A stretch of DNA of 64,000 nt, taken from contig JAFCMP010000061.1 of assembly GCA_017506865.1 (NCBI GenBank), forward strand, positions 302,506 through 366,505. Direction: 5' to 3'. The notes beneath the pieces are model-generated. The model worked only from the letters and a program-made list of their open reading frames with translations. It had not been told where the DNA came from and did no database searches. The translations under genes were made by a program, and so were the position numbers. Shown here one piece after another: positions 1 through 64,000 of this stretch. Every line of letters starts with the position of its first letter. Positions within the stretch are counted from its first letter, which is position 1. The DNA comes from Tribonema minus. Taxonomy: Eukaryota; Sar; Xanthophyceae; Tribonematales; Tribonemataceae.

Positions 1-280
1 GCTGTCCAGCGCACCTGAACAGTCTGCAGCGCTTCCGCACACGCAGCGGCCACCGCGTGTGCAAGTGTCACCTGTGCTGGCGCCACTGGCATCAGTGCGC
101 AACGCAGCCCCACATGGCAAAACGGGCGTCTGTGTCACGTGCTGATGTCACCTCGCCGCCGCCACTGACACGCAACTGCTCACGTGTAACTGCCACTCAT
201 ATGCTGATGACGCACATGTGATCGACATGCGCGACCGGCAATCGCGCGCAGTGCCGCCGCCCAGTGTGCGCATGGCGCCT

Positions 281-750
281 TTGAGCGTCGCACTTGTCAT
301 TGCGGCGCGCGGCGTGTGCCCGTTCGCGTCACCACCGCTATGATGCAACCACCATCGCCAGGCAACTGCCATGCGCACGTGGCTGACTGACGCAATCTTC
401 CGCTGCACGCGCCTCTGCCCCCGTGCGTTTTCAGGGTGTGCGTGCGCGACAGCTTTGTGATAGCGCAGCGCGGCGTGTGCTTGTTCATGCAACTGCCACC
501 ATCATGTAACTGCCACTGACTGACGCAATTGCGCTGCGTGTGCCTCCGCCCGTGCGTGTTCAGGGTGCGCGTGCGCAGCAGCTTTGTGATTGCGGAGCGC
601 GGCGTGTGCTCGTTCATGTAACTGCCACCCTCATGCAACTGCCACTGACTGACGCATTTGTCCGCTGTGCGCGCTTCCGCCACCGTGCGTGTGCAGGGTG
701 CGCGTGCGGGGCAGCTTTGTGATTGCAGAGCGTGTGCTCGTTCAGCATGA
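281..750 (+). repeat. Four tandem copies of the PA-exon start with acceptor
   Basis: A unit containing a pyrimidine-poor acceptor (GTGCGTKTTCAG) and an exon start translating as VRVRxSFVIAxRGVCxF appears at about 281-330, 435-489, 564-618 and 697-750. The last copy has lost 4 nt (GAGCGTGTGC instead of GAGCGCGGCGTGTGC). That shifts its frame relative to the downstream exon, and a new AG (727-728) is available to restore it. Confidence 0.7.
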
Positions 751-2029
751 AGACGCTCGCGCTGCAGAAGGCGGGCGCCCTGGGCATGATCCTCAGCAAC
801 AAGCCCACCACGACGCTGCGCATGATAGTGCGTCACACTTGCTGCTGTTGCATTCTGTAACAGCCGACTGTTGAAAAGCGGTGCGCATGATCCTCACCGA
901 CAATTGCCGCCGCAACGCTCCGCATGATGGCACGTCACCTGCCGCTGAGTTGGTGTTGCACATTTGAAACAGTCAGAATTGAGGTAATTGGCTTGATGAA
1001 TACGTGGCAGCGACGTTACGCATGATGGTGCGTCACGCGCTGCTTAGATGTCATGGCTGCTTGTGCCAGTCGACTTGAAGCAGTTGGCATGAACTTCAGC
1101 AATAGATTATTGCCAATCATGCCGCCATGTTGATCATCCTGGGGGCTTACGCTGCTTAGATGTCATGGCTGCTTGTGCCAGTCGACTTGAAGCAGTTGGC
1201 ATGAACTTCAGCAATTGACTATTGCCAATCATGCCGCCATGTTGATCATCCTGGGGCCTTAACCTTCTTTCTCGTGGACATGGCAAGTCACTCAACATCT
1301 CATCCACCTCATCCCAGCTGCACATGGTGGTGCGTGACGTGCTGCAACGACGCTGCTGCGACAGTGCAAGAACCCGCAGTCAGCGGTCCAAGCGTCCGAC
1401 GCCGTGTGTTGAGGATGCTGTGTCACGGTGACAGCGCGTGTCGCTGCCTTCGTCCTGTGCAAGCCAACTTGAAGCATTCTGCATGACCCTCACCAGCAGC
1501 GCCGCCTCGATGCTGCGTATGATGCTGCGTTGGTATATGAGTACGTGATACTTCACGCTCGCGAAGCAACGTCTATTTGGCAACAGATGCCGCGCGCGCG
1601 CACACCCTCAACTGCACAACCCCATGTACCACATTGCGCCGCGCAATCGCAGGCCCCACTGGCAGAGGAGGGAAGGCCAAGCAGATTTGTTGAGCGCTGC
1701 AGAGTCTGAGACCTCCGCCGCATGATGAGGTGTGCTGCTTCGTCAACTCTTCACAGAACCCCCCCCCCCCCCCCCCCTCGAAGCCAAGCAGACTTATTAA
1801 GCGCTGCCGAGCTTGAAACTGCCGCCGCGCGTAATGAGGTCATGCTGCTTCTTCCACTCTTCATGCACGCGCCCCCCGCCCCCCCCTCCCCCCCCCTGCG
1901 TTTCGGTTTTGCAGGCCCCGGAGGAGGAGGCCAAGCAGGCACGCATCCCCAGCGCGATGGCCAGCGCGCCTCGGCGGCGTTGCGCTCGCGCGCTTCTTCA
2001 ACGAGGACTACTACGGCGCGTACGGCTGA
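281..2029 (+). CDS. PA-domain protein, 3' portion (5' end outside window)
   Basis: I see a plausible exon at 729-827 (acceptor AG at 727-728, donor GTGCGT at 828). Its frame reads SVCSFSMKTLALQKAGALG followed by MILSNKP. This resembles the R-G-x-C-x-F...K...A-x-x-AGA-x-G core of protease-associated (PA) domains, which act as lid or interaction modules in proteases, sorting receptors and RING proteins. A second exon at 1915 follows a long pyrimidine tract and starts in the same phase with PEEEAKQARIPSAMAS, like the IP-x-x-M-x-S strand late in PA domains. From about 1973 the coding-looking frame shifts by one and ends LARFFNEDYYGAYG at a TGA (2027-2029). This may be a real indel, a sequencing error or decay. 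Exon pieces are repeated around both exons. The family assignment rests on short motifs, and the gene could be a pseudogene. Confidence 0.4.
780..1530 (+). repeat. Diverged copies of the PA-exon end and a 111-bp tandem duplication
   Basis: The exon end (CTCAGCAACAAG...CTGCGCATGATA, then donor GTGCGTCA) recurs in weakened form at about 884-930, 1008-1036 and 1481-1535, mostly with the donor-like GTGCGT retained. Between them, 1040-1150 and 1151-1258 are a near-identical 111-bp tandem repeat (starting GCTGCTTAGATGTCATGG). Nothing else gene-like is visible in this stretch. Confidence 0.6.
1640..1920 (+). repeat. Copies of the terminal PA-gene exon start
   Basis: The exon start GCCCCGGAGGAGGAGGCCAAG at 1915 has earlier partial copies. 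One at 1651-1686 begins CAG|GCCCCACTGGCAGAGG and contains GGCCAAGCAG. Another at about 1776-1793 follows a C tract and contains GAAGCCAAGCAG. All share CCAAGCAG and a pyrimidine-rich lead-in. The intervening DNA (GAGCGCTGCxGAG, ATGAGGTSATGCTGCTTC) is duplicated as well. Confidence 0.6.
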
Positions 2030-2703
2030 GGTCGCTGCTGCTGCTGCGGGCGGCCGCGCGGCCACTGCTGCCGCGCGACCCCCGGTGCCGCCGGCACAGG
2101 CGCGCCGTGCGCGTGTCTCGGGTATCGCGCGGCGTGCAGGCGCTGCTGCGCGCGGACACGGCACAGCTAGTCGCTCCCAGCACGGCTGCTGGCAGCGGCG
2201 TGCAGGCCTTCGCGAAGACTTCCGCAGAGCGGGCTCCGCTGCTGCTGCAGCTGCGCGTCAGCTGCTGCCGCGCGTCCCACGCCGCCTGCACAGGCGCGCC
2301 ATGCACACGTCTCGGTTCCTGCGCGGTGTGCGTGCGCCGCTGCGCGCGGACACGGAACAGCTGGTCGCTGCCGCCGCGACTGCCGGCGGCGGCGCGCAAT
2401 CCTTTCGCGGAGACTCGCACAAAGCGGGCTGCGCAGTGCTGGCAAGTGCGCACACGTCGCGTGATGCACTGCTGCTGTGCTGCTGCCGCCGCTGACTTGC
2501 CTGTCTGTGTTGAGGTTGTGAACACCCATGCGGTGCACGTGTTTCGGTGCCCGACGAGACTACCCGAGCGACATGGCACCGACATCACACCTGCAGCTGC
2601 CCGTGGGCGCCCCACGCTCGACCTGCGAAGGCCACGACGCGTAACGCCATCCGCTGCTCAGCGTCTAGCGCACAGCAGCAGGCAGCCACACTTGCGTACA
2701 CCC
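2030..2703. repeat. Convergent intergenic region with a 194-bp tandem repeat
   Basis: This gap lies between the (+) PA-like gene and the (-) dioxygenase gene. A 194-bp unit starting CACAGGCGCGCCRTGCRC occurs at 2095-2288 and 2289-2482, with a degenerate third start near 2518 (CACGTGTTTCGGTGCC). GC-rich sequence keeps frames open on both strands here, but no frame shows a recognisable domain, so I call no gene. Confidence 0.6.
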
Positions 2704-4553
2704 CTATGCACACTGAATGTGGATCCGTGGCATGCAGTTGGCGGGTGGCGCCGCGGCGGCGCCTGCAGCGTGGCCGCCGCTGCGGGAGGCAGCGCTCAGC
2801 GCGGCGTAGCTGTCGGCGGAGGCGTTGCCGCCGTCCGCGTTCTCCGACACGGCGGCGGCGGCTGCGGCGGCGGCGGGGCGCGGGCACGCGCGCAGTCCCG
2901 GCTGGTCGGGGTGGCGGCGCAGCACGTACGTGAGCGTAACGCGGTGGCCCGCCTCCACGGGCGCGATCTCGTGGCGGCAGTGGCCGTAGAAGGCCGCCCA
3001 CTGGAGGCGCGGCGCCGCGGCGCGCGTGAGCACGTCGCGGCGGCAGCGGCGGCGCTCCTCCACGTCGCGCGCCGCCGGCGCCAGGCGGTACAGCGGCGCG
3101 TCTCGCGCCGCGTTTGCCGCGTTTGTCTGCGTGATGATGCGGCCCCAGTCGAGCCGCATGGAGGGGACGTCGCTGCCAGGGGCCTTGTTGGTGTCGGGGC
3201 AGGCGGCGGCGGCGGCGGCGGCGGGGCGCATGTTGTTCCAGATGCTGAGCTGGCCGCCGCTGAAGGCGGAGAGTAGGCACACCACCTGCGTGCGACACGC
3301 CCGTGGCGTTGTGATGACTTGTAGGCAGCAAGTGAAGGCAGGTGTAAATTGGGTTCGGTGACGTGCCATGTTCAGTGACGTGCAGCAAGTGAAGGTGGAT
3401 GTAACGTGAGTGCAGTGGCGTTTCACGCTTCGGGGGCTCGAGATCGTGAGCTAGTGTTGGGGAGAATATGAGGGATAAGTAGGTGGAGGGCAGGCGCGCA
3501 GCCTGCCTGCGGCATGGCAATGTTGCACGTATCATCTGCAGCCATTCCAGCAGCGCTCGGCGCTGCGCTACACGGTAGCAAGTACCTACCTGCATGCTTT
3601 ATCATGAAGTTGACTCACCAGCAATTTAGAGGTGGTCAGCTCGTGGCGCGGCATATGTCACAGGTAGCACGCAAAGGCACACTTCAACACGTTGAATTGA
3701 CTCACCAGCGATCCGAAGGCCAGCTCGTCACGCGGCGTGTCGCGGTGGCACGCGCAGAGCACACTGCAAGATGGGTGTAGTTGACGCACTTCAAGATGGT
3801 GAAGGTGACTCACCAGCGATCCGAAGGCCAGCTCGTCGCGCGGCGTGTCGCGGTGGCACAGAGCGCACTTCAAGATGGGTAAAGTTGACACACTTCAAGA
3901 TGACTCACCAGTGATCCGAAGGCCAGCTCGTCGCGCGGCGTGTCGCGGTGGCACGCAAAGAACCCCCCCTCCTCGTACACGTTGACCTTCAGCAGCTCCG
4001 CGGTGATGCCGAGGTGCGCGTCCGGCACGAGCTTTGCGCGCACCGCCTCCAGAATCCCCAGCGCCTCCACGTCCACGCCAGTGCTCAGGATGCGCTCCGG
4101 CGGCACGTGCGCCGCCTTGCGCACGCTGTCGTCGAACACGGTGCGCTGGTTGTGGCCGAAGGGCGACGGGTCGCACGCCGCGAGAAACGCGCTGTACTCC
4201 GCGCTGACGCTCTGGTGCTCGTCGGCGGAGTGCAGCGCCGCAGGCAGGGACAGCGTTAGAGGAGCGTCACCTTTCGCTGCGTCCTTGGGCAGGATCTCCA
4301 GTTTCACGCCGTCGGTGGGCACGGAGCCGGCGCACACATATGCGTCCTCTAGGCGCAGGATGGCATCCGCGATCTTGCCAAGCGTGGCTTTCGTCGTGTC
4401 CTCTGGCTCCTCATCTGAAGCGTCCGCGGCTTCGCCGGCAGCAGCCTCTGGCTGGGGCACAGGTGCAGCCTTCGCCTCGGTGCTCAAGGCAGTGGCGGCG
4501 TTGGCGGAGGCAGAGGACTGTGGCGCAGAGGTAAGCACATGCAGCGCCAACAT
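2704..4553 (-). CDS. 2OG-Fe(II) dioxygenase (prolyl 4-hydroxylase-like fold)
   Basis: Two exons, 4553-3909 and 3285-2704, join in phase 0 (FGSL|VVCLL) to give about 408 residues. The double-stranded beta-helix core is visible: iron ligands H202 and D204 in FFACHRDTPRDE, distal H320 in CRHEIAPV, and the 2-oxoglutarate-binding R330 in GHRVTLTY. WAAFYGHCRHE and LSAFSGGQL are typical of a 2OG oxygenase family common in algae and fungi. The fold predicts oxidation (hydroxylation) of a protein or small-molecule substrate, and the substrate cannot be inferred. The N-terminal ~50 residues are Ala/Glu-rich low complexity and the exact start is uncertain. The C-terminus after the DSBH core is Ala-rich and may be shortened or continue in an unseen exon. 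A transposable element begins only 65 bp upstream of the start, so the promoter may be displaced. Confidence 0.7.
3611..3960 (-). repeat. Ladder of dioxygenase exon-1 3' edge with donor
   Basis: The exon end encoding CHRDTPRDELAFGSL plus its donor (GTGAGTCA) occurs four times on the minus strand: the functional copy at 3960-3904, then about 3870-3809, 3760-3702 and a degenerate one at 3680-3611. All but the last preserve the reading frame of the iron-ligand motif and the GTGAGTCA donor. Spacing is 90-110 bp, with TTGAAGTG-containing filler between copies. Confidence 0.85.
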
Positions 4554-4617
4554 CAGCTATGGATTTAATGGAGGGGAACGCAGGATTGTCAGCGCAGAAG
4601 CAGCGCGACGTTGTCAT

Positions 4618-6636
4618 AAACGCTGGACGAGACAAGTCATTTACTCGTTACTCGTACTTGTAGAAGCACTCGTACGCAAGTACTCGTACTGTACGAGTAC
4701 TCGTACATGATTTCGGAGGCCGTACTCGTACAGGACGAGTACTCGTACATGATTTCGAAGGCAGTTCTCGTACAGGACGAATACTCGTACATGATTTCGG
4801 AGGCCATACTCGTACAGGACGAGTACTCGTGGCAGCAGCAGCTGCTCCAGCATCAGAGCGGCAGCACATGTTGCACCTCAAGTGGCCTCGGCGGTATCAC
4901 TGACTGCAGCATCAACAGCAGCGGCTGCGGGCATAGGCAACACAGCTGCTCCAGGCCCTACTAGCCTAAGGGCTGCTGCAGCACCTGCAACAGGAGCAGC
5001 GTCGGCAGGCGGCGCCGCAACCGTGCCGGCTGCGAAAGCGGCAATGGCGGTGGCAGCGGCCAATGCGGCAGGTGCTGCACCAACACCTGCGGCAGCAGCA
5101 ACACCACTGGCAGCAGCAGCAACGGCAGGCGGCGCAGCTGCAGCACCAGCGCACGCAGCAGCGGCAGCCGTCAATGCAGGCGCTACCAGCAATGCTACAA
5201 GGCGCAGCAGCAGCAGAGGTGGCGCGCCTGCCCCTCATGCGGACGATCGCCACAGCTGCCGCATCTCTACGTGCAGCAACAGGTGACAAGCTGGAACATA
5301 TACTGCCACCAGCGCTAACGCCACTGCAGCAGCAACCACCTACGCAGCAGCCGCCGCTGCGGCCGACAGCAGGTGGTGGCGCTGGTGCGGATGCTGCTTG
5401 CGTACTTGACGCCAGTACTCTGCAGTTGCAGTGTAGCCTGAAGCGCCCCAATCAGAGTGCGCTTGCAGATGCCGTCGCTACCGAGCTTGCAGATAAGGTG
5501 GAGGCGGACCTGCAACAGCTGCCGCAGGGCACGCAACGCACGCAAGCACTTGCTCGATTCCGGTCGCAGCGCCACATGCACTCGATCGGCATGGCATTCC
5601 TCAACGAGCCCATGTACTCCACAACGGCTTCGTTCGATGGCCTATCCTGGCAGCTGGCCGTCAAACGCGCCATCGGAGTAGAGGAGCAGACGGCAGGCTG
5701 CAAGCTGTGCGGGAAGTCGCCGGGCGGCACCCTGCATGCACGGCTGTGTCAAGCGCCACGCGTCAAGGCGCACGACACCATCGTCCACAATAGCGTCAAG
5801 AGGGCCACGCAGCGCATCCTGCGGCAATACCTCAAAACGGGACTGGTAGACGAGGACTACACGCCGTTTCTGGGGTCCGCCGGGCCGCCGGGGAGTCGCA
5901 GGATGGACATCGTGCTGCCTGCCGACGCCTTCCCGGTGACCGGCTACGACGACCCGACACGCCACCTACCGCTCATGGTGGACGTTACCTGCTTCGAGGC
6001 ACAGGTGGCGTCGCGGGCGGCGAAGACTGCAGCAGACCCCGAGCGATGCTGCCGCGACCAAGAGGCCGCCAAGACTACCCACTATTCTGGTCATTATGAT
6101 CAGAATTGCTGCAAACTTGCCACTTTGGCAATAGGGTCATTTGGCAGCATTGGGGAGCAGGGGCGGAAGCTGCTAAAGGCTGTGGCGACGGAGTATGCCA
6201 GCAGGATGTCAGTGCCCGGAGGAGCGCGCCCTAAAGCTCTCAAGGGCATCGCCCTGGCGCGCTTACGCTCGGCACTGTCGACAGCGCTCCACATGGCGTA
6301 CTCTGGCCGTGTCATGACACACATGGCAGAATCCAGGGGGGGGGGGCACATGGAGGAGGACGTAGGGGAGGACCCCGAGATGCCATTTGGCGGCGGCGGC
6401 GTTTGAGTGGTTGTCGTTGCGACACTTTCAGACTGTCACACGACATGTAGATTCCTTACAGCTAGATGCCAATCATCTGGGCTTTTTCGCGCCCTGAGCG
6501 AGAATTAATAAAAAGTACTCGTACATCATTTCGGAGGCAGTACTCGTACAGGACGAGTACTCGTACATGATTGTCATACCAGTACTCGTACAGTACTCGT
6601 ACTCGTTTACTCGTCTCGTCCCAAGTGTGAAACGCT
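4618..6636 (+). mobile_element. ~2-kb transposable element with GTACTCGTAC arrays at both ends
   Basis: Outer ends match as inverted repeats (GGACGAGACAAG at 4625-4636; complement of GGACGAGACGAG at 6610-6621). Inside each lies an array of GTACTCGTAC/GAGTACTCGTACATGATTTC units, about three 43-bp units on the left (4640-4830) and one and a half on the right (6515-6600). AAACGCT flanks both sides (4618-4624 and 6630-6636), a candidate 7-bp target-site duplication. One long ORF (5063-6406) lies between. Class is unclear: inverted ends suggest a DNA element, while the ORF resembles the C-terminal part of RLE-type non-LTR elements. Confidence 0.6.
5063..6406 (+). CDS. Transposon ORF: CCHC knuckle plus PD-(D/E)XK-like (RLE-type) region
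   Basis: About 447 residues. The N-terminal ~130 are Gln/Ala/Pro-rich low complexity. A CxxC-x8-H-x3-C knuckle (CKLCGKSPGGTLHARLC) is followed by a helical stretch containing KAHDTIVHNSVKRATQRIL. Next comes SRRMDIVLP...PLMVDVTCFE, which fits the (P)D...D-V-x-V arrangement of the restriction-like endonuclease after the CCHC knuckle in R2/NeSL/CRE-type non-LTR retrotransposons. Many algal genomes carry such C-terminal pieces as stand-alone ORFs. No reverse transcriptase motifs (such as YADD) are present, so this is a fragment or a captured nuclease. A G8 run near 6338 is a likely error-prone site, although the frame remains open. The ATG is the first in frame, but the true start could be further upstream. 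Confidence 0.55.
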   Translation: MRQVLHQHLRQQQHHWQQQQRQAAQLQHQRTQQRQPSMQALPAMLQGAAAAEVARLPLMRTIATAAASLRAATGDKLEHILPPALTPLQQQPPTQQPPLRPTAGGGAGADAACVLDASTLQLQCSLKRPNQSALADAVATELADKVEADLQQLPQGTQRTQALARFRSQRHMHSIGMAFLNEPMYSTTASFDGLSWQLAVKRAIGVEEQTAGCKLCGKSPGGTLHARLCQAPRVKAHDTIVHNSVKRATQRILRQYLKTGLVDEDYTPFLGSAGPPGSRRMDIVLPADAFPVTGYDDPTRHLPLMVDVTCFEAQVASRAAKTAADPERCCRDQEAAKTTHYSGHYDQNCCKLATLAIGSFGSIGEQGRKLLKAVATEYASRMSVPGGARPKALKGIALARLRSALSTALHMAYSGRVMTHMAESRGGGHMEEDVGEDPEMPFGGGGV

Positions 6637-7263
6637 GTGCACTGCGGATACACAATCCCCCAAAACAGTGTTGTAACACACCAACGCATAGTCCGGTAAG
6701 CTCAATCATAGCGACATCACAAAGCGCAGTGGCTTTGCGCGACTGCTCTCGCTGCCACCCCAAACGCCATGGCGCGTTTCCAGCAACATCTCCTGAATGC
6801 CCAAAAAGATATCTGTATCCAGCATCAGGCAAGATCCTGTAGCGCAACATGCGTGATTGCACGTGTTACCACCGCATGAACACCAATCATCAGCATCTCA
6901 TGGATTTGACTCACCCTAAAGGCAGCGCGCCGGCGGTGTGTGTGTGCGTGTGTGTACTTCGCGTTGGCTAAAAAGGAGCGCGCCCAAGTTGACGAGTTCA
7001 AAATTCAAACTTTCAAATCTCCCTCGCCACCATTGTCAAAGCCAGCACAGTCTGAATTGTGTTCGTCACTTGCTGCCATTACAAGGGAATGATCTTCGAC
7101 GGCGGGCGTCACGCTCAACTGCAACCCTAATGCAAGTAGGGCAAGCTATGGTGATCACTTGTCAGACTGCCACCATTGTCAAAGCCAGCACAGTCTGAAT
7201 TGTGTTCGTCACTTGCTGCCATTATAAATCACCGGCGCACTCCCTAGGCTCCAGCGACAGCAC
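6637..7263. repeat. Intergenic stretch with a 57-bp direct repeat
   Basis: A segment starting CCACCATTGTCAAAGCCAGC occurs at about 7027-7084 and again at 7169-7225, nearly identical (ending CTGCCATTACAA versus CTGCCATTATAA). A GT-rich microsatellite lies at about 6936-6954. No coding signal is convincing here. Confidence 0.6.
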
Positions 7264-7689
7264 TCACGGTGCGCAACAGTCAATGGCGCGCGCTGACAAT
7301 GTCCAATACAACCACACATTCCTGCTAGCGAAATTTGACATGTTGCACACATGCAAGTACTGGCAAGTCGAATCAAATGTAAGCACATCTTCAAAATCAT
7401 CATCAGGTTCACGAGCGCTGCATGGAGTAACCATGCAGTAACCATGCACAACTTGGAAAGAAGCACGAACAATGCACATCGTTGGAGACTCTGTAAGTGT
7501 TCCTTCTCGCTTGTGCCAAAGAACCTGGATGATTGAATCAGTCGATTTATCAACGCTCGCCACAAGATGTCCATGTCTGGTATTGCCACACATTAGCACA
7601 TTGCTCAACTTCAGCTCGACAACATCGCCAGCATCGCTCAACGACATCGCCGTCATCTCCACAACAGGTTCGTCTGCCTGTACCCCCAC
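7264..7689 (-). CDS. Unrecognised ORF, possible exon
   Basis: An open minus-strand frame of about 141 codons includes VVEMTAMSLSDAGDVVELK, then DKSTDSIIQVLWHKREG. Composition is ordinary (not Ala/Gly-rich) and locally lower in GC than neighbouring genes, which makes it more protein-like than most open frames here. The 5' end lacks an ATG at its boundary and a GT lies upstream, so it may be an internal exon. I recognise no family. It could be a decayed transposon piece, since repeats flank it on both sides. Confidence 0.22.
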   Translation of the reverse strand: MGVQADEPVVEMTAMSLSDAGDVVELKLSNVLMCGNTRHGHLVASVDKSTDSIIQVLWHKREGTLTESPTMCIVRASFQVVHGYCMVTPCSAREPDDDFEDVLTFDSTCQYLHVCNMSNFASRNVWLYWTLSARAIDCCAP

Positions 7690-8748
7690 TCACCCCCCAT
7701 CGACTCCGCCAAACGGGTCATGACCTGTAAGAGTATGCCATGTGCAGTGCTGTACACTCCGCCAAATGGATCATGAGCCCACTATGTACGGGCATGCCAA
7801 TTTAGTAGTGCTGCAGACAGAGCCAGCTGGCTATGTGCCTTTTGTGAGCTTGCTCATACCTGTCATAATGGGGCGCTTTCAAGCAGCCGGCATGTTGGTG
7901 TGAGCAGCAAGCATACGAGCGCTGCGGGGCAAGCAGCTCTAACGCAATCCGGCTACTTGCCACTGTCAAGATTGTATGCGTACCTGTCATCATGAGGCCC
8001 TTGTGAGCAGCCGGAATGTTGACATTTCAGATACCGGTGGTATGCACACGTCCGGATGTAAAGGCCGCGCGCGTGCGCTCGATGACTGCACAACACATAG
8101 TCTCAAACAGACACGATGATGTTGTTGTGGAGTATGCCACACACTCTGTTACAGCAAAATGCTGCACCTCAATCGTGTGTAACATGAAGGATGTTCGTAG
8201 CAGATGCACACAACACATCATGCAGCGACAGTGCAGGGGGGCAACAGCCAGCGCGCATAGGTCTGCAGCATCGCACATGCATGACAGCCATGCGCATAGT
8301 AGCAAGCAGCGTGCTAAAAAAAACACACTTCAAGAGTCGCAGAGGCAACACAAACTAGGCTGCTCCGTCAATAGTGTATTACACACGTGGATGCAAGATC
8401 AGTCTGAGCCGCGTCCGCTGCACAACGCTCAGTAAACCGCCCCAAACGCATTCGCGCTATCTATGTCTAACAAGGCGCCCCTCCCGTCGCCCGCAAGAGA
8501 AACCTGGCCTATGTCTTAGTGATCTCGGTTTGTACATGCGAGACAGGAAAACGCCCCGCGCGTGAATGACCGTGGTACGCTACGCAGATTGACGTGGCAC
8601 CCCGCTATTTCAGATGAACAACGGTGCGCGCCGCTGTGCCGCACGCGCACCCCCCTTCTCCCCCCCCCACATGCATCTCAATGACGAGACGTTGACCTGC
8701 CGCGGCGGCGGCGCGACCACCCTCCCATACAACTTCAACTCTCACGGC
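7690..8748. other. Mostly non-coding interval with short direct repeats
   Basis: Two copies of ACTCCGCCAAAYGGRTCATGA lie near 7703 and 7759, and two copies of a segment containing GAGCAGCCGGMATGTTG near 7878-7910 and 8003-8030. A plus-strand frame (8016-8435, 139 codons from ATG) is open but His/Ser/Arg-rich with no recognisable motif, and I do not call it. A C tract at 8650-8670 precedes the next gene's 3' end. Confidence 0.4.
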
Positions 8749-9384
8749 TCAGGCCATGTCCTCGAGCACGAGGCACGGCGACACGGCGGGGATCATGCTG
8801 TCGAGGTACGACAGCACGTCGAGGTTGTCGAGCGCGCCGCTGCCGCCATCGCCAGCGCTGCTGCCGCCGCCGCACACCTCAAGCGAGGGCAGGTCCATGG
8901 CGGCGGTGTCGAGCGCCTGGAAGTCGAAGGAGCGGAAGAGCTCGTCCATTGCGACGTCCTCCGCCTCGCTCTCGAACGACGTGTCCGTCAGGTCGTCGGT
9001 TACGTAACCGCCGTAACTGGCGGCGGCCTTGGCGTCGCTGCCGTTGGCGGCTGCGGTGCTGGCGGTGGCGGCGAAGTCGACGGCGTTGGCCTCGGACTTG
9101 ACGGGAGCGTTGCCGGTTGAAGTTGTCATTGAAGTTGCCGCTGCTGCCTCTGCATCTGCGGCTTCGTCCTCGAAGGCCGAGTCGGATGTGTCGTCTTCCT
9201 CAGAGTCGGAAGCGTCGGCGAGGCAGAACGACACGCGCTTGCCTGCGAGGCGCGAGCTGCGGCGCATCACTCCTGTTGAAGGCGGAGCCTGCGCGGTGAC
9301 GCTCCGGTGCTGCTGAGCGCTGTTGTGCTGGCGGCGGCGCCCCCGCCCGTTTCCCCCCCTTCCCCTATTGCTGCAGGCGCCCAT
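8749..9384 (-). CDS. Acidic, Ser/Ala-rich hypothetical protein
   Basis: About 212 residues from the first in-frame ATG (9384) to TGA (8749). A basic, Arg/Gln-rich start (SNRGRGGNGRGRRRQ) is followed by MRRSSRLAGKRVSF and a strongly acidic region (DASDSEEDDTSDSAFEDEA). The C-terminus alternates acidic and bulky hydrophobic residues (MDELFRSFDFQALDTAAMD, then LDVLSYLDSMI), a pattern typical of transcriptional activation domains. No DNA-binding domain is visible. It lies 3' of the bZIP gene on the same strand but is separated by a bZIP stop codon and an inverted-repeat element, so I treat it as a separate gene. A nuclear regulatory role is inference only. An acceptor-like AG just upstream of the ATG leaves open an additional 5' exon. 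Confidence 0.5.
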   Translation of the reverse strand: MGACSNRGRGGNGRGRRRQHNSAQQHRSVTAQAPPSTGVMRRSSRLAGKRVSFCLADASDSEEDDTSDSAFEDEAADAEAAAATSMTTSTGNAPVKSEANAVDFAATASTAAANGSDAKAAASYGGYVTDDLTDTSFESEAEDVAMDELFRSFDFQALDTAAMDLPSLEVCGGGSSAGDGGSGALDNLDVLSYLDSMIPAVSPCLVLEDMA

Positions 9385-9543
9385 CTCCACTGCTGGGAGA
9401 GAACTCGACGCGTCGCGTGTGGCGAGTACGTATGTATGAAATACGCACTGCGACGTCGTCTATTTAATGGCACGCGCGCACACACACACGTCGTTGCGTG
9501 TTGTGTGTGTGCTGAGGGTATCGAGCACACAGTGCTGTGTCCC

Positions 9544-9662
9544 AGGCTCTCTATATGTACAACGACAGGACGCTTCCGAGCGTCCCCCCCTTCCGTATAC
9601 GGAAGGGGGGGACGCTGGTAAATATTGTGCGTTTGATGTCATCGCGTTAAGAAGAGAGAGCC
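9544..9662. repeat. Inverted-repeat element with a 38-bp perfect palindrome
   Basis: Positions 9579-9597 (AGCGTCCCCCCCTTCCGTA) and 9598-9616 are exact reverse complements with no spacer. Outside them AGGCTCTCT (9544-9552) pairs with AGAGAGCCT near 9654-9662, so the whole resembles a ~119-bp miniature inverted-repeat element. It sits immediately after the bZIP stop codon, which overlaps its right end, and upstream of the acidic-protein gene. Confidence 0.65.
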
Positions 9663-11015
9663 TAGACAGCCTGTGGCTGACCCTGCAGCGCGGCCGCCGG
9701 TGCGGGTGCTGCAAACTCGCGGTTAAAGCAGCCTGCAGGCGTTGTGGAAGGGGGGGTGACGGTGGTGGACCTCGGAGTTGAGGATAATGATGCGGAGGCG
9801 CTGCTGTTCTGCGTCAGCAGAGGCCGGCACTTGAGCGGGAGCGACGAAGTCGGAGGCTGCGTGGGTGAGGAGCGCGTAGCGGACACGGAGCCTTCGTAGG
9901 TCTCGAGGCGCTGGCGGAGAGCGGCGTTCTCCGCTTTGAGAGCGTCAACCTCGACCTGAGCAAGGACGAACACGAGGCGGGTATAGATAATGAGTTGTGT
10001 GCTGCGATGCTTGCACGGAGTGGTGATATGCCTAGCAACAGGCTGGCTCTGGCAGATAGTTGCCTTGACCTAAACGGGGGCAACAAGGCAAGCACGACAA
10101 GGCAAGCACTGCCACCACGCAAGCGCTGCGGCGCTGAGCTACATGCACGCGCAAGCCTGTAGGTAGTAACGAGCTGACAGAGCAGATGTGACACACACGA
10201 CGAGCGCTCGCGCTGGGATGAGTTGCACAGGGTCAACAGCACGAAGATACTCTGCTGAAGATAACCATCTCGTCCCAGATCACATCCCAATTGGTTTGAC
10301 AGAAACAGGTGGGTGTCAGTGACAGACAATCAAATGTGTAGACACTAAACACACACCTGAAGTCTCTCGGTCTCCTCTCGCTTGCGCTTGCGGGACAGGG
10401 CGGCGGACTCCCTGTTACGCAGCATTCTCTCGCGCCGCTGGGCCTCCTTCTTGGGATCAGAAAGAGCGTTGGTGCCGTCCTCCTCGTCGTTGTCAGATGA
10501 TGTCGACTCTGTGCGGGTGCTGGCGCTCGGCCGCTTGGCGGGGCGACCCTTTTTGCGCTCGCTGTCCAGCTTGACAAGAGGGGGCTGCAGGATAGATACA
10601 AGATAAGGATCGAGGTGGAACACGAGATGGTGAGTGGTGTTCAGCCGGCAGACTGTCAGAAACAACATGGCAATGCAGCAGAAAAGAGCCTGAAGATCAA
10701 CCTGAGCGAGCATCTTGCGGGCAGACAGAGCAGAACGCGCGTGAAGTTGAACCTAGGGTCGAAACACATCAAGCACCAGAGGATGAGCCTAAAAACACCT
10801 CACGCAGCTTTTTTTTCCTCAGTATTGATGAATCAACGGCACAGCGACTCTGGTTCCGGAGCACCAGCACCAGCGCGGAGGCGTACCTTGGCGGTGGTAG
10901 GTGTCTGCCGCAGGTTCGCCAGCGCAATCTTCCGCTGCTTTCTGGCCTCAGCAGCAGCGCTGGCTGCCGGCGTGGGGTCAGAGATGGATGCTAAGGGTGC
11001 CTCTGAGGCTGCCAT
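9662..11015 (-). CDS. bZIP transcription factor
   Basis: Three exons, 11015-10887, 10584-10357 and 9955-9662, all phase 0, encode about 216 residues. The N-terminal 43 residues are Ala-rich with a short basic stretch (EARKQRKIALANLR). Residues 54-62 read KKGRPAKRP, an AT-hook-like motif, followed by a Ser/Asp-rich linker. The basic region (about 90-113) is RRERMLRNRESAALSRKRK, with the diagnostic N-x7-R spacing at N100 and R108. A leucine-zipper heptad series follows across the exon 2/3 junction (ETERLQVEVDALKAENAAL then RQRLETY). The C-terminus is Ser/Thr/Pro-rich, as in transactivation domains. It should bind DNA as a dimer in the nucleus; subfamily and targets are unknown. The start is the first in-frame ATG, and an in-frame extension upstream exists without ATG. 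The gene is divergent from the glutathione peroxidase gene. Confidence 0.85.
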
Positions 11016-11354
11016 GGTGCCTCCGCTGCTGCTAGGAGCTTGGATACTCTTTGTAGCCGCTGTCACCACTCGCTCCGCCACGTGTTGATCGACCACGACC
11101 AAGAGTGTAAAATGCGCGTGGAGGTTATGCTTTGCGTGGCGGAATGCGAGAGAGCGACAGCGGCTGCCTACTGGTGGCTGGCAGAGTGTTGATTTCTTCC
11201 CTTGGCTGAGAACCTAGCCTGTAAAGTAGTGAATTCTTAAAGTTTTTTGAAGCGTTTGTCCGCGCACTGTTCCCAGAAAGGGGGAGGTGAAGCTGGCCTG
11301 AAGGTGACACTCCTACTTCAAGTAAACCTCGGGGACGTCGTTGAGAGCCTAACG
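11016..11354. promoter_or_regulatory. Divergent promoter region between bZIP and glutathione peroxidase genes
   Basis: The two start codons, 11015 (-) and 11355 (+), are only 339 bp apart, so both 5' UTRs and core promoters must share this segment unless unseen upstream exons exist. I find no clear TATA box. The AT-rich centre (about 11219-11250, with a GAATTC and a TTTTTT run) is the most AT-rich part. Confidence 0.5.
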
Positions 11355-14300
11355 ATGAGGTAAGAGGACGTGAGGCTGCTGACTAACCTACGCTACGAAG
11401 TTTGAAGACTGCGGCAACAACACGCTTGCAGTTCGGACTTGAGTTGCACAGGGCAGCAGCGTGCTTTGGCGTGCGTCAGTTTGGCAGCGCCTGTCCTCTT
11501 CGACGGCGATGATTGCTGGCTCTGTAGTCTTACACATGTCAAGCTTTACTTGCTCATGCTGTGCGCATTTCAGGGAGCATATCGCATTGCGTCATGCACA
11601 GGCGCATGCTGCACACATACTGTTACGCCAGCACCGTGACACTTCAAAAGTCCCACTAGCTGCATGGGTAGCGCGTAAAGGTGCGCTTCTAGATCCCACT
11701 TGCTTCCCTGAAGGTTGTACTGCAGTTGCGTCATGACACACGCCACGCGGATGACAATGTTTTCATAGATGCATAGGCCCCTTCCCTCATGCTGGTTTCC
11801 TGGCTCTGTCATCTGCACCAACCTGCAGGCCAACACTTGCTGCCGCAGTGGGGGCGCTTGCAGCAACGTCACTATGCCCCGCAGCACAGGCGTTCACGCT
11901 CCGGCCGCACACGATGATCGGTGACTCCCTCAGCAGCAGCAGCAGCACACGCAGCAGCGGCGCAACATATACCCCCTCTGAGTTGACATCGAGCGCTGTC
12001 ACCAGTCGCAAGCGGTTTCTGGAGCGGACTGGCGCGGCGGTTGCTGCTGCGACAGGGCTAGTGACCTGGCAGCCCGGTACGGCGAGCGCGGGGGGAGTGT
12101 CCGTTGCTGAAACGATGGTGCCATTCAAGGGGAAGCAGGTGAAGGTGGGGGACCAGCTCGGGCCCAAGGCCACACTGGTGGTGAGTGGTTGTGGTGTTCG
12201 CAGAAGAATCATGTGCTGCTGGCATGCGCAGGCGCGTTGTTGCAGAGTGGTCTCATTCGCGGTCATGCTGCGGGCTGGCCATCAAGCGTTTTTTACATCA
12301 AATGCGGTGCCGAACCGGCAGCCACATGGTTGATTGTTTACTCAAGGTTTTTACACATGTTCGCTAGCTGCCGCTCCCAGTGATGCATGCACTGCTCCTC
12401 TGTCATGTTTGTGAAACACAACAACTACGTGCAATCTCTGTGCGGGTTTGCTCATGGGGCGACATCTGCGCCACGGACGTCGCACGCACTGGCGCTTGTG
12501 GTTGCATGGGCGGAGAGCAGAGTGTTGAGGACAGAAGCGAGTGGCGGGGTGCGTGTGAAATGAGGTGATTTGCGGGAGATGTGGTAATCGTCAGCAATGA
12601 TTCAACTCACTCAAATCTGGCATGACCTCAAGATGACGTGTTCGCGGGGTGTAAAGGTCGGCGCAACATACACATGGCCAAGCTTGCGCACGCAGACACA
12701 ATGTTCAAGTGTCACCTGCCACTTGCAGTGGCATGACTTTTTGCACTTCCGGCTGCGCATTGCTCGTGGAGCAGGTGAATGTGGCAAGCTACTGCGCACT
12801 GACGCCGCAGTACAAGGACCTGGTGCAGCTGTGGGACTTGTACCACGACCAGGGATTGCAGGTGGGCCTTAGTTGAAGCGTTGAAGCGACAATTTGCACC
12901 GGTGGACGGAGACAAAGTGTAATCAGTCATATGCTGTAATATGGTTGAAATAGGTAGTGTGATGGCAGCAGTGCTCAATACACAAGCTCAGTCTGGTTTG
13001 CGCTGCGCGTTGAGATGATGCTTTGCAGGGCTAGCAGCTGGGCAGCCGTGCAAGTGCTTTTGTGGTACTTGAAGTACGTAGGCTCGTCCGCCTATGCTCA
13101 TATCTCACACCATGACGATTGCATGTGCCATGTGAAGCTCAGGGTGTTGGTCAGGGTTAGCATAAGCGTTAAAGCCAGCATGTGCGGCTGCGTGAATCAC
13201 AGTACCCGGCTCAGTGTGCTGCCTTTGCAATGGAATACCTGCCAGGCTGTGAAAGCCGGCGTCAGGTGAAGTTCACCACACTCTTGCACTTGGTAACATT
13301 GTCGCCCCCAGGCACAGGTTTTGATACCCCCCAGTCAAGCGTTTATACATATACATACCGTTGCTGAGCATTGTGCGCATAGCTCGCCATCGCCTACTCC
13401 GTGCTGAGCACTGGTGCCCTGTCAGAGGCTGCGCACTGCCAGAGCACTGCTCCCTGTCGCCGCAGCCTCTCATGGCTCTCTGCGATGGATTTTTTGGGGG
13501 GTGTCCGTGCTTGCCTGTCATCGCCCCAGGTCGCCGTTGCGTGACTACACCAAGAGGGATCATGTGGAAGTGTAATGGTGAACTTCTGTGCCAGCACTCT
13601 GACTTGCCCCTGTAGGGCAGTCTTTTTGCGGCGGGCTCTGTATGAATTCCATTTTATGAGATGAATTCATGGCTACCAGACGATGAACTTAGCGCATCAG
13701 GTTTGGAGATGAAGCTCTGCGCGTATTCTAGCATATGTACTGTCGTGTACCGCATTCACCATTGAAGTTGCAGCATAGCGAAGATACTAATCATAGCTCA
13801 CCCCATTGCGCGCCGTTGCAATTGCAGATCCTCGCAATGCCCTGCAATCAATTTGGACAGCAGGTACGCCGTTGAGTCTTGCTGCTTATTTGGTCATGTC
13901 AACGTAGGTACACCCGTTGAGTCTTTATGCTTGTTTGGTCATGTCATAAAGACATGATGTCAGCTGAGTGGTGTAAGTTGCGCTTTCTGAGGCTGTCAAG
14001 GCCTTGAGCACGATTTCAATTGCTACGGGAAGCACAATATGAACAGTACAAAACAACTAGCTTCAGCAACCTACGAAAAGATTTGTCGTTGTAGGTTGTG
14101 ATAGACGCGTGGCATAGAGGGCCGCTCCGCCGCCCCTGTGTTGTGTCTCGCATGCCTCTGTGATTTTGCAGCCCCTTGTTTGATGTACGCACATGGCCAA
14201 TGGCCAAATGCCATATGGCTCAATCAAAGGGCAATTTTCATGTTTTACTTGGGTGTGCTGTGGCATTTGTTGATCAACCTTGCATCATCACTTGATAGTG

Positions 14301-14761
14301 CCAAGTGTTGCGTTTGTGCAATGCAGCTCAACACAATGCTATATACCGTTTGACATTGTTGCAATGATTTCCTTGCATGCGGCTTCTTGCATGTGGCTGG
14401 TGCAATTACCGCACTGCTCTTTGAAGCTGTCAAATCTTGACAGCAACTGCTGTGGTTCGCAAACACCACAAATCACAACGAATGAGGGGCACTTGCAGTA
14501 TCTGCGCAATTGGCCGTCATCTTTTTCATGGCATATTGATGTACTTGCCTTTCATGGCATGTAGACAAACAATGGCATTGCACCTCTACACAAGGCAACA
14601 GTGTCAGAGGGCATGCGCGCACCAAAAGCCGGCACTGCAGGATGTGGTGCCACTCCAAGGCGTAATCCATTTGCGACATAGAACTGCCCATGCTTTTCTT
14701 TGGTGCTACTTGATTCCATGCAGCTATACATCTACAAGGAGAGTCTGGAATGCATACTTGC

Positions 14762-14792
<31 letters not shown>

Positions 14793-16578
14793 ACAATCCA
14801 CCGCTAACTGGCTGCCCATAGAGTGGCACATGCGCGCTTCTGAAGCTGAGTAGGCTGTTTCACACCGCACAGTGACGTGCAAATGCTCAAACATATGTGG
14901 CTGTGTCCTGCGTGCAGCGGTGAAATGACGGCCTGTGACTGCCAAAGCCACATGGCATCATTACATAATGCAGAGGGCCTCTCTTTCACGTTTTGGCGCA
15001 TTGATGAGCGTGGCTGCGCATAGCCATGTGACCCGCAATGCGGCCCGGCACCTGTAGGGGCTGCATATACCAGCATCAGCCGATGCTGTATCTAGCTGGC
15101 CTACTGAACATGTGAGATGTTTTACTGAACACCCAACAGGAGCCTGAGGCAGACGTTGACGTCATCCGCAAGGACATGAAGGCGCGCTTCAACGTGCAGT
15201 TCCCGATCTTCGACAAGATTGACGTGAACGGCGCCACCACACACCCACTCTATGCGGTACGTACAGTAGCGACACTTATGGCACTATTTACATGGCAACG
15301 GGCCTTGCGTCATGTACTGGTATTGCGTACTTGATGGCATGCAACAGTCTCCCTCTGAAGACAGCCTAACCCCCCCTCCCCTCCAACACCATCACCAGCT
15401 GAGTCCCCACAGCGGCATGTGCATGCGTTTTTGAAGTGTGAGTAGACTGTCTCACACTGCACAGTGACGTGCATATGCTCAGACATTTGCGGTTGCTCCT
15501 CTGCGTGCAGCGGTGAAATGATGGCTTGTGACCGCCAGAGCCACCTGGCATTACGCTATCATGTCATGCAGAGGGGCCCCTTTTGCGTTTTGTCGCTGTC
15601 GAGCGTTCTTGCGCGTAGCCACGGGACCTGGAATGCGGCCTGGCACCTGTGGGGGCTGCATAACAAGCACCGCGTGATGCTTGATCAAGTGAACGTGTTT
15701 TTTTTTACGGCGACTGTGCTGCAACTCTGTTGCTGCTGCAGGCCATGAAGAGCTACGAGCCCGAGTTGAGCGGCTACGGGCCCAAGGTCAACTGGAACTT
15801 TGAGAAGTTTCTGCTGGATGCATCTGGTGAGCGGTCACTGTGTAAAAGTAGATGCTGAGCACTGCTGCTTGCGTCCGGTCAAGTGTCGTCTGCTGCCTTT
15901 TCGACCAAGTTTTTGTAGACGAGGATGTTGACTCATATCATTGAGCCCTGCCGCATGCATTTGGTCAGAGTCATCTGTTGTCTTGTGTGAGAGAACACCG
16001 AGCCTCTCGGACAGTGCCACCTACCACGCAGCAGATCGTTGAAGTGTACAGTACCTCAAGTTGCATACCGGCCGTTAGAGCTTTATTAAGCTGCTTTAAA
16101 CGGCGAGATACACGAGGCGTCAGCGCTCAGGTGTCAGCGGCGGCGACGCCGGACTGCTGCAGTTGACGCACCGCAGAAGAGTTCTGTGCACATGGTGAAT
16201 GAATTGCAGAAGCCTCAACTCAAAGGCGGCAATTACCAAGCACCGCTTCAAGCCAGATGCTATCCGCTCGCAGCTGAATTTCCTCAGACGTTGCGCGCGT
16301 GTGGGCTGCTCCATGTGCGTGCATCAAAGCTGTCCACCCCGGCGCTTCCACCATGACTACTCTGCTGTGCGCACGCCTGGCATCGAAGCTTATTCACAGT
16401 GATAAATGTACCCTAATGGTTGCACCATAACTTTGCTGTTTGTACAGGTACCCCGGTGCGGCGCTACCGGCCAGGCGTGCTCGTCACCGACCCCACAGTG
16501 CTCGACGATGTGGCAGCGCTCATCAAGAAGGGCAAGCTGAGCGCGAGAAAGAAGGCCACCAGCGTCAACAATTACTAG
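11355..16578 (+). CDS. Plastid-targeted glutathione peroxidase (Cys type)
   Basis: Seven exons: 11355-11359, 11829-12180, 12775-12861, 13828-13863, 15140-15256, 15742-15826, 16448-16578. All phases match, giving 270 residues. Thiol-dependent reduction of hydrogen peroxide or lipid hydroperoxides is expected. The catalytic tetrad is present: C126 (VNVASYCALTPQYK), Q156 (MPCNQFGQQ), W217 and N218 (VNWNFEKF). Cysteine replaces selenocysteine. The usual resolving Cys between the NQFG block and QFPIFDK is absent (VIRKDMKARFNVQFP), which is odd for a thioredoxin-dependent member. Residues 1-23 form a hydrophobic signal peptide ending AQA, then F24, as in ASAFAP-type bipartite plastid presequences. 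Residues 61-89 (SRKRFLE, hydrophobic stretch, TASA) resemble a Tat-like lumen signal. The first coding exon holds only ATG AG; it is chosen because its GTAAGA donor and phase fit exactly. Confidence 0.85.
13864..13955 (+). repeat. Short tandem repeat in glutathione peroxidase intron 4
   Basis: Two ~45-bp units start at the donor of exon 4: GGTACGCCGTTGAGTCTTGC and GGTACACCCGTTGAGTCTTT, each followed by TGCTTRTTTGGTCATGTCA. The duplication carries a second donor-like GGTAC. Confidence 0.7.
14755..15690 (+). repeat. Intron segment duplicated on both sides of glutathione peroxidase exon 5
   Basis: About 14790-15065 (intron 4) and 15395-15668 (intron 5) are diverged copies. Both start after a C tract (C31 at 14762-14792), then share AGTGGCACATGCGCGCTTCT-like sequence, CACAGTGACGTGCAWATGCTC, GTGCAGCGGTGAAATGAYGG and CACCTGTRGGGGCTGCATA. 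Exon 5 (15140-15256) lies between them, unduplicated. Confidence 0.7.
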
Positions 16579-18219
16579 ACGGCTGTATCATAACCAACGG
16601 TTTCGTGCTTCTTTAGCCATCAGTGGCCCATCACATAACCGCAAGACAGCACATTCAATATTTACAACACTCAATGGAACTTTCTTACGGCTATTGGACA
16701 GGTTGGAAACCACTTCCATCTCTGTGCGCCATATAGCAGTCACTGCCTCCCGCCCTCGTGTGTGATTTGCTCGCATCGAGCCGCCATTTATGTTATAAAT
16801 AACATGTGGCTGCTCTCTTCGCTTGCTTGCACTTGCACTGCTGCCGGCTTTCGTCTCTACCACGGCACACTCGATGGTAAGACGCTTTGCCTGTACTTTT
16901 ATTATATTCCACCTGTGGCTGTGGAAATGCCATGTTGTAGGTGTGTCGCCTTGTTCTCACTCTTGGATGTAGCATGCAAAGCTTGCACGCCACACCCCGC
17001 CCCCCACATCACCCCCAACAAAGCACCCGCAAGCGACTGTCCCCCACATACTAGCAGGGATACCAAACAAAGCTACAAGACTCTCCCCCCACAGACAGAC
17101 CCGTCTTAGGGCCACCCAGCTCCACGCAGACTCCATCTCAAAGTTTTCATGCAGGCCAAGGTCACCATAATGGGCCCCGAACTGGAGATTGTGGCTATCT
17201 ACGTGAACCCCGATATCATAAGGATAAGCAGAGGGAGTCACTGGGCGCCAGGCGCTGACGCTAGAAAGAAAGGCTATATAACTAAGCAAAGCATCGCCTC
17301 CTTGATGAGCGGGACGGTGGTTCACCAGGCCTCCCATATCACGCCCAACAAAGCATCCGCAAGCGACTGTCCCCCACACACTAGCAGGGATACCAAACAA
17401 AGCTACAAGACTCTCCCCCCACAGACAGACCCGTCTTAGGGCCACCCAGCTCCACGCAGACTCCATCTCAAAGTTTTCATGCAGGCCAAGGTCACCATAA
17501 TGGGCCCTGAACTGGAGATTGTGGCTATCTACGTGAACCCCGATATCATAAAGATAAGCAGAGGGAGTCACTGGGCGCCAGGCGCTGACGCTAGAAAGAA
17601 AGGCTATATAACTAAGCAAAGCATCGCCTCCTTGATGAGCGGGACGGTGGTTCACCGGGCCTGCCATATCACGCCCAACAAAGCATCCGCAAGCGACTGT
17701 CCCCCACACACTAGCAGGGATACCAAACAAAGCTGCCTGTACATGTATACATGATGAAGCGAAGTTTTTTACCCCCGAGAACCTCCCATACGGTTATACA
17801 TACCCTGCCACGATACATACCCCCTACTTATGAAAAATGGACACCGCAGCAGAGCGTCATGGCCGTGGCCTGCCGGGCCTCATCAGTGTGTTTCAGCATG
17901 CTTGAGCTCTACTGGCGCCTAGAACGCCGCGTCATCAGCCTGACGGCCACTTCCGCGTGCTAAGCTCAGGACCAAATTTGCAGCAGGAGAGGGAGGCCTT
18001 TTCCTCCCCGACGCTTCCTCTCTCGGCCATCTGATGGCTATCAGACGCTGATGGAACAGTAAACCTAGACAAGAGCCGCTAAACTGGTCGCATCAGCCTG
18101 TCGGCGATTGACAACAGCCACCAGACGGAGGACTTTTTGAAGTTGTATATTATGTTGGGCTGCTGAAGTGCGAGGAGGGCAGCAGCGGCAGCACCGCCTG
18201 ACTTTCGCCAGCGAGAGCC
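16579..18219. other. Intergenic region between glutathione peroxidase and corepressor genes
   Basis: It contains the likely 3' UTR of glutathione peroxidase (from 16579), a TATAAATAA-type AT-rich patch at 16793-16802, the 330-bp satellite (17003-17733, listed separately) and about 450 bp of unremarkable sequence before the corepressor ATG, which serves as its presumed promoter. GC content is lower here than in the flanking genes. Confidence 0.5.
17003..17733. repeat. 330-bp tandem satellite, 2.2 copies
   Basis: CCCAACAAAGCAYCCGCAAG recurs at 17013, 17343 and 17673, an exact 330-bp period, and copies differ at only a few bases. Because 330 is a multiple of three, a minus-strand frame of ~257 codons (17730-16957) stays open through the array. 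Each plus-strand unit also encodes a ~95-codon frame (MQAKVTIMGPELEIVAIYVN...). The open frames may be a by-product of periodicity, and I recognise no family. Confidence 0.85.
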
Positions 18220-21200
18220 ATGAAACGTGAATGGGAGACAAAGGAGTTCGGGCTTGAGCCTCGGCATAAGCGCGTCAGGGCCCCAAGCGAAGAGGGGGAA
18301 ATACCGGATGCGCTCGGCCCTGCCGCTGTTGCTGCCGCTGCTGCCACTGGCCCTGGATCCGAAGCCCAGCAGGTATGCTCGGCGCCTCACAATCATCTTC
18401 CTGAGTTGCATCCTCTATTCTGGCTCAAAGCAGAGCGTTCTCTGGTGTCATTTGATTGAGGGTCGCTTCTGGTGTGTTTGCTTTCGTTTCACACTTCATT
18501 CAGCTCACGATGGATATCAACGCCACCTTGTGGGTGTGTCGGATTGCCTCACTACGGCACGACTTTATGAGTCCGTTGAATGATTCCAGCAGACTTTCAG
18601 CATTGTTGGCGATGGTGGTGCACTGCACTATACCGCCAGGCCGCGTGCTATGTGCCTTCAACACTTTTGCTGACTCCTTGCGCCGACACAAGAGTTATCA
18701 CTGGCACTTTGTTGTGCATTATTGACTGCACCACGTCGTAGTGCATTTGGCTATGGCCCTCGAATGCGTCGCAGTTGCCACTTCTGACCCTCGCGATGAC
18801 GCGACCCTCCCACGTTTTCATCGCTCCTTGTGGTTCTCCCCGCGTGCGCGCTCAAAAGCGTCAACGCCGCGCGTAAATCTGTAGTGACATCAACACACAT
18901 TCCTCTATCCTAAACGACACCTCGGTCACGTGCAAGCGGCAGCGCAGACAACTGCAGCCGCCACGTGAAAGCGCCATCGGCTCCATTGACACCCTTGAAT
19001 GCCGACGCCGCACCAAAGCACCCCCCCCCCCCATCTCCCCCCTCCCCTCCTCGTGCCCCACTCACCCTCTCCCCCCTACCTACTCATCAACAGGGCAGCG
19101 GCAGCGGCGGCCAAGACCCCGCCTCCCCTCGCCTAGCCCTAGCCGGCAATGGCTTCGGCACCCTAGGCATGGCCCACATCGGCCCCCGTCCGGGATCCGG
19201 TGGCGGCGGCGGCGGCAGCGGCGGCGGCGGCGGCAGCGGCGGCGGCGGCGGCAGCGATCATCTGCCCGTGCGCCGCGCCGGCAGTTTCATCGAGCGGCCA
19301 GGCCCTGTGCGGGAGTACTCGACTGGCGGCCGCGGCGGCGGCGGCGGCGACAGGTTTGCTGGAGCTGCGGGCGGCGGCGGCGGCGGCGGCGGTGGCGGCG
19401 AGGAGTTTGGGCGGTTTGGTGGCGCGTTTGGGCGGCGCGGCGGCCGCGGCGGCGGCGGAGGGCGGTGGGCGGGGCGCGGGCGGTTTGGCGGTGCGTGCGC
19501 GTCTGCAGCTTGTCGGTCATGCAGGATGCTGCAAAGTAGTTTTGTAGTACTGTGGTGCTTTTGTGCACTGTTGCTGATGATGCGTTTTGCCTCAGGGGCA
19601 AGGGCAGGCTTGAGTGCAGACCAAGCAGCATACGTTCTGCAAGGAGGCGCACTGGGGGAGGGGGGGGGGGGGGGGGAGCCGTGTGCTGCTTTTTCCGGCT
19701 CCTCGGAGCGTGGCAGCTGGAGCAAGTGGTACACGTACCTTTTCACTATGTTCCTGTTGCTCAGACCTAGGGCTGCTGGTGTGTGGCCAGCAGGTGCACA
19801 AGCACTGTAGCTTTAGGGAGTGACTGGTGGGCCAGGGGGCCCGCCGCTCCCTTGCTGCCGCCGCTCTTTGTGACACAATTGCTTGCCATGTGCCAGCTTG
19901 ACTGTGCATACAACGCAGCGCCGCCGCCGGCGCGTCCGATAAGGCTGCCGCGCGGCAGCTTGACACTGTATTCCACCTTCATTTGCATCACAACACTCGG
20001 TCGGTGCTCATGGGGGGGGCGGGGGATGACCGCCACAGTACACAAGCAGTACACAAACAGTCTACTTCAAGTCCACTGCGTGCGTGCGTGATTTGGATCT
20101 GAGTTTCCTTCCGAACCGTCCACAAGCACACCACCAGCCGCCGATTTGGCTCAGTTCGAGTCCACGTACACTCCATTTGCAGTTCACTTGCGGTCCACTG
20201 GTGCCTGCCCGCCGCTGCGCTGCTGGCCGCCTCGCGCATGAACTTCACTGTGACGAGTGTGCAAACAAGGGGGTACGGCGCAGTCCACCCACAGTCCGCA
20301 GCGTACCGCGTGCGGTGCACGCCGCCGCTCAGCAGCTGCGACCTCCCGACGCAGATCCACAAACAGTCCACTTACAGTCCACTCACGGTCCCCACCACTT
20401 GCGCCGCCGCCTCCGCGACAGGCCGATTCGCGCGCGAGTTCCCCCCCGACGAGTCCGCATACGGCCCCCCCCTGGGGGGTTACGCGGACCTAGTGGACCC
20501 CCAGTCGCGCATGCTGGAGCGGCGTGCAAGTCTCGGAAGCGTCGTCGCCGCCGCGCCGCCGCCAGGGGGCAGGGGCCCTGGCGGCAGTTTCACGCCGCGT
20601 AACGGCGACGGCGGCGGCGGCGGCGACAGGCGCGGCGGCGGCGGCGGCGGCCGTGGGCTGCAGCGGTTCTCGTCGTGGCACCAGGGGCCGCTGCCGCTGC
20701 TCCCCCCACCCATCAAGGTGCGCCGCCGTCCCTGCTTCGTGGGGTGTGTGTGCTGTGCTTAGGGTTAGCGTTAGACTTAGGTGCGTATGTACGTGTGCGC
20801 GCGCGCGCGTGCGGATGGGCCGATTCTCTCTTCTTCATGGGTGTGTGTGTGTGTGCTGTGCTTAGGGTTAGGGGTGGGTGGGTGCAATGTGGCGTGCGTG
20901 TTTTCGCGCGCGCACGCATGCGGATGGGCCGGGTTTCTGTGTGTCAGCGCTCGTCGGCAGTGGGCAGTGCTCAATTGCACATTGGTCAGTGCTCGTTCAT
21001 TCTCAGTGGTCAGTGCTCATTCCGCGCATTGGTCAATACATACATGCCTTCAGCTGCAGTGTGTCGAGGAAGTGGGGCCCGCGAACGTTTGGAAAGGCCA
21101 GCCATAACTGATCAGTGTCGGCAGCAATGGGTTCATCTTGTCAGCGGTGAATCGACCAGAGAGCGCTGTGTCAGCTACAATGTTGTGCGCATTTTAAAGC

Positions 21201-24200
21201 GTGCTGTGTTGTTCATATATTGCCGCCAAGATGAATCCAATGCTGCCAACACTTGCCAGTTGTGCCTGGCTGTTCCAACATTCGCTGGCCCCCCAACCCC
21301 CCTACGCGCCGCAGCTGAAGGCATTTATGTATCGACCAACACCCCGCAGCACAAACTGCATCCTGCGCAGCGGTCAGCGCTTCCCCTGCACACTCCCTGG
21401 TCTACATGCTCACAAATGCTTGCCATGCCCGTCGCTTGAACCCTCTTCACAGCTGAAGGCACGTATGTATTGACCAACGCTCCGCAGCACAACTGCTTCC
21501 TGCGCAGCGGTCGGTGCCTCCCCTGCGCACTCCCTAGTCTATATGTTCACACATGCTTGCCATGCCCGCGGCTCAAACCCTCTTGCTCATCGCGCCCCGT
21601 CAGACGGAAGCGGCGCCGGTGACCAATTTCGCGGCGCTGGCGGCGGATGTGGACGAATTCGGCCGCGAGCGCCGCTCTGACAAGAGGCGCGACAGCCGCG
21701 AGCGCGATCGCGATCACTCCAAGCGCAGCCGCGACAGGGACAGGGAGAGGGACAGGGAGCGCGAGAAGGGGCGGGAGGGCGGGGGGCTGCACCGGCGCGG
21801 CAGCGGCAACGGGAGCTTCGGGTTTGACGGCGAAGGTGAGGCATACCTGCGGTATGCGGCGCAGTGACGTGGCGCCATACGCACGGCGTACAGTTCAATC
21901 ATCTACAATGCACCACGGGAAAGCAGCAGTTTGCACCGGCGCGGCAGCGGCAACGAAAGCTCTACGTTTGACGGTGAAGGTGAGTTGTACCTACGGTATG
22001 CAGCGCAAGGACGTGGTGCCATACCTACGGTGTACGGTGCAGGGTCAGGCAGTGAGTCCCCGCACCAGCGCAGCAGCGGCAACGACATTTTGCGCCGCAA
22101 ACCTGTTAGATGCTGCATTGCTGCCCAAGTTGATGCGACATGTCACCAGCCTTGCGGCGGCCTGCGCGTCCAGAAAAGTGACAGCGGCATTCTCGAATCG
22201 CGCGACACACGTGGCAAGGTGTGGCCAGGTGTGGAATCAGTCGCGACAGGCGCCAGCTGGCAGTGGCAGACAGCAGCAGCAGCAGCGGCAGCAGCAGCGG
22301 CTGCAGCAACAGTGGCACCAGCAGTGGCACCAGCAGAAGTAGCGGCAGCAGCAGCAGCAGCAGCAGCAGCGGCGGCAGCGGCAGCAGCGGCGGCAGCGGC
22401 AGCAGCGGCGGCGGCAGCAGCAGCAGCGGCGGCGTGGCAGCAGCAGCAGCCGCGGCGCAGCAGCAGTAGCAGCAGCCGCGGCGCGGCGGCAGCAGCAGCA
22501 GCGGCAGCGGCAGCAGCGGTCGCCAGCAGCTGCAGCAGCGGCGGCGGCAGCAGCAGCAACAGCACTGCGTCTGGCACTGCAACGCAACATACAACCACAT
22601 GTTGGTATCCTCATCCGCATCGGGGGCAGCTGCCCGTTTGGGGTGATGCTCTGTGCCTGTGTGGCACCTGCTTGTGTAACGGATGAGCTCTCCATGCTCA
22701 CGCGGCTTCTTGCTTGGCGTGAATGCGCTGTCACAGGCTCCAGCGCGTCGGAGCGCGATATGCCGAGCGCGACGCCGCGGCGGGGCAGCACGTCATTGCT
22801 CACCATTGAAGGTATGTATGTATATGCCATGTATGTAGGTATCCGTATGTAGCTCAGTACCCTTGCAGTGTGACGTGCCGAGCGCGACGCCGCGGCGGGG
22901 CAGCACATCGACGCTCACCATCGAAGGTATGTATGTTTATGTGCATGTATGTAGGTATCCCTTTAGAAGTATAGCACGGTTCCCTTGCAGTCTGATGTGC
23001 CGAGCGCAACGCCGCGGCGGGGCGGCACGTCATTGCCCATGATTGAAGTTACATTGCTCACCAACGAAGGTACGCAGCATCGCTCACCAGTGAAGGTATG
23101 TATGTAGGCATGCACGTGTGTATGTATACATACATCACAATCCTGTTGCGGTGACAGCTCACCATCAAAGGCGCGTATGGAGCAATGCGTGTGGACTGCA
23201 CGTATCCGCACATCGCGGCATCCTTTCAGCGTGTATCTCACTTGAAGTGACAACTGGAGTGAAGTTAGAGAGGACTAATGAGTTGATTTGTTCCTGTGTG
23301 CACTGGCAATGACGTACCGCAATGGCCGCACACACAGTGCTCAGACATCAGCAGGACAACGCCCAGAGGAGCTCATCAGGTTTTTCAGTTTGCATCCTCT
23401 TGCAAATTCAATATCCACACAGCGCTTTGCGACATCGGCCTCCGTAGGTGTTGCGTCCATTGTTGCAAGACGCTGCGCACTTTGTTGCTGGCTGATTACT
23501 CAAATCATACTGATATACACGAACTTCAGCGTATTGTGCACATGAGTACTTCGTAGAGGTTGCCTGTATGTGATCATCACCACCACCCTGGGCCGGGGAC
23601 ATGCAGCAGCAGCGCTCACCTGCGCCTCACTCCTCCTCGCAAAACCGCGCAGCGGAAAGCTTCTCGGAACGCGCCATGGACCGTGCCCCGTCCACACGCG
23701 GACGCAGCCCAGACAGAGAACGCGGCGGCGGCAGTTCCAGAGAGGACCCGGCCCCCTCGTCCGGCGCCCCCCCCGCTCGTCCCCTGTCCCCCCACAAGGG
23801 GGGTTCCAAATCCACGACGTCGCGCTCCGCGGAGAGCCCCGGCAGGGAGCGGTCGTTTCCGGCGGCGCCGGCAGCAGCGGCGGCAGCAGCAGCGCCGCTC
23901 AGCAGCGGCGGTCAGGGCAGCAGCGGCGGCAGCGGCAGCAGCGCGCCGGTGCTGCGGCGCTCCGGCAGCAGCAGCGCAGGCCTGAGCAACGGCGGCGACG
24001 GGACCGCGCACAGCGCGGCGCGCGCGCCGCCTGCTGTGAGCACTGCCGCCGCCGCGCCTGCCGCGGCAGCAGCAGCAGCAGCAGCAAAACTGTCGCCTTC
24101 GTCGCGGAGGCCGTCGCCCCCGGTGCCGGCGCGCAGGCTGTCGCCCACCGCTGCCGCCGACGCTGTCGCTGCGGTCAAGCCGGCGGCGCCCGCGGCGCCC

Positions 24201-27200
24201 AAGCCGATCGCCGCTGCTGCTGCTGCTGCAAAGCCAGTGACGCCAGCTGCAGCGGCGAAACCTGCGACGCCGGCAGCGGCGGCGAAGCCTGCGACGCCGG
24301 CAGCGGCGGCTGTCAAGGCAGCGACCGCAGCAGACGCGCCGCGGCCGAGCAGCGTCGACAGCAGCGGCAGCAGTGCCGGCGCCGGCGCGCCGGCGCTCGG
24401 CACTGGCGCAGCAGCGCTGAGCACTGGCACAGCAGGGCTGAGCAGCGTGGCAGCAGGGCTCGGCACCAGTGCAGCAGCTCCCGGCGCTGGTGCAGCAGGG
24501 CTGAGCACTCTGACAGCAGCAGGGCTCGGCGGCGCCGGCGCAGCAGCAGCAGCAGCGCATGGCGCCTCCGTCGGCGGCGCGGCGTTCAGCACGGAGTCGC
24601 GGGCGCGCAGCTTCAACACTGTCGGCGGCCTCGCGGGCCTCTTCGGCACCATGAAGTCGAGCGCGCCCGCCGTCTCGGCGCTCGGCAGCAGCGGCGGCGC
24701 CGCGCTGCCGCCGCCGTCGTCGTCGTCGGGGGGCCTGGCGGGCCTGTCGTCGCTGTCAGTGAGCTCGCTGCCGCCGCGTGCCAGCAGCAGCGGCGGCCTC
24801 GCTGGGCTCTTCACCACGGCGAGCCGGCCAACGGGCATCGCCAAGGGCCTGGACCTAGGGCTAGGGCTCGGTCTGTCGCGTGACACCAGCGGCACGGGGA
24901 GGGTTGGACCGGGCGGAGCCGCGCCCGACGCGAAGCCCGCTGCCGCTGCGAGCGCCGCTGCAAGCGCGGCGGCGGCAGCGGCAGCGGCGGCGGCAGCGGC
25001 CAGCTCGCAGCCGCGCCTGGGCTGGGGCATGGGGCTGCAGGGCCTCGGCCGCGCGCCTTCCACCCCCCTGCTGCTGAGCACTGCCTCCGCCCCGGCGCCG
25101 CTGCAGCGGCAGACCTCAGCGCCGGCGCCGCTGGCCGCGGAGAGCAGCAGCAGCGGCGGCGGCGGCGGCGATGGCGCCGCGGCAGCAGCAGCGGCAGCGG
25201 GCGGCAGGAGCGAGCCTGCGCGGCTCGGCTCGGGTTCGGGACGCCTGGGCTGGGGGATGGGGCTTGGGCGCGCCCTGTCGTCGGCGGCGCTGACTCCTCG
25301 GCCGAAGGAGGAGGCAGTGCTCAGCGGCAGCGGCGCAGCGGGCAAGGAGGAGGACGCTGCTGCTGCGGAGGCGGGCTCTCCTGCACAGCCTGCGGCTCTG
25401 GCGGCGGCGACAGCAGCAGCAGCGCCGGAACCGTTAGCAGCGGCAGCAGAGGCTGCGGCAGCGCCAGCAGCCGCTGCGGCAGCGCCAGCAGCCGTGGCCG
25501 CCGCTGCTGGCGCTGCCGCAGCCTTTGCTGCCGGCGCTGCCGCTGCGGCACCACCAACGGCCGCGGCGCCGCCAGATGCGTCCCTTAGCAACCGGGCAGC
25601 CACTCCTGGACCTTCAACGCCGAAGCCTGCCACTCCTAAGCGTACGTTGTCTCCCAAGCCTGTGACTCCCAAGCCAGCAACTCCCGCTCCCGCGGCGGTC
25701 AGGGAGGAGGCCTCCAAGCCGGCAGTTGTCAAAGAGCCTGCGCCTTCGGCCAGCCCTGCTGCGCCGCGTGCAGAGGCGAAAGTGCCTGATGACAGGGCGG
25801 CGCGGCATGATGCGGAGACTGAGCGTAACGCGGCGGTGGCGCGAGCAGCGGCGTCACCGCGGCAGCAGCAGCAGCAGCAGCGCAGCAGCCCTGCTGCTGC
25901 GCCTGCCTCACCAGCACCAGCAGAGGCAGCGAAGGCGATGGCGCCAGCGGCGGCGCCAGCGATGGCCACTGCGGCGCCGACAGCATCAGCGGCGGCGATG
26001 ACGGCAGCAGCAGCGCCAAGCGACGCGATGTCGCTGCTGCCGCCGCCGCCACCGCCGCTGCCGTCGGTGGTAAAGGCGCCGAGCTCTGAGGCGTCCGCGA
26101 GTGCGTCAGCGGCTGCTCAGCAGATGGCGGAACCGATGGACGAGGACTCTGCGGCGGAGGGCTCCGATGGCGAGGCGGAGTGGCAGGGGGGTGAGGATGA
26201 TGGGGGTGGCAGCGCTCAGAAGGTGGAGCGTCACCGCTCGCAGTCGGGCGCAGCAGTGGAGGTGGCGGCAGCAGCCGCGGCGGAGGAGGAGGAGGAGGAG
26301 GCACTGTGGCTAGATGAAGGTTTGCGGAGCTCTGACGCAGGTAGGAAGTGCCCGCTTACGCATGGTACAGGATGTATAGCTTGTCTATAGGTGTGCGGAG
26401 CCCTGGTGCAGGTAGAAAGTGCCACACCCATGGTAATGATGTATGTATAGCTTGTATACAAGTAGGTGCTGCCCATGGTTTTGGCATGTGCACCTTCGTA
26501 TATTGGTTTGGTGTTGTGAGAGAATGCGGAGTGCTGATCTAGTTGTGAAATGATATTCTTAGTATGGTATGGGTGGTTCGTGAATCATGTGGTGATACGC
26601 TTTAGGCTATGTTGTTGAAGGTGGAGGTGGAAGCAATTCAGATGTGCACCACATGTGGGTCTGATGTACGCTATGTTTATACGGTCATCAGCATCCGACA
26701 GTCCAAGCCTACGCTAATGTGCACTTCAACACTTGGATGTATTTGGATTGCGGCACCAGACTATCCCGTTCCTGTTTAACGTTTCAGGCCGTTGAGGTCT
26801 GGCTGCCATTCGCACTCTGTGATGAACAGAGAAGGGGTTTGTTGATTTTGGCGTGGCTGTGGGCATGGACAACATCGTCATGAGATTGAGACACTGATTG
26901 TGTGCTGTCGGCCTGGCTGATTGCCACCGTGTATGCCATGACATGCCTTTCTTTGTCTGCCATAATGACTTTGGCATTGGCGACACTCGGTTGTCGTGGA
27001 GAGCCTGCAAGTGGCAGCAAGTGCAAGGAGCCTTTTGTTCGCAACATTGACAGCAGTCCTCCGCTGTATTTCTCAGACTAGAGGTGTCGGTCCTCTTGCC
27101 TTGAGGCATCCATGTAAAGAGTGTGTGCACTGTCGTGCGGTCAATCTCACAGGTCAACCTTCTCCAGCAGCACAGACGCGACCGCTTTCGCCGCGCAGAC

Positions 27201-30200
27201 GCTCACGGCGGCAGGAAGCGGCAGTCCTCCACTGCATTTCTCAGACTACTGTAGACGTGTTGGTTCTTTTGCCTCAAGGCATCCATCTTGTGTGCGCAGT
27301 GTGGTATGATCAACTTCACAGGTGAACTTCCTCTCACCAGCGCCAACGTCACCATTCTCTTGACCGCACGCATGGTGCGCAGACGCTCACGGCGGCAGGA
27401 AGCACCAGCGGCGGCGGCGCAGCAGCGAGGCGGAGCGCGAGAAGCGGCGGCGGCAGCGCTACGACGGCAGCAGCGACGACGAGGGCCAGGTGCGGCAGCG
27501 CTCAGCAAGCACTTCAGCACGCATTGCCGCAGCAAAACTAGATGCGCTCAAGGGGTTCCCGATGTGTGTGTGGCCGTGCATTCCGGCAAGCACTCCAGCG
27601 CGCATTTCTGCAGCAAATCACAATGGATACGGACGAGGGCTCTCCGAGCGTGTGTGGGCATGCATTACAGCAGAGTTTTGTCGTGGCGCTGTTGCGGCTG
27701 TAGGATGCGGCATTATCCGCGCGCGTGTAGGGGAGCGCTGTTGAGCACTGGCGCTTGGCGGAGCATCAGCCGCAGTGTGACGGGGGCTGAGCGCTGCCAG
27801 TGCGAGCGCGGCTTACCGTAGGTATCCAGCGCTGCAGGTGAACCTGGGCGCTGCAGTGCCCGCAGCTTTGGCTGCAGCGTGCTCATTCGCGCTGCAAGGA
27901 ATGCGCGCGCCATCTCTTGCTTGTGACACCGCGTGGTCAGCTCACGACGTTGAAGCGACTGCTGATGGCTCGCATGACGACTGTCGATCAGCAGCGCGCG
28001 TCAGCGCGTGCTTCGCCAACGCGCGCGGCACTCGTGGCGGTGCCGCGTCGCGATGCCGCCGCTGTTCTCGCTGCGGCTGCTTGCGTAACCGCTTTCGGGC
28101 GGTTGCGTTGACGCGGGCCCTGCTGCGGGTGTGCTAGTCAATGTTTCAGGCTGTGTTGTCAATGCTGCTCTTGCCGCAAGTGGATGTGCATGTATTTGGG
28201 CCAGGACATTCTTGTCGGCGCTCCTGCGTGTGCGTGCGCAAGCGCTATTGACGGCGACAGTGACGCTGCCCCCACTGTGTGCGCGGCACCTTGTAACGGC
28301 TTCAGCGCTTGTAACTGCTTCTGGACTGTGTGACATGCAGCGGTGCCCTGCTTTGCCTGCGCACACTGCTCAGCACGCGGCGGACGCGCGGCGACGACAC
28401 TGGTGACTGTTTCGCCGCTTGTACCGGACTGTATGACATGTAACGACTCTGCTGCTGCTGCTGCTGCTGCTGCCGCCGCCGCTGCTGCTGCGCGTGTGCG
28501 CACCGCTCGGCAGGCGGCGGATGACCGCGGCGATGACAGTCAGAGCAGGCGGGACAGGAAGAGGGAGCGGCGACTCAGAAAGGTGCGCCAGCGCTCAGCT
28601 CTGGAGCGTCGCTGAAACCATCATGCGGCAATGTAATCGACCATGCCGGTTGTGTCCGGGGCTTTGATCATTTCCCTCATTGTGCCCCACTTCCTGGCCG
28701 TGACGGTCCTCTTTGGCAGTTCGTCTGGGACGGCCGCAGCGTGTGCGCCCGCTTGCATACTTGAACTTGAAGTACAACGCAAGCATGCGCCAGAACGAAG
28801 CTTTGCATGCCCATGCGCCCACCTTTGGCAAGGTGACTTGAAGGGATCGACGACTGCATAATAACTTCAACTTGAAGTACAACACGAACAGGTCCATAGC
28901 CTTTGCGCCCATACCTGGCAAGTGCAATCACCTGGTGACCAGGAGCGGTCGGCGATGGCGCGATGGAATGCAGTACGCACTGCACCGCTCTGCGCGGATC
29001 CTGTCTAAGGCCCGATGAAAGAGCGCAAGCCTTGCAGTTCACGTACTTCAACTTGAAGTGTGCAGCGCGCCACGAGCTCTGTAACAGCGTGAGAGGCCGG
29101 CATCATGCGAGTGCGTTGTGTGCACTGCCGCGCATTCTCAGAAGCAGCAGCAGGGGTACCCCGAAAGGCAGGCACCATTTATCAGGCAGGGTGCAACATG
29201 GTGTAGCGGATGGAGACGGCGGTCAGCTCAACAGTGTGCACTCTACGAGCATCGCTTGGTCTGTGTACCATGAGACGGAGCTGAAATGTTGTGCAGGCTC
29301 TCATAATGGGGGCCGCAGGTTGACCCTCATGGTGCATACATGCGTATACTGCCTGTCGATCCCATGGTGTATAGCTCACATACTGTATGTATATTGGCCT
29401 GTTTCTGCAGCCGCGCGAGCAGGAGCGTCGCGAGAGGCGTGACCGCCGCGGCGGTGACTCTCCTACTGAAGAAGGCCAGGCCTCCGATGATGACGCTCCA
29501 ATCGACAAGCAGTCGCCGCCTCCGCCGCGCTCGCCGCCAGCGCCAAGTGACTCACTCGCCCCTAGCAAGTCGGATGAGAAGTCGCGGCGGTACAGCGAGT
29601 CATTCGCCAAGGAGGAGGGGGCGGCTGTGCCCATGGAGGAGGAAGAGGAGGAGGAGGGGGAGGTGCGGAGCGGCGGCGCGGGGGCTGCAGATCCGCCGTC
29701 CAAGGTGAAGATTGGCGACATAATTGAAGTTGGATCACCATGAAGTTGAAGGTTACTTCAGAGATACCCATAACTGTCATATCAGAATGAGGATGCGATG
29801 TATGCGAGGCAGCTGCTTATATGACGCATTTCCTATGGCAGGGTGATGGACAGAGACAAACTTGGGAGCTGAAGCTGGCTCTCTTTGTGTATGAATGTTG
29901 GTTTGAAGGCGGGATGCGCGTGAGACAAGCAGCTACACTAAGACGGTGCTGGTCCTATGATATCCGCAGTCCAAGGTGATGATACCGAAACACAAATCAT
30001 TGAAAGGTTGCAGGTTAGTAGAGTTGAAAAGCGCCTCAGAGTGAGGAAACTGCAAATGCTGCAAATGTGAAGATTGCTGTACCTGTAATCGTTGACACAC
30101 AGGCGCACTGCCATTATAGCTGTCAACAGCAGCTCTTCACATCACACGCCTTCTATGGGTTGCAGTGCGAGCCCGACGCCATGGAGGTTGTGGAGGAAGC

Positions 30201-33200
30201 TGTTGAGCAGCCGCCGCCGGCGCCGTCACCATCGCTGCCTTCAACTTCAAAACCCACTTCAAGAACCTCTCCCGAGCCTGCGCCACGCGCCAGCAGCAAA
30301 GCGCAGGACGAGGACAAGGCGGAGGCGACTGCTGCGAAGGCGCATGAACCGGAGGGGGAGGGGGAGCAGGCGCCACAGCAGCAGCAGCGCTCAGAGAAAG
30401 GGCTGTCCCAGCGCTCGGACAGGGGGCCGCAGCAGCACTCTGAGAAGGAGCCGGAGGAGCAGGAGGCTGCAGGTGAAGCCAGTTTGAGAGCCTTGATGCC
30501 TGTTACAGCGTAGAGCGCTGCTGCTCATTAGCCTGTTGCTCCACACCGACAGAGGTGGATGTCAAGGTGACCAGTGCATCAGAAGACCGACGCCAGTCGT
30601 GTGCTGCTGCCAGAAGGGAGATGTGTTGTGGTCTGTGCACCGGCAGGTGTAATCGGCGTAACCGTCAAGCGTGCAAACGGCAACGAGCATGTAACTGCCA
30701 TATACTCCAACAATACCAACCCTGTACAAGCATCGCTCACATGTGAGTTGTTGTGCCTCTGAGCGCTGCTGCTGCAGAAGAGCCCGCTGCGCGCATGGCG
30801 GAGGGTCCGCTGCGTGCAAAGCTAGACACATATTAGAGCCACAAAGCGTCGGCGTCAGGCGATTCTCCAAGCAGTAGAAAGACTTTACTTTGCTGACCCG
30901 CCTGTTTCTCACACCGTGTTGAGCGCTGCTTCCGCAGAGGAGCCCGCTGCGCGCAAGGCGGAGGCTCCAGGCGGCAGCTGAGCGCGTGTCAAGCCTTGAA
31001 CAGCATCCGCTATGTCATAAACAGGAATTCACACAAGCATCGCTCACCTATGCTTCGCCTTGTCTCTGAGCGCTGCCTCAGCAGAAGAGCCCGCTGTGCG
31101 CAAGGCAGAGGCTCCGCGGCCGGCGCGGCGGCGGCGGCGCCAGCAGCAGCCCCTTGAGGAGGAGGATGACGCGGCTGTGGACAGCGAAACGGGGGGCGGC
31201 ACGGCGGCGCGGAGCGCTGAGAACCGCAGACCCGCCGCTGGCAGGTGCGGCAAACTCAAGTCCGAAGTGACATCCACAGAAAAAGTATTGGTCAAATATA
31301 TCGTCGCTCTTGCAAGTGCTGAAGCTGACGGCGCGGCGCGGTGTGCAGCGCTGAGGACAGACCCACTGCTGGCAGGTGCGGCAAGTGCAAGTTTGCAGAA
31401 GTTGCAACCATCACATTGTCCGAGCAAAGTAATGTTCGCTGCTGCGAGTGCGAACAGTGGGGCGAGGCGCGAAGCACTGAGGACTTTCCGCCGGCAACCT
31501 CAAGTTTGAAGATGCAAGAAAAGCGCGCCGTGCGCGTTCTGCGCTTGAAGCAGCAGTGCAATGTACAATAACTGCAAAGCTGTCCTGAGTGTTGGCTGCT
31601 GTTCCGGGTATCGAAACTGGCGGCGCGGCGCGGCGCGGCGTGGAGCGCTGAGCTGCCGCCTGCACCACAGCATTGCTTCTGCAGTAGCTCCAACCTTCAA
31701 CTACCACACGTTAAGCCGTTTCAAACCACCGCGCTGCAGTAACATTCACCAAATCTCGCTGCATCGCTGCCGCGCTCCGCCAGCCCGCCGCCGCGGCGCG
31801 AATCCCACGCGGACGCCTCCGCAGCAGCAGCGGCGGCAGCAGCAGCAGCAGCAGGCGCGGCCGACGCGCGGCGCGCCATCCGCGACGTCCTCAAGCGCCC
31901 CGCCGACTGGCAGCGCGCGGTGGAGGCGCTGCAGGACCTGCGCGTCGTCATGGGCGGCGCGGGGCCGCACACGTTCCCCGACTTCACGTCGCCGCTGCCG
32001 CGCGCCGCGGCCGTGCGCGCCGCGCTCGCGCGCCTCGAGCGCATGCTTGGCGGCGCCGCCGCCGCGCTGCGCGATGCGCGCGCCGCCGCCGCCGCCTGGC
32101 CGCTGCCGCCGCTTGACGAGGGGCCGGGGGTCCTGGAGGGGGCGGCTGAGGGGGGTTTGGGGGCTCAGGCGCTGGTGCCGGGGGGGGGGGTGGAGGCGCG
32201 GTATGCGGTGGCGGGCGTGGACGAGGAGATGCGGCGGCTGGTGGCGCACGCGCTCGGGACGCGCGGCTCGGCGTACGCGATGCCGCGCGCGCTGTCGGCG
32301 ATCCGCGCCGTGCTGCAGCGCAACCGGCGCGCCGCGCAGGTGAGGGGGGGAGCGCACATTGACATGTAGCACGGAGAGCGCGAACGAGCATGCATCCCGA
32401 CGCCCCTGGTCCATGAAGCCTAATTCGATGCATCTGCTGTGCGGTGACGTTGAGAGGCGTGCGACGTCATGTGCATCGCAGCGAGACAGAACCCGCCGGC
32501 CGTGTCGGCTGCACGTTGTATACAGGCGCCGCTCGTGATGTTGTCAGCACGGCAATGGCGCACAGCGCGGGAGCTGGAGCAGCGGGGCTCAGCGTGCGTA
32601 CTACAGCCCTCGCTGTCAGCATGCGCTATGTGCAGCGCACGAGCGGCTTAGCCCTAACCCTAATTCGGTCTGTGTTGTTGAACCGTTGTGGCCATGGCAG
32701 TTCAGGATGGGCATATGTGCAACAAGGATGTTGCGGCGCGCAGTGCGCAGCGGAGGACGGTGCCTGCTGCGGCAGTGCTCCGCAGCCATAATCAAGGTTG
32801 TAGTGCCTCTTGGGGTTAGGTTGTACCCACCGGCACTGACAGTAAAGCATCCTTTCGATTCAATTAAAAATCATCTTCCACTGGCAACAACCGTGTCCCG
32901 CTGGCAACCAACAGCCCTGCTAAGCTCACACGTGCACTCCCCTGCTCTGATGCACCTCTAGCACAACCCCATGACAGCGCGAGTGCTGATCATTGGTTGC
33001 AGACAGCGACTGCTGGCCGTGGCACCACAAAAGCAACGACTAAGACTCTCCCACTATGGAAGCAATGACTTCACTTCGTACTGATGACAGTGCCCCTTTG
33101 GTGAAATGTCTGATGACCTTCCCCCCCCCCCCCCCCCCCCTCGCCCTTGAATTCCACGACGCTCAGGTGGCGGAGAAGGAGGCGGGCGGCTCCGGCAGCC

Positions 33201-36200
33201 TCGCAGCGGCGCGCGGCGCGCACGCGGCAGCGCTCAGCGTTTCAGCGAGCCTGCAGGGGCTGAGCGCTGACGCAAAGCCGCGGCCGCTGGTGGTGAAGGC
33301 GGTGCGTGCGCGCCGCGCGGCGGTGCGGCTGCGGTGGGAGGCGCTGGGTGCGGAGTACCTGCGCCGGCTCAAGGTACGTATGTATGCATGGTTGGAGGAC
33401 TCAAATTGAAGTTGGTGACACGCGCGCAGCGCCGGTGCGGCTGCGGTGGGAGGCACTGGGGGCGGAGACCCTGCGCCGGCTCAAGGCATGTATGTTTGTG
33501 TATGGCATGAATCACTTCAAATTGAAGCAAGTGCTGGTGCAGAGGCCGTGTGCGGCTGCGGCGGGAGGCGCGGGGGGCGGAGTACCTGCGCTGGCTCAAG
33601 GTATGAATGTATGCACGATTTTGGAGAGTTTAGATTGAAGTTGGTGAAGGCGGCGTGTGCGGCGGCAGTGCGGCTGCGGTGGGGCGGAGTACCTGCGCTG
33701 GCTCAAGGTACGTAAGTATGCATGATTATGGAGAGGTCACATTGAAGTTGGTGAAGGCGGCGCTGCGGGTGGGAGGGAGTACCTGCGCCTGCTTAGGGTA
33801 TGTATGTGTACTTAGGGTATGTATGGCGTTAGTGAGCTCGAATTGAAGGAAGTGCTGGTGCAGAAGCCATGCAGCTGCGGCGGTAGGCGCTGGGGGCGGA
33901 ATACCTGCATCAGATCAAGGTCTGTGTGGCGTCTGCGTCCTGCCATGGAACTTGAAGTTGAGGTTTATGCCCGAGTTGCAGTGGTGGACAGCGCGCCTGT
34001 GTGCGCGGTCAGCGAAGGTGCTGGTGATGACGACTTCAGCTATGTTTTCACTCGAATTCAGGTGCAGTAGCATTGTTTTGTAGTCAGAAACGGCAAGCAT
34101 GCGGCGCGGCGGTGGTGGGGCGGAGTACGTGCATTGGCTGCGAGCAACTGCACTCCTGTCTCGACTTCATCTAGTACTTCTTGCCTGAGTTTTCGGGTTA
34201 GGGTTAGGGTTAGGGTTAGGGGCTCAGTGTCGTGGCTGTGGCTGCGGTCACCGCGTTGTGCACTTTACTGGGTATGCATTTTACTGGGCGCAAATACCGT
34301 GCATTGCCAAGTGGCGCACGCGCGGTGCGTCCTCTCCGTCCGCTTGCGATGCACAGGACTGGAAGTAGCGTGTGGCGCAGTTACAACAAATGTCAAGATT
34401 GCTGGTTTGCCATCAACTTGGCATCGTTCACTGGAAGCCAAGGCTGTGCATACCGATGAATAGCGACGTCAACACTGCTGGCGTGCAAGTACGTTACAGT
34501 CGGCATTCGTCAGAGCCGTAGACTCGCTTAAACGAATGTTTGAACGAGCGGCCGTGCACCTTGCCCCTGTCCCTTCTGGCGTGCAGGATTGGGAGGAGCG
34601 CGTGGCACAGATAGAGGCGGAGCGCGAGGTGGAGCGGCAGGCAAACGCGTCAACAGCGGCGCCGCACACTGTGCACCGCCGCGCTATCAGCGACGTTGTG
34701 CGCAGCGACTATGAGCAGGAGCAGATGCTCAAGGAGCTCATGGCCGCTGAGGCCATGCGCATCAGGTGAGTGTGGTTGTACTGTACTGTAGTACATGTGT
34801 ACTACACTGTAGCACAAGTGTACTGTAGAGTACCGGCGCCCTATCAGCGACTGTCAGCAGGAGCAGAAGCTCAATGAGCTCATGGCTGCGGAGGCCATGC
34901 GCATCAGGCGAGCGTTGCCACTGTAGAAGTGTGTTGTAGTACATGCGTATTGTATTTGCGCGATTCACGCAGCTGAAGCGCAAACACGCTGCCTCGCTTG
35001 TGTGTACAGCACACTGGATTGTGAGGCACGACACCATGCACGATAGTCGAGCGCTGCCTGCCCCATGCACAGTACATTTGTATTGTGCTATACTGCACTC
35101 TGTGTAGCTCAGCATCCCACGATGAACGCGTGACAAAGGGCTGTCCACTCGGATCTCGCGCGCGCGCTGCTGCAGGATCACCAACGGCAGTTCTGTACTG
35201 TGGACTGTACTGGACTGGACTGCACTGTACACACGTAGTAGCCTCAGAGGAGCATGCCAATCCCGCAATGAACGCGTGACAAAGCGCAATCCCCCTCCGC
35301 TCTCGCACGCGCCGCCGCAGGATCACCAACGGCAAGGTGCCGCCGCCGGTGCAGGTGTGCGCGCTCGCGCAGAAGCACAGCGGCGGCGGTTTCGTCGGCT
35401 GCCAGCACGACCGGACCACCACCGACGGGCGCCCGCCGCTGTGCCGCCTGCGTCCTGTGAACCGCTCGTGCCCGCCGCACTGTAACTGCCTCAAGGAGGT
35501 GAGGATGGACCATCATGGAGAGTCGCGTTGTTGAGGTTCACAGCCGCTTGATGGGTACATACTTGCCGCTGTGGCGCTTGCGCCCGGTGAGGCCCTCGTG
35601 CCCGCCGCTGCAACTGTCTCAAGGAGGAGTGTGGTCCATAATGGAGAGTCGCGTTGTTGAGGTTCGCTTAGGTTATGTGTGCGCCGCTGTGCCGCCTGCA
35701 CCCAGTGAACCGTCGTGCCTGCCACTGCAACTGCCTCAAGGATGTGAGGAAATTTCATGATGGAGAGTCGCGTTGTTGAGGTCCGCAGCCGAATAGAAGT
35801 ATTAGGTAGATGTATGCGTGGGCGCCGCTGTGCTGCAACTGTCGTGCCCGCTACTGTAACTGCCTCGAGGAGGTGAGATTGGAGAGTCATGTGTCGTTGA
35901 GGTTCGTAATTGGAGAGTCATGTGTTGTTGAGGTTCATGGTCTTGCAGTTTGTATGCATGCACTCTCGTGACCGCCGCACTGCAACTGCCACGAGCATTC
36001 AAGGATGGTCAAGCTGAAGTTGCCTACCAGCTGGCATTGTGCTGCTGCATCCAGTACGAGAGTTGTTGGCCTGTGTGTTGCTGCCATCATCCTATCGCAA
36101 ACCTCATTGCCAGACCAACCTGAAACTCGAGCAGCCTTTGCAGAACTGTGATGGCCATTACAGCTTCAACTGTGATGCGAGGTGATGTGTACTTCAAGTG

Positions 36201-39200
36201 CAATCCATGGTGACGTGCCGCCTCAGGTGGAGCGCCAGGGGCGCCTGGTCAACCCTTGGACGGACATGGAGAAGTGCATCTTCCTGGACCAGGTGCGTCA
36301 CAGTCAAAGTTAGTTCAAAGAACAAACACACACAACGGCATTTGCCTTGCATCCGCCGCCAAGCATCACTCCCAGGCGATTTGGTGGTAGTACGCTGTGC
36401 GCTCACCAAAGCGCTCTCAGCAGCTGAAGTTCAACTCAAAGAAGCGTCAGCCCAGGCTCACGGCCTCCATTGCACATGCTTCTCCCAAACGCGGTTCCTG
36501 CTATTCCCCAAAGAACTTTGAGCGCACAATTCTCCCACTCCTGGGTACGGTACTGTTCTGAATTTTATTCTCCCACTCCTGGGTACGGTATTGTTCTGGA
36601 TTTTATTCTGAGCTGAAGTACATGAGTGCATCGTCTCACAACTCTGTGGTTGTGAAGAGGTCATGGCGTCATCTTTGCTTGCCGTCCGAGCGCGCCGTTC
36701 CTGCTCTTCCCCAAGGACTTGCGTACATGTCGCAGCGTGCAGTTGTCATATTCTACTTCTGTCATGTACAAAAGCCATGCAGAGCAGCTTCTGTACCTTC
36801 AAGGAATCGGCTCTGCCGAAGTTTCATAATGTCCTTACTTGCCGCGCCTGCGCACGCAGTTCCTGCTCTTCCCCGATGACTTTGGGCGCATCGCGCAGCG
36901 TGCAGTTGCCCCAATAATCCACTTTATCACACAAGAGCCATGCGCGCAGCAGCTTCCAACTCAATGATTTCCAGGCAGTCTGCCCTAACAGTGTCGTCTG
37001 CGCTTGATCTGCGCAGTTCCTGCTCTTCCCCAAGGACTTTGGGCGCATTGCGCGCGCGCTCGCCAACAAGAGCGTCCGCGACTGCGTGGCCTTCTACTAC
37101 GACTCCAAGGCGACCATTGACTACAAGGCAGTGCTCAGGGAGCACGTGTCGCGGCGCCGCGGCGGCCGCGCCGCGTGGTCCGCCACCGTCGCCGCCGCCA
37201 AGTGCGTCGGCGCGACGGTCGTGTTTGGCGAGGAGGGGGAGCAGCCGCGCTTGGTGCTGCCCTCGCAGGTGTGTGTAGCTCAAACCCTCACCCTGACTGG
37301 AGTGCCATCTGTTTATAATCCTCACCCTCACACTGACGCCGCCAAGCGCGTCGGCGCGGCAGTCGTGTTTGGCGAGGAGGGGGAGCAGCCGCGTTTGGTG
37401 CTGCCCTCGCAGGTGTGTGCCTAGCCCCAGTCCTAGCCCTAAATCGAACCATGCACCCCTGACCCTGCCCGTTTTCGTCTTCCGAACCCTAGTTGTCTCA
37501 CCGTCGCCGCCGCCAAGTGCGTCGGCGCGACGGTCGTGTTTGGCGAGGAGGGGGAGCAGCCGCGCTTGGTGCTGCCCTCCCAGGTGCGCCTTGTCCTAAG
37601 CCTAGTCCTGCAACAACTCTTAAAACTCGTTTCGTAATTGTGGTCATGTCACCTGCTCATCCTTTATGCGTAAGCATTCTGTCTGTCGTTGCATCTCGAG
37701 TCATCGGCTTAACCATCGTGTTTGGCGAGGGGGGGCGAGCAACCGCGCCTGGTGCTGCCCTAAAAGGTGCGCCTTCTTCCAACCCTCACCTTGCTCCTGC
37801 GCCTCCAACCGTGACCCTAACCCTGGTCTTGTCACCAGCTCACCCTTGGGCACCACCATCATGGTTGGCGAGGGTTAGAATTGGGTTTAGAAGCACTCAC
37901 GGCTGGTTTGCCCTTGCAGGGTGTGCCTGACCCTGGCTTCAACCATATACATTTTGCACGTCACGAGCTATGATGCGCAGAAAGTTCATCAGCTGACGGC
38001 GCTGGCCGCTCATTCACTCACCCGTTCATCAGACTAGTGAATTACTCTTGTGTCCACGGGTTGGACGAGAGCTGCAACCCGCATGAAGCGCATGGTCACT
38101 CACTCGCACATTCGCTCATGCATTCATTCATTCATTCATTCATGGGTTCATCCCGTGTCCGCGCACAGACGGTGCATGTGCTGGCGCGCATCGCGCACGC
38201 ATGCGCACCCAACATCTGCTCACGCATTCACTCGCTCATTCATTCATGGATGAATTCATCACGCGTTCACGCGCAGGACATGAGCTACAACACGCAGGCA
38301 GCCCATCCGCCGGCGGCGCTGGCGCCTTGCAATTCGGTCAAGCGCCTCGCTCTGGATCTAGGGCGCCGCGGCGTGGTCAAGAAGCAAATTGAAGTTGGCA
38401 CCAGCGGCAAACCCGCGCGCGCGAGAGAGCTCACAGGTGTGTACCTTCGAAAGGCTTGCATTGCATTGTCAACAGCCTGGTCCATTGAGATTATATGCAT
38501 CATGGATGACATTTTCGCAGCAGAGCATAACTGTTTGTTCAATGCGTTCAAGCGTCTGGCGCTGAACCTAGCGCGGCGCATGTAGTGATGAAGCAAATTG
38601 AAGTCGGCACCGGCGGCAAACCTGCGCGCGCTCGAGAGCTCACAGGTGCGTACCTTTGAAAGGCTTGCATTGCATTGTCAACAGCCTGATCCATTGAGAT
38701 TATATGCATCATGGATGACTACTTCGCAGCATAGCATAACCGATTTTTTAACGCGTTCAAGCGTCTGGCGCTGAACCTAGCGCGGCGAATGTAGTGATGA
38801 AGCAAATTGAAGTTGACATTGTCAATAGCGTGGTGCATGGAGGTTGTTTGCATCGTTCATTGCTACTTTGCAGCAAATCATCACTGTTATTTCTTACGCG
38901 ATCAAGCATCTTGCGTAACGTGTCGGCATTGGCAGCAAGCCGGCGCGCGCGCGAGAGAGCTCACAGGCGCTGATCGGCAACCGTGTTGTGCAAGCGGAGA
39001 AATGGCCCTGAGTCAGGGGCGGAACAGTACTGGAGTGGTGATGGAACATGCAGTGGTGGTCTAACAGGAGTAACTTCAGGAATGGAGAAACCTGTGTAGA
39101 CATGCATAGGCATATGCAAGTAGGGTGTGTAGGCTTCAGACTCTGTCTATGACAACACCTCCTGCCGGCAGGTAGTGTAGTAGTTACTGCTCCTTGACGT

Positions 39201-42200
39201 GTACTAGTGATTCACGGCGGCAAGCATGTATGATGACACCATCATGTCATTATACCTACATGCCACGTCCATGGTACGGGCGGCCAGCCTCAGGGTCAAC
39301 ATGGGCTGCGTGCAGAGCTTCTTGACGATGCTCCCAAGCCTCAGCAGCAGATTCTATGCCAGATAATTGCCCACGTGTCAGTGGAAGTGGCCGGAGAATG
39401 TGGCTTTCCATGAGGCGTTGTGATGTTCATGATGATTAATACGTGGACGATATCAACGTCTGCGTTCACCATGCCACCACGCTCAATATTTGACCTCACC
39501 GCTGATTTCATGGTTCCCCCGCCTCAGCGGAGTAGAGGAGGTTTTCTTGTAATGGTTGTCTGTATACAGTATCAGTTTCTGACTGTCGGTGTTCATGGCA
39601 TGTATGCGCCTGCGTCCTTAGGCTTAGGATTAGGGTTAGGGAGACAACACAAGACAAGCTTTCCATGACTTTTTTATATTTTCAGTTGTTGACCTTCTAC
39701 ATGGTAGTGTGTTTGTTTGACTTCACGGTGTTTACGGTACGTGTGCGCATGCGCAGATGAGCAACAACTGCACGAGGTCAACGTGTCCCCATACAGTACT
39801 ATACAGTGTTCAGTGTCTGACTTTGCAGCGTTGTTGGCATGTGTGTGTCCATGCAAACATGACCCCCCCAGCTTTCAACGCCTTCAGTGTTTGACTGAGC
39901 AACATTTGTGGTACTTATGCCCGCGCATGCGCAGACGAGCAACTGGACGAGATCAACGTCCCCGCATCCATCATCAGCCTGGCAGCACGGCACATGGTCC
40001 TACAGGTGCGCGTTTTTGTTGCAACTTCAACTGCCATTTGGCCGGCTGCGCGGGTGAACGAGCCATTGCCCTGTGCTCCCGAAGCAGGAAAGCAGAGGAG
40101 AGTGCTGCACAGCTGGTTGTGCAATCCCCGTTGTGGCTCAACGTCCCCCCCCCCCCCTCCCAAGATGTGTGACCCCTGTGGTATAAGGCGTTTTTTACTG
40201 CAAGCCGCTCGTGCGCTTGTCACTACTTGGATGCCCCCCCCCTCCCCCCCCCCCCTTTCAACTCGCCAACCCCAGCTGCACAACCCCGTGCGTCGCCTCT
40301 AGACTGCAGGCTACGGCCTCAGGTGCACACCAGAGCACGCGTCTACGCACGCATCGTTGCTCAGCGACACCGTGCGCCCTCTGTGGCTTGCACTCAATGG
40401 TTGCGGGTGCAGCCCGACGGGTTCGTCTGCACATGCGCGGTGCGGAGTGCTTGCTCAATACTAGACTAATGGAAACGAATCAAAAGATCGTAGAGCTCTA
40501 GGTGACAAAGGATAGTTAGCCGCAAGTGCCTTCCACCAATAACCGTGGTCGCCGCTGCTGCTGTCATTGGCCACGAGTCAAACAGTGCCATCATATCCAC
40601 AGGTCAAAAGACTTCTGTGTGCGAGCTTTTTAGCGTTCGAGGGCATGGCACTAATACATGCTACCCCCCCCCCTCCCCCCCCCCCCCCTGGTATCTCAGA
40701 TGTGCCCCACGCTCAAGGGGGAGCCTTCCCCCTTCCGTGATTTCCCCGATGTGAGGGGGAACCGAGGGGGGCCCGCTTCTGCGATCAACAAGAACTCTTC
40801 CGTCATGAACCCGGGGCACTCCAGCCCTCGCAAGGTACGAAATCTTCTTGACCTCACGGCTGCAAGACCACAAGACGGTGTAGTATGAACTCTTCTTCAC
40901 CTCACGTCTGCAAGACAATAAGGCTGCGAAACCATATGCGAATCAATGATGGGTGCCATTTGCGTCTGCAATTGTGCAATTTCATGTGTTCTTTGCAAGC
41001 AGCTGTATTGTTACACTGGAAGTAGTGCAGAAATCATGAAGTGATGAAGCATGATTTGAAGTGATTTGACAGTTCAACGACTATACGTGATGGAGCGAAA
41101 GCTGCAGTCGTGCACAGGTGTATTGGTTGAATGAGAGAGTCGACTGTGTGCAGGATAAACTTGAAATATGTTTTGAATTTACTAGAAGTTGCTTTGTGAC
41201 GGTGTCCCAGGGACACTGTCCCTGCGCTCTGCTTGCTCACTTGAAGTTTTCCGTGCGTACGCGCCTGTGCTCAAACCTCATACATCAACGAAGCTCATGA
41301 CTGCAGTCACTGCTTGCAATCACCACGCCTGCCCGTACCTCAATCCACATTCCGACTCTCCGCAACTGACGCAAAAAACCTGCCATTTGCCGTGCGGCGG
41401 CGACTTTCCCACTTCAAGATCGTGGAGCGCGAGCGCCCGAGCAGCAGCAACAACGGCGGCCGCCGCAGCATGCGCGGTGGCGCGCGCGGACGCGCACGTC
41501 TGGGGCCTCCCATGAACCACCAGAGCCAACTTCAAGAAGATCCCAACGACGCAGATGCCATGGGGGGGGACTCTGCTAGCGCGGAGGGGGGGGACGGGGG
41601 GGGCAGGAGGGGGAACAAGCCGCGGCGGCGGCGCACGATTTCGTCGGCGCAGCTGTCGCCCAACAACTCGGAGGGGGAGGGGGGAGGGGGGGGGGGCGGG
41701 GGGCGCGCGGCGGTGCGGTGCGCGCCGAAGTGGTCGCAGGTGAGAGCGGTTACATCGGTTATGTAACAGCAGAAATGGTAGGGGGCGGCGGCGACGGGCG
41801 CGCGGCGGTGCGGTGCGCGCCAAACGTGGTTGCCAGGTGAGAGCGGTCACATCAGTTGCGTAATGGCAGGAATGGCAGGGGGGTGTCGTTTGTGAGCGCG
41901 AGAGGGCGACTCGACATTTGTCGAACACTTTCACTCGCCTGACTTGACGCCAGCATCAACTCCAAGCGCTCCATCACCACCGCCGCCGCATAAAACACAG
42001 GATGCAGTCACAAGAACGCCGCTGAAGTTTCAGCGTTACTGCATGTTTGAGCACATATGTAGAACAGGATGCAGTTGTGATAAACCTGCACCTTGAACTA
42101 CAGTACTGTGTGTGTACTCATAGTCTACACTTCAACTGATTCAACTTCAAATCTCAGGCGGAACGCGACGCGTTCATGGAGCACTTCACGTGCCACGGCA

Positions 42201-45200
42201 AGGACTGGAATGGCTTGAGCCAGCACATTGGCACCAAGAGCGCGGCGCAGATCAAGAACTACTACCAGAACTACAAGAACCGCCTCGGTGAGTCACCACT
42301 TGATGTTGATGCAAAGTTACCAGTTGAAGTTGCCATGAGCTTCAATGGCATTAACTTGAACTGGACGACCTGCCGTGCTGATGGAATTCCATTGATTCCA
42401 CTGGCGCCTTCGCACCTTGGCAGCAAGCGAGCGCCTGAGACCCACGGCTGATGAATGCGGAGAATGCTGGACAGTGAGCGGCGCTTGCGCCCGCTTCCAT
42501 TGATGGCAATCCTCAATCTCTTCTGGGACATATGTCGCTTCAAATTTATCTTGCGAGTGTCTGCAAGCCTTCGCGCCATCCGCTCACGCCCCCTCCCCTT
42601 GACCGCAGCCTCCGCCCCCTCCCCCTGACCCCCCCGTTCCTTCCCCTACACTCCGTCTCTGCGGAGCTCGTCTGAAACTGTAAATTGCAACCGCCTCTAC
42701 AAGCCTCGCCGCTGATGCCCCCTTTCCTGCGCGTCACGCCCCCGCCTTTCCTGCCTCACTAACTGCAACTTCACGTTCTGAAACTGTAACTTCAATCTGA
42801 CTTCAACTCCGTCTTCAACTGCAACATGTGACTCTCCTGCAGGCCTCGGCGTCATCCTCGCACGTCTCAACGGCGGCAAGGACGTTGAGGACGCCGACGC
42901 GGCATCTGCGCAGGAGGACAAGCCCCCCCCCGAACCCCCCAAACAGGGGGCAGGGGGGGCGGCGCGCAGGGGGGAAGGGGGCTCCCCCGTGCACCCCCCA
43001 CCCGCCGCCCCGGGGTCGCTGATGGAGGCAGCGAGCGGCTTGGATCTGAAGGCGCTGCGGCGGCAGGCGGAGTCGCTGGACCCGCTGTTGAAGTTGACGG
43101 GCCAGGGGTCGTCGCTGGGGTTGAAGTTGAGCCAGGAGCCCGCGTCCGCGGACGCCTCTTCGGGACGAGAGTCGTCAGGTACGATCACACTCGTATTGCG
43201 GTGTTTTTGCTGTGCGTCATTGGAGCGCGTGCTCGTTGCCGTTTTGCGCGCTTGACGGTTACGGCAGTTACACTCGCCGGTGGACAACGCAATATTCACA
43301 CACCGCAGCAACGCGCGAGCTCGGAGGTGGCTGCAAGGGCTGCATCTTGAAACCTGCTCGCAAGAGAGTGTAGGCTTGCTGAGAGCTACTGTTACATGGC
43401 ATTGAGGTGGGGTTAGGGCAAAGATTAGGGTGAGTGCGCTTGGTTGTGACCGCTTTGGCAGCACTTAGTGGTGCATGCCGTTCTGCTGCTCGATCCGATG
43501 GTGCAGGATGCTCGCATGCCACGCACGGCTGGTGCGCAGAGCAGGACTGTCACTGCCCCCGCGGCCACCTTCATGTGTGATAGAGAGCAGCTCATCATGC
43601 GTCGCAGCCTTTCCGCAAACTACGATGCTTTGGTCAATCTGCTGCGAGCTGACTCGCTGCGCCGCTGCGTAAACGCCGTCGATTGCGGCCCTGTGCAACT
43701 CTGTTGGCTTGTGACAGAGGGCCTGTTGAAGTTCTCTGCGACTCAGCACCCCTGCAAAGAGTCCCCTATCAGAGTCCCCTGTCATGCCTTGTGATTTCCT
43801 GCCATGAAGACTGATGAACGCCTCTGCCGATCGCTGATTGTTGTCTGCATGCACCTGCAGAGCCCCCAGCCTCGCACCGCACGTTCTCGCCGGGCGTCAA
43901 GGACCCTAGCCCGGCAGGCCAGCAGCGCGGCTCGATGCTGCAGCTCAGCAGCGCCGCCTTTGCCAACCCCCTTTCGGGCATCCCCATGGGGCCCGGAGGG
44001 GGTATGTATGGTACCGGGGGGGCGTGGGGGTACAGCGGCGGCGCGTTCGACCCGCACCTGTACGGCGTGCAGCAGCGGCCGGGCTTTGCGCACCGCGGCT
44101 ACGCCATGTCAAGTGAGTCCGACTCTTGAGTCATGCCACAAAGTTGCAGTAGAGCTGTTGAGGCAGTTTTGTGGTCGCGCAGCGTGCAGCAGCGGCCGGG
44201 CTTCGCGCACCGCGGCTACGCCATGTCGAGTGAGTCTGGGTCTGAGTCGTGCCACAAAGTTGAAGCACTCGAAGTAGATTTGTGAAATCGCTTCCGTGGG
44301 GCCCAGAGGGTATGTATGGGATCGGAGGGTGGGAATTCAGCGGCGCGTTCGACCCGCACCTGTACGGCGTGCAGCAGCGGCCGGGCTTCGCGCACCGTGG
44401 CTATGCCATGTCAAGTGAGTCCGACTCTTGAGTCATGCCACAAAGTTGCAGTAAAGCTGTTGAGGCAGTTTTGTGGTCGCGCAGCGTGCAGCAGCGGCCG
44501 GACTTGGCGCGCCGCGGCTACGCCATGTCGAGTGAGTCCGAGTTTGAGTCGTGCCACAATGCTAAAGTAGACGTCGCGGTTGGGGTACTCGTGTGAAAGA
44601 GCTTCCATGGGGCCCGGAGAGTGTGTGTGTAACAGCGGCGGCCCGTTTGACCGCGCCGTATAGCGCATGGCTTTGCGCACCGCGGGTATGTCATGTCAAG
44701 TGAGTCCAAGTTTGAGTTGTGCCACAATGTTGAGGCATGCCTTGAGGTTGAGGTAGTTATGTTGTGTACCGCGTGCAGCATCGGCCGGGCTTTGCGCTCC
44801 GCGGCCATGCCGCGTTAAGTGAGTACGAGTGGTGCCACAACGTTGTGAGTACACCTTGCACTTGAAGTAGTTGCATGAGGACGCTCGCTGGTACGCTTGA
44901 AGTAGGTGTAGGCTACTCGCTCATTGTGAAGTAATATCACATGTTGCGGTTCTACTCCGCGCTACATCAATGGTCTCCTAGTCTCCTCTAGCCGTCACTC
45001 ATGGGATGGGCTCCATGACGGTACCAAAAACTCACAAAACTGTTGTCAACTTAAACTATACGGTCATCAACAGCACGTTGAGCACTGTTCTGCACACACC
45101 TCCGCGCTTTACGCCAGGCGCGGCGGGCTTCCCCATAGGCATCGCAGGCCGCTCGGATGCCTACTACGCAGCGCCCGGAGGCACCGGGGAGTTTGCCGTA

Positions 45201-48200
45201 GGCGCCGGCAGTTACATGCACGCGCAGCAGCAGCAGCAGCAGCACCATCACCAGCAGCAGCTGTCGCGCTCGGCATCGTCTTCGGCGCTGCTCGCGAAAG
45301 ACGATCATCACCCGGGGCAGCCGCACCAGCAGGGGCAGCAGCAGGGGGAGGGGGGCGGGGACAGGGGGGACGCGCAGCAGGGGGCGGAGCGGGTGTACCC
45401 GCAGAGCGCTCGAGGGCCCCCGCCTGACAGGTCGGTGATTTGCAATATTTGAGTATAGCATTGCGTGCATCACTCGTCACTGAGTCATCAGCCATGTTGT
45501 GCAAAGCAGTTACGCCACAAGGAGGGTTCAGTTGGCGAGCGCCATCTCGGGCACTCGGGTGTGAGTTTGGTACACTCATCTTCAATATTTGCGACAGCAG
45601 TACATGCGCGACTCAGCTCATTGGTGATGAACATGGCGTGCACAGCTGTAATGTCACAGCGGGGAAGTCAGCTGCAGCACCCTTAAGCCACCCTCATCGC
45701 GGCAGCGTCTGGAAAGACGCAGTGCTCTCGGGGCCACATGCTTTTTTCTTGAGCGGGGGAGGACTTTGCACTCGCTCTCCTAAAAAGACTCTGGTCCTGC
45801 TCGCGTGCTCCTGAGCGATGCTGGATTTTCAAGATTGCACGAAATACATGTAGTGTGTAAAGTGATTGAAAGTTGACGCATATCGTTGTAGAGTACGGAA
45901 TGACCTGAACCGCACTGTTCTGGTATGTACGGGGGTGATGAGAGCACAGGACACTGTTGTCCCCAAGTGTCTCGACTCGACTAAGGCCATTTTACCTCAT
46001 TCCCGGTTGAAGGTTTGCTTGTGGGTACGGCCATATCATGGTGACAGCACCAGCTCTCGTCCGATCGCTGAAGTTAAGCACCCTTGAGCGGAGCTAGTAC
46101 TACGGTGGGTGACCACGTGGGAAGCCTCCGTGCTGTACTCTTTTTGATGAAAGCGTGGTGCAGCATGCACCTAACATTTTTTTTTCAAAGCATGCATTTC
46201 AGTTCCCCCGTCAACGTTGTTGCTTTCGGCAGTAGGTGCTTGTCACGCAGTTGCGGTTCCAACAATGATCCAAAGGGCTGTGAAGCGTCATCTGCGCTTG
46301 TATTGCTCGCGTGCCCCTACAAAGACTCTGGAGTTTGCTAGCATGCTGTTTAATCCACTCTGCGCTCGTATGGCGAAATCTGTTCTTGTTGAGCGTGGAG
46401 GACTTTGCGAGTGCCCGATAAGACTCTGTGCTTGTGTCGCAACATCTATTTTGGTTGAGCAGGGAGGACTTTCGCGTGCTTTCCGATGAAGACACTCTGG
46501 TGTTGCCTGCATGCCCCTACAAAGACTCTGGACTCTGCCCACGTACCCCTAAACATACTTTATGCTGCTTGTGTGCGGCAAAACGTGGTTTTGGTCGCGC
46601 AGGGAGGACTTTGCGCGTGCGCTGCAGCGCCCCGCCTCCATGCACGACCTCCACCCCCCGGCGCTGGCGCGTCACCACTCGCAGCAGCCGCCGCCGCCGC
46701 AGCAGCAGCAGCGCTCAGCGCATGCGGAGCGTCACCACCTGCCCTCGTCCGTCTCCATGCCGTCGTTCCTTCCGCACGCCGCCGCCCACGCGCTGCCGCC
46801 GGGCGGGCGCGCCGCGCAGCAGCAGCCGCGCGGCTCCGGCGGCAGCGACGGCAGCAGCAGCGCGGAGCCGCGGGTGCGTACTGTTCAAAGAAGGATATAT
46901 ACGCACCATTGTTGAATTTGTTGGGTTACCTGTATGTGTGGCCAGTAAGCTGCAGGCACGTGAAGGTGTCGTGGGCAGGTGTTGCACAGCAGCAGCAGCG
47001 GGCCGCAGCTGCCGCGCGGCTGTAGCGGCAGCGACGGCAGCAGCAACGCGGAGCTGCGGGTGCGTTGTTGAACTTGTGTTGTTGAACTTGTTGGGTCATC
47101 TCTATGCATGGCAGTCAGCTGCAGGCAAATGAAGGTGTTGCGGGCGGGTATAGCACAGCAGCAGCGGTGGCAGCAGCAGCGTGGGGCCGCAGGAGTGTCA
47201 TTGAACTTGTGTTGTTGAACTGGCCTCACCGCTTGCAGCTTCTCAGCGCGTGAGTGTCGTGCCCTAGGCCTCATCATGCAGCCACCGCCAAGCACCTGTT
47301 GCGAAACGTTTTGACGCTGCACATTTTATTCTAGAGTTCAGATCAGGTCAGGATCAGGCTGCTGCGCGTTTTCCCACGTTGACTATCTATAGAGTTAGGC
47401 TGATGTGCATGCGTTCCACGTCGCGTTGCTCAGATGGAGTGGCGACAGCAGCCAGGGGCAGACGGCACCGGGGGGCGGCCCGGGGGGGACGGCATGTACC
47501 ACCACCCCCTTGTGGTGAGTCACTGTTGCACTTCTTGTACTCACATGAAGTGTGCCATTGCGGCGAGAGTACAGGCACAGAACAAGCTTGCAGTACCGCA
47601 GCGTACATGGCAAATGTGTACAGTTGAGCGCGGTTTGCAAGCCGCCGATAGGGGGAGAACGGGGCCTGGGACTCGCAGCGAGTGATCTGCTTGAAAGCGG
47701 TTGGGGTGCAGCATCATGTTTAACCCTAACCCTAGCCCTAGCCCTAAACCCACAGTTGTGGTGCTGTAGAGCATGAAGGTAAGCAGGAACCGATCAGTCA
47801 AGCAGTGGACTGCCGTTTGCAATGATTGCTTTGTTGTGCCCTGGCCTGCATCTGCCTCTTGCATTTGAGTAAGATGTGCATGCACCACAATTATTGTGAA
47901 CGAAAAATGCACCACAGCGCAGCAGCAAGGACAGGTGATACTGGCTGGCACCCATTTCGCTGGCTGCACTTCATTTCTGCCATGCCGTTTCAGCTGGTCA
48001 CAAAACTTCAACTTCCGCTCATGGTGCTGACTGACTCAGCGCGCAGAGCAGTCAATGCGAGGCGCACACATGGATTTAGGACAAGGGTAGCATTAGGGTA
48101 CAAAGGTCAGGGTTGCCTCACCCTAACAGTCGACTGACGCTTTGACGACATTTTTGTGATACCTACCTACCCTGTTGGAAAGCACGCTCTCTGACGTGCG

Positions 48201-49534
48201 CTCTGTGCTCGTGTTAGCCGCATCTGCACTGCTGCCATGGTCAATACTGTGCACTGCTGGCAAGATCGCCGCTGAGTGTAGCTGCCATACTCAATGCTGA
48301 GCGCTGTCGTCGTCATTGCAGGCCATGTCAAGCTTTGGGCCCGCCGCGTCGCGCGCGGGCGCAGACCAGAGAGGCCAGCAGCCACTGGCTGACATGATGT
48401 ACAGGTGGGCGCACAGTTCATGCACAGTCCACTGCACGGTGAAAGTGTACAGTTGTGTACTGGGAGCTCAAGCTGAAGACACATCTGTGTAGAAGCGGGA
48501 AGCTCAAGCAAAAATGTCTGAAGAGAATTTGATCCTTTTTTTTTGTTCATGTTCGCTCAAGGCGCGAAAGTCCCAGAACTTTGTACATACCCGCGTCAGT
48601 CGCAGTGCACGACACGGCTCAACTGGTGACGGAGGATCTCCGATGACTGCCCCTGTGCAGCTCAGGGGACTGCCATCGTGCAGCAGCAAGCACTCTACGG
48701 GAGTGCAGCTCACAGGCACCGCATAGCAGTGCGCGCACAACATATGCAGGGAGCGTCCTGCAATGGCATCGCTATCGCCATAGTATGGGAATTAAGGCAA
48801 CAAGTTGTGTGAACTGCTGCAGTGACTGGCCCGTACATTCGATGCGTATGGCAGAGCTGGCACGAGACACGGCGCGTGTAGAGCACACTGTGCGCTCAAC
48901 ATGTGATGACTCAGCTGCCTGCACCACTCGCAGGTACGTTGAACTGTGCCCGGCATGTGCTGCGCATGGTGTATTTTGTTCCTTCCTGCCTTAGCGCTAT
49001 ACGCGACCACCAACCCCCGCTCGGGATGCGGCACATGTGCTTCCGCGCTTGCGCACCGCTCAGCACAAGCAGCGATGCGGTCGTCCCTATGGTGGGGATG
49101 ATAATCAGCAGCTGCCGAGTGCTTCACATATCAATGAACGCATTACGGTTTCTATGCTCCTCTGGTGAACGCATTGCGGTTTCTATGAACTTCGAAGTAC
49201 GTCCGACTGACCACTCCCCTGCTCCTCTGGGTGCCGCAGGTTTGTCTGACTGACCACTCTCCTGCTCCTCTCAGGAACGCAGTACGGTTTCTATGTACGT
49301 GCGACTGATCGCTCTCTTGCTCCTCTCTCGGTGCCGCAGGTTTGGGCCGCTAGCTTCGCGCCCGGATCAGCCCTCCATGCTGGTGGGCATGCCGCGCAGC
49401 ACCAGCGACAACGCGCTGCCGCGCATCGCGCAGCTCGAGACGGGCCCCTTTGCCGCGCACGCGCGCTACATGGCGCCGCCACCGCAGCAGCAGCAGCACG
49501 CGCAGCAGCAGCAGCAGCAGCACCACCATCACCA

Positions 49535-49567
<33 letters not shown>

Positions 49568-49748
49568 GCAGCGGTTCGAGCAAGAGGCATCGGAGAGAAT
49601 CGCGCACAGCAGTGCGAGCCCTACGCACGGCGCGCGCGCGGGTTCCGCTGCGCCCTCTCGCGCCAGTCCTGTGTTTCAGGACCGGCGCCAGGATGCGGGG
49701 GACAGGGGGGCGGGGGAGGGGGGCGCGGGTGGGGGGGGCACCGCTTGA
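18220..49748 (+). CDS. NCoR/SMRT/POWERDRESS-like SANT-domain corepressor
   Basis: 29 exons, all phases consistent, 2,925 residues: 18220-18372, 19094-19490, 20422-20717, 21604-21835, 22737-22811, 23653-26340, 27383-27489, 28514-28582, 29411-29704, 30166-30472, 31085-31244, 31784-32339, 33167-33373, 34587-34765, 35321-35498, 36227-36292, 37017-37268, 38277-38436, 39935-40005, 40700-40834, 41419-41739, 42158-42287, 42843-43178, 43861-44112, 45118-45430, 46603-46873, 47434-47514, 48322-48404, 49340-49748. Gly- and Arg/Asp-rich N-terminus, then an 896-residue Ala-rich exon. Block RRAISDVVRSDYEQEQ (~1878-1893), a Cys/His cluster (1920-1963), SANT1 (~1973-2024) and SANT2 (~2298-2345), with a Gln/His-rich tail. 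This order matches NCoR-family scaffolds, which bind and activate class I histone deacetylases through SANT1. Exon choice inside ladders (notably 5 and 21) is least certain. Confidence 0.82.
20085..20425 (+). repeat. Diverged copies of corepressor exon-3 start and CAGTCCAC repeats
   Basis: Upstream of exon 3 (20422), GGCCGCCTCGCGCATGAACT at about 20228 followed by GACGAGTGTGCAAACAAGGG is a diverged copy of the exon start GGCCGATTCGCGCGCGAGTT / GACGAGTCCGCATACGG. The interval is also filled with degenerate CAGTCCACTTRCRGTCCACT-type units (about 20030-20390). Confidence 0.6.
21310..21600 (+). repeat. ~137-bp tandem repeat before corepressor exon 4
   Basis: Two units (about 21314-21450 and 21451-21590) both contain AGCTGAAGGCAYKTATGTAT, CCGCAGCACAAMTGC, GCGCAGCGGTC and GCTTGCCATGCCCG. 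The second unit runs directly into the functional acceptor CCCCGTCAG at 21603, so the first unit is a duplicated 3' intron end. Confidence 0.7.
21780..23125 (+). repeat. Exon-edge ladders at corepressor exons 4 and 5
   Basis: The exon-4 end (CACCGGCGCGGCAGCGGCAAC...GAAG|GTGAG) recurs at about 21936-21988 with its donor, and weakly at 22060-22092. The exon-5 end (ATGCCGAGCGCGACGCCGCG...GAAG|GTATGT) recurs at about 22878-22932 with donor and at 22996-23055. Shorter CTCACCARYGAAG|GTAYG pieces lie near 23057 and 23085. Copies differ in which acceptor phase they could use. Confidence 0.75.
22260..22560 (+). repeat. GCA/GCG trinucleotide-rich stretch in corepressor intron 4
   Basis: About 300 bp of nearly uninterrupted GCA, GCG, CAG and GGC triplets with little else. 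All three plus frames stay open (Ala, Gln or Ser/Gly) and the minus frames read Leu or Ala. I treat it as intronic low-complexity expansion, because neighbouring exons splice in phase without it. Confidence 0.6.
23653..26340 (+). other. Giant Ala/Ser/Pro-rich exon 6 of the corepressor
   Basis: This single exon encodes residues 385-1280. Near-homopolymeric Ala tracts alternate with recurring segments: K-P-(A/V)-TPAAAA (about 24180-24330 and 25600-25700), GLAGLFxT (24630 and 24800) and LGWGMGL (25020 and 25250). It ends in an acidic run (EEEEEEALWLDEG). The acceptor is set at 23651-23652 because it restores phase 1 from exon 5; an in-frame TGA upstream excludes extension. A start at the ATG at 23601 as a separate gene is the alternative. 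Confidence 0.6.
30511..30710 (+). repeat. Dispersed intronic repeat, copy 1 (corepressor intron 10)
   Basis: Starts TAGAGCGCTGCTGCTCATTA and includes GAGGTGGATGTCAAGGTGA and GTAACCGTCAAGCGTGCAAA. It matches 58763-58960 in the PNUTS-like gene intron in the same orientation at roughly three-quarters identity by eye, and 43215-43310 inverted. Confidence 0.65.
30765..31670 (+). repeat. Exon-edge ladders on both sides of corepressor exon 11
   Basis: Exon-11 start (CAG|AAGAGCCCGCTGTGCGCAAG) has upstream copies at about 30776 and 30938, both with a CAG acceptor. Its end (CGGAGCGCTGAG...GCTGGCAG|GTGCGG) has downstream copies at about 31335-31382 (donor GGCAG|GTGCGG kept), 31455-31500 and 31620-31668 (donor lost). 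Confidence 0.8.
33310..34140 (+). repeat. Six-step ladder of corepressor exon-13 end
   Basis: The exon end (GTGCGGCTGCGGTGGGAGGC ... CTGCGCCGGCTCAAG|GTACGTATG) recurs at about 33430-33490, 33547-33608, 33657-33720, 33760-33805 and 33868-33925, and is degenerate at 34098-34142. Most keep CTCAAGG(T)-like donor sequence and a following TATGTATG. Spacing is 100-120 bp and divergence rises downstream. Confidence 0.88.
34195..34221 (+). repeat. Interstitial telomere-like (TTAGGG) array
   Basis: Four uninterrupted GGGTTA units inside corepressor intron 13, just after the exon-13 ladder. Shorter CCCTAA/TTAGGG pairs occur at 32648, 39628, 43418 and 47722-47750. Confidence 0.8.
34695..34920 (+). repeat. 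Duplicate of corepressor exon-14 end
   Basis: CGCGCTATCAGCGACG...GAGCTCATGGCCGCTGAGGC...CGCATCAG|GTGAG (true end 34765) is repeated at about 34832-34915 as CGCCCTATCAGCGACTGTCA...CGCATCAG|GCGAGC. The copy's donor has changed from GT to GC. Confidence 0.8.
35150..36000 (+). repeat. Exon-edge ladders on both sides of corepressor exon 15
   Basis: Upstream, GCTGCTGCAG|GATCACCAACGGCAG at about 35165-35193 copies the exon-15 start (35321). Downstream, the exon end GCTGTGCCGCCTGCGTCCTG...CTGTAACTGCCTCAAGGAG|GTGAG has copies at about 35568-35630, 35688-35752, 35826-35877 and 35960-35995. GAGAGTCGCGTTGTTGAGGT filler is repeated between them. Confidence 0.85.
35321..35498 (+). other. Cys/His cluster between SANT-upstream block and SANT1
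   Basis: Exon 15 encodes a C-x13-C-x13-C-x8-C-x3-C-x-C array (C1920, C1934, C1948, C1957, C1961, C1963) with nearby His (GCQHD, CPPHCNC). In animal and plant NCoR-family proteins this position instead holds an M/I-rich, E/R-rich segment leading into SANT1. A zinc-binding role is inference from the Cys/His spacing. Confidence 0.5.
36227..37268 (+). other. SANT1 / deacetylase-activation-domain-like exons 16-17
   Basis: Exon 16 ends NPWTDMEKCIFLDQ and exon 17 continues FLLFPKDFGRIARALANKSV, then RDCVAFYYDSKATIDYKAVL and REHVSRRRGGR. The W-T-x-x-E-K-x-I-F start, PK(D/N)FG-x-IA, KSV-x-DCV-x-(F/Y)YY and the YKA-x(4)-basic tail match the NCoR/SMRT deacetylase activation domain SANT fold. Family knowledge says this domain binds and switches on an HDAC3/Rpd3-type deacetylase with an inositol phosphate; the basic tail residues fit that. 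Confidence 0.85.
36490..37860 (+). repeat. Bidirectional exon-edge ladder around corepressor exon 17
   Basis: The exon-17 start TTCCTGCTCTTCCCCAAGGA (37017) is preceded by copies at about 36496, 36699 and 36859. The exon-17 end, GCGTCGGCGCGACGGTCGTG...CTGCCCTCGCAG|GTGTG (37190-37268), is followed by copies at 37338-37415, 37507-37585, 37695-37770 and a weak one near 37855. The copies thus grow away from the exon on both sides. Confidence 0.88.
38330..38980 (+). repeat. Ladder of corepressor exon-18 end
   Basis: Exon end (GGTCAAGCGCCTCGCTCTGG...GAAGCAAATTGAAGTTGGCA...GAGAGCTCACAG|GTGTG) recurs at about 38545-38650 (donor GTGCGT kept), 38752-38820 and 38910-38972. TTGTCAACAGCCTGRTCCAT filler is copied with it. 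Confidence 0.8.
41719..42287 (+). other. SANT2 domain, exons 21-22
   Basis: Exon 21 ends CAPKWSQ and exon 22 continues AERDAFMEHFTCHGKDWNGL, then SQHIGTKSAAQIKNYYQNYK and NRL. Three helices with conserved W residues and the GTKS-x-AQ-x-KN-(F/Y)Y-x-NYK signature mark the second SANT domain of NCoR-type corepressors, the histone-interaction domain in animals. The exon-21 3' edge has a downstream copy at about 41787-41838. Confidence 0.85.
43215..43310 (-). repeat. Dispersed intronic repeat, copy 2 (inverted)
   Basis: Reading the minus strand gives GGCGAGTGTAACTGCCGTAA followed by CCGTCAAGCGCGCAAAACGG, matching the core of copies at 30511-30710 and 58763-58960. It lies in corepressor intron 23. 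Confidence 0.55.
44030..44835 (+). repeat. Ladder of corepressor exon-24 end
   Basis: The exon end GTGCAGCAGCGGCCGGGCTT ... GGCTACGCCATGTCAA|GTGAGT recurs at about 44185-44235, 44365-44422, 44487-44535, 44665-44710 and 44772-44830. Four of the five copies keep AAGTGAGT or GAGTGAGT donors, and CTCTTGAGTCATGCCACAAA filler is duplicated too. The copy at 44290-44422 repeats a longer part of the exon. Confidence 0.88.
46023..46140 (+). rRNA. 5S ribosomal RNA
   Basis: 118 nt. The 5' and 3' ends pair (GGGTAC with GTACTC, one G-U). Conserved elements appear in order: CCAGCTCTCGTCCGATCGCT, the box A/loop region GAAGTTAAGC, then AGTACTACGGTGGGTGACCA and GTGGGAA, which include the internal Pol III box C. 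It lies in intron 25 of the corepressor gene, on the same strand. Since the promoter is internal, it could be transcribed independently by Pol III. All conserved motifs are intact, so I regard it as a gene rather than a pseudogene. Confidence 0.93.
46141..46145 (+). terminator. Pol III oligo-T terminator of 5S rRNA
   Basis: Five T residues follow the last paired base of the 5S rRNA directly, as expected for RNA polymerase III termination. Confidence 0.8.
46385..47200 (+). repeat. Ladders around corepressor exon 26
   Basis: The exon-26 start (GCAG|GGAGGACTTTGCGCGTGC, 46603) is preceded by copies at about 45757, 46393 and 46458, with AAAGACTCTGG(R) filler repeated in between. The exon end (CGCGGCTCCGGCGGCAGCGA...GAGCCGCGG|GTGCG) is followed by copies at about 47008-47066 and 47155-47200. 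Confidence 0.8.
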
Positions 49749-50427
49749 TGTGCATGTTGGTGTGAATGTTGGGCTGTGGGGCTCATGCGTGCGTGCGTGT
49801 GTGTAAATGAGGCATGTATGGACGTTTGCGTGTTTGGTGCCTTGGTGCTCGGGTGATTGTGCGGCCTGTTTGCCTGCGTGTGAGCTGCAGTCGTCCGCCG
49901 CACTCAGCAAGTCACCTTACTTCAAACCCCCAAATCTCCACATGATGACAGATGCAAATACGCAAATGGTCGCCCAAGCACTGTGCGTATACAAACACGT
50001 TTGTCAATCCACATACTTCGAAGTATGATTTAACAGTGCAGAGTTTCTGATGCCAAGTAGTCTTTTTTGCAGCTGCGATGAGCGGAGTGTGTCTGATGTG
50101 AGCAAGCCAGTAGCATGCTCCACTTTGCCCACTGCCACAAGCAGCAAGCCAACAAGCACACACTAACAGGTGCAACCTGCAGTTGACCTTCTCCGGCTAA
50201 GAGGCGGAAGTGATTGACAATGGCAACGAAAACAATATTTCTTGTGTGATGGCAAGCCTAGCTGCAGGTTTGATTTCTGTGAATTGATCTCTACACAAAA
50301 CCCAACTTAACAGCTTTCTTCGCTTTTCAATCTTAAAAAACTTCACACTGACATCAACTTCACGCTTGAACTATGAAGTTGAAGTTTAATGGATCTGTAG
50401 ATCCACGCTGGGACGCCGGTCGATTGC
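49749..50427. promoter_or_regulatory. Intergenic region, corepressor 3' end to PNUTS-like promoter
   Basis: 679 bp separate the corepressor TGA (49746-49748) from the next ATG (50428), both genes on the plus strand. The first ~100 bp are GT-rich, and the last 200 bp are notably AT-richer (around 50220-50400) with several CTTCAA/TTGAAGT motifs close to the start codon. I see no ORF or RNA gene. Confidence 0.45.
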
Positions 50428-53400
50428 ATGGCGGAAACGGAGTCTGTGCGCAAGCGCAAGCGTGCCCGCAATACGGGGAACATCCCAGAGCTCACCCCGG
50501 ATGAGACAGAGAAAAAGCTCGTGGCAATGCTGGACTCTCAGGTGATGGTTGATTTATCGTGTTTTCACAATACATGTCGTGCAAGGACTGCTACCTACAG
50601 ATTCGTTTATGAAGCCAGGAAGGTTCAACAACAGCGCGTTGAGTGAATTGAAGGGTTGTCCACACAGCATGTCAAGTGCGTTTACGTCTGTTTCACGCTT
50701 TGCTGTTCGGCGCTCATTCCTGCATGATACCGTGATGATGGAATGCCAGCTCAAACCACTTATTTCAGGGAGCTCTGCAAGGATTCCGATTGACATCACA
50801 TCACTTCAGCCCTTTATGTAGAGAATTCAGCTGCGAAGCACAAGGATTTTTTTGCAGGAAATCGAGTATCAGCACTCATGCAGCAGCTGCCGCCATTAGC
50901 CAAGTTAAGAAGCATTGCATGGGTAGTGCTTCTTAGCAAACAAATCTGCCCGGAATCGGTCCCTGAGGCACAAGCAGTTAGCTCCTGCAAAAGCGGCGGC
51001 GACATGTGATGATGGGTGTGATTGTTTTGTGCACATCATAATCTAAGCCTCAGGTGCCAAAGCTCAATGCAGCGACTTGTGACAGGAGTGGTTGTGAACA
51101 ATACGTACATACCTCAACCCCTCAGCGCTCAGCATGAGCCACTTGTGCCGTAGAGCAGAAGAGGTGTTACAGTGCACAACTTCAATTGATGCTTGGAGGC
51201 GGTGTGCAATGCAGCACAAGGACCCAGCACCCAACAGAGCATACGTACCTGCACACATACAAAACAGCCTGTTGTGGCTGACGGAGGGCGAGCAATGCCC
51301 CAACACCACTTGAAGTTACATGTACCATATTGAAGTTGTGACATGTTGGAACTGTGACATGGGTGATTCACCCGTAATCATGCGCGCAGCTCTCAGCGCT
51401 GGCTGACGCCCACCATGGTAGAGGCATGCTACCGCTGATGGTCAAAGTCGCCAGTGCGCGCTGTTCATGTGATTACCATGTTGAAGTTGTATGAACTCTC
51501 ACTGACTCTCATTGCACCGATAATGCGCGCACTTCACTTTGCAGGGCGGCCTGGCGCCCAATATGGTGGAGGCATACCTGCCGCTGATGGTCAAAGCCGC
51601 CAATGTGGAGAAACGCGCGCTGTTCCTGTGTGTGCTGAGAGCTACCACGGAACCGTCATGCCTAGCGCGATTTGTCGAGGCAGGGGGGCTGCAGGTGCTG
51701 CGGCTGTGGATCAAGGTATGTATACTGGACGGTGGGCATACTTACTATGCGCGCGTGGTTTGAAAGTGCTGTTTGCTGCGTATGCATGGTATCGCTTTGT
51801 CAGCCCATGGGAAGTCTGCTCTTTGCTTGGTACACGTCGTGTATATAGCTCTGACAGGACGCTTGGTTCTGCGTCGAGAGTAGGGTCAGGGTTAAGGTTT
51901 AGGATTAGGAGAACAGCCGCACGGCATCTGTATTTGGTGCACGGCTGTAACAAGCGATGCGTTTTGTCTAACCGCGGCAACTTCATTTTAGCATGGGAGG
52001 TCGGATGTCAGCGTGAGCCGGCAGGCGAGTTGTACACGCCCACTTGTACATACATTTCTGCTCGTGAACACTCAAAGTGTGCAGTATGAGCTCTAACCTG
52101 TGTGCATGCATGCTAACCGTAACCCTAAGTGGCATTCCTTGACAGCATGCCTGATCCTGTACAGTAGAAAAGCACCACCAACACTCTGTTGCACTTAGTG
52201 GGGCCCGCTATGGCTAGTTAGGGTTAGGGTTAGCATGAGGATAGATAGGGGTAACGTACCGTATGTTGATGCGCATACTGCATGTACTCTTTGTAATAGC
52301 TATTACGGTAACGTACTTGTCGTTCCATGTCTGTTGTTGCAAACGGTTTCAATAAACTTCAAGAATTATTTGTTGAAGTATGTACTTAACCGCATGTGAG
52401 GTGGTCACGGCAGTCTCATCGTCTTGTACTGGTGCGGGCAGCATTTGCATACTTCAAGTAGCATTTGTTGAAGTACTCCAAGCAGCACTTGTTGAAGTGC
52501 TGGTGCGTGCATGTGAGATGGTAACGGCAGTTTCGTTTTCCTGTGCTACAGGATGCTGCGGACAATGGCCGGATTGAGCTGATGCAGGCGGCATTTACAT
52601 ACTTCAAGAAGTACTTGTTGAAGTACTTGTGTCGCATGCATTTACATACCTTCAAGAAGTGCTTGTTGAAGTACTTGTGTCGCATGTGAGAGGGTCACGG
52701 CAGTGTTCTGATCTTGTGCTGCAGGGTGCTGCGGATAACGGTCGGATTGGCTACTTCAAGAGACTTGTTGAAGTGGGTGCATGCTGTGATGGTAACGGCA
52801 GTGTTGTCATCTTGTGCTGCAGGACGCTGCGGATAATGGCCGGATTGAGCTGGTACTGGCGGCGCTCGAGGCTGTCAAGGACCTGCCTGTGACTGAGGAG
52901 GCAGTGAGAGGCAGTGAGGTGCGCTAACCCTAACCCTGCACCCTTACCCTCACCCTACCCTAACCCTAAGTCTTGCCAACCCGCATGCTCTAGAATGCGA
53001 TAGTACTTTGACTGAGGAGGCAGTGCGGGGCAGTGAGGTGTGCTAACACTACATAACTTTCACTCTACCCTAGCCTGGCCCTAAGCCTTGTCGACTTGCT
53101 TGCTATATAATACTTTGTATCCGATGCTCCAGTGCATGCAAGTACTTTATATTATTTCTCGCTCAGGGCGCGAAAAAGCTCAGCTGAATGGCATCTAACT
53201 TGAAGCTTGCTGTACGCATGCAAGTACTATACATTGCGGAGATCAGCAATGTCATGTAAAACACAGACGCAAGATGTACATAAACGTGGTGTATACACAC
53301 CGTGCCTGCACAAGTACACTGCATCATACGTCATACGACATGTAGATTCCTTACAGCTAGATGCCAATCATCTGGGCTTTTTCGCGCCCTGAGCGAGAAT

Positions 53401-56400
53401 TAATAAGAAGTACACTGCATCAAAGTATGTACCTGATCTAGTGTAGTACATGTCAGCATGCACTCTCGTTGATCCTACATCTCTTCCTGTGGTCGTGTAG
53501 GGTTGAGCACTACCATAAACGCAAAAGCATGGATACTGCTGCAGACGGTGGTTTGAGCATGGGTTAGGGTTAGGATTAGGGAATAGGGTTAGGGTTAGGC
53601 ATGCGGGGCAGGTCCTTGCCCCATTGCTTGTCCCAGCCAGACAACTCAGACGGATCGACTCTGTTGCTGTGCCATGCCTCATACTTCGCAGCAGGCGCAC
53701 GCTCTAACCCTAACCCTAACCCTCAATGTGTACGCCGCTCATGGAACTCTCGCCTCGTGGCCCGGCCGTTTAGCACCAGCGCTTAACCCTGACCCCAACT
53801 TTTTCAGAGTGCAGAGTAGGGTTAGGTCATCTGTGCATCCGCGGTAGCGACGCTTGGGTGCAGACAAGGGCAGATAGCTCTAGTGCATTTGCATACCCAC
53901 CTATGGGTAAGCATGTATCATTTGCATTAATCATATGCATGAATATGCATGAATCACATGCATGAATCACGCATCGCTACACACACATTACATTTCGAAT
54001 GAATGCGGAGACCCACGGGCGTGCAGTTGCTGCTCACGCATTCACAGCGACCCCTTCCCCCCTTTGCGCGCATGCTCGTCAGATCGGGAAGACGATAAAG
54101 AAGCTGAAACGCGGCGGCAGCACGGGCAAGGCGCGCCGCGCGCCAGACCCGGAGGTGTCACGCATGGTAGACGAAATCATCATGGTGAGGCTCACTCCAT
54201 GTCTATGACGCTGAATACCTAGACTATGCTTTTGACTTTGTTTGTTATAGCGTGTGTGATTGTATGTATGCGCGTTATGATTCCATGTACATATGCGCGT
54301 ATAATCTTGGAGTATGCGAACCAGAGGTGGCGCGCATAGTGGAATCATCATGGTGAGTGAACGTACACCCTTTTTAAACAGATCTAGCGTGCTTACTCCT
54401 GGTGTGAGAGTGGCGGGTGCGTCCGTGTGGTCATATGGCTGTATGCTGTATATATACATTCAATGTATGCACATACACTCTGAGGTATGTATAGCAGACC
54501 ACGCATGGTAGACGAAATCATCTTGGTGAGACTCTCTCCATGACTGTGACTGAATACTTAGACTATGCTTGTGACTGTTGTTGTTATAGTCTGTATGAAT
54601 TGCAAGTATGCGCATATACCCTGTAGCATGTAATGCACAACAGGAGCTGGCACGCATGATAGATGAAATCACCATGGTGAGTGAACCTACACCACGGATG
54701 TGGACGATGGCCTATCGTGCTCATTTTTGGTGTGAACCTGGCGGGTGTGTGCGCGTGGTCTTTGGCTGTACAACTTTGAATTATATGTAGCAGACCCAGA
54801 GGTGACATGCATGGTGGACGATATCATCATTGTGATGCTCATTACGGTAAGGCTTACACCCCCCCTCGCCCTGGTAACTTAGACTTTACTGTGCATCCCT
54901 CTGTGCAAACTGCGCCAGGCGTATACGTTTTAAGTTCATATTTGGCCAATGTTGAAGTCTACGGTCAGCAGTGACGCTCCCCCTGTACAATGTGCAATCC
55001 CTCCGTGCACACTGCGCCAGGCATGGAAGACGACGCTGCACTTGATGAGTCAATGTTGAAGTTTATGGTTGACGGTGACGCTCCCCCTGATGAAGACGCT
55101 GCACGTGGTGACTCGATGTTGAAGTTCATGGTTGACGGGTGACGCTTCCCCTCTGTGCACACCGCAGGCGTGGACGAAGACGCTGGAGGCTCAGCGCGAG
55201 GAGCGCGCGCGCATGGTACAGAGGTGCGTAGGTAGGTGGTATACACACTTGAAGGGGTAGGATAGGGTATGCACACTGCGCAAGGTGCTTAAGTAGTTGT
55301 ATCAACAACAAGTGGGATAGGGTATGCACACTGCACAAGGTGCTTTTAAGAGTAGTTGTATCAATAACCAGGGGGGAATTTGGGGCGCGCATGGGGCAGA
55401 TGTGCATGGGTAGGTATACACATACATGATCAGCAGGAAAGGCTCATGGTGCAGAAGCGCATGGGTAAAGTACTAGTAGTACAGTACTTCTAGATAACCA
55501 CGGGGGAAGCTGGGGTATGCATGCATGCCGCAGTGGCGCGTATGCAGGTACAGTGTGGGCACATTTTTTACCACGGGCCGAGCAGACATTGCTCTCGCAA
55601 TGTTGACATCTTTGCAGCTCATATACGTGCACCCTGTGCATACAATTACAATGCAAACAGTTGTCGAGGTTGGAGTTGAAGCATCTTTGGGCTGGTGTCG
55701 TAGAACCGCAAAGGCAATTGCAATAGGTGGCTGCGCCTACAGAGAGGGGTACATAGATACTGCAGTGCGGCTTCTGCAGGCCTACAAGGTACTTTGTGTG
55801 GGTAAGGCCAAGTAACAAGGCGCTTGCGGCTTGCGGGGAGTGGGGCACAACTGTCAGCAACTATACTTGTGGATATGTCATTTTAAGTGCCGAGCATTGC
55901 TGTCAAATTTTGAGCACTGCTGCTTGTGTGCGCGCAGTTGCTGCGGGTGGTCCCATCAGGGGGGTGAGGAAAGGGGATGGTGCACATCGATTTACAATAC
56001 ACTGTGAAAATTCAATATATCATGTAATGCTGATCGATGCTCTGTATGTTGAGCACTGCTGCTTGTGTGCGCACAGCCGCCGTGGCTGGTCCCTGCAGGG
56101 GGATGAGGATGGGGAATGGCGCAGGGGGTCCCTCGGCTGGAAGGAGGAGATTCGGCTGGGGTACAGCGTCAGCGATAAGGTGACCTAACCTCAACTGCAA
56201 GTAGGGGGTCATGTAGAAACTCTGAGTCCGTTGTCTGTTTCGCCAAGCGCCAGCGCGCCTCACCGCCCCTATACCTACCTACCTAGATGGAGGACGGCAG
56301 ATGGCTTGCCATTCCGTGCGCTTGTGGTGTGCCTCTATGCAGCGCCTCTGCCAATTGTTCCACATCGGCCATTGACCAATGATTCAAAACCAATGCTGCT

Positions 56401-59400
56401 GTGCCGTAGGACCTGTGCTGCCACTAAGCCAGTCCCCCGAACGTTCTTGTGTGTGCGCAGGGCGGGGATACCAGTGGCAGCGAGGCTGGTGGCGGGGACT
56501 ACATGAACAGGCACCTCAGCGACACAATGTCATCCGCTGGTGAGTCACCTCCGCCATGTGCGATAACTTCAACAGCTGCCTGCCTCCCGTGCGCGGGCCA
56601 CCGTATGTCGAGCATGCGAGCACTGCGGCCACGACGATCTCAAAGGCCGCAGCCCTGGGGCACGTTCACTATTTGATATTGAAGTGCATGTCTGTAACTG
56701 TCTGTAACTGCCGTAACTGCCCGCAGGCGAGCAGTGGCACCGCGGCTACGACAACCCTGAAGGCTGCAGCAACTCTGGGGGCACGTCCACTACTTGACGT
56801 TGGCGTGCATGTGCGTAACTGTCTGTAACTGCCGTAACTGCCCGCAGGCGAGCAGTGGCACTGCGGCCAAAACAATAATATCGGTCGGAGCCCTGGGGCC
56901 ATGTAAAGTTTCCACAAACTTTTTTACTGTCTGTAACTGCCGTAACTGCGCGCAGGCGAGCAGTGGCACCGCGGCCACAACGTCCTGGACGACTGCATGT
57001 TTGTAACTGTTTGCAACTGCCGTAACTGCCCGCAGGCGAGCAGTGGCATCGCGGCCACGACGTCCTGGACGAGCTGCTCACAGGCAGCGGCTACAAGGCC
57101 GTCGACGAGACGGACGAGTGCGGCCGACCATCGGGCATGGCGCCGCCGTTCTTACACGTTGGAGATGCGCTAGCAGACAGGTGACAGCAGCGTGGACAGG
57201 GCACCATCACAATTAGGGTTAAGGGCGAACAATTAGGGTTGCCGCAAGGCTGAAAACGCCGGACTTCTGACGTGCCTGGCCCCGATCCTCACCCTGACCC
57301 TCATATGCTTACCTACACTCAGGGTTAAGGCTAGGGGCCATGAGTGAGGGCTAGAGTCAGGGCTACACGTTAAGGTCAGGGCTAGTTAAGCGCACAACGA
57401 GGGCTGGGATGGAGAATGACAGAGCGCTGCATTTTGCACGTCAGTGGCGAGCTAGCAGACACAAATGCGCATCAGTGCACGTTGCCCAACCCTGAGGCCA
57501 GGACTCAAGACGCTTGAGTGCTTTGTGTAGCGCTGACACGAGGAATGGTTTACAGCAAGAGCAGTGTTCCCTCTGTTTTTAAAAGTACCCGCTATTTACA
57601 GGGAAGTTTTGACAGGTAGCGGCCTTCGCTCGACCTACGGTACGTTCGGGTGACAGTCTGTACTAGGGAGGGATCGAGCTGCTGTTCCGCGCTGCGATTG
57701 ATGCTTTCGAAGACGCGTATGTGCCACTGCTCAGCAGGAGTCTGCAGCCACTCAACTCATGCAAGGGGCAGACTTCAAATTCAAACATCTACAGTGGGAT
57801 CCCATCAAGGCTTCAGATAGGGAAGGGTAGGTGTAAATGAGCGAAGGTACGTGACGGAAAACTGCTCTCACAAAATGCGTGCCACGAATAACGCAGAGAG
57901 CGAACTGCTTTCTTTTTCACTTGAACTTAGTACGTCACGAGCAGCAGTGCTCGGCGACGCGCCACTGCAACCGCAACTGCAGCGCCCCTCAACTGCAGTG
58001 CCACTATGTATGCGTCGCGCCGTGCGCAGCAGTCTGGGCCGCTGCTGGTGACCCTAACCCTCATTGTAGTGTGCTCCCTCACTCCATGACATGACCGCAG
58101 TGTCTCGCGTGCGGCATGCCACTTTAACTCTAACCCTATGTGGCCTGGCCCCAGCCCAACCCTAGCCCCAATCCTGGTATGCCCAAACAAGTTATGCCTA
58201 ATCCTACTTCAACAAGTACATGCCCGACCCCTCGCATGCTTTTCCTGTCACTGCAGCGTCTAGCCCTAACCCTAACTCTAGTACACATACGCCTACCTCT
58301 AACTCTTGCCCTACCCCGCGCATCGCGCGCCGCATAGGGATGGGTCTGCGAGCATCTTAACCCTAGTTTTTGTGCATCCCCTCTCTCACCAACATGAAGG
58401 CGACCCCCGTGCGGCCTGCCTGACCCCGCCTCTACCGCTCTGCCTAGCTCTTGCATTCCCAACCCTACCCCTCGATCTATGCCTAATCCTTCAAGAAGTA
58501 TGTGCCTATCCCGAATTCTAGCCCTAACCCTACACCTCACCCCAACCCTATCTACGCGTGTCGTGCAGGGATGGTTCTGCGAGCGCTAGCAGCAGCATGA
58601 CAGGCGCTGTTACGGCCGATACGGCGAGCTCTCTTGGCACACTGGACATGGGCAGCGACTCGTCGCGCCACCGACGCCGATGTAAGCTTCGCCAACACCG
58701 TAGTCATGTGCAATCACAACCACTTTGCTGCATAGAAGTATATGTTTGATCTTTGTTGCAATGTAGAGAGCTGCTGCTCACTAGCCTGTGTCTCCACACC
58801 GCTAGAGGTAGACATCAAGGTGAGCAATGCAACAGAGGACTGACGCCAGGCGTGTGCTGCTAGATGTGAATGAATGTTTTGTGGTCCGTGTATTAGCAAG
58901 TGTAACTGCCGTAATCGTCAAGTGTGCAAACGGCAATGAGCTTGTCACTACCATATGGCCCATCGTTGTAGTCTTCGCTCTGGACAGTCGCCCCACAGCA
59001 CAGCGCGCCTGCACTCGTGTTGCCATCAACGGGCACGTTAACATTACAGTGCGCCACCGCAGCAGCGTCGCTGATGATCGCGTTGACTTCAACCTCAACC
59101 GCAACTGTGAAACTGCCGCCAAAAACCCTCATTTTCCGCCACCTCTGGCCCTGACTTCAACTTGAACTTCAACTGCAGCGCCGGCGCGGCGCGGCCAGTA
59201 CAGCGACGACGACCGCATGGACGGAGATGACAGCGGCAGCGCAGCAGCAGCGGCGGCGGCGGCGGCGTGGGACCGCGGCAGCGGCGCGCTGGGCGGCTTT
59301 GCAAGCCCACTGGCGATGCTGCCGCGGCAGCGGCGCGGCGCGCTCGGGCGCGGCGTGCTGTGGGGCAGCGGCAGCAGTGGCGGCAGCAGCGGCGGTGAGG

Positions 59401-62400
59401 GCGCGTGGCTGCTGAGTTGTAGTGTGTGCACGCGCGCGCGTGTGTGTGTGTATTGTGGTAGGGTTAGGGCTAGGGTTAGGTGTGTGTGGGCGCGATGTGG
59501 GGCAGCGGCAGCAGCGGTGGCAGCAGCGGCGGTGAGCGCGCGCAGCTGCGTTGTACTAGTGCATGTATGATTAGGGTTAGTGTTGTGGGGGGGGGGGTGC
59601 GCGCGCCTGTGTGTGTGTGTGTGTGTGTGTTGTGGTAGGGTTAGGGGAGGGGTAGGACTTGGTTAGGAGTAGTGTGTGTGCATGTGTGTGTGTGTGTGTT
59701 TGTTGCCTGAACTGCATTACGGGGTTAGGGTTCGTGCACACACTATGTGATCAATATGGCGACTGCGGACCGCAGCGCAGTCCACCACATCACTAATAAT
59801 GAATACTTGAAGTACAAAAGTTATACTCTAAACTTGCAGTATATTTATCTTGGTGGCGGCCGCCAATCTCTCTCAGGCGGCGGCAGCGGCGGCAGCAGCT
59901 GGGGCGACCAGCAGTTCTTTAACATTGATCACACCATCATCGATGATGAATAACGGAGTCATATACGACTCCGTTATTATAGCAAGCTGCCAATCTCTTG
60001 CAGGCGGCGGCAGCGGCGACGGCGGCAGCTGGGGCGGCAGCAGCGCTCTCATGCAAATAGTGAATCCAGAAGTTATACTTCAAACTTGAAGTGTACATGT
60101 CATTGTGGCGACTGCCAACCTCTTTCAGGCGACGGCAGCAGCGGCGGCAGCTGGGGCGGGCAGCAGCACTTTTACACCAGTAACACCATAGCCAGTGCCT
60201 GAACTGCACACACCATGGGATCATGAACGCGACTGCCGACCGCAGCGCAGTCCATCACATCATCAATGATGAATATAGAAGCTATCTGACATGTCAATAT
60301 GGCGATTGCCAATCTCTTTCAGGCGGCGGCAGCGGCGGCTGCAGCTGGGGCGGCCAGCAGCGCTCGCACGCCCTCACTGCAGGCGGCCTGGCGAGCCTCG
60401 GCGGTGGCGGCAGCGCAAGCGCAAGCGCTGCCAGCAGCGTGGACTCCGCCAACAGCAGCGCGGCCGGCGGCGGCGGCAGCAGCGGTGGCAGCGGCGGCAG
60501 CACGCTGGGCGTCCTGTCGCTGCTGCGCAGCCACCTTGAGGTGCGCGCGGGGCGCGGCGCACTGTATACTTCACGTTTGAACTTGAGCCTCTGTGGTGGT
60601 GCAATACTGTACAGTCTGTACTGGAAGTGCATGGTTTTGGCCCTCAAAAGCGACGTGCCTGAGTTTTTTTTCTTTCGCGTGCATCTTTGCGCGTGCATCT
60701 TTGTTAGTGCTTGCGTGAGCGAGCAGCAGCAGCGGCGGAGCCTGCAACAGCCGTTTGCGAATTCAAGTTGCAGTTGGCCAACCTGCTCTGCGGGGGGGTT
60801 GCACACTAGAGCAGCTGCCTACCCTGCCCCTACTGACCCTCTCCTGTTGTGGTGCTTGAGGCAGTGCTGTTGGCGGGGATGAAGGGGCAGTTTCTGGTCA
60901 ACTTCCTCAACGTTCATTTCTCTACGTGTTGCGATCGAACCCCTGGCCTTGCAGCACCACAAGCAACGCTTTCACGACGGTCTTGTGCCCCCTGCTTTGA
61001 AAAAAAGCAGGTTTGGCAGAGTTCTAAAAGGGTAGGGTCAGCTTAGGGTGACAACACTGGCATTTCGCGACCACAGGGATCCCTGATCCCTGCATGTGTG
61101 TGCGCTGCCACAACTCACGGCGGGGGAATGGGCAGCGGCGCCTGTGCCACTTGAACCCTAGTAGCTGCTTATTTTCAACTCATGAATACAATATGGCCTG
61201 CACATGGCGGTGGCGGCGGCTTCGGCGACGGCGGCGCGCCCTCCCCGCCGAGGAATCAAATGGCTGCTTCAACTTCAACTTACAGTTGACATTCTGTTCC
61301 GCCGCCTCGCTCGCTCATTGCACACGCGCACCGCCTCCGCTTTTCATACAGGGTGACAGCACAGGCGGCGGCGGCGGCGGCTCCGGCGCGCCCCCCCCTG
61401 AGTACCCCCCCAATCACCCAACATTAAACCTCATCAACTTCAACATGAACTTGAACACGAACATCAACTGACGCTCCGCGGCATCTCCCTGCACCCCAAC
61501 CCAATGCCGCCGCGCCGTAGGGCGGCAGCACGGGCGGCGATGGCGGCTCCGGCGCGCCGTCCCCTGCAGCACAACTCAACTTGATGTTTACTCCACTCGG
61601 TCTATTCACATGCGCGCCGCCTCCGCTACCACGCAGGGAGGCAGCATGGGCGGCGGCGGCGGCGGCTCTGGCACGTCACCTCCCAATCACCCAACATTGA
61701 ACATCATCAACTTCAACATGAACTTGAACATGAATATCAACTGACGCTCCGCCGCCATCTGCCTGCACCCCAACGCCACCGCCGCCGCTGCGACGCAGGG
61801 CGGCAGCACGGGCGGCGGCGGCGGCGGCTCCGGCGCGCCCTCCCCCGCGGAGGACTCCGGCAGCGCCGCCGGCGACGACATGGATGCGGAGACGGAGGCG
61901 GGCAGCGTAGCGGGGAGCGTCGCCGGCAGCGTCGCGAGCCGCGACAGCGAGTACCAGTACACGCTGCCGCTGCCGCCGTCGCCGCTGGCGCGCGCACGGC
62001 GCGCGGGCGCAGGGCTGGGGGGGCGCGGGGTGGGGGGAGGTGGGGGGGAGGGGGGGTGGGGGTCGCTGCGGCCGCCGCGGGGGAGAGGGGGGGAGGACGA
62101 TTCCAGCTTTGGGGAGGGGAGCGCGGGAAGGTGAGGGGCTAGGTTAGGGGTGAGGGGTAGGGTTACTAGGGTTAGGCTTAGGGTTAGTGTTAGCGCTAGG
62201 GCTAGGGGTTGGGGTTACTATCAAGGTTAAGGTTAGGGTTTAGGATTAGGGTTAGGGTTAGGTTTAGACGTTGAGGAGGGGGTTCTAACCCTAACCCTAA
62301 CTCTAGGTTGCTGAGAGCAGATGTGCGTGCAGACCCTTCTGCCAGACCAGCGCTGCAGCTGAATGAGTGCACATGATCCGCAGGCAGTGCTGGATAGCCT

Positions 62401-63985
62401 GGGCACTGCCATGCACTGGGTAGAATTAGGGTTAGGGAAGCTAACCCTATTGCAGAGCTCGCTCGGAGGCAAGCGTGCAGCGGCAGCATTACGCGGCCGA
62501 CTTCAGCTTTGTGCAGAGGCAGCGCGCAGATCATGCAGTCCAAATGTGGCTGGACACTCTGCTGCAACGAAAGAGTTCGGTGCGTGTTGGTGTACGCTGC
62601 TGTCCTGTTGACGCTGAGCGCTGCTTTGAGGTTCTAGGTTAGCTTCAGGTTACACTTTTTTGCATGCAGGTAATAAGGGTTAGGGTGAGGGTTAGAGTGA
62701 GGGTTAGGGTTAGGGTTAGAAGCTGTTCGCAGTCTTGCTGGGCAATGCTGAGGATGCAGCGGTGCACGCGCTACTCAAAACGCTTTGGAACGCTTCGTGC
62801 GCTGTTAGGGTTAGGGTTTGGCCTGTTCCCTGTTTGCATCCGCCGCGCTTCGCCGGCGCAGCGGCGATCCGTCACAGGTGGCACACATGTATGCTGTTGT
62901 ATCATGAGTATACACACTGTCACATGTATGTTATTTCATAAAGTATACTTGAGGTATATATAATATGCGTGCTGTTATGTCAATTACATGCATGTGCTGA
63001 TGTATATACTGCCATTGTCGCCGTCACAGCGGCGGCAGCGACGCGAGCCAAAGGTTTTCGCAACCTTATTTACGTCGACGTGCATATGCTGGCACGTCAG
63101 ATTACCTCACAATGTGCTGACACATCTATACATCGTGTCCTCCGCTACCGTGCACTCTCTCCGGCGCAGCGGCGGCAGCGACGCGAGCCGCAGCTCGCGC
63201 GACTGTGTATACCTCGACGTGCATACGCTGATGCGTAAAGTACATCACATGTGCTAATATATCTATAAACTCATATCCTCTTCTTCTGTTCATTCTCTCC
63301 TGCGCAGCATACTATACGCCGTATCCTTCGCTACACTTGCTGCAACAGCGGCGACCACGGTTATTGGTGGAAGGCACTTGCGGCTAACCATCCCTTGTCA
63401 CCTAGAGCTCTACGATCTTTTGATTCGTTTTCACTAATTAATCTCTCCTGCGCAGCGGCGGCATGGACGCGAGCATACCTTGATGTGTGCTGGTGCGTCA
63501 AAGTATATCACATGCGCTGACACATCCACACATGTACTCCTGTATCCTGTGCTCCATAAACTCTCTGCGGCGAAGCGGCGGCAGCGACGCGAGCCGCAGC
63601 TTGCGCAACTGGATATACCGCGACGTGCATCAAAGTATATCATATGTGCTGATACATCTACATATTGCATTCTCTACTGCCATACACTCTTCTGGCGCAG
63701 CGGCGGCAGCGACGCGAGCCGCAGCTCCCTTAAGGCCAAGGTGGGCCCCCCGCGCTCCCCCCGCTTCTCCCCCTACGCCCCCCCCGACCACTACGGCACG
63801 GGGTGGGACTCCAGCGGCAGCACCAGCTCTGCGGGGCCCCTGCCTACCATCGAGAGCTTTAGTTCGGCGCTGGACAGGAGCATGCGGGTGGGGGCGCGGC
63901 GGGGGGGGGGACGGTGAAGAGGGTGACGTGGGCGGACAGGGGGGGGGGGGTGCTGCGCCAGATACGCCTGTTCACGTCCGTGGAG
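50428..63985 (+). CDS. PNUTS/PPP1R10-like PP1 regulatory protein (3' end beyond window)
   Basis: Exons 50428-50541, 51545-51715, 52823-52918, 54083-54184, 55168-55223, 56077-56179, 56461-56539, 57036-57180, 58569-58681, 59179-59394, 60323-60540, 61799-62130, 63701-63985. All junctions agree in phase. A basic start (RKRKRARN) leads to a TFIIS N-terminal/LW domain (~39-180): VEKRALFLCVLRATTEPSCL, ARFVEAGGLQVLRLWIKDAA, VKDLPVTEEAV, IGKTIKKLKRG. This order closely follows PNUTS. Then come acidic, Ser-rich and Gly-rich regions. The last exon encodes TVKRVTWADRGGG followed by VLRQIRLFTSVE, an RVxF-type docking motif like that of PNUTS, which directs PP1 to RNA polymerase II and chromatin. That frame is offset by one base across G10 at 63901-63910; one extra G would restore it. 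Otherwise TGA at 63915 ends the protein. Confidence 0.68.
51390..51640 (+). repeat. Copy of PNUTS-like exon-2 start
   Basis: CTGACGCCCACCATGGTAGA ... CTACCGCTGATGGTCAAAGT at about 51402-51472 is a diverged copy of exon 2 start (CTGGCGCCCAATATGGTGGA...CTGCCGCTGATGGTCAAAGC, from 51551). Confidence 0.8.
52375..52880 (+). repeat. Ladder of PNUTS-like exon-3 start
   Basis: The true exon start GACGCTGCGGATAATGGCCG (52823, after GTGCTGCAG) has copies at 52552 (GATGCTGCGGACAATGGCCG) and 52729 (GGTGCTGCGGATAACGGTCG), each with an acceptor. The preceding intron block (GGTCACGGCAGT, CTTGTTGAAGTACTTGTGTC) is repeated three to four times from 52375. Confidence 0.85.
52919..53100 (+). repeat. Telomere-like (CCCTAA) intron start, duplicated
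   Basis: Immediately after the exon-3 donor GTGCGC the intron runs TAACCCTAACCCTGCACCCT and continues with degenerate CCCTAA units. At 53013-53100 the exon end (TGACTGAGGAGGCAGTGCGG...GAG|GTGTG) and its following CCTA-rich tract are repeated. Confidence 0.75.
53150..53405. mobile_element. MITE-like element with ~50-bp terminal inverted repeats
   Basis: The left end (TATTATTTCTCGCTCAGGGC then GCGAAAAAGCTCAG, to about 53199) and the complement of the right end (TATTAATTCTCGCTCAGGGC then GCGAAAAAGCCCAG, 53405 back to ~53357) are inverted repeats enclosing ~150 bp with no ORF. AAGTAC occurs just outside each end. About 70 bp at the right end (53335-53405) are identical to 6440-6509 inside the element at 4618-6636. 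Confidence 0.75.
53561..53725. repeat. Interstitial telomere-like arrays in both orientations
   Basis: GGGTTAGGGTTAGGATTAGG and further TTAGGG units at 53561-53599, and CCCTAA x3 at 53704-53723 in the opposite orientation, inside PNUTS-like intron 3. Confidence 0.8.
54130..54850 (+). repeat. Ladder of PNUTS-like exon-4 end
   Basis: The exon end (ACGCATGGTAGACGAAATCA TCATG|GTGAGG) is followed by copies at about 54330-54358, 54502-54531 (ACGCATGGTAGACGAAATCA, donor GTGAGA), 54648-54680 (ACGCATGATAGATGAAATCA, donor GTGAGT) and 54805-54850. Intron filler (TGACTGAATACYTAGACTATGC) is duplicated too. Confidence 0.88.
54940..55545 (+). repeat. Ladders at PNUTS-like exon 5
   Basis: Upstream copies of the intron end and exon start (TGACGCTCCCCCTGTACAAT, GTGCACACTGCGCCAGGCRT) occur at about 54971-55040 and 55075-55130. 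Downstream copies of the exon end (GCGCATGGTACAGAGGTGCG) occur at about 55388-55412, 55443-55466 and 55519-55545. Confidence 0.75.
55915..56180 (+). repeat. Duplicate of PNUTS-like exon-6 start
   Basis: TTGAGCACTGCTGCTTGTGT GCGCGCAG|TTGCTGCGGGTGGTCC at 55909-55952 copies the true acceptor region (56050-56076) and exon start (CCGCCGTGGCTGGTCC). The upstream copy also keeps a GGGGGTGAGG stretch that could act as a donor. Confidence 0.8.
56690..57060 (+). repeat. Four-step ladder of PNUTS-like exon-8 start
   Basis: GTAACTGCCCGCAG|GCGAGCAGTGGCAYCGCGGC occurs at exon-start positions 56728, 56849, 56957 and 57036 (the last opens into the exon). Acceptors are identical except one GCGCAG. Units of 121, 108 and 79 bp each include a stretch of exon-derived sequence. 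Confidence 0.9.
58150..58575 (+). repeat. CCCTAA-rich intron end and copy of PNUTS-like exon-9 start
   Basis: GCGCGCCGCATAGGGATGGG TCTGCGAGCAT at about 58325-58356 copies the exon-9 start (GTGCAG|GGATGGTTCTGCGAGCG, 58569). Surrounding sequence is degenerate CCCTAAC repeats from about 58065 to 58555. Confidence 0.75.
58763..58960 (+). repeat. Dispersed intronic repeat, copy 3 (PNUTS-like intron 9)
   Basis: Begins TAGAGAGCTGCTGCTCACTA, includes GAGGTAGACATCAAGGTGAG and GTAATCGTCAAGTGTGCAAA. It is collinear with 30511-30710. Confidence 0.65.
59380..60365 (+). repeat. Ladders between PNUTS-like exons 10 and 11
   Basis: The exon-10 end GGCAGCGGCAGCAGTGGCGG...GGCG|GTGAG is copied at 59500-59536. 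The exon-11 start (CTCTTTCAG|GCGGCGGCAGCGGCGG, 60323) is preceded by copies at about 59876, 60002 and 60127, all with (T)CTC(T)YAG-type acceptors. GACCGCAGCGCAGTCCAYCA filler is at 59768 and 60238. Each copy would encode a Gly/Ser-Trp-Gly piece (GGSSWGDQQ, GGSWGGSS, GGSWGGQQ). Confidence 0.88.
59949..59978. repeat. Perfect 12-bp stem hairpin
   Basis: AATAACGGAGTC (59949-59960), loop ATATAC, then GACTCCGTTATT (59967-59978). It sits in an intron between two exon-11 ladder copies. Confidence 0.7.
61340..61850 (+). repeat. Ladder of PNUTS-like exon-12 start
   Basis: CAG|GGNGGCAGCAYGGGCGGCGG-type starts lie at about 61351, 61523, 61637 and 61799 (functional). ATCAACTTCAACATGAACTT filler is repeated between them (61431, 61705). 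Each copy ends in a short GSGAPxP-like piece. Confidence 0.85.
62131..62725 (+). repeat. TTAGGG-rich intron start after PNUTS-like exon 12
   Basis: From the donor GTGAGG onward the intron consists of degenerate TTAGGG units (62140-62270), with CCCTAA units at 62285-62303, and further TTAGGG arrays at 62422-62450 and 62677-62721. The change of orientation within the tract forms potential fold-back structure. Confidence 0.8.
62990..63735 (+). repeat. Ladder of PNUTS-like exon-13 start
   Basis: The functional start (GCGCAG|CGGCGGCAGCGACGCGAGCC, 63701) is preceded by copies at about 63027, 63168, 63458 and 63577, plus stripped-down ones near 62855 and 63306. GAYGTGCATMWRCTGRYRCR filler is also repeated. 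The copy at 63577 has AAG in place of CAG at the acceptor. Confidence 0.88.
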
Positions 63986-64000
63986 GTGAGCACTGCTGAG

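Follow-up and report, generated by a model that had tools for sequence, protein, structure and literature searches.

Among insertions in rice, tandem duplications are the most frequent class; they are enriched at 50-200 bp, and their share is down to 5% by 200 bp (PMC7971508). In mammalian cells, breaks with 3' overhangs lead to small tandem duplications via CST-Pol alpha-primase (PMC8355091). Patch-mediated or staggered-break small tandem duplications are also described by Vaughn and Bennetzen 2014 (as cited in PMC7971508). In the potato RdRp gene, a tandem duplication that spans the border of an intron and an exon gave rise to a new intron (PMC4974935). Neo-introns of Daphnia contain internal direct repeats from staggered breaks, which are significant in 55 of 90 new introns (PMC4202315).

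We analyzed a 64,000-nucleotide stretch of the genome of Tribonema minus (the window; contig JAFCMP010000061.1), in which many introns contain diverged copies of the edge of the adjoining exon, arranged as ladders. Like patch-mediated duplications (PMC7971508, PMC8355091), the copies are direct and head-to-tail, range from tens to about 200 bp, involve no transposon, and are mostly tolerated outside exons. But patch-mediated duplications are described as single polymorphic or induced events, while here up to five rungs have accumulated per edge, densely in some regions and hardly at all elsewhere. As in potato RdRp, the duplicated stretch crosses the border and takes the acceptor, the polypyrimidine tract, and the exon start with it. 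The potato example is a single case that created a new intron (PMC4974935), whereas here existing introns lengthen and the rungs decay inside them; we say this because two eL15 paralogues (see below) keep the same intron positions. Daphnia resembles this locus in that repeated breaks lead to direct repeats and passive intron growth, but its exon-intron repeats are 4-12 bp and are tied to new introns (PMC4202315), instead of about 15-130 bp of exon edge. Stwintronisation in Lipomyces also involves duplicated donor sites that are ascribed to break repair, but those duplications are of 4-7 nt and yield nested functional introns (PMC7138796), unlike these ladders. Duplication of this sort is already known; ladders this dense are unusual. 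We found no description of systematic exon-edge ladders in the open-licence literature, which is weak evidence, and nothing on exon-edge copies in the passages of PMC5966456 that we covered.

Exon-edge ladders in the window and beyond

Exons were called with a home-made gene finder, with no RNA support. Of the window's exon edges, 14 of 57 donors and 11 of 58 acceptors have a diverged copy of the exon edge and its splice site in the adjoining intron, and 23 of 57 introns (those between exons with a unique body) are laddered. A second 50-kb stretch, C25, is comparable (13/27 introns). Across three other 50-kb stretches (of the four besides the window), only 1 of 98 introns is laddered. So the ladders are genuine, but the original prediction, which placed them in most introns or at nearly every intron, overstated them; even within the window, the bZIP and glutathione peroxidase (GPX) genes are free of them.

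Ladders extend from about 294 to 63727 in the window, on both strands (Table 1). The window and C25 together have 40 laddered edges, divided equally between donors (20/84) and acceptors (20/88). A second, separate search recovered 68 copies, with 1-5 copies at 34 of the 40 edges and none at the other 6. The copies align on the splice site: upstream of an exon they read AG and then the exon start, and downstream they read the exon end and then GT. The aligned exonic extents are 15-129 bp. Identities of the aligned pieces are graded from 67% to 100%, and copies were found on several contigs. All of this bears out what was originally described: ladders in genes on both strands, acceptor plus exon start upstream and exon end plus donor downstream, and a graded divergence that assembly duplicates would not have. 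Laddered introns are also longer, with medians of 791 versus 491 bp in the window and 1076 versus 948 bp in C25.

Conserved protein sequence, which is independent of our gene finder, backs the ladders in four of six MCM genes and in one of two eL15 paralogues; in both families, homology tells the real exon from its copies. In the window, the exon join at 54184 lies inside a Pfam TFIIS-N match, and the join at 37017 lies inside a SANT match (23.0 bits, slightly below Pfam's cut-off of 24.4). The eL15 paralogues, on C7 and C23, have both intron positions in common, but only the C7 gene has ladders, with 3, 2, and 2 copies at three edges (3/3 of the edges open to testing). As estimated from Pfam match coordinates, the introns are about 2265 and 677 bp on C7 versus 500 and 544 bp on C23.

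Table 1. Laddered exon edges and other features of the window
Position	Strand	Feature
294..744	+	Acceptor-side ladder, period about 130, before a predicted exon at about 746-827 (which we take to be PA-domain-like)
781..938	+	Donor-side repeat (period 101) of that predicted exon's end
3605..3956	-	Donor ladder, exon 3909-4553; exon end + GTGAGT present in 2 copies, whose exonic part is 96-98% identical
8749..16563		Contrast region without a laddered edge (bZIP and GPX genes)
8749-11015	-	bZIP gene, no laddered edge
11914-16563	+	Glutathione peroxidase gene, no laddered edge
21788..22041	+	Donor copy, exon ending 21835, distance 144
27053..27403	+	Acceptor copy, exon starting 27383
30726..31120	+	Acceptor ladder, 2 copies, both without AG, exon starting 31082
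31204..31392	+	Donor copy, exon ending 31244
33291..33928	+	Donor ladder, 4 copies (+112, +227, +334, +546), exon ending at about 33377
34703..34949	+	Donor copy, GT changed to GC, exon ending 34765
35114..35334	+	Acceptor copy, exon starting 35285
35434..36008	+	Donor ladder, 3 copies recovered, exon ending 35498
36490..37053	+	Acceptor ladder, 2 copies recovered, SANT-domain exon starting 37017
37184..37847	+	Donor ladder, 3 copies, SANT exon ending 37268
38330..38970	+	Donor ladder, 2 copies, exon ending 38436
41682..41882	+	Donor copy, distance 97, exon ending 41739
43984..44872	+	Donor ladder, 5 copies, GT in all, exon ending 44112; nested (two rungs are repeated by a later, roughly 300-bp duplication)
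46813..47221	+	Donor copy, exon ending 46873
51394..51605	+	Acceptor copy, exon starting 51545, TFIIS-N/Med26 gene
54144..54841	+	Donor ladder, 3 copies, GT in all, TFIIS-N gene exon ending 54184
56620..57077	+	Acceptor ladder, 3 copies, AG in all, exon starting 57036
59735..60371	+	Acceptor ladder, 3 copies, AG in all, exon starting 60323
61212..61857	+	Acceptor ladder, 4 copies, 3 with AG, exon starting 61807
63018..63727	+	Acceptor ladder, 2 copies recovered, exon starting 63701
62167..62719		Interstitial TTAGGG arrays (62167-62267 and 62676-62719)
about 33793-33817, 34198-34221, 37758-37820, 52928-52969, 53564-53594		Further interstitial TTAGGG arrays

Probable intron growth by small tandem duplications

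Self-alignment of the window gave 97 direct and 2 inverted repeat pairs within 1 kb, and the direct pairs cover about 23% of its bases. For C25, the local repeat pairs are 115 direct and 2 inverted. Small tandem duplications from break repair are expected to be head-to-tail, with units of 50-200 bp that hardly exceed 200 bp, and the copies here agree with this. An interval of 80-200 bp had been noted, and 61 of the 68 spacings between neighbouring copies are 80-220 bp, with none at 220-260 bp and 7 longer; some repeat clusters have a shorter period (60-81 bp). Units are mostly contiguous: similarity, exonic plus intronic, spans a median of 0.92 of the spacing (as low as 0.15 for single pairs), and 60/68 neighbouring pairs have at least 15 bp of intron flank in common. 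Copy identity declines with distance (rho = -0.25, p = 0.036).

We propose that the ladders are probably the fossil record of introns that grew as small tandem duplications recurred. Repair of a double-strand break or of paired nicks, by fill-in and end joining, would repeat a stretch of about 80-220 bp head to tail. Because many introns are only a few units long, the unit would often straddle an exon border, and the exon edge would end up inside the intron together with its splice site and the adjoining intron flank. If the outer, original site is still spliced, then the mRNA would be normal and the duplication would survive, while duplications that alter exons would be purged. The inner copies would then decay neutrally.

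Small tandem duplications that arise repeatedly through break repair would account for most of what we observed. Intron growth by local duplication was the first explanation offered with the original prediction, and the direct head-to-tail copies, their spacing, and the longer laddered introns support it well. Three observations count against this account: the excess of repeats at exon edges, the dissimilar flanks, and the contrast between ladder-rich and ladder-poor regions. It does not account for the last two.

Are exon-intron junctions hot spots?

Repeat clusters that span an exon edge were compared with random placement in the window and in C25. In the window, 25 clusters span an edge, versus 11.6 at random (sd 2.8; maximum of 400 placements, 21); in C25, 14 do, versus 7.1 (sd 2.1; maximum of 400, 15). 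So there is an excess at edges, but at about twofold it is roughly what easier detection of conserved-exon copies gives. With a rough hand correction (odds doubled), about 39 edge-spanning clusters versus 30 are still left. Under the same detection bias, 8 of the 18 repeat pairs with at least 88% identity over at least 50 bp span an edge.

This excess and these high-identity pairs are what one might expect if a mutational process were aimed at exon-intron junctions and made the edges genuine hot spots, for instance through breaks that occur at R-loops or nucleosome borders or that are tied to co-transcriptional splicing. That all three testable eL15 edges on C7 are laddered, and that the exonic parts of copies are better preserved than the intron flanks, also fit this idea. 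We nevertheless consider it unlikely. Detection asymmetry by itself predicts about a twofold excess, and the equality of donors and acceptors is not predicted by any polarity of transcription or splicing. There are also duplications without any predicted exon edge (16993-17734, 7026-7227, and 1038-1269). A mutational process linked to splicing, as once suggested for these ladders, is not required, given that equality and an edge excess that may be due mostly to detection.

The flanks are harder to account for. Median identity between real edge and copy is 0.87 for the exonic part and 0.65 for the intronic part (versus 0.51 for unrelated flanks), and between copies it is 0.83 and 0.61, although copies were found via their exonic part, which biases this comparison. 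The flank is at least 65% identical in 35/68 real-copy pairs and 25/61 copy-copy pairs. Even in the latter 25, substitution is 0.127 in exonic versus 0.177 in intronic sequence (p = 0.013), with 5 versus 39 gap columns. In about half of the pairs, the flanks are less alike than simple duplication and neutral decay predict. A near-identical exonic part next to an unrelated flank was seen in 5/129 pairs. The +315 donor copy of the SANT exon is 98.9% identical over 88 bp and has unrelated flanks, so gene conversion or templated insertion is possible there. More generally, junctions might be true duplication hot spots in one genomic compartment, and gene conversion might continue to pass sequence between exon edges and their copies in the intron. 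We give this only a slim chance; if it is true, then introns are a running archive of their exon borders.

TTAGGG motifs

TTAGGG is enriched in two ladder-rich stretches (68 versus 28.7 expected, and 86 versus 23.8), but not in three ladder-poor ones (19 versus 24.0, 10 versus 20.4, and 9 versus 24.3). A hot-spot compartment could perhaps be marked by interstitial telomere motifs. We considered the motif as a cause of the ladders and rejected it. Inside the rich stretches, there is no clear tendency for ladders to be nearer to TTAGGG arrays (0.166 versus 0.233 and 0.356 versus 0.272; sd 0.07-0.08). Also, among 16 samples of 2.5 kb, four without a local repeat have 4-6 TTAGGG, and one with 33% repeat coverage has none. 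Both results oppose a tight link.

The copies decay neutrally

Differences between copies are even across codon positions (14.7%, 13.3%, and 16.1%; p = 0.29), which is why we conclude that the copies decay neutrally. In contrast, differences between real exons and copies are concentrated at the third position (8.3%, 8.0%, and 14.7%; p = 1.5e-7), as expected if the real exons are constrained. Nor did we find whole exons duplicated under coding constraint: 15-129 bp were copied from exons of at least 102 bp, and the copies are neutral.

Another of the original explanations was selection for splice sites that are redundant or act as decoys; we considered it together with selection for alternative exons. 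As had been noted, many copies keep their splice site (GT in 28/34 donor copies and AG in 28/34 acceptor copies) and frame (in 53/68, the aligned part is free of frame-breaking indels). Also, measured against the 10th percentile of real laddered edges, 53% of donor copies and 71% of acceptor copies score higher, and donor copies outscore predicted ladder-free donors (medians of 5.38 versus 4.88, although the latter set includes false exons). However, by our arithmetic, neutral divergence of about 8-10% per base predicts this retention of GT and AG, and young neutral copies would be expected to retain frame as these do. Donor copies score below real laddered donors (6.55, p = 0.0035); for acceptors, the difference is not significant (3.92 versus 4.22, p = 0.074). 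Nor is there a significant frame preference in the copy distances (20/17/31, p = 0.09). Given these results and the lack of codon-position bias between copies, selection on the copies is not supported, and we think it very unlikely.

Mobile introns, artefacts, and mixtures

Introners are intron-resident units of similar length, present in many copies per genome, whose sequence is common to different genes. The rungs are also of similar length, but, as far as we searched, they do not share sequence across genes. The sequence of a ladder seems to be confined to its own gene (of the window's 115 direct repeat pairs, 18 are over 1.5 kb apart). When one 687-base laddered stretch was compared to the assembly, with only the best candidates scored, the matches were the stretch itself, two rungs from within it, and one paralogue, and not many unrelated loci. 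Most rungs contain intron flank, so they are not cDNA copies. It is highly improbable that the rungs are introners or other transposed or retro-copied units. Equally improbable is an artefact of assembly or of mistaken exon calls: despite the home-made gene finder, the graded identities on several contigs and the MCM and eL15 ladders argue against it.

The bimodal density of ladders and the two eL15 genes made us suspect a mixture of two species. We rejected this: the MCM matches form six genes (by our grouping), the S3Ae matches are all in one place, and on C1 there is no laddered edge at 100-150 kb but a ladder near 1.94 Mb. Tetranucleotide composition gave no clean split of the contigs. As a separate observation, a plastid rbcL piece on C334 is of the red type (about 96 bits for the best PDB chains, versus 54.8 bits for chain 1gk8, from Chlamydomonas). 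We therefore dropped an initial idea of a green-algal host; the plastid is probably red-derived, as in haptophytes and similar algae.

Implications

How introns grow, and how splicing tolerates duplicate splice sites nearby, are old questions with few clear cases. This genome offers dozens of natural duplications of full splice sites with their exonic flanks, which can be ranked by divergence and which include core genes (MCM and eL15); other genes and regions of it lack ladders and are available for comparison. RNA reads would turn each rung into a test of splice-site choice among several near-identical candidates. A second strain would make it possible to measure how fast the duplications arise, where they are placed, and from which repair process they come.

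Gene models and ladder frequency

The assembly (G000) comprises 158.18 Mb in 554 contigs. The window (C61:302506-366505) is eukaryotic DNA with a GC content of 58.6%, and its genes are intron-rich. Of eight window queries searched against Pfam, three had no match; the others matched glutathione peroxidase, bZIP, the TFIIS helical-bundle domain, and two Myb/SANT domains, of which the first scored 23.0 bits, slightly below the cut-off of 24.4. Genes were predicted with a small two-strand gene finder, trained on the window and on four other 50-kb stretches of the assembly, which we call C25, C1 (100-150 kb), C10, and C40 after their contigs. An exon was taken as real only if at least 45 bp of it was free of local repeats, so that rungs (single copies in a ladder) would not be scored as exons. 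These gene models are predictions from sequence alone, and some false and missed exons are certain.

The five stretches sum to 264 kb, or 0.17% of the assembly. In the window and C25 together, 40 of 172 splice edges (nearly a quarter) are laddered.

Predicted exon edges with a copy in the adjoining intron, and introns laddered at one or both edges
Stretch	Donor edges	Acceptor edges	Introns
Window	14/57	11/58	23/57
C25	6/27	9/30	13/27
C1	0/33	0/32	0/31
C10	1/58	0/60	1/58
C40	0/10	0/10	0/9

The copies align at the splice site: exon sequence runs to the border and is followed by GT, or AG is followed by exon sequence. This bears out the original prediction that upstream copies carry the acceptor and exon start and that downstream copies carry the exon end and donor. 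The wider claim, that nearly every intron holds copies, does not survive the intron counts in the table, least of all across C1, C10, and C40 (1 of 98).

Direct local repeats cover 23% of the window (4% in its bins at 5-15 kb), 26% of C25, and 1.8-3.9% of C1, C10, and C40. Repeat coverage exceeded 15% in 2 of 12 samples of 2.5 kb at base 30001 of chosen contigs, and in 3 of 4 such samples placed inside kinesin genes. Contig C1 holds both the ladder-free stretch and one laddered gene.

Most units are duplications across the border

A second search found no copy at 6 of the 40 laddered edges; these were left out of the copy statistics, which describe 68 copies at 34 edges in the window and C25.

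The local repeats are direct and very rarely inverted. Between neighbouring copies, the similarity on the two sides of the border sums to a median of 0.92 of the spacing (from 0.15 to over 4, with high values where further rungs join on). Also, an intron flank of at least 15 bp is common to 60 of 68 neighbouring pairs, versus a median of 5 bp for unrelated splice sites. Because of this near-complete similarity and the shared flanks, most units are head-to-tail duplications across the border. Of 68 spacings between neighbouring copies, 61 lie at 80-220 bp (the original prediction gave 80-200 bp). Natural insertions in rice are most often tandem duplications, enriched at 50-200 bp and rare above 200 bp (PMC7971508), and staggered breaks lead to small tandem duplications via fill-in and end joining (PMC8355091).

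The intron flanks resemble each other less than expected. Their identity is 0.65 between real exon and copy and 0.61 between copies (0.51 for unrelated flanks), while the exonic parts are at 0.87 and 0.83, a comparison biased by detection of the copies via their exonic part. Flanks reach 65% identity in only 35 of 68 real-copy pairs and 25 of 61 copy-copy pairs; those 25 have 0.127 differences per site in the exonic part versus 0.177 in the flank, and 5 versus 39 gap columns. The detection bias, together with faster gain of indels in repeat-rich flanks, could account for the low likeness. The same picture would arise if little beyond the exon edge had been copied, or if gene conversion had carried exon sequence into the copy; the best candidate is the +315 copy, which is nearly identical to the exon end but has unrelated flanks.

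Exon edges

We placed repeat clusters at random on the same gene models (400 sets), refusing placements with both copies in exons and omitting 3 clusters from the window and 2 from C25 as unacceptable. Edge-spanning clusters numbered 25 of 43 in the window versus 11.6 at random (sd 2.8; highest of 400, 21), and 14 of 41 in C25 versus 7.1 (sd 2.1; highest, 15). Edge-spanning clusters are thus about two-fold commoner than by chance. When one member is exonic, a pair diverges mostly on one branch, and an intron-intron pair on two, so the former stays detectable for about twice as long. Such doubled odds would predict about 30 edge clusters (by hand arithmetic) versus the 39 observed, and a small true excess at edges is possible. 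Short ancestral introns would likewise force units over a border.

Fate of the copies

Copies differ from the real exon at 8.3, 8.0, and 14.7% of codon positions 1, 2, and 3, and from each other at 14.7, 13.3, and 16.1%, where pairs inside one ladder are not independent. Only comparisons with the real exon show the third-position excess, so constraint acts on the real exon and not on the copies. Two copy branches of about 8% each add up to about 15% between copies, in line with neutrality. Many copies do keep GT (28 of 34 donor copies) or AG (28 of 34 acceptor copies), as predicted, but neutral divergence of 8-10% per base would leave 81-85% (hand arithmetic). As splice sites, donor copies score below their real donors; acceptor copies are not significantly lower.

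Ladders in conserved genes

Pfam matches to MCM fall into six genes (grouped by hand). In four of them a further partial match lies next to an exon, and our DNA-level reading covered these four rather than the other two. On C146, an exon start with what we take to be the Walker B motif is copied upstream (104 bp, 89%, distance 106). Downstream copies comprise an exon end and GTATG on C445 (88 bp, 89%, distance 180) and, on C1, an exon end with presumably the Walker A motif, plus GTGCG (102 bp, 87%, distance 162). On C156 there is an upstream copy, and a second one is cut off by the end of the stretch examined.

In the eL15 gene on C7, examined from the last part of intron 1 onward, the start of exon 2 is copied three times upstream and its end twice downstream, and the start of exon 3 is copied twice upstream. 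Its paralogue on C23 has the same two intron positions, with 76/78 and 71/75 residues identical in two compared exons, and no local repeat. The proteins are nearly identical; in exon 2, 20 of 76 codons differ, all synonymously. The C7 gene is laddered at each edge tested, and the C23 gene is without ladders. Long C runs, an unusual polypyrimidine tract, lie just ahead of acceptor copies and in introns.

A gene on stretch L052 (contig C334), which we assume is metallophosphatase-like, is also laddered. Pieces of plastid rbcL occur on C334 and C112 of the nuclear assembly (the second stretch is L053). The one on C334, which appears to lie within an intron, is red-type and suggests that the source is an alga whose plastid is red-derived.

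Other repeats

Interstitial TTAGGG is in excess in the window and C25, not in C1, C10, and C40, and none of the 68 and 86 motifs in the former two lies inside a predicted real exon. Among the matches listed, contigs C2 and C3 have long arrays close to their starts, which suggests that TTAGGG is the telomere motif. A link between TTAGGG and ladders breaks down when single ladders are compared, and several 2.5-kb samples also depart from it. The 330-bp tandem repeat is a young duplication distant from any predicted exon edge.

Coordinates of features
Feature	Location	Details
+315 copy	window 37499-37586	98.9% identical across 88 bp; flanks on either side unrelated
Interstitial TTAGGG	window 33793-33817, 34198-34221, 37758-37820, 52928-52969, 53564-53594, 62167-62267, 62676-62719	
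330-bp tandem repeat	window 16993-17734	97% identical; spanned by a stop-free frame of 278 codons, minus strand
42-bp repeat around GTACTCGTAC	window 4680-4830 and 6514-6606	flanks the gene-like frame
Gene-like frame	window 4970-6406	no Pfam match in searched part, 5469-6089
C runs	rc(L026), the reverse complement of stretch L026, ~2040-2410; window 14763-14792	the first in eL15 intron 2
eL15 genes	G000 C7:197669-201192; C23:452726-454363	
rbcL piece on C334	L052 ~1513-1700 (minus reading)	inside the metallophosphatase-like gene

Comparison with published cases

Duplication across an intron-exon border is on record from potato as a single case (PMC4974935), repeated staggered breaks are a route by which Daphnia introns grow (PMC4202315), donor duplication is on record in Lipomyces (PMC7138796), and a review gives tandem duplication as one route of intron gain (PMC3443670). 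In open-licence literature, with partial coverage, we found no published description of ladders with several rungs at so large a share of splice edges (nearly a quarter). The pattern is real and striking, and for the most part recurrent small tandem duplication explains it, with the copies as neutral relics. What is unusual about the ladders is their density, their regional restriction, and their occurrence in core housekeeping genes.
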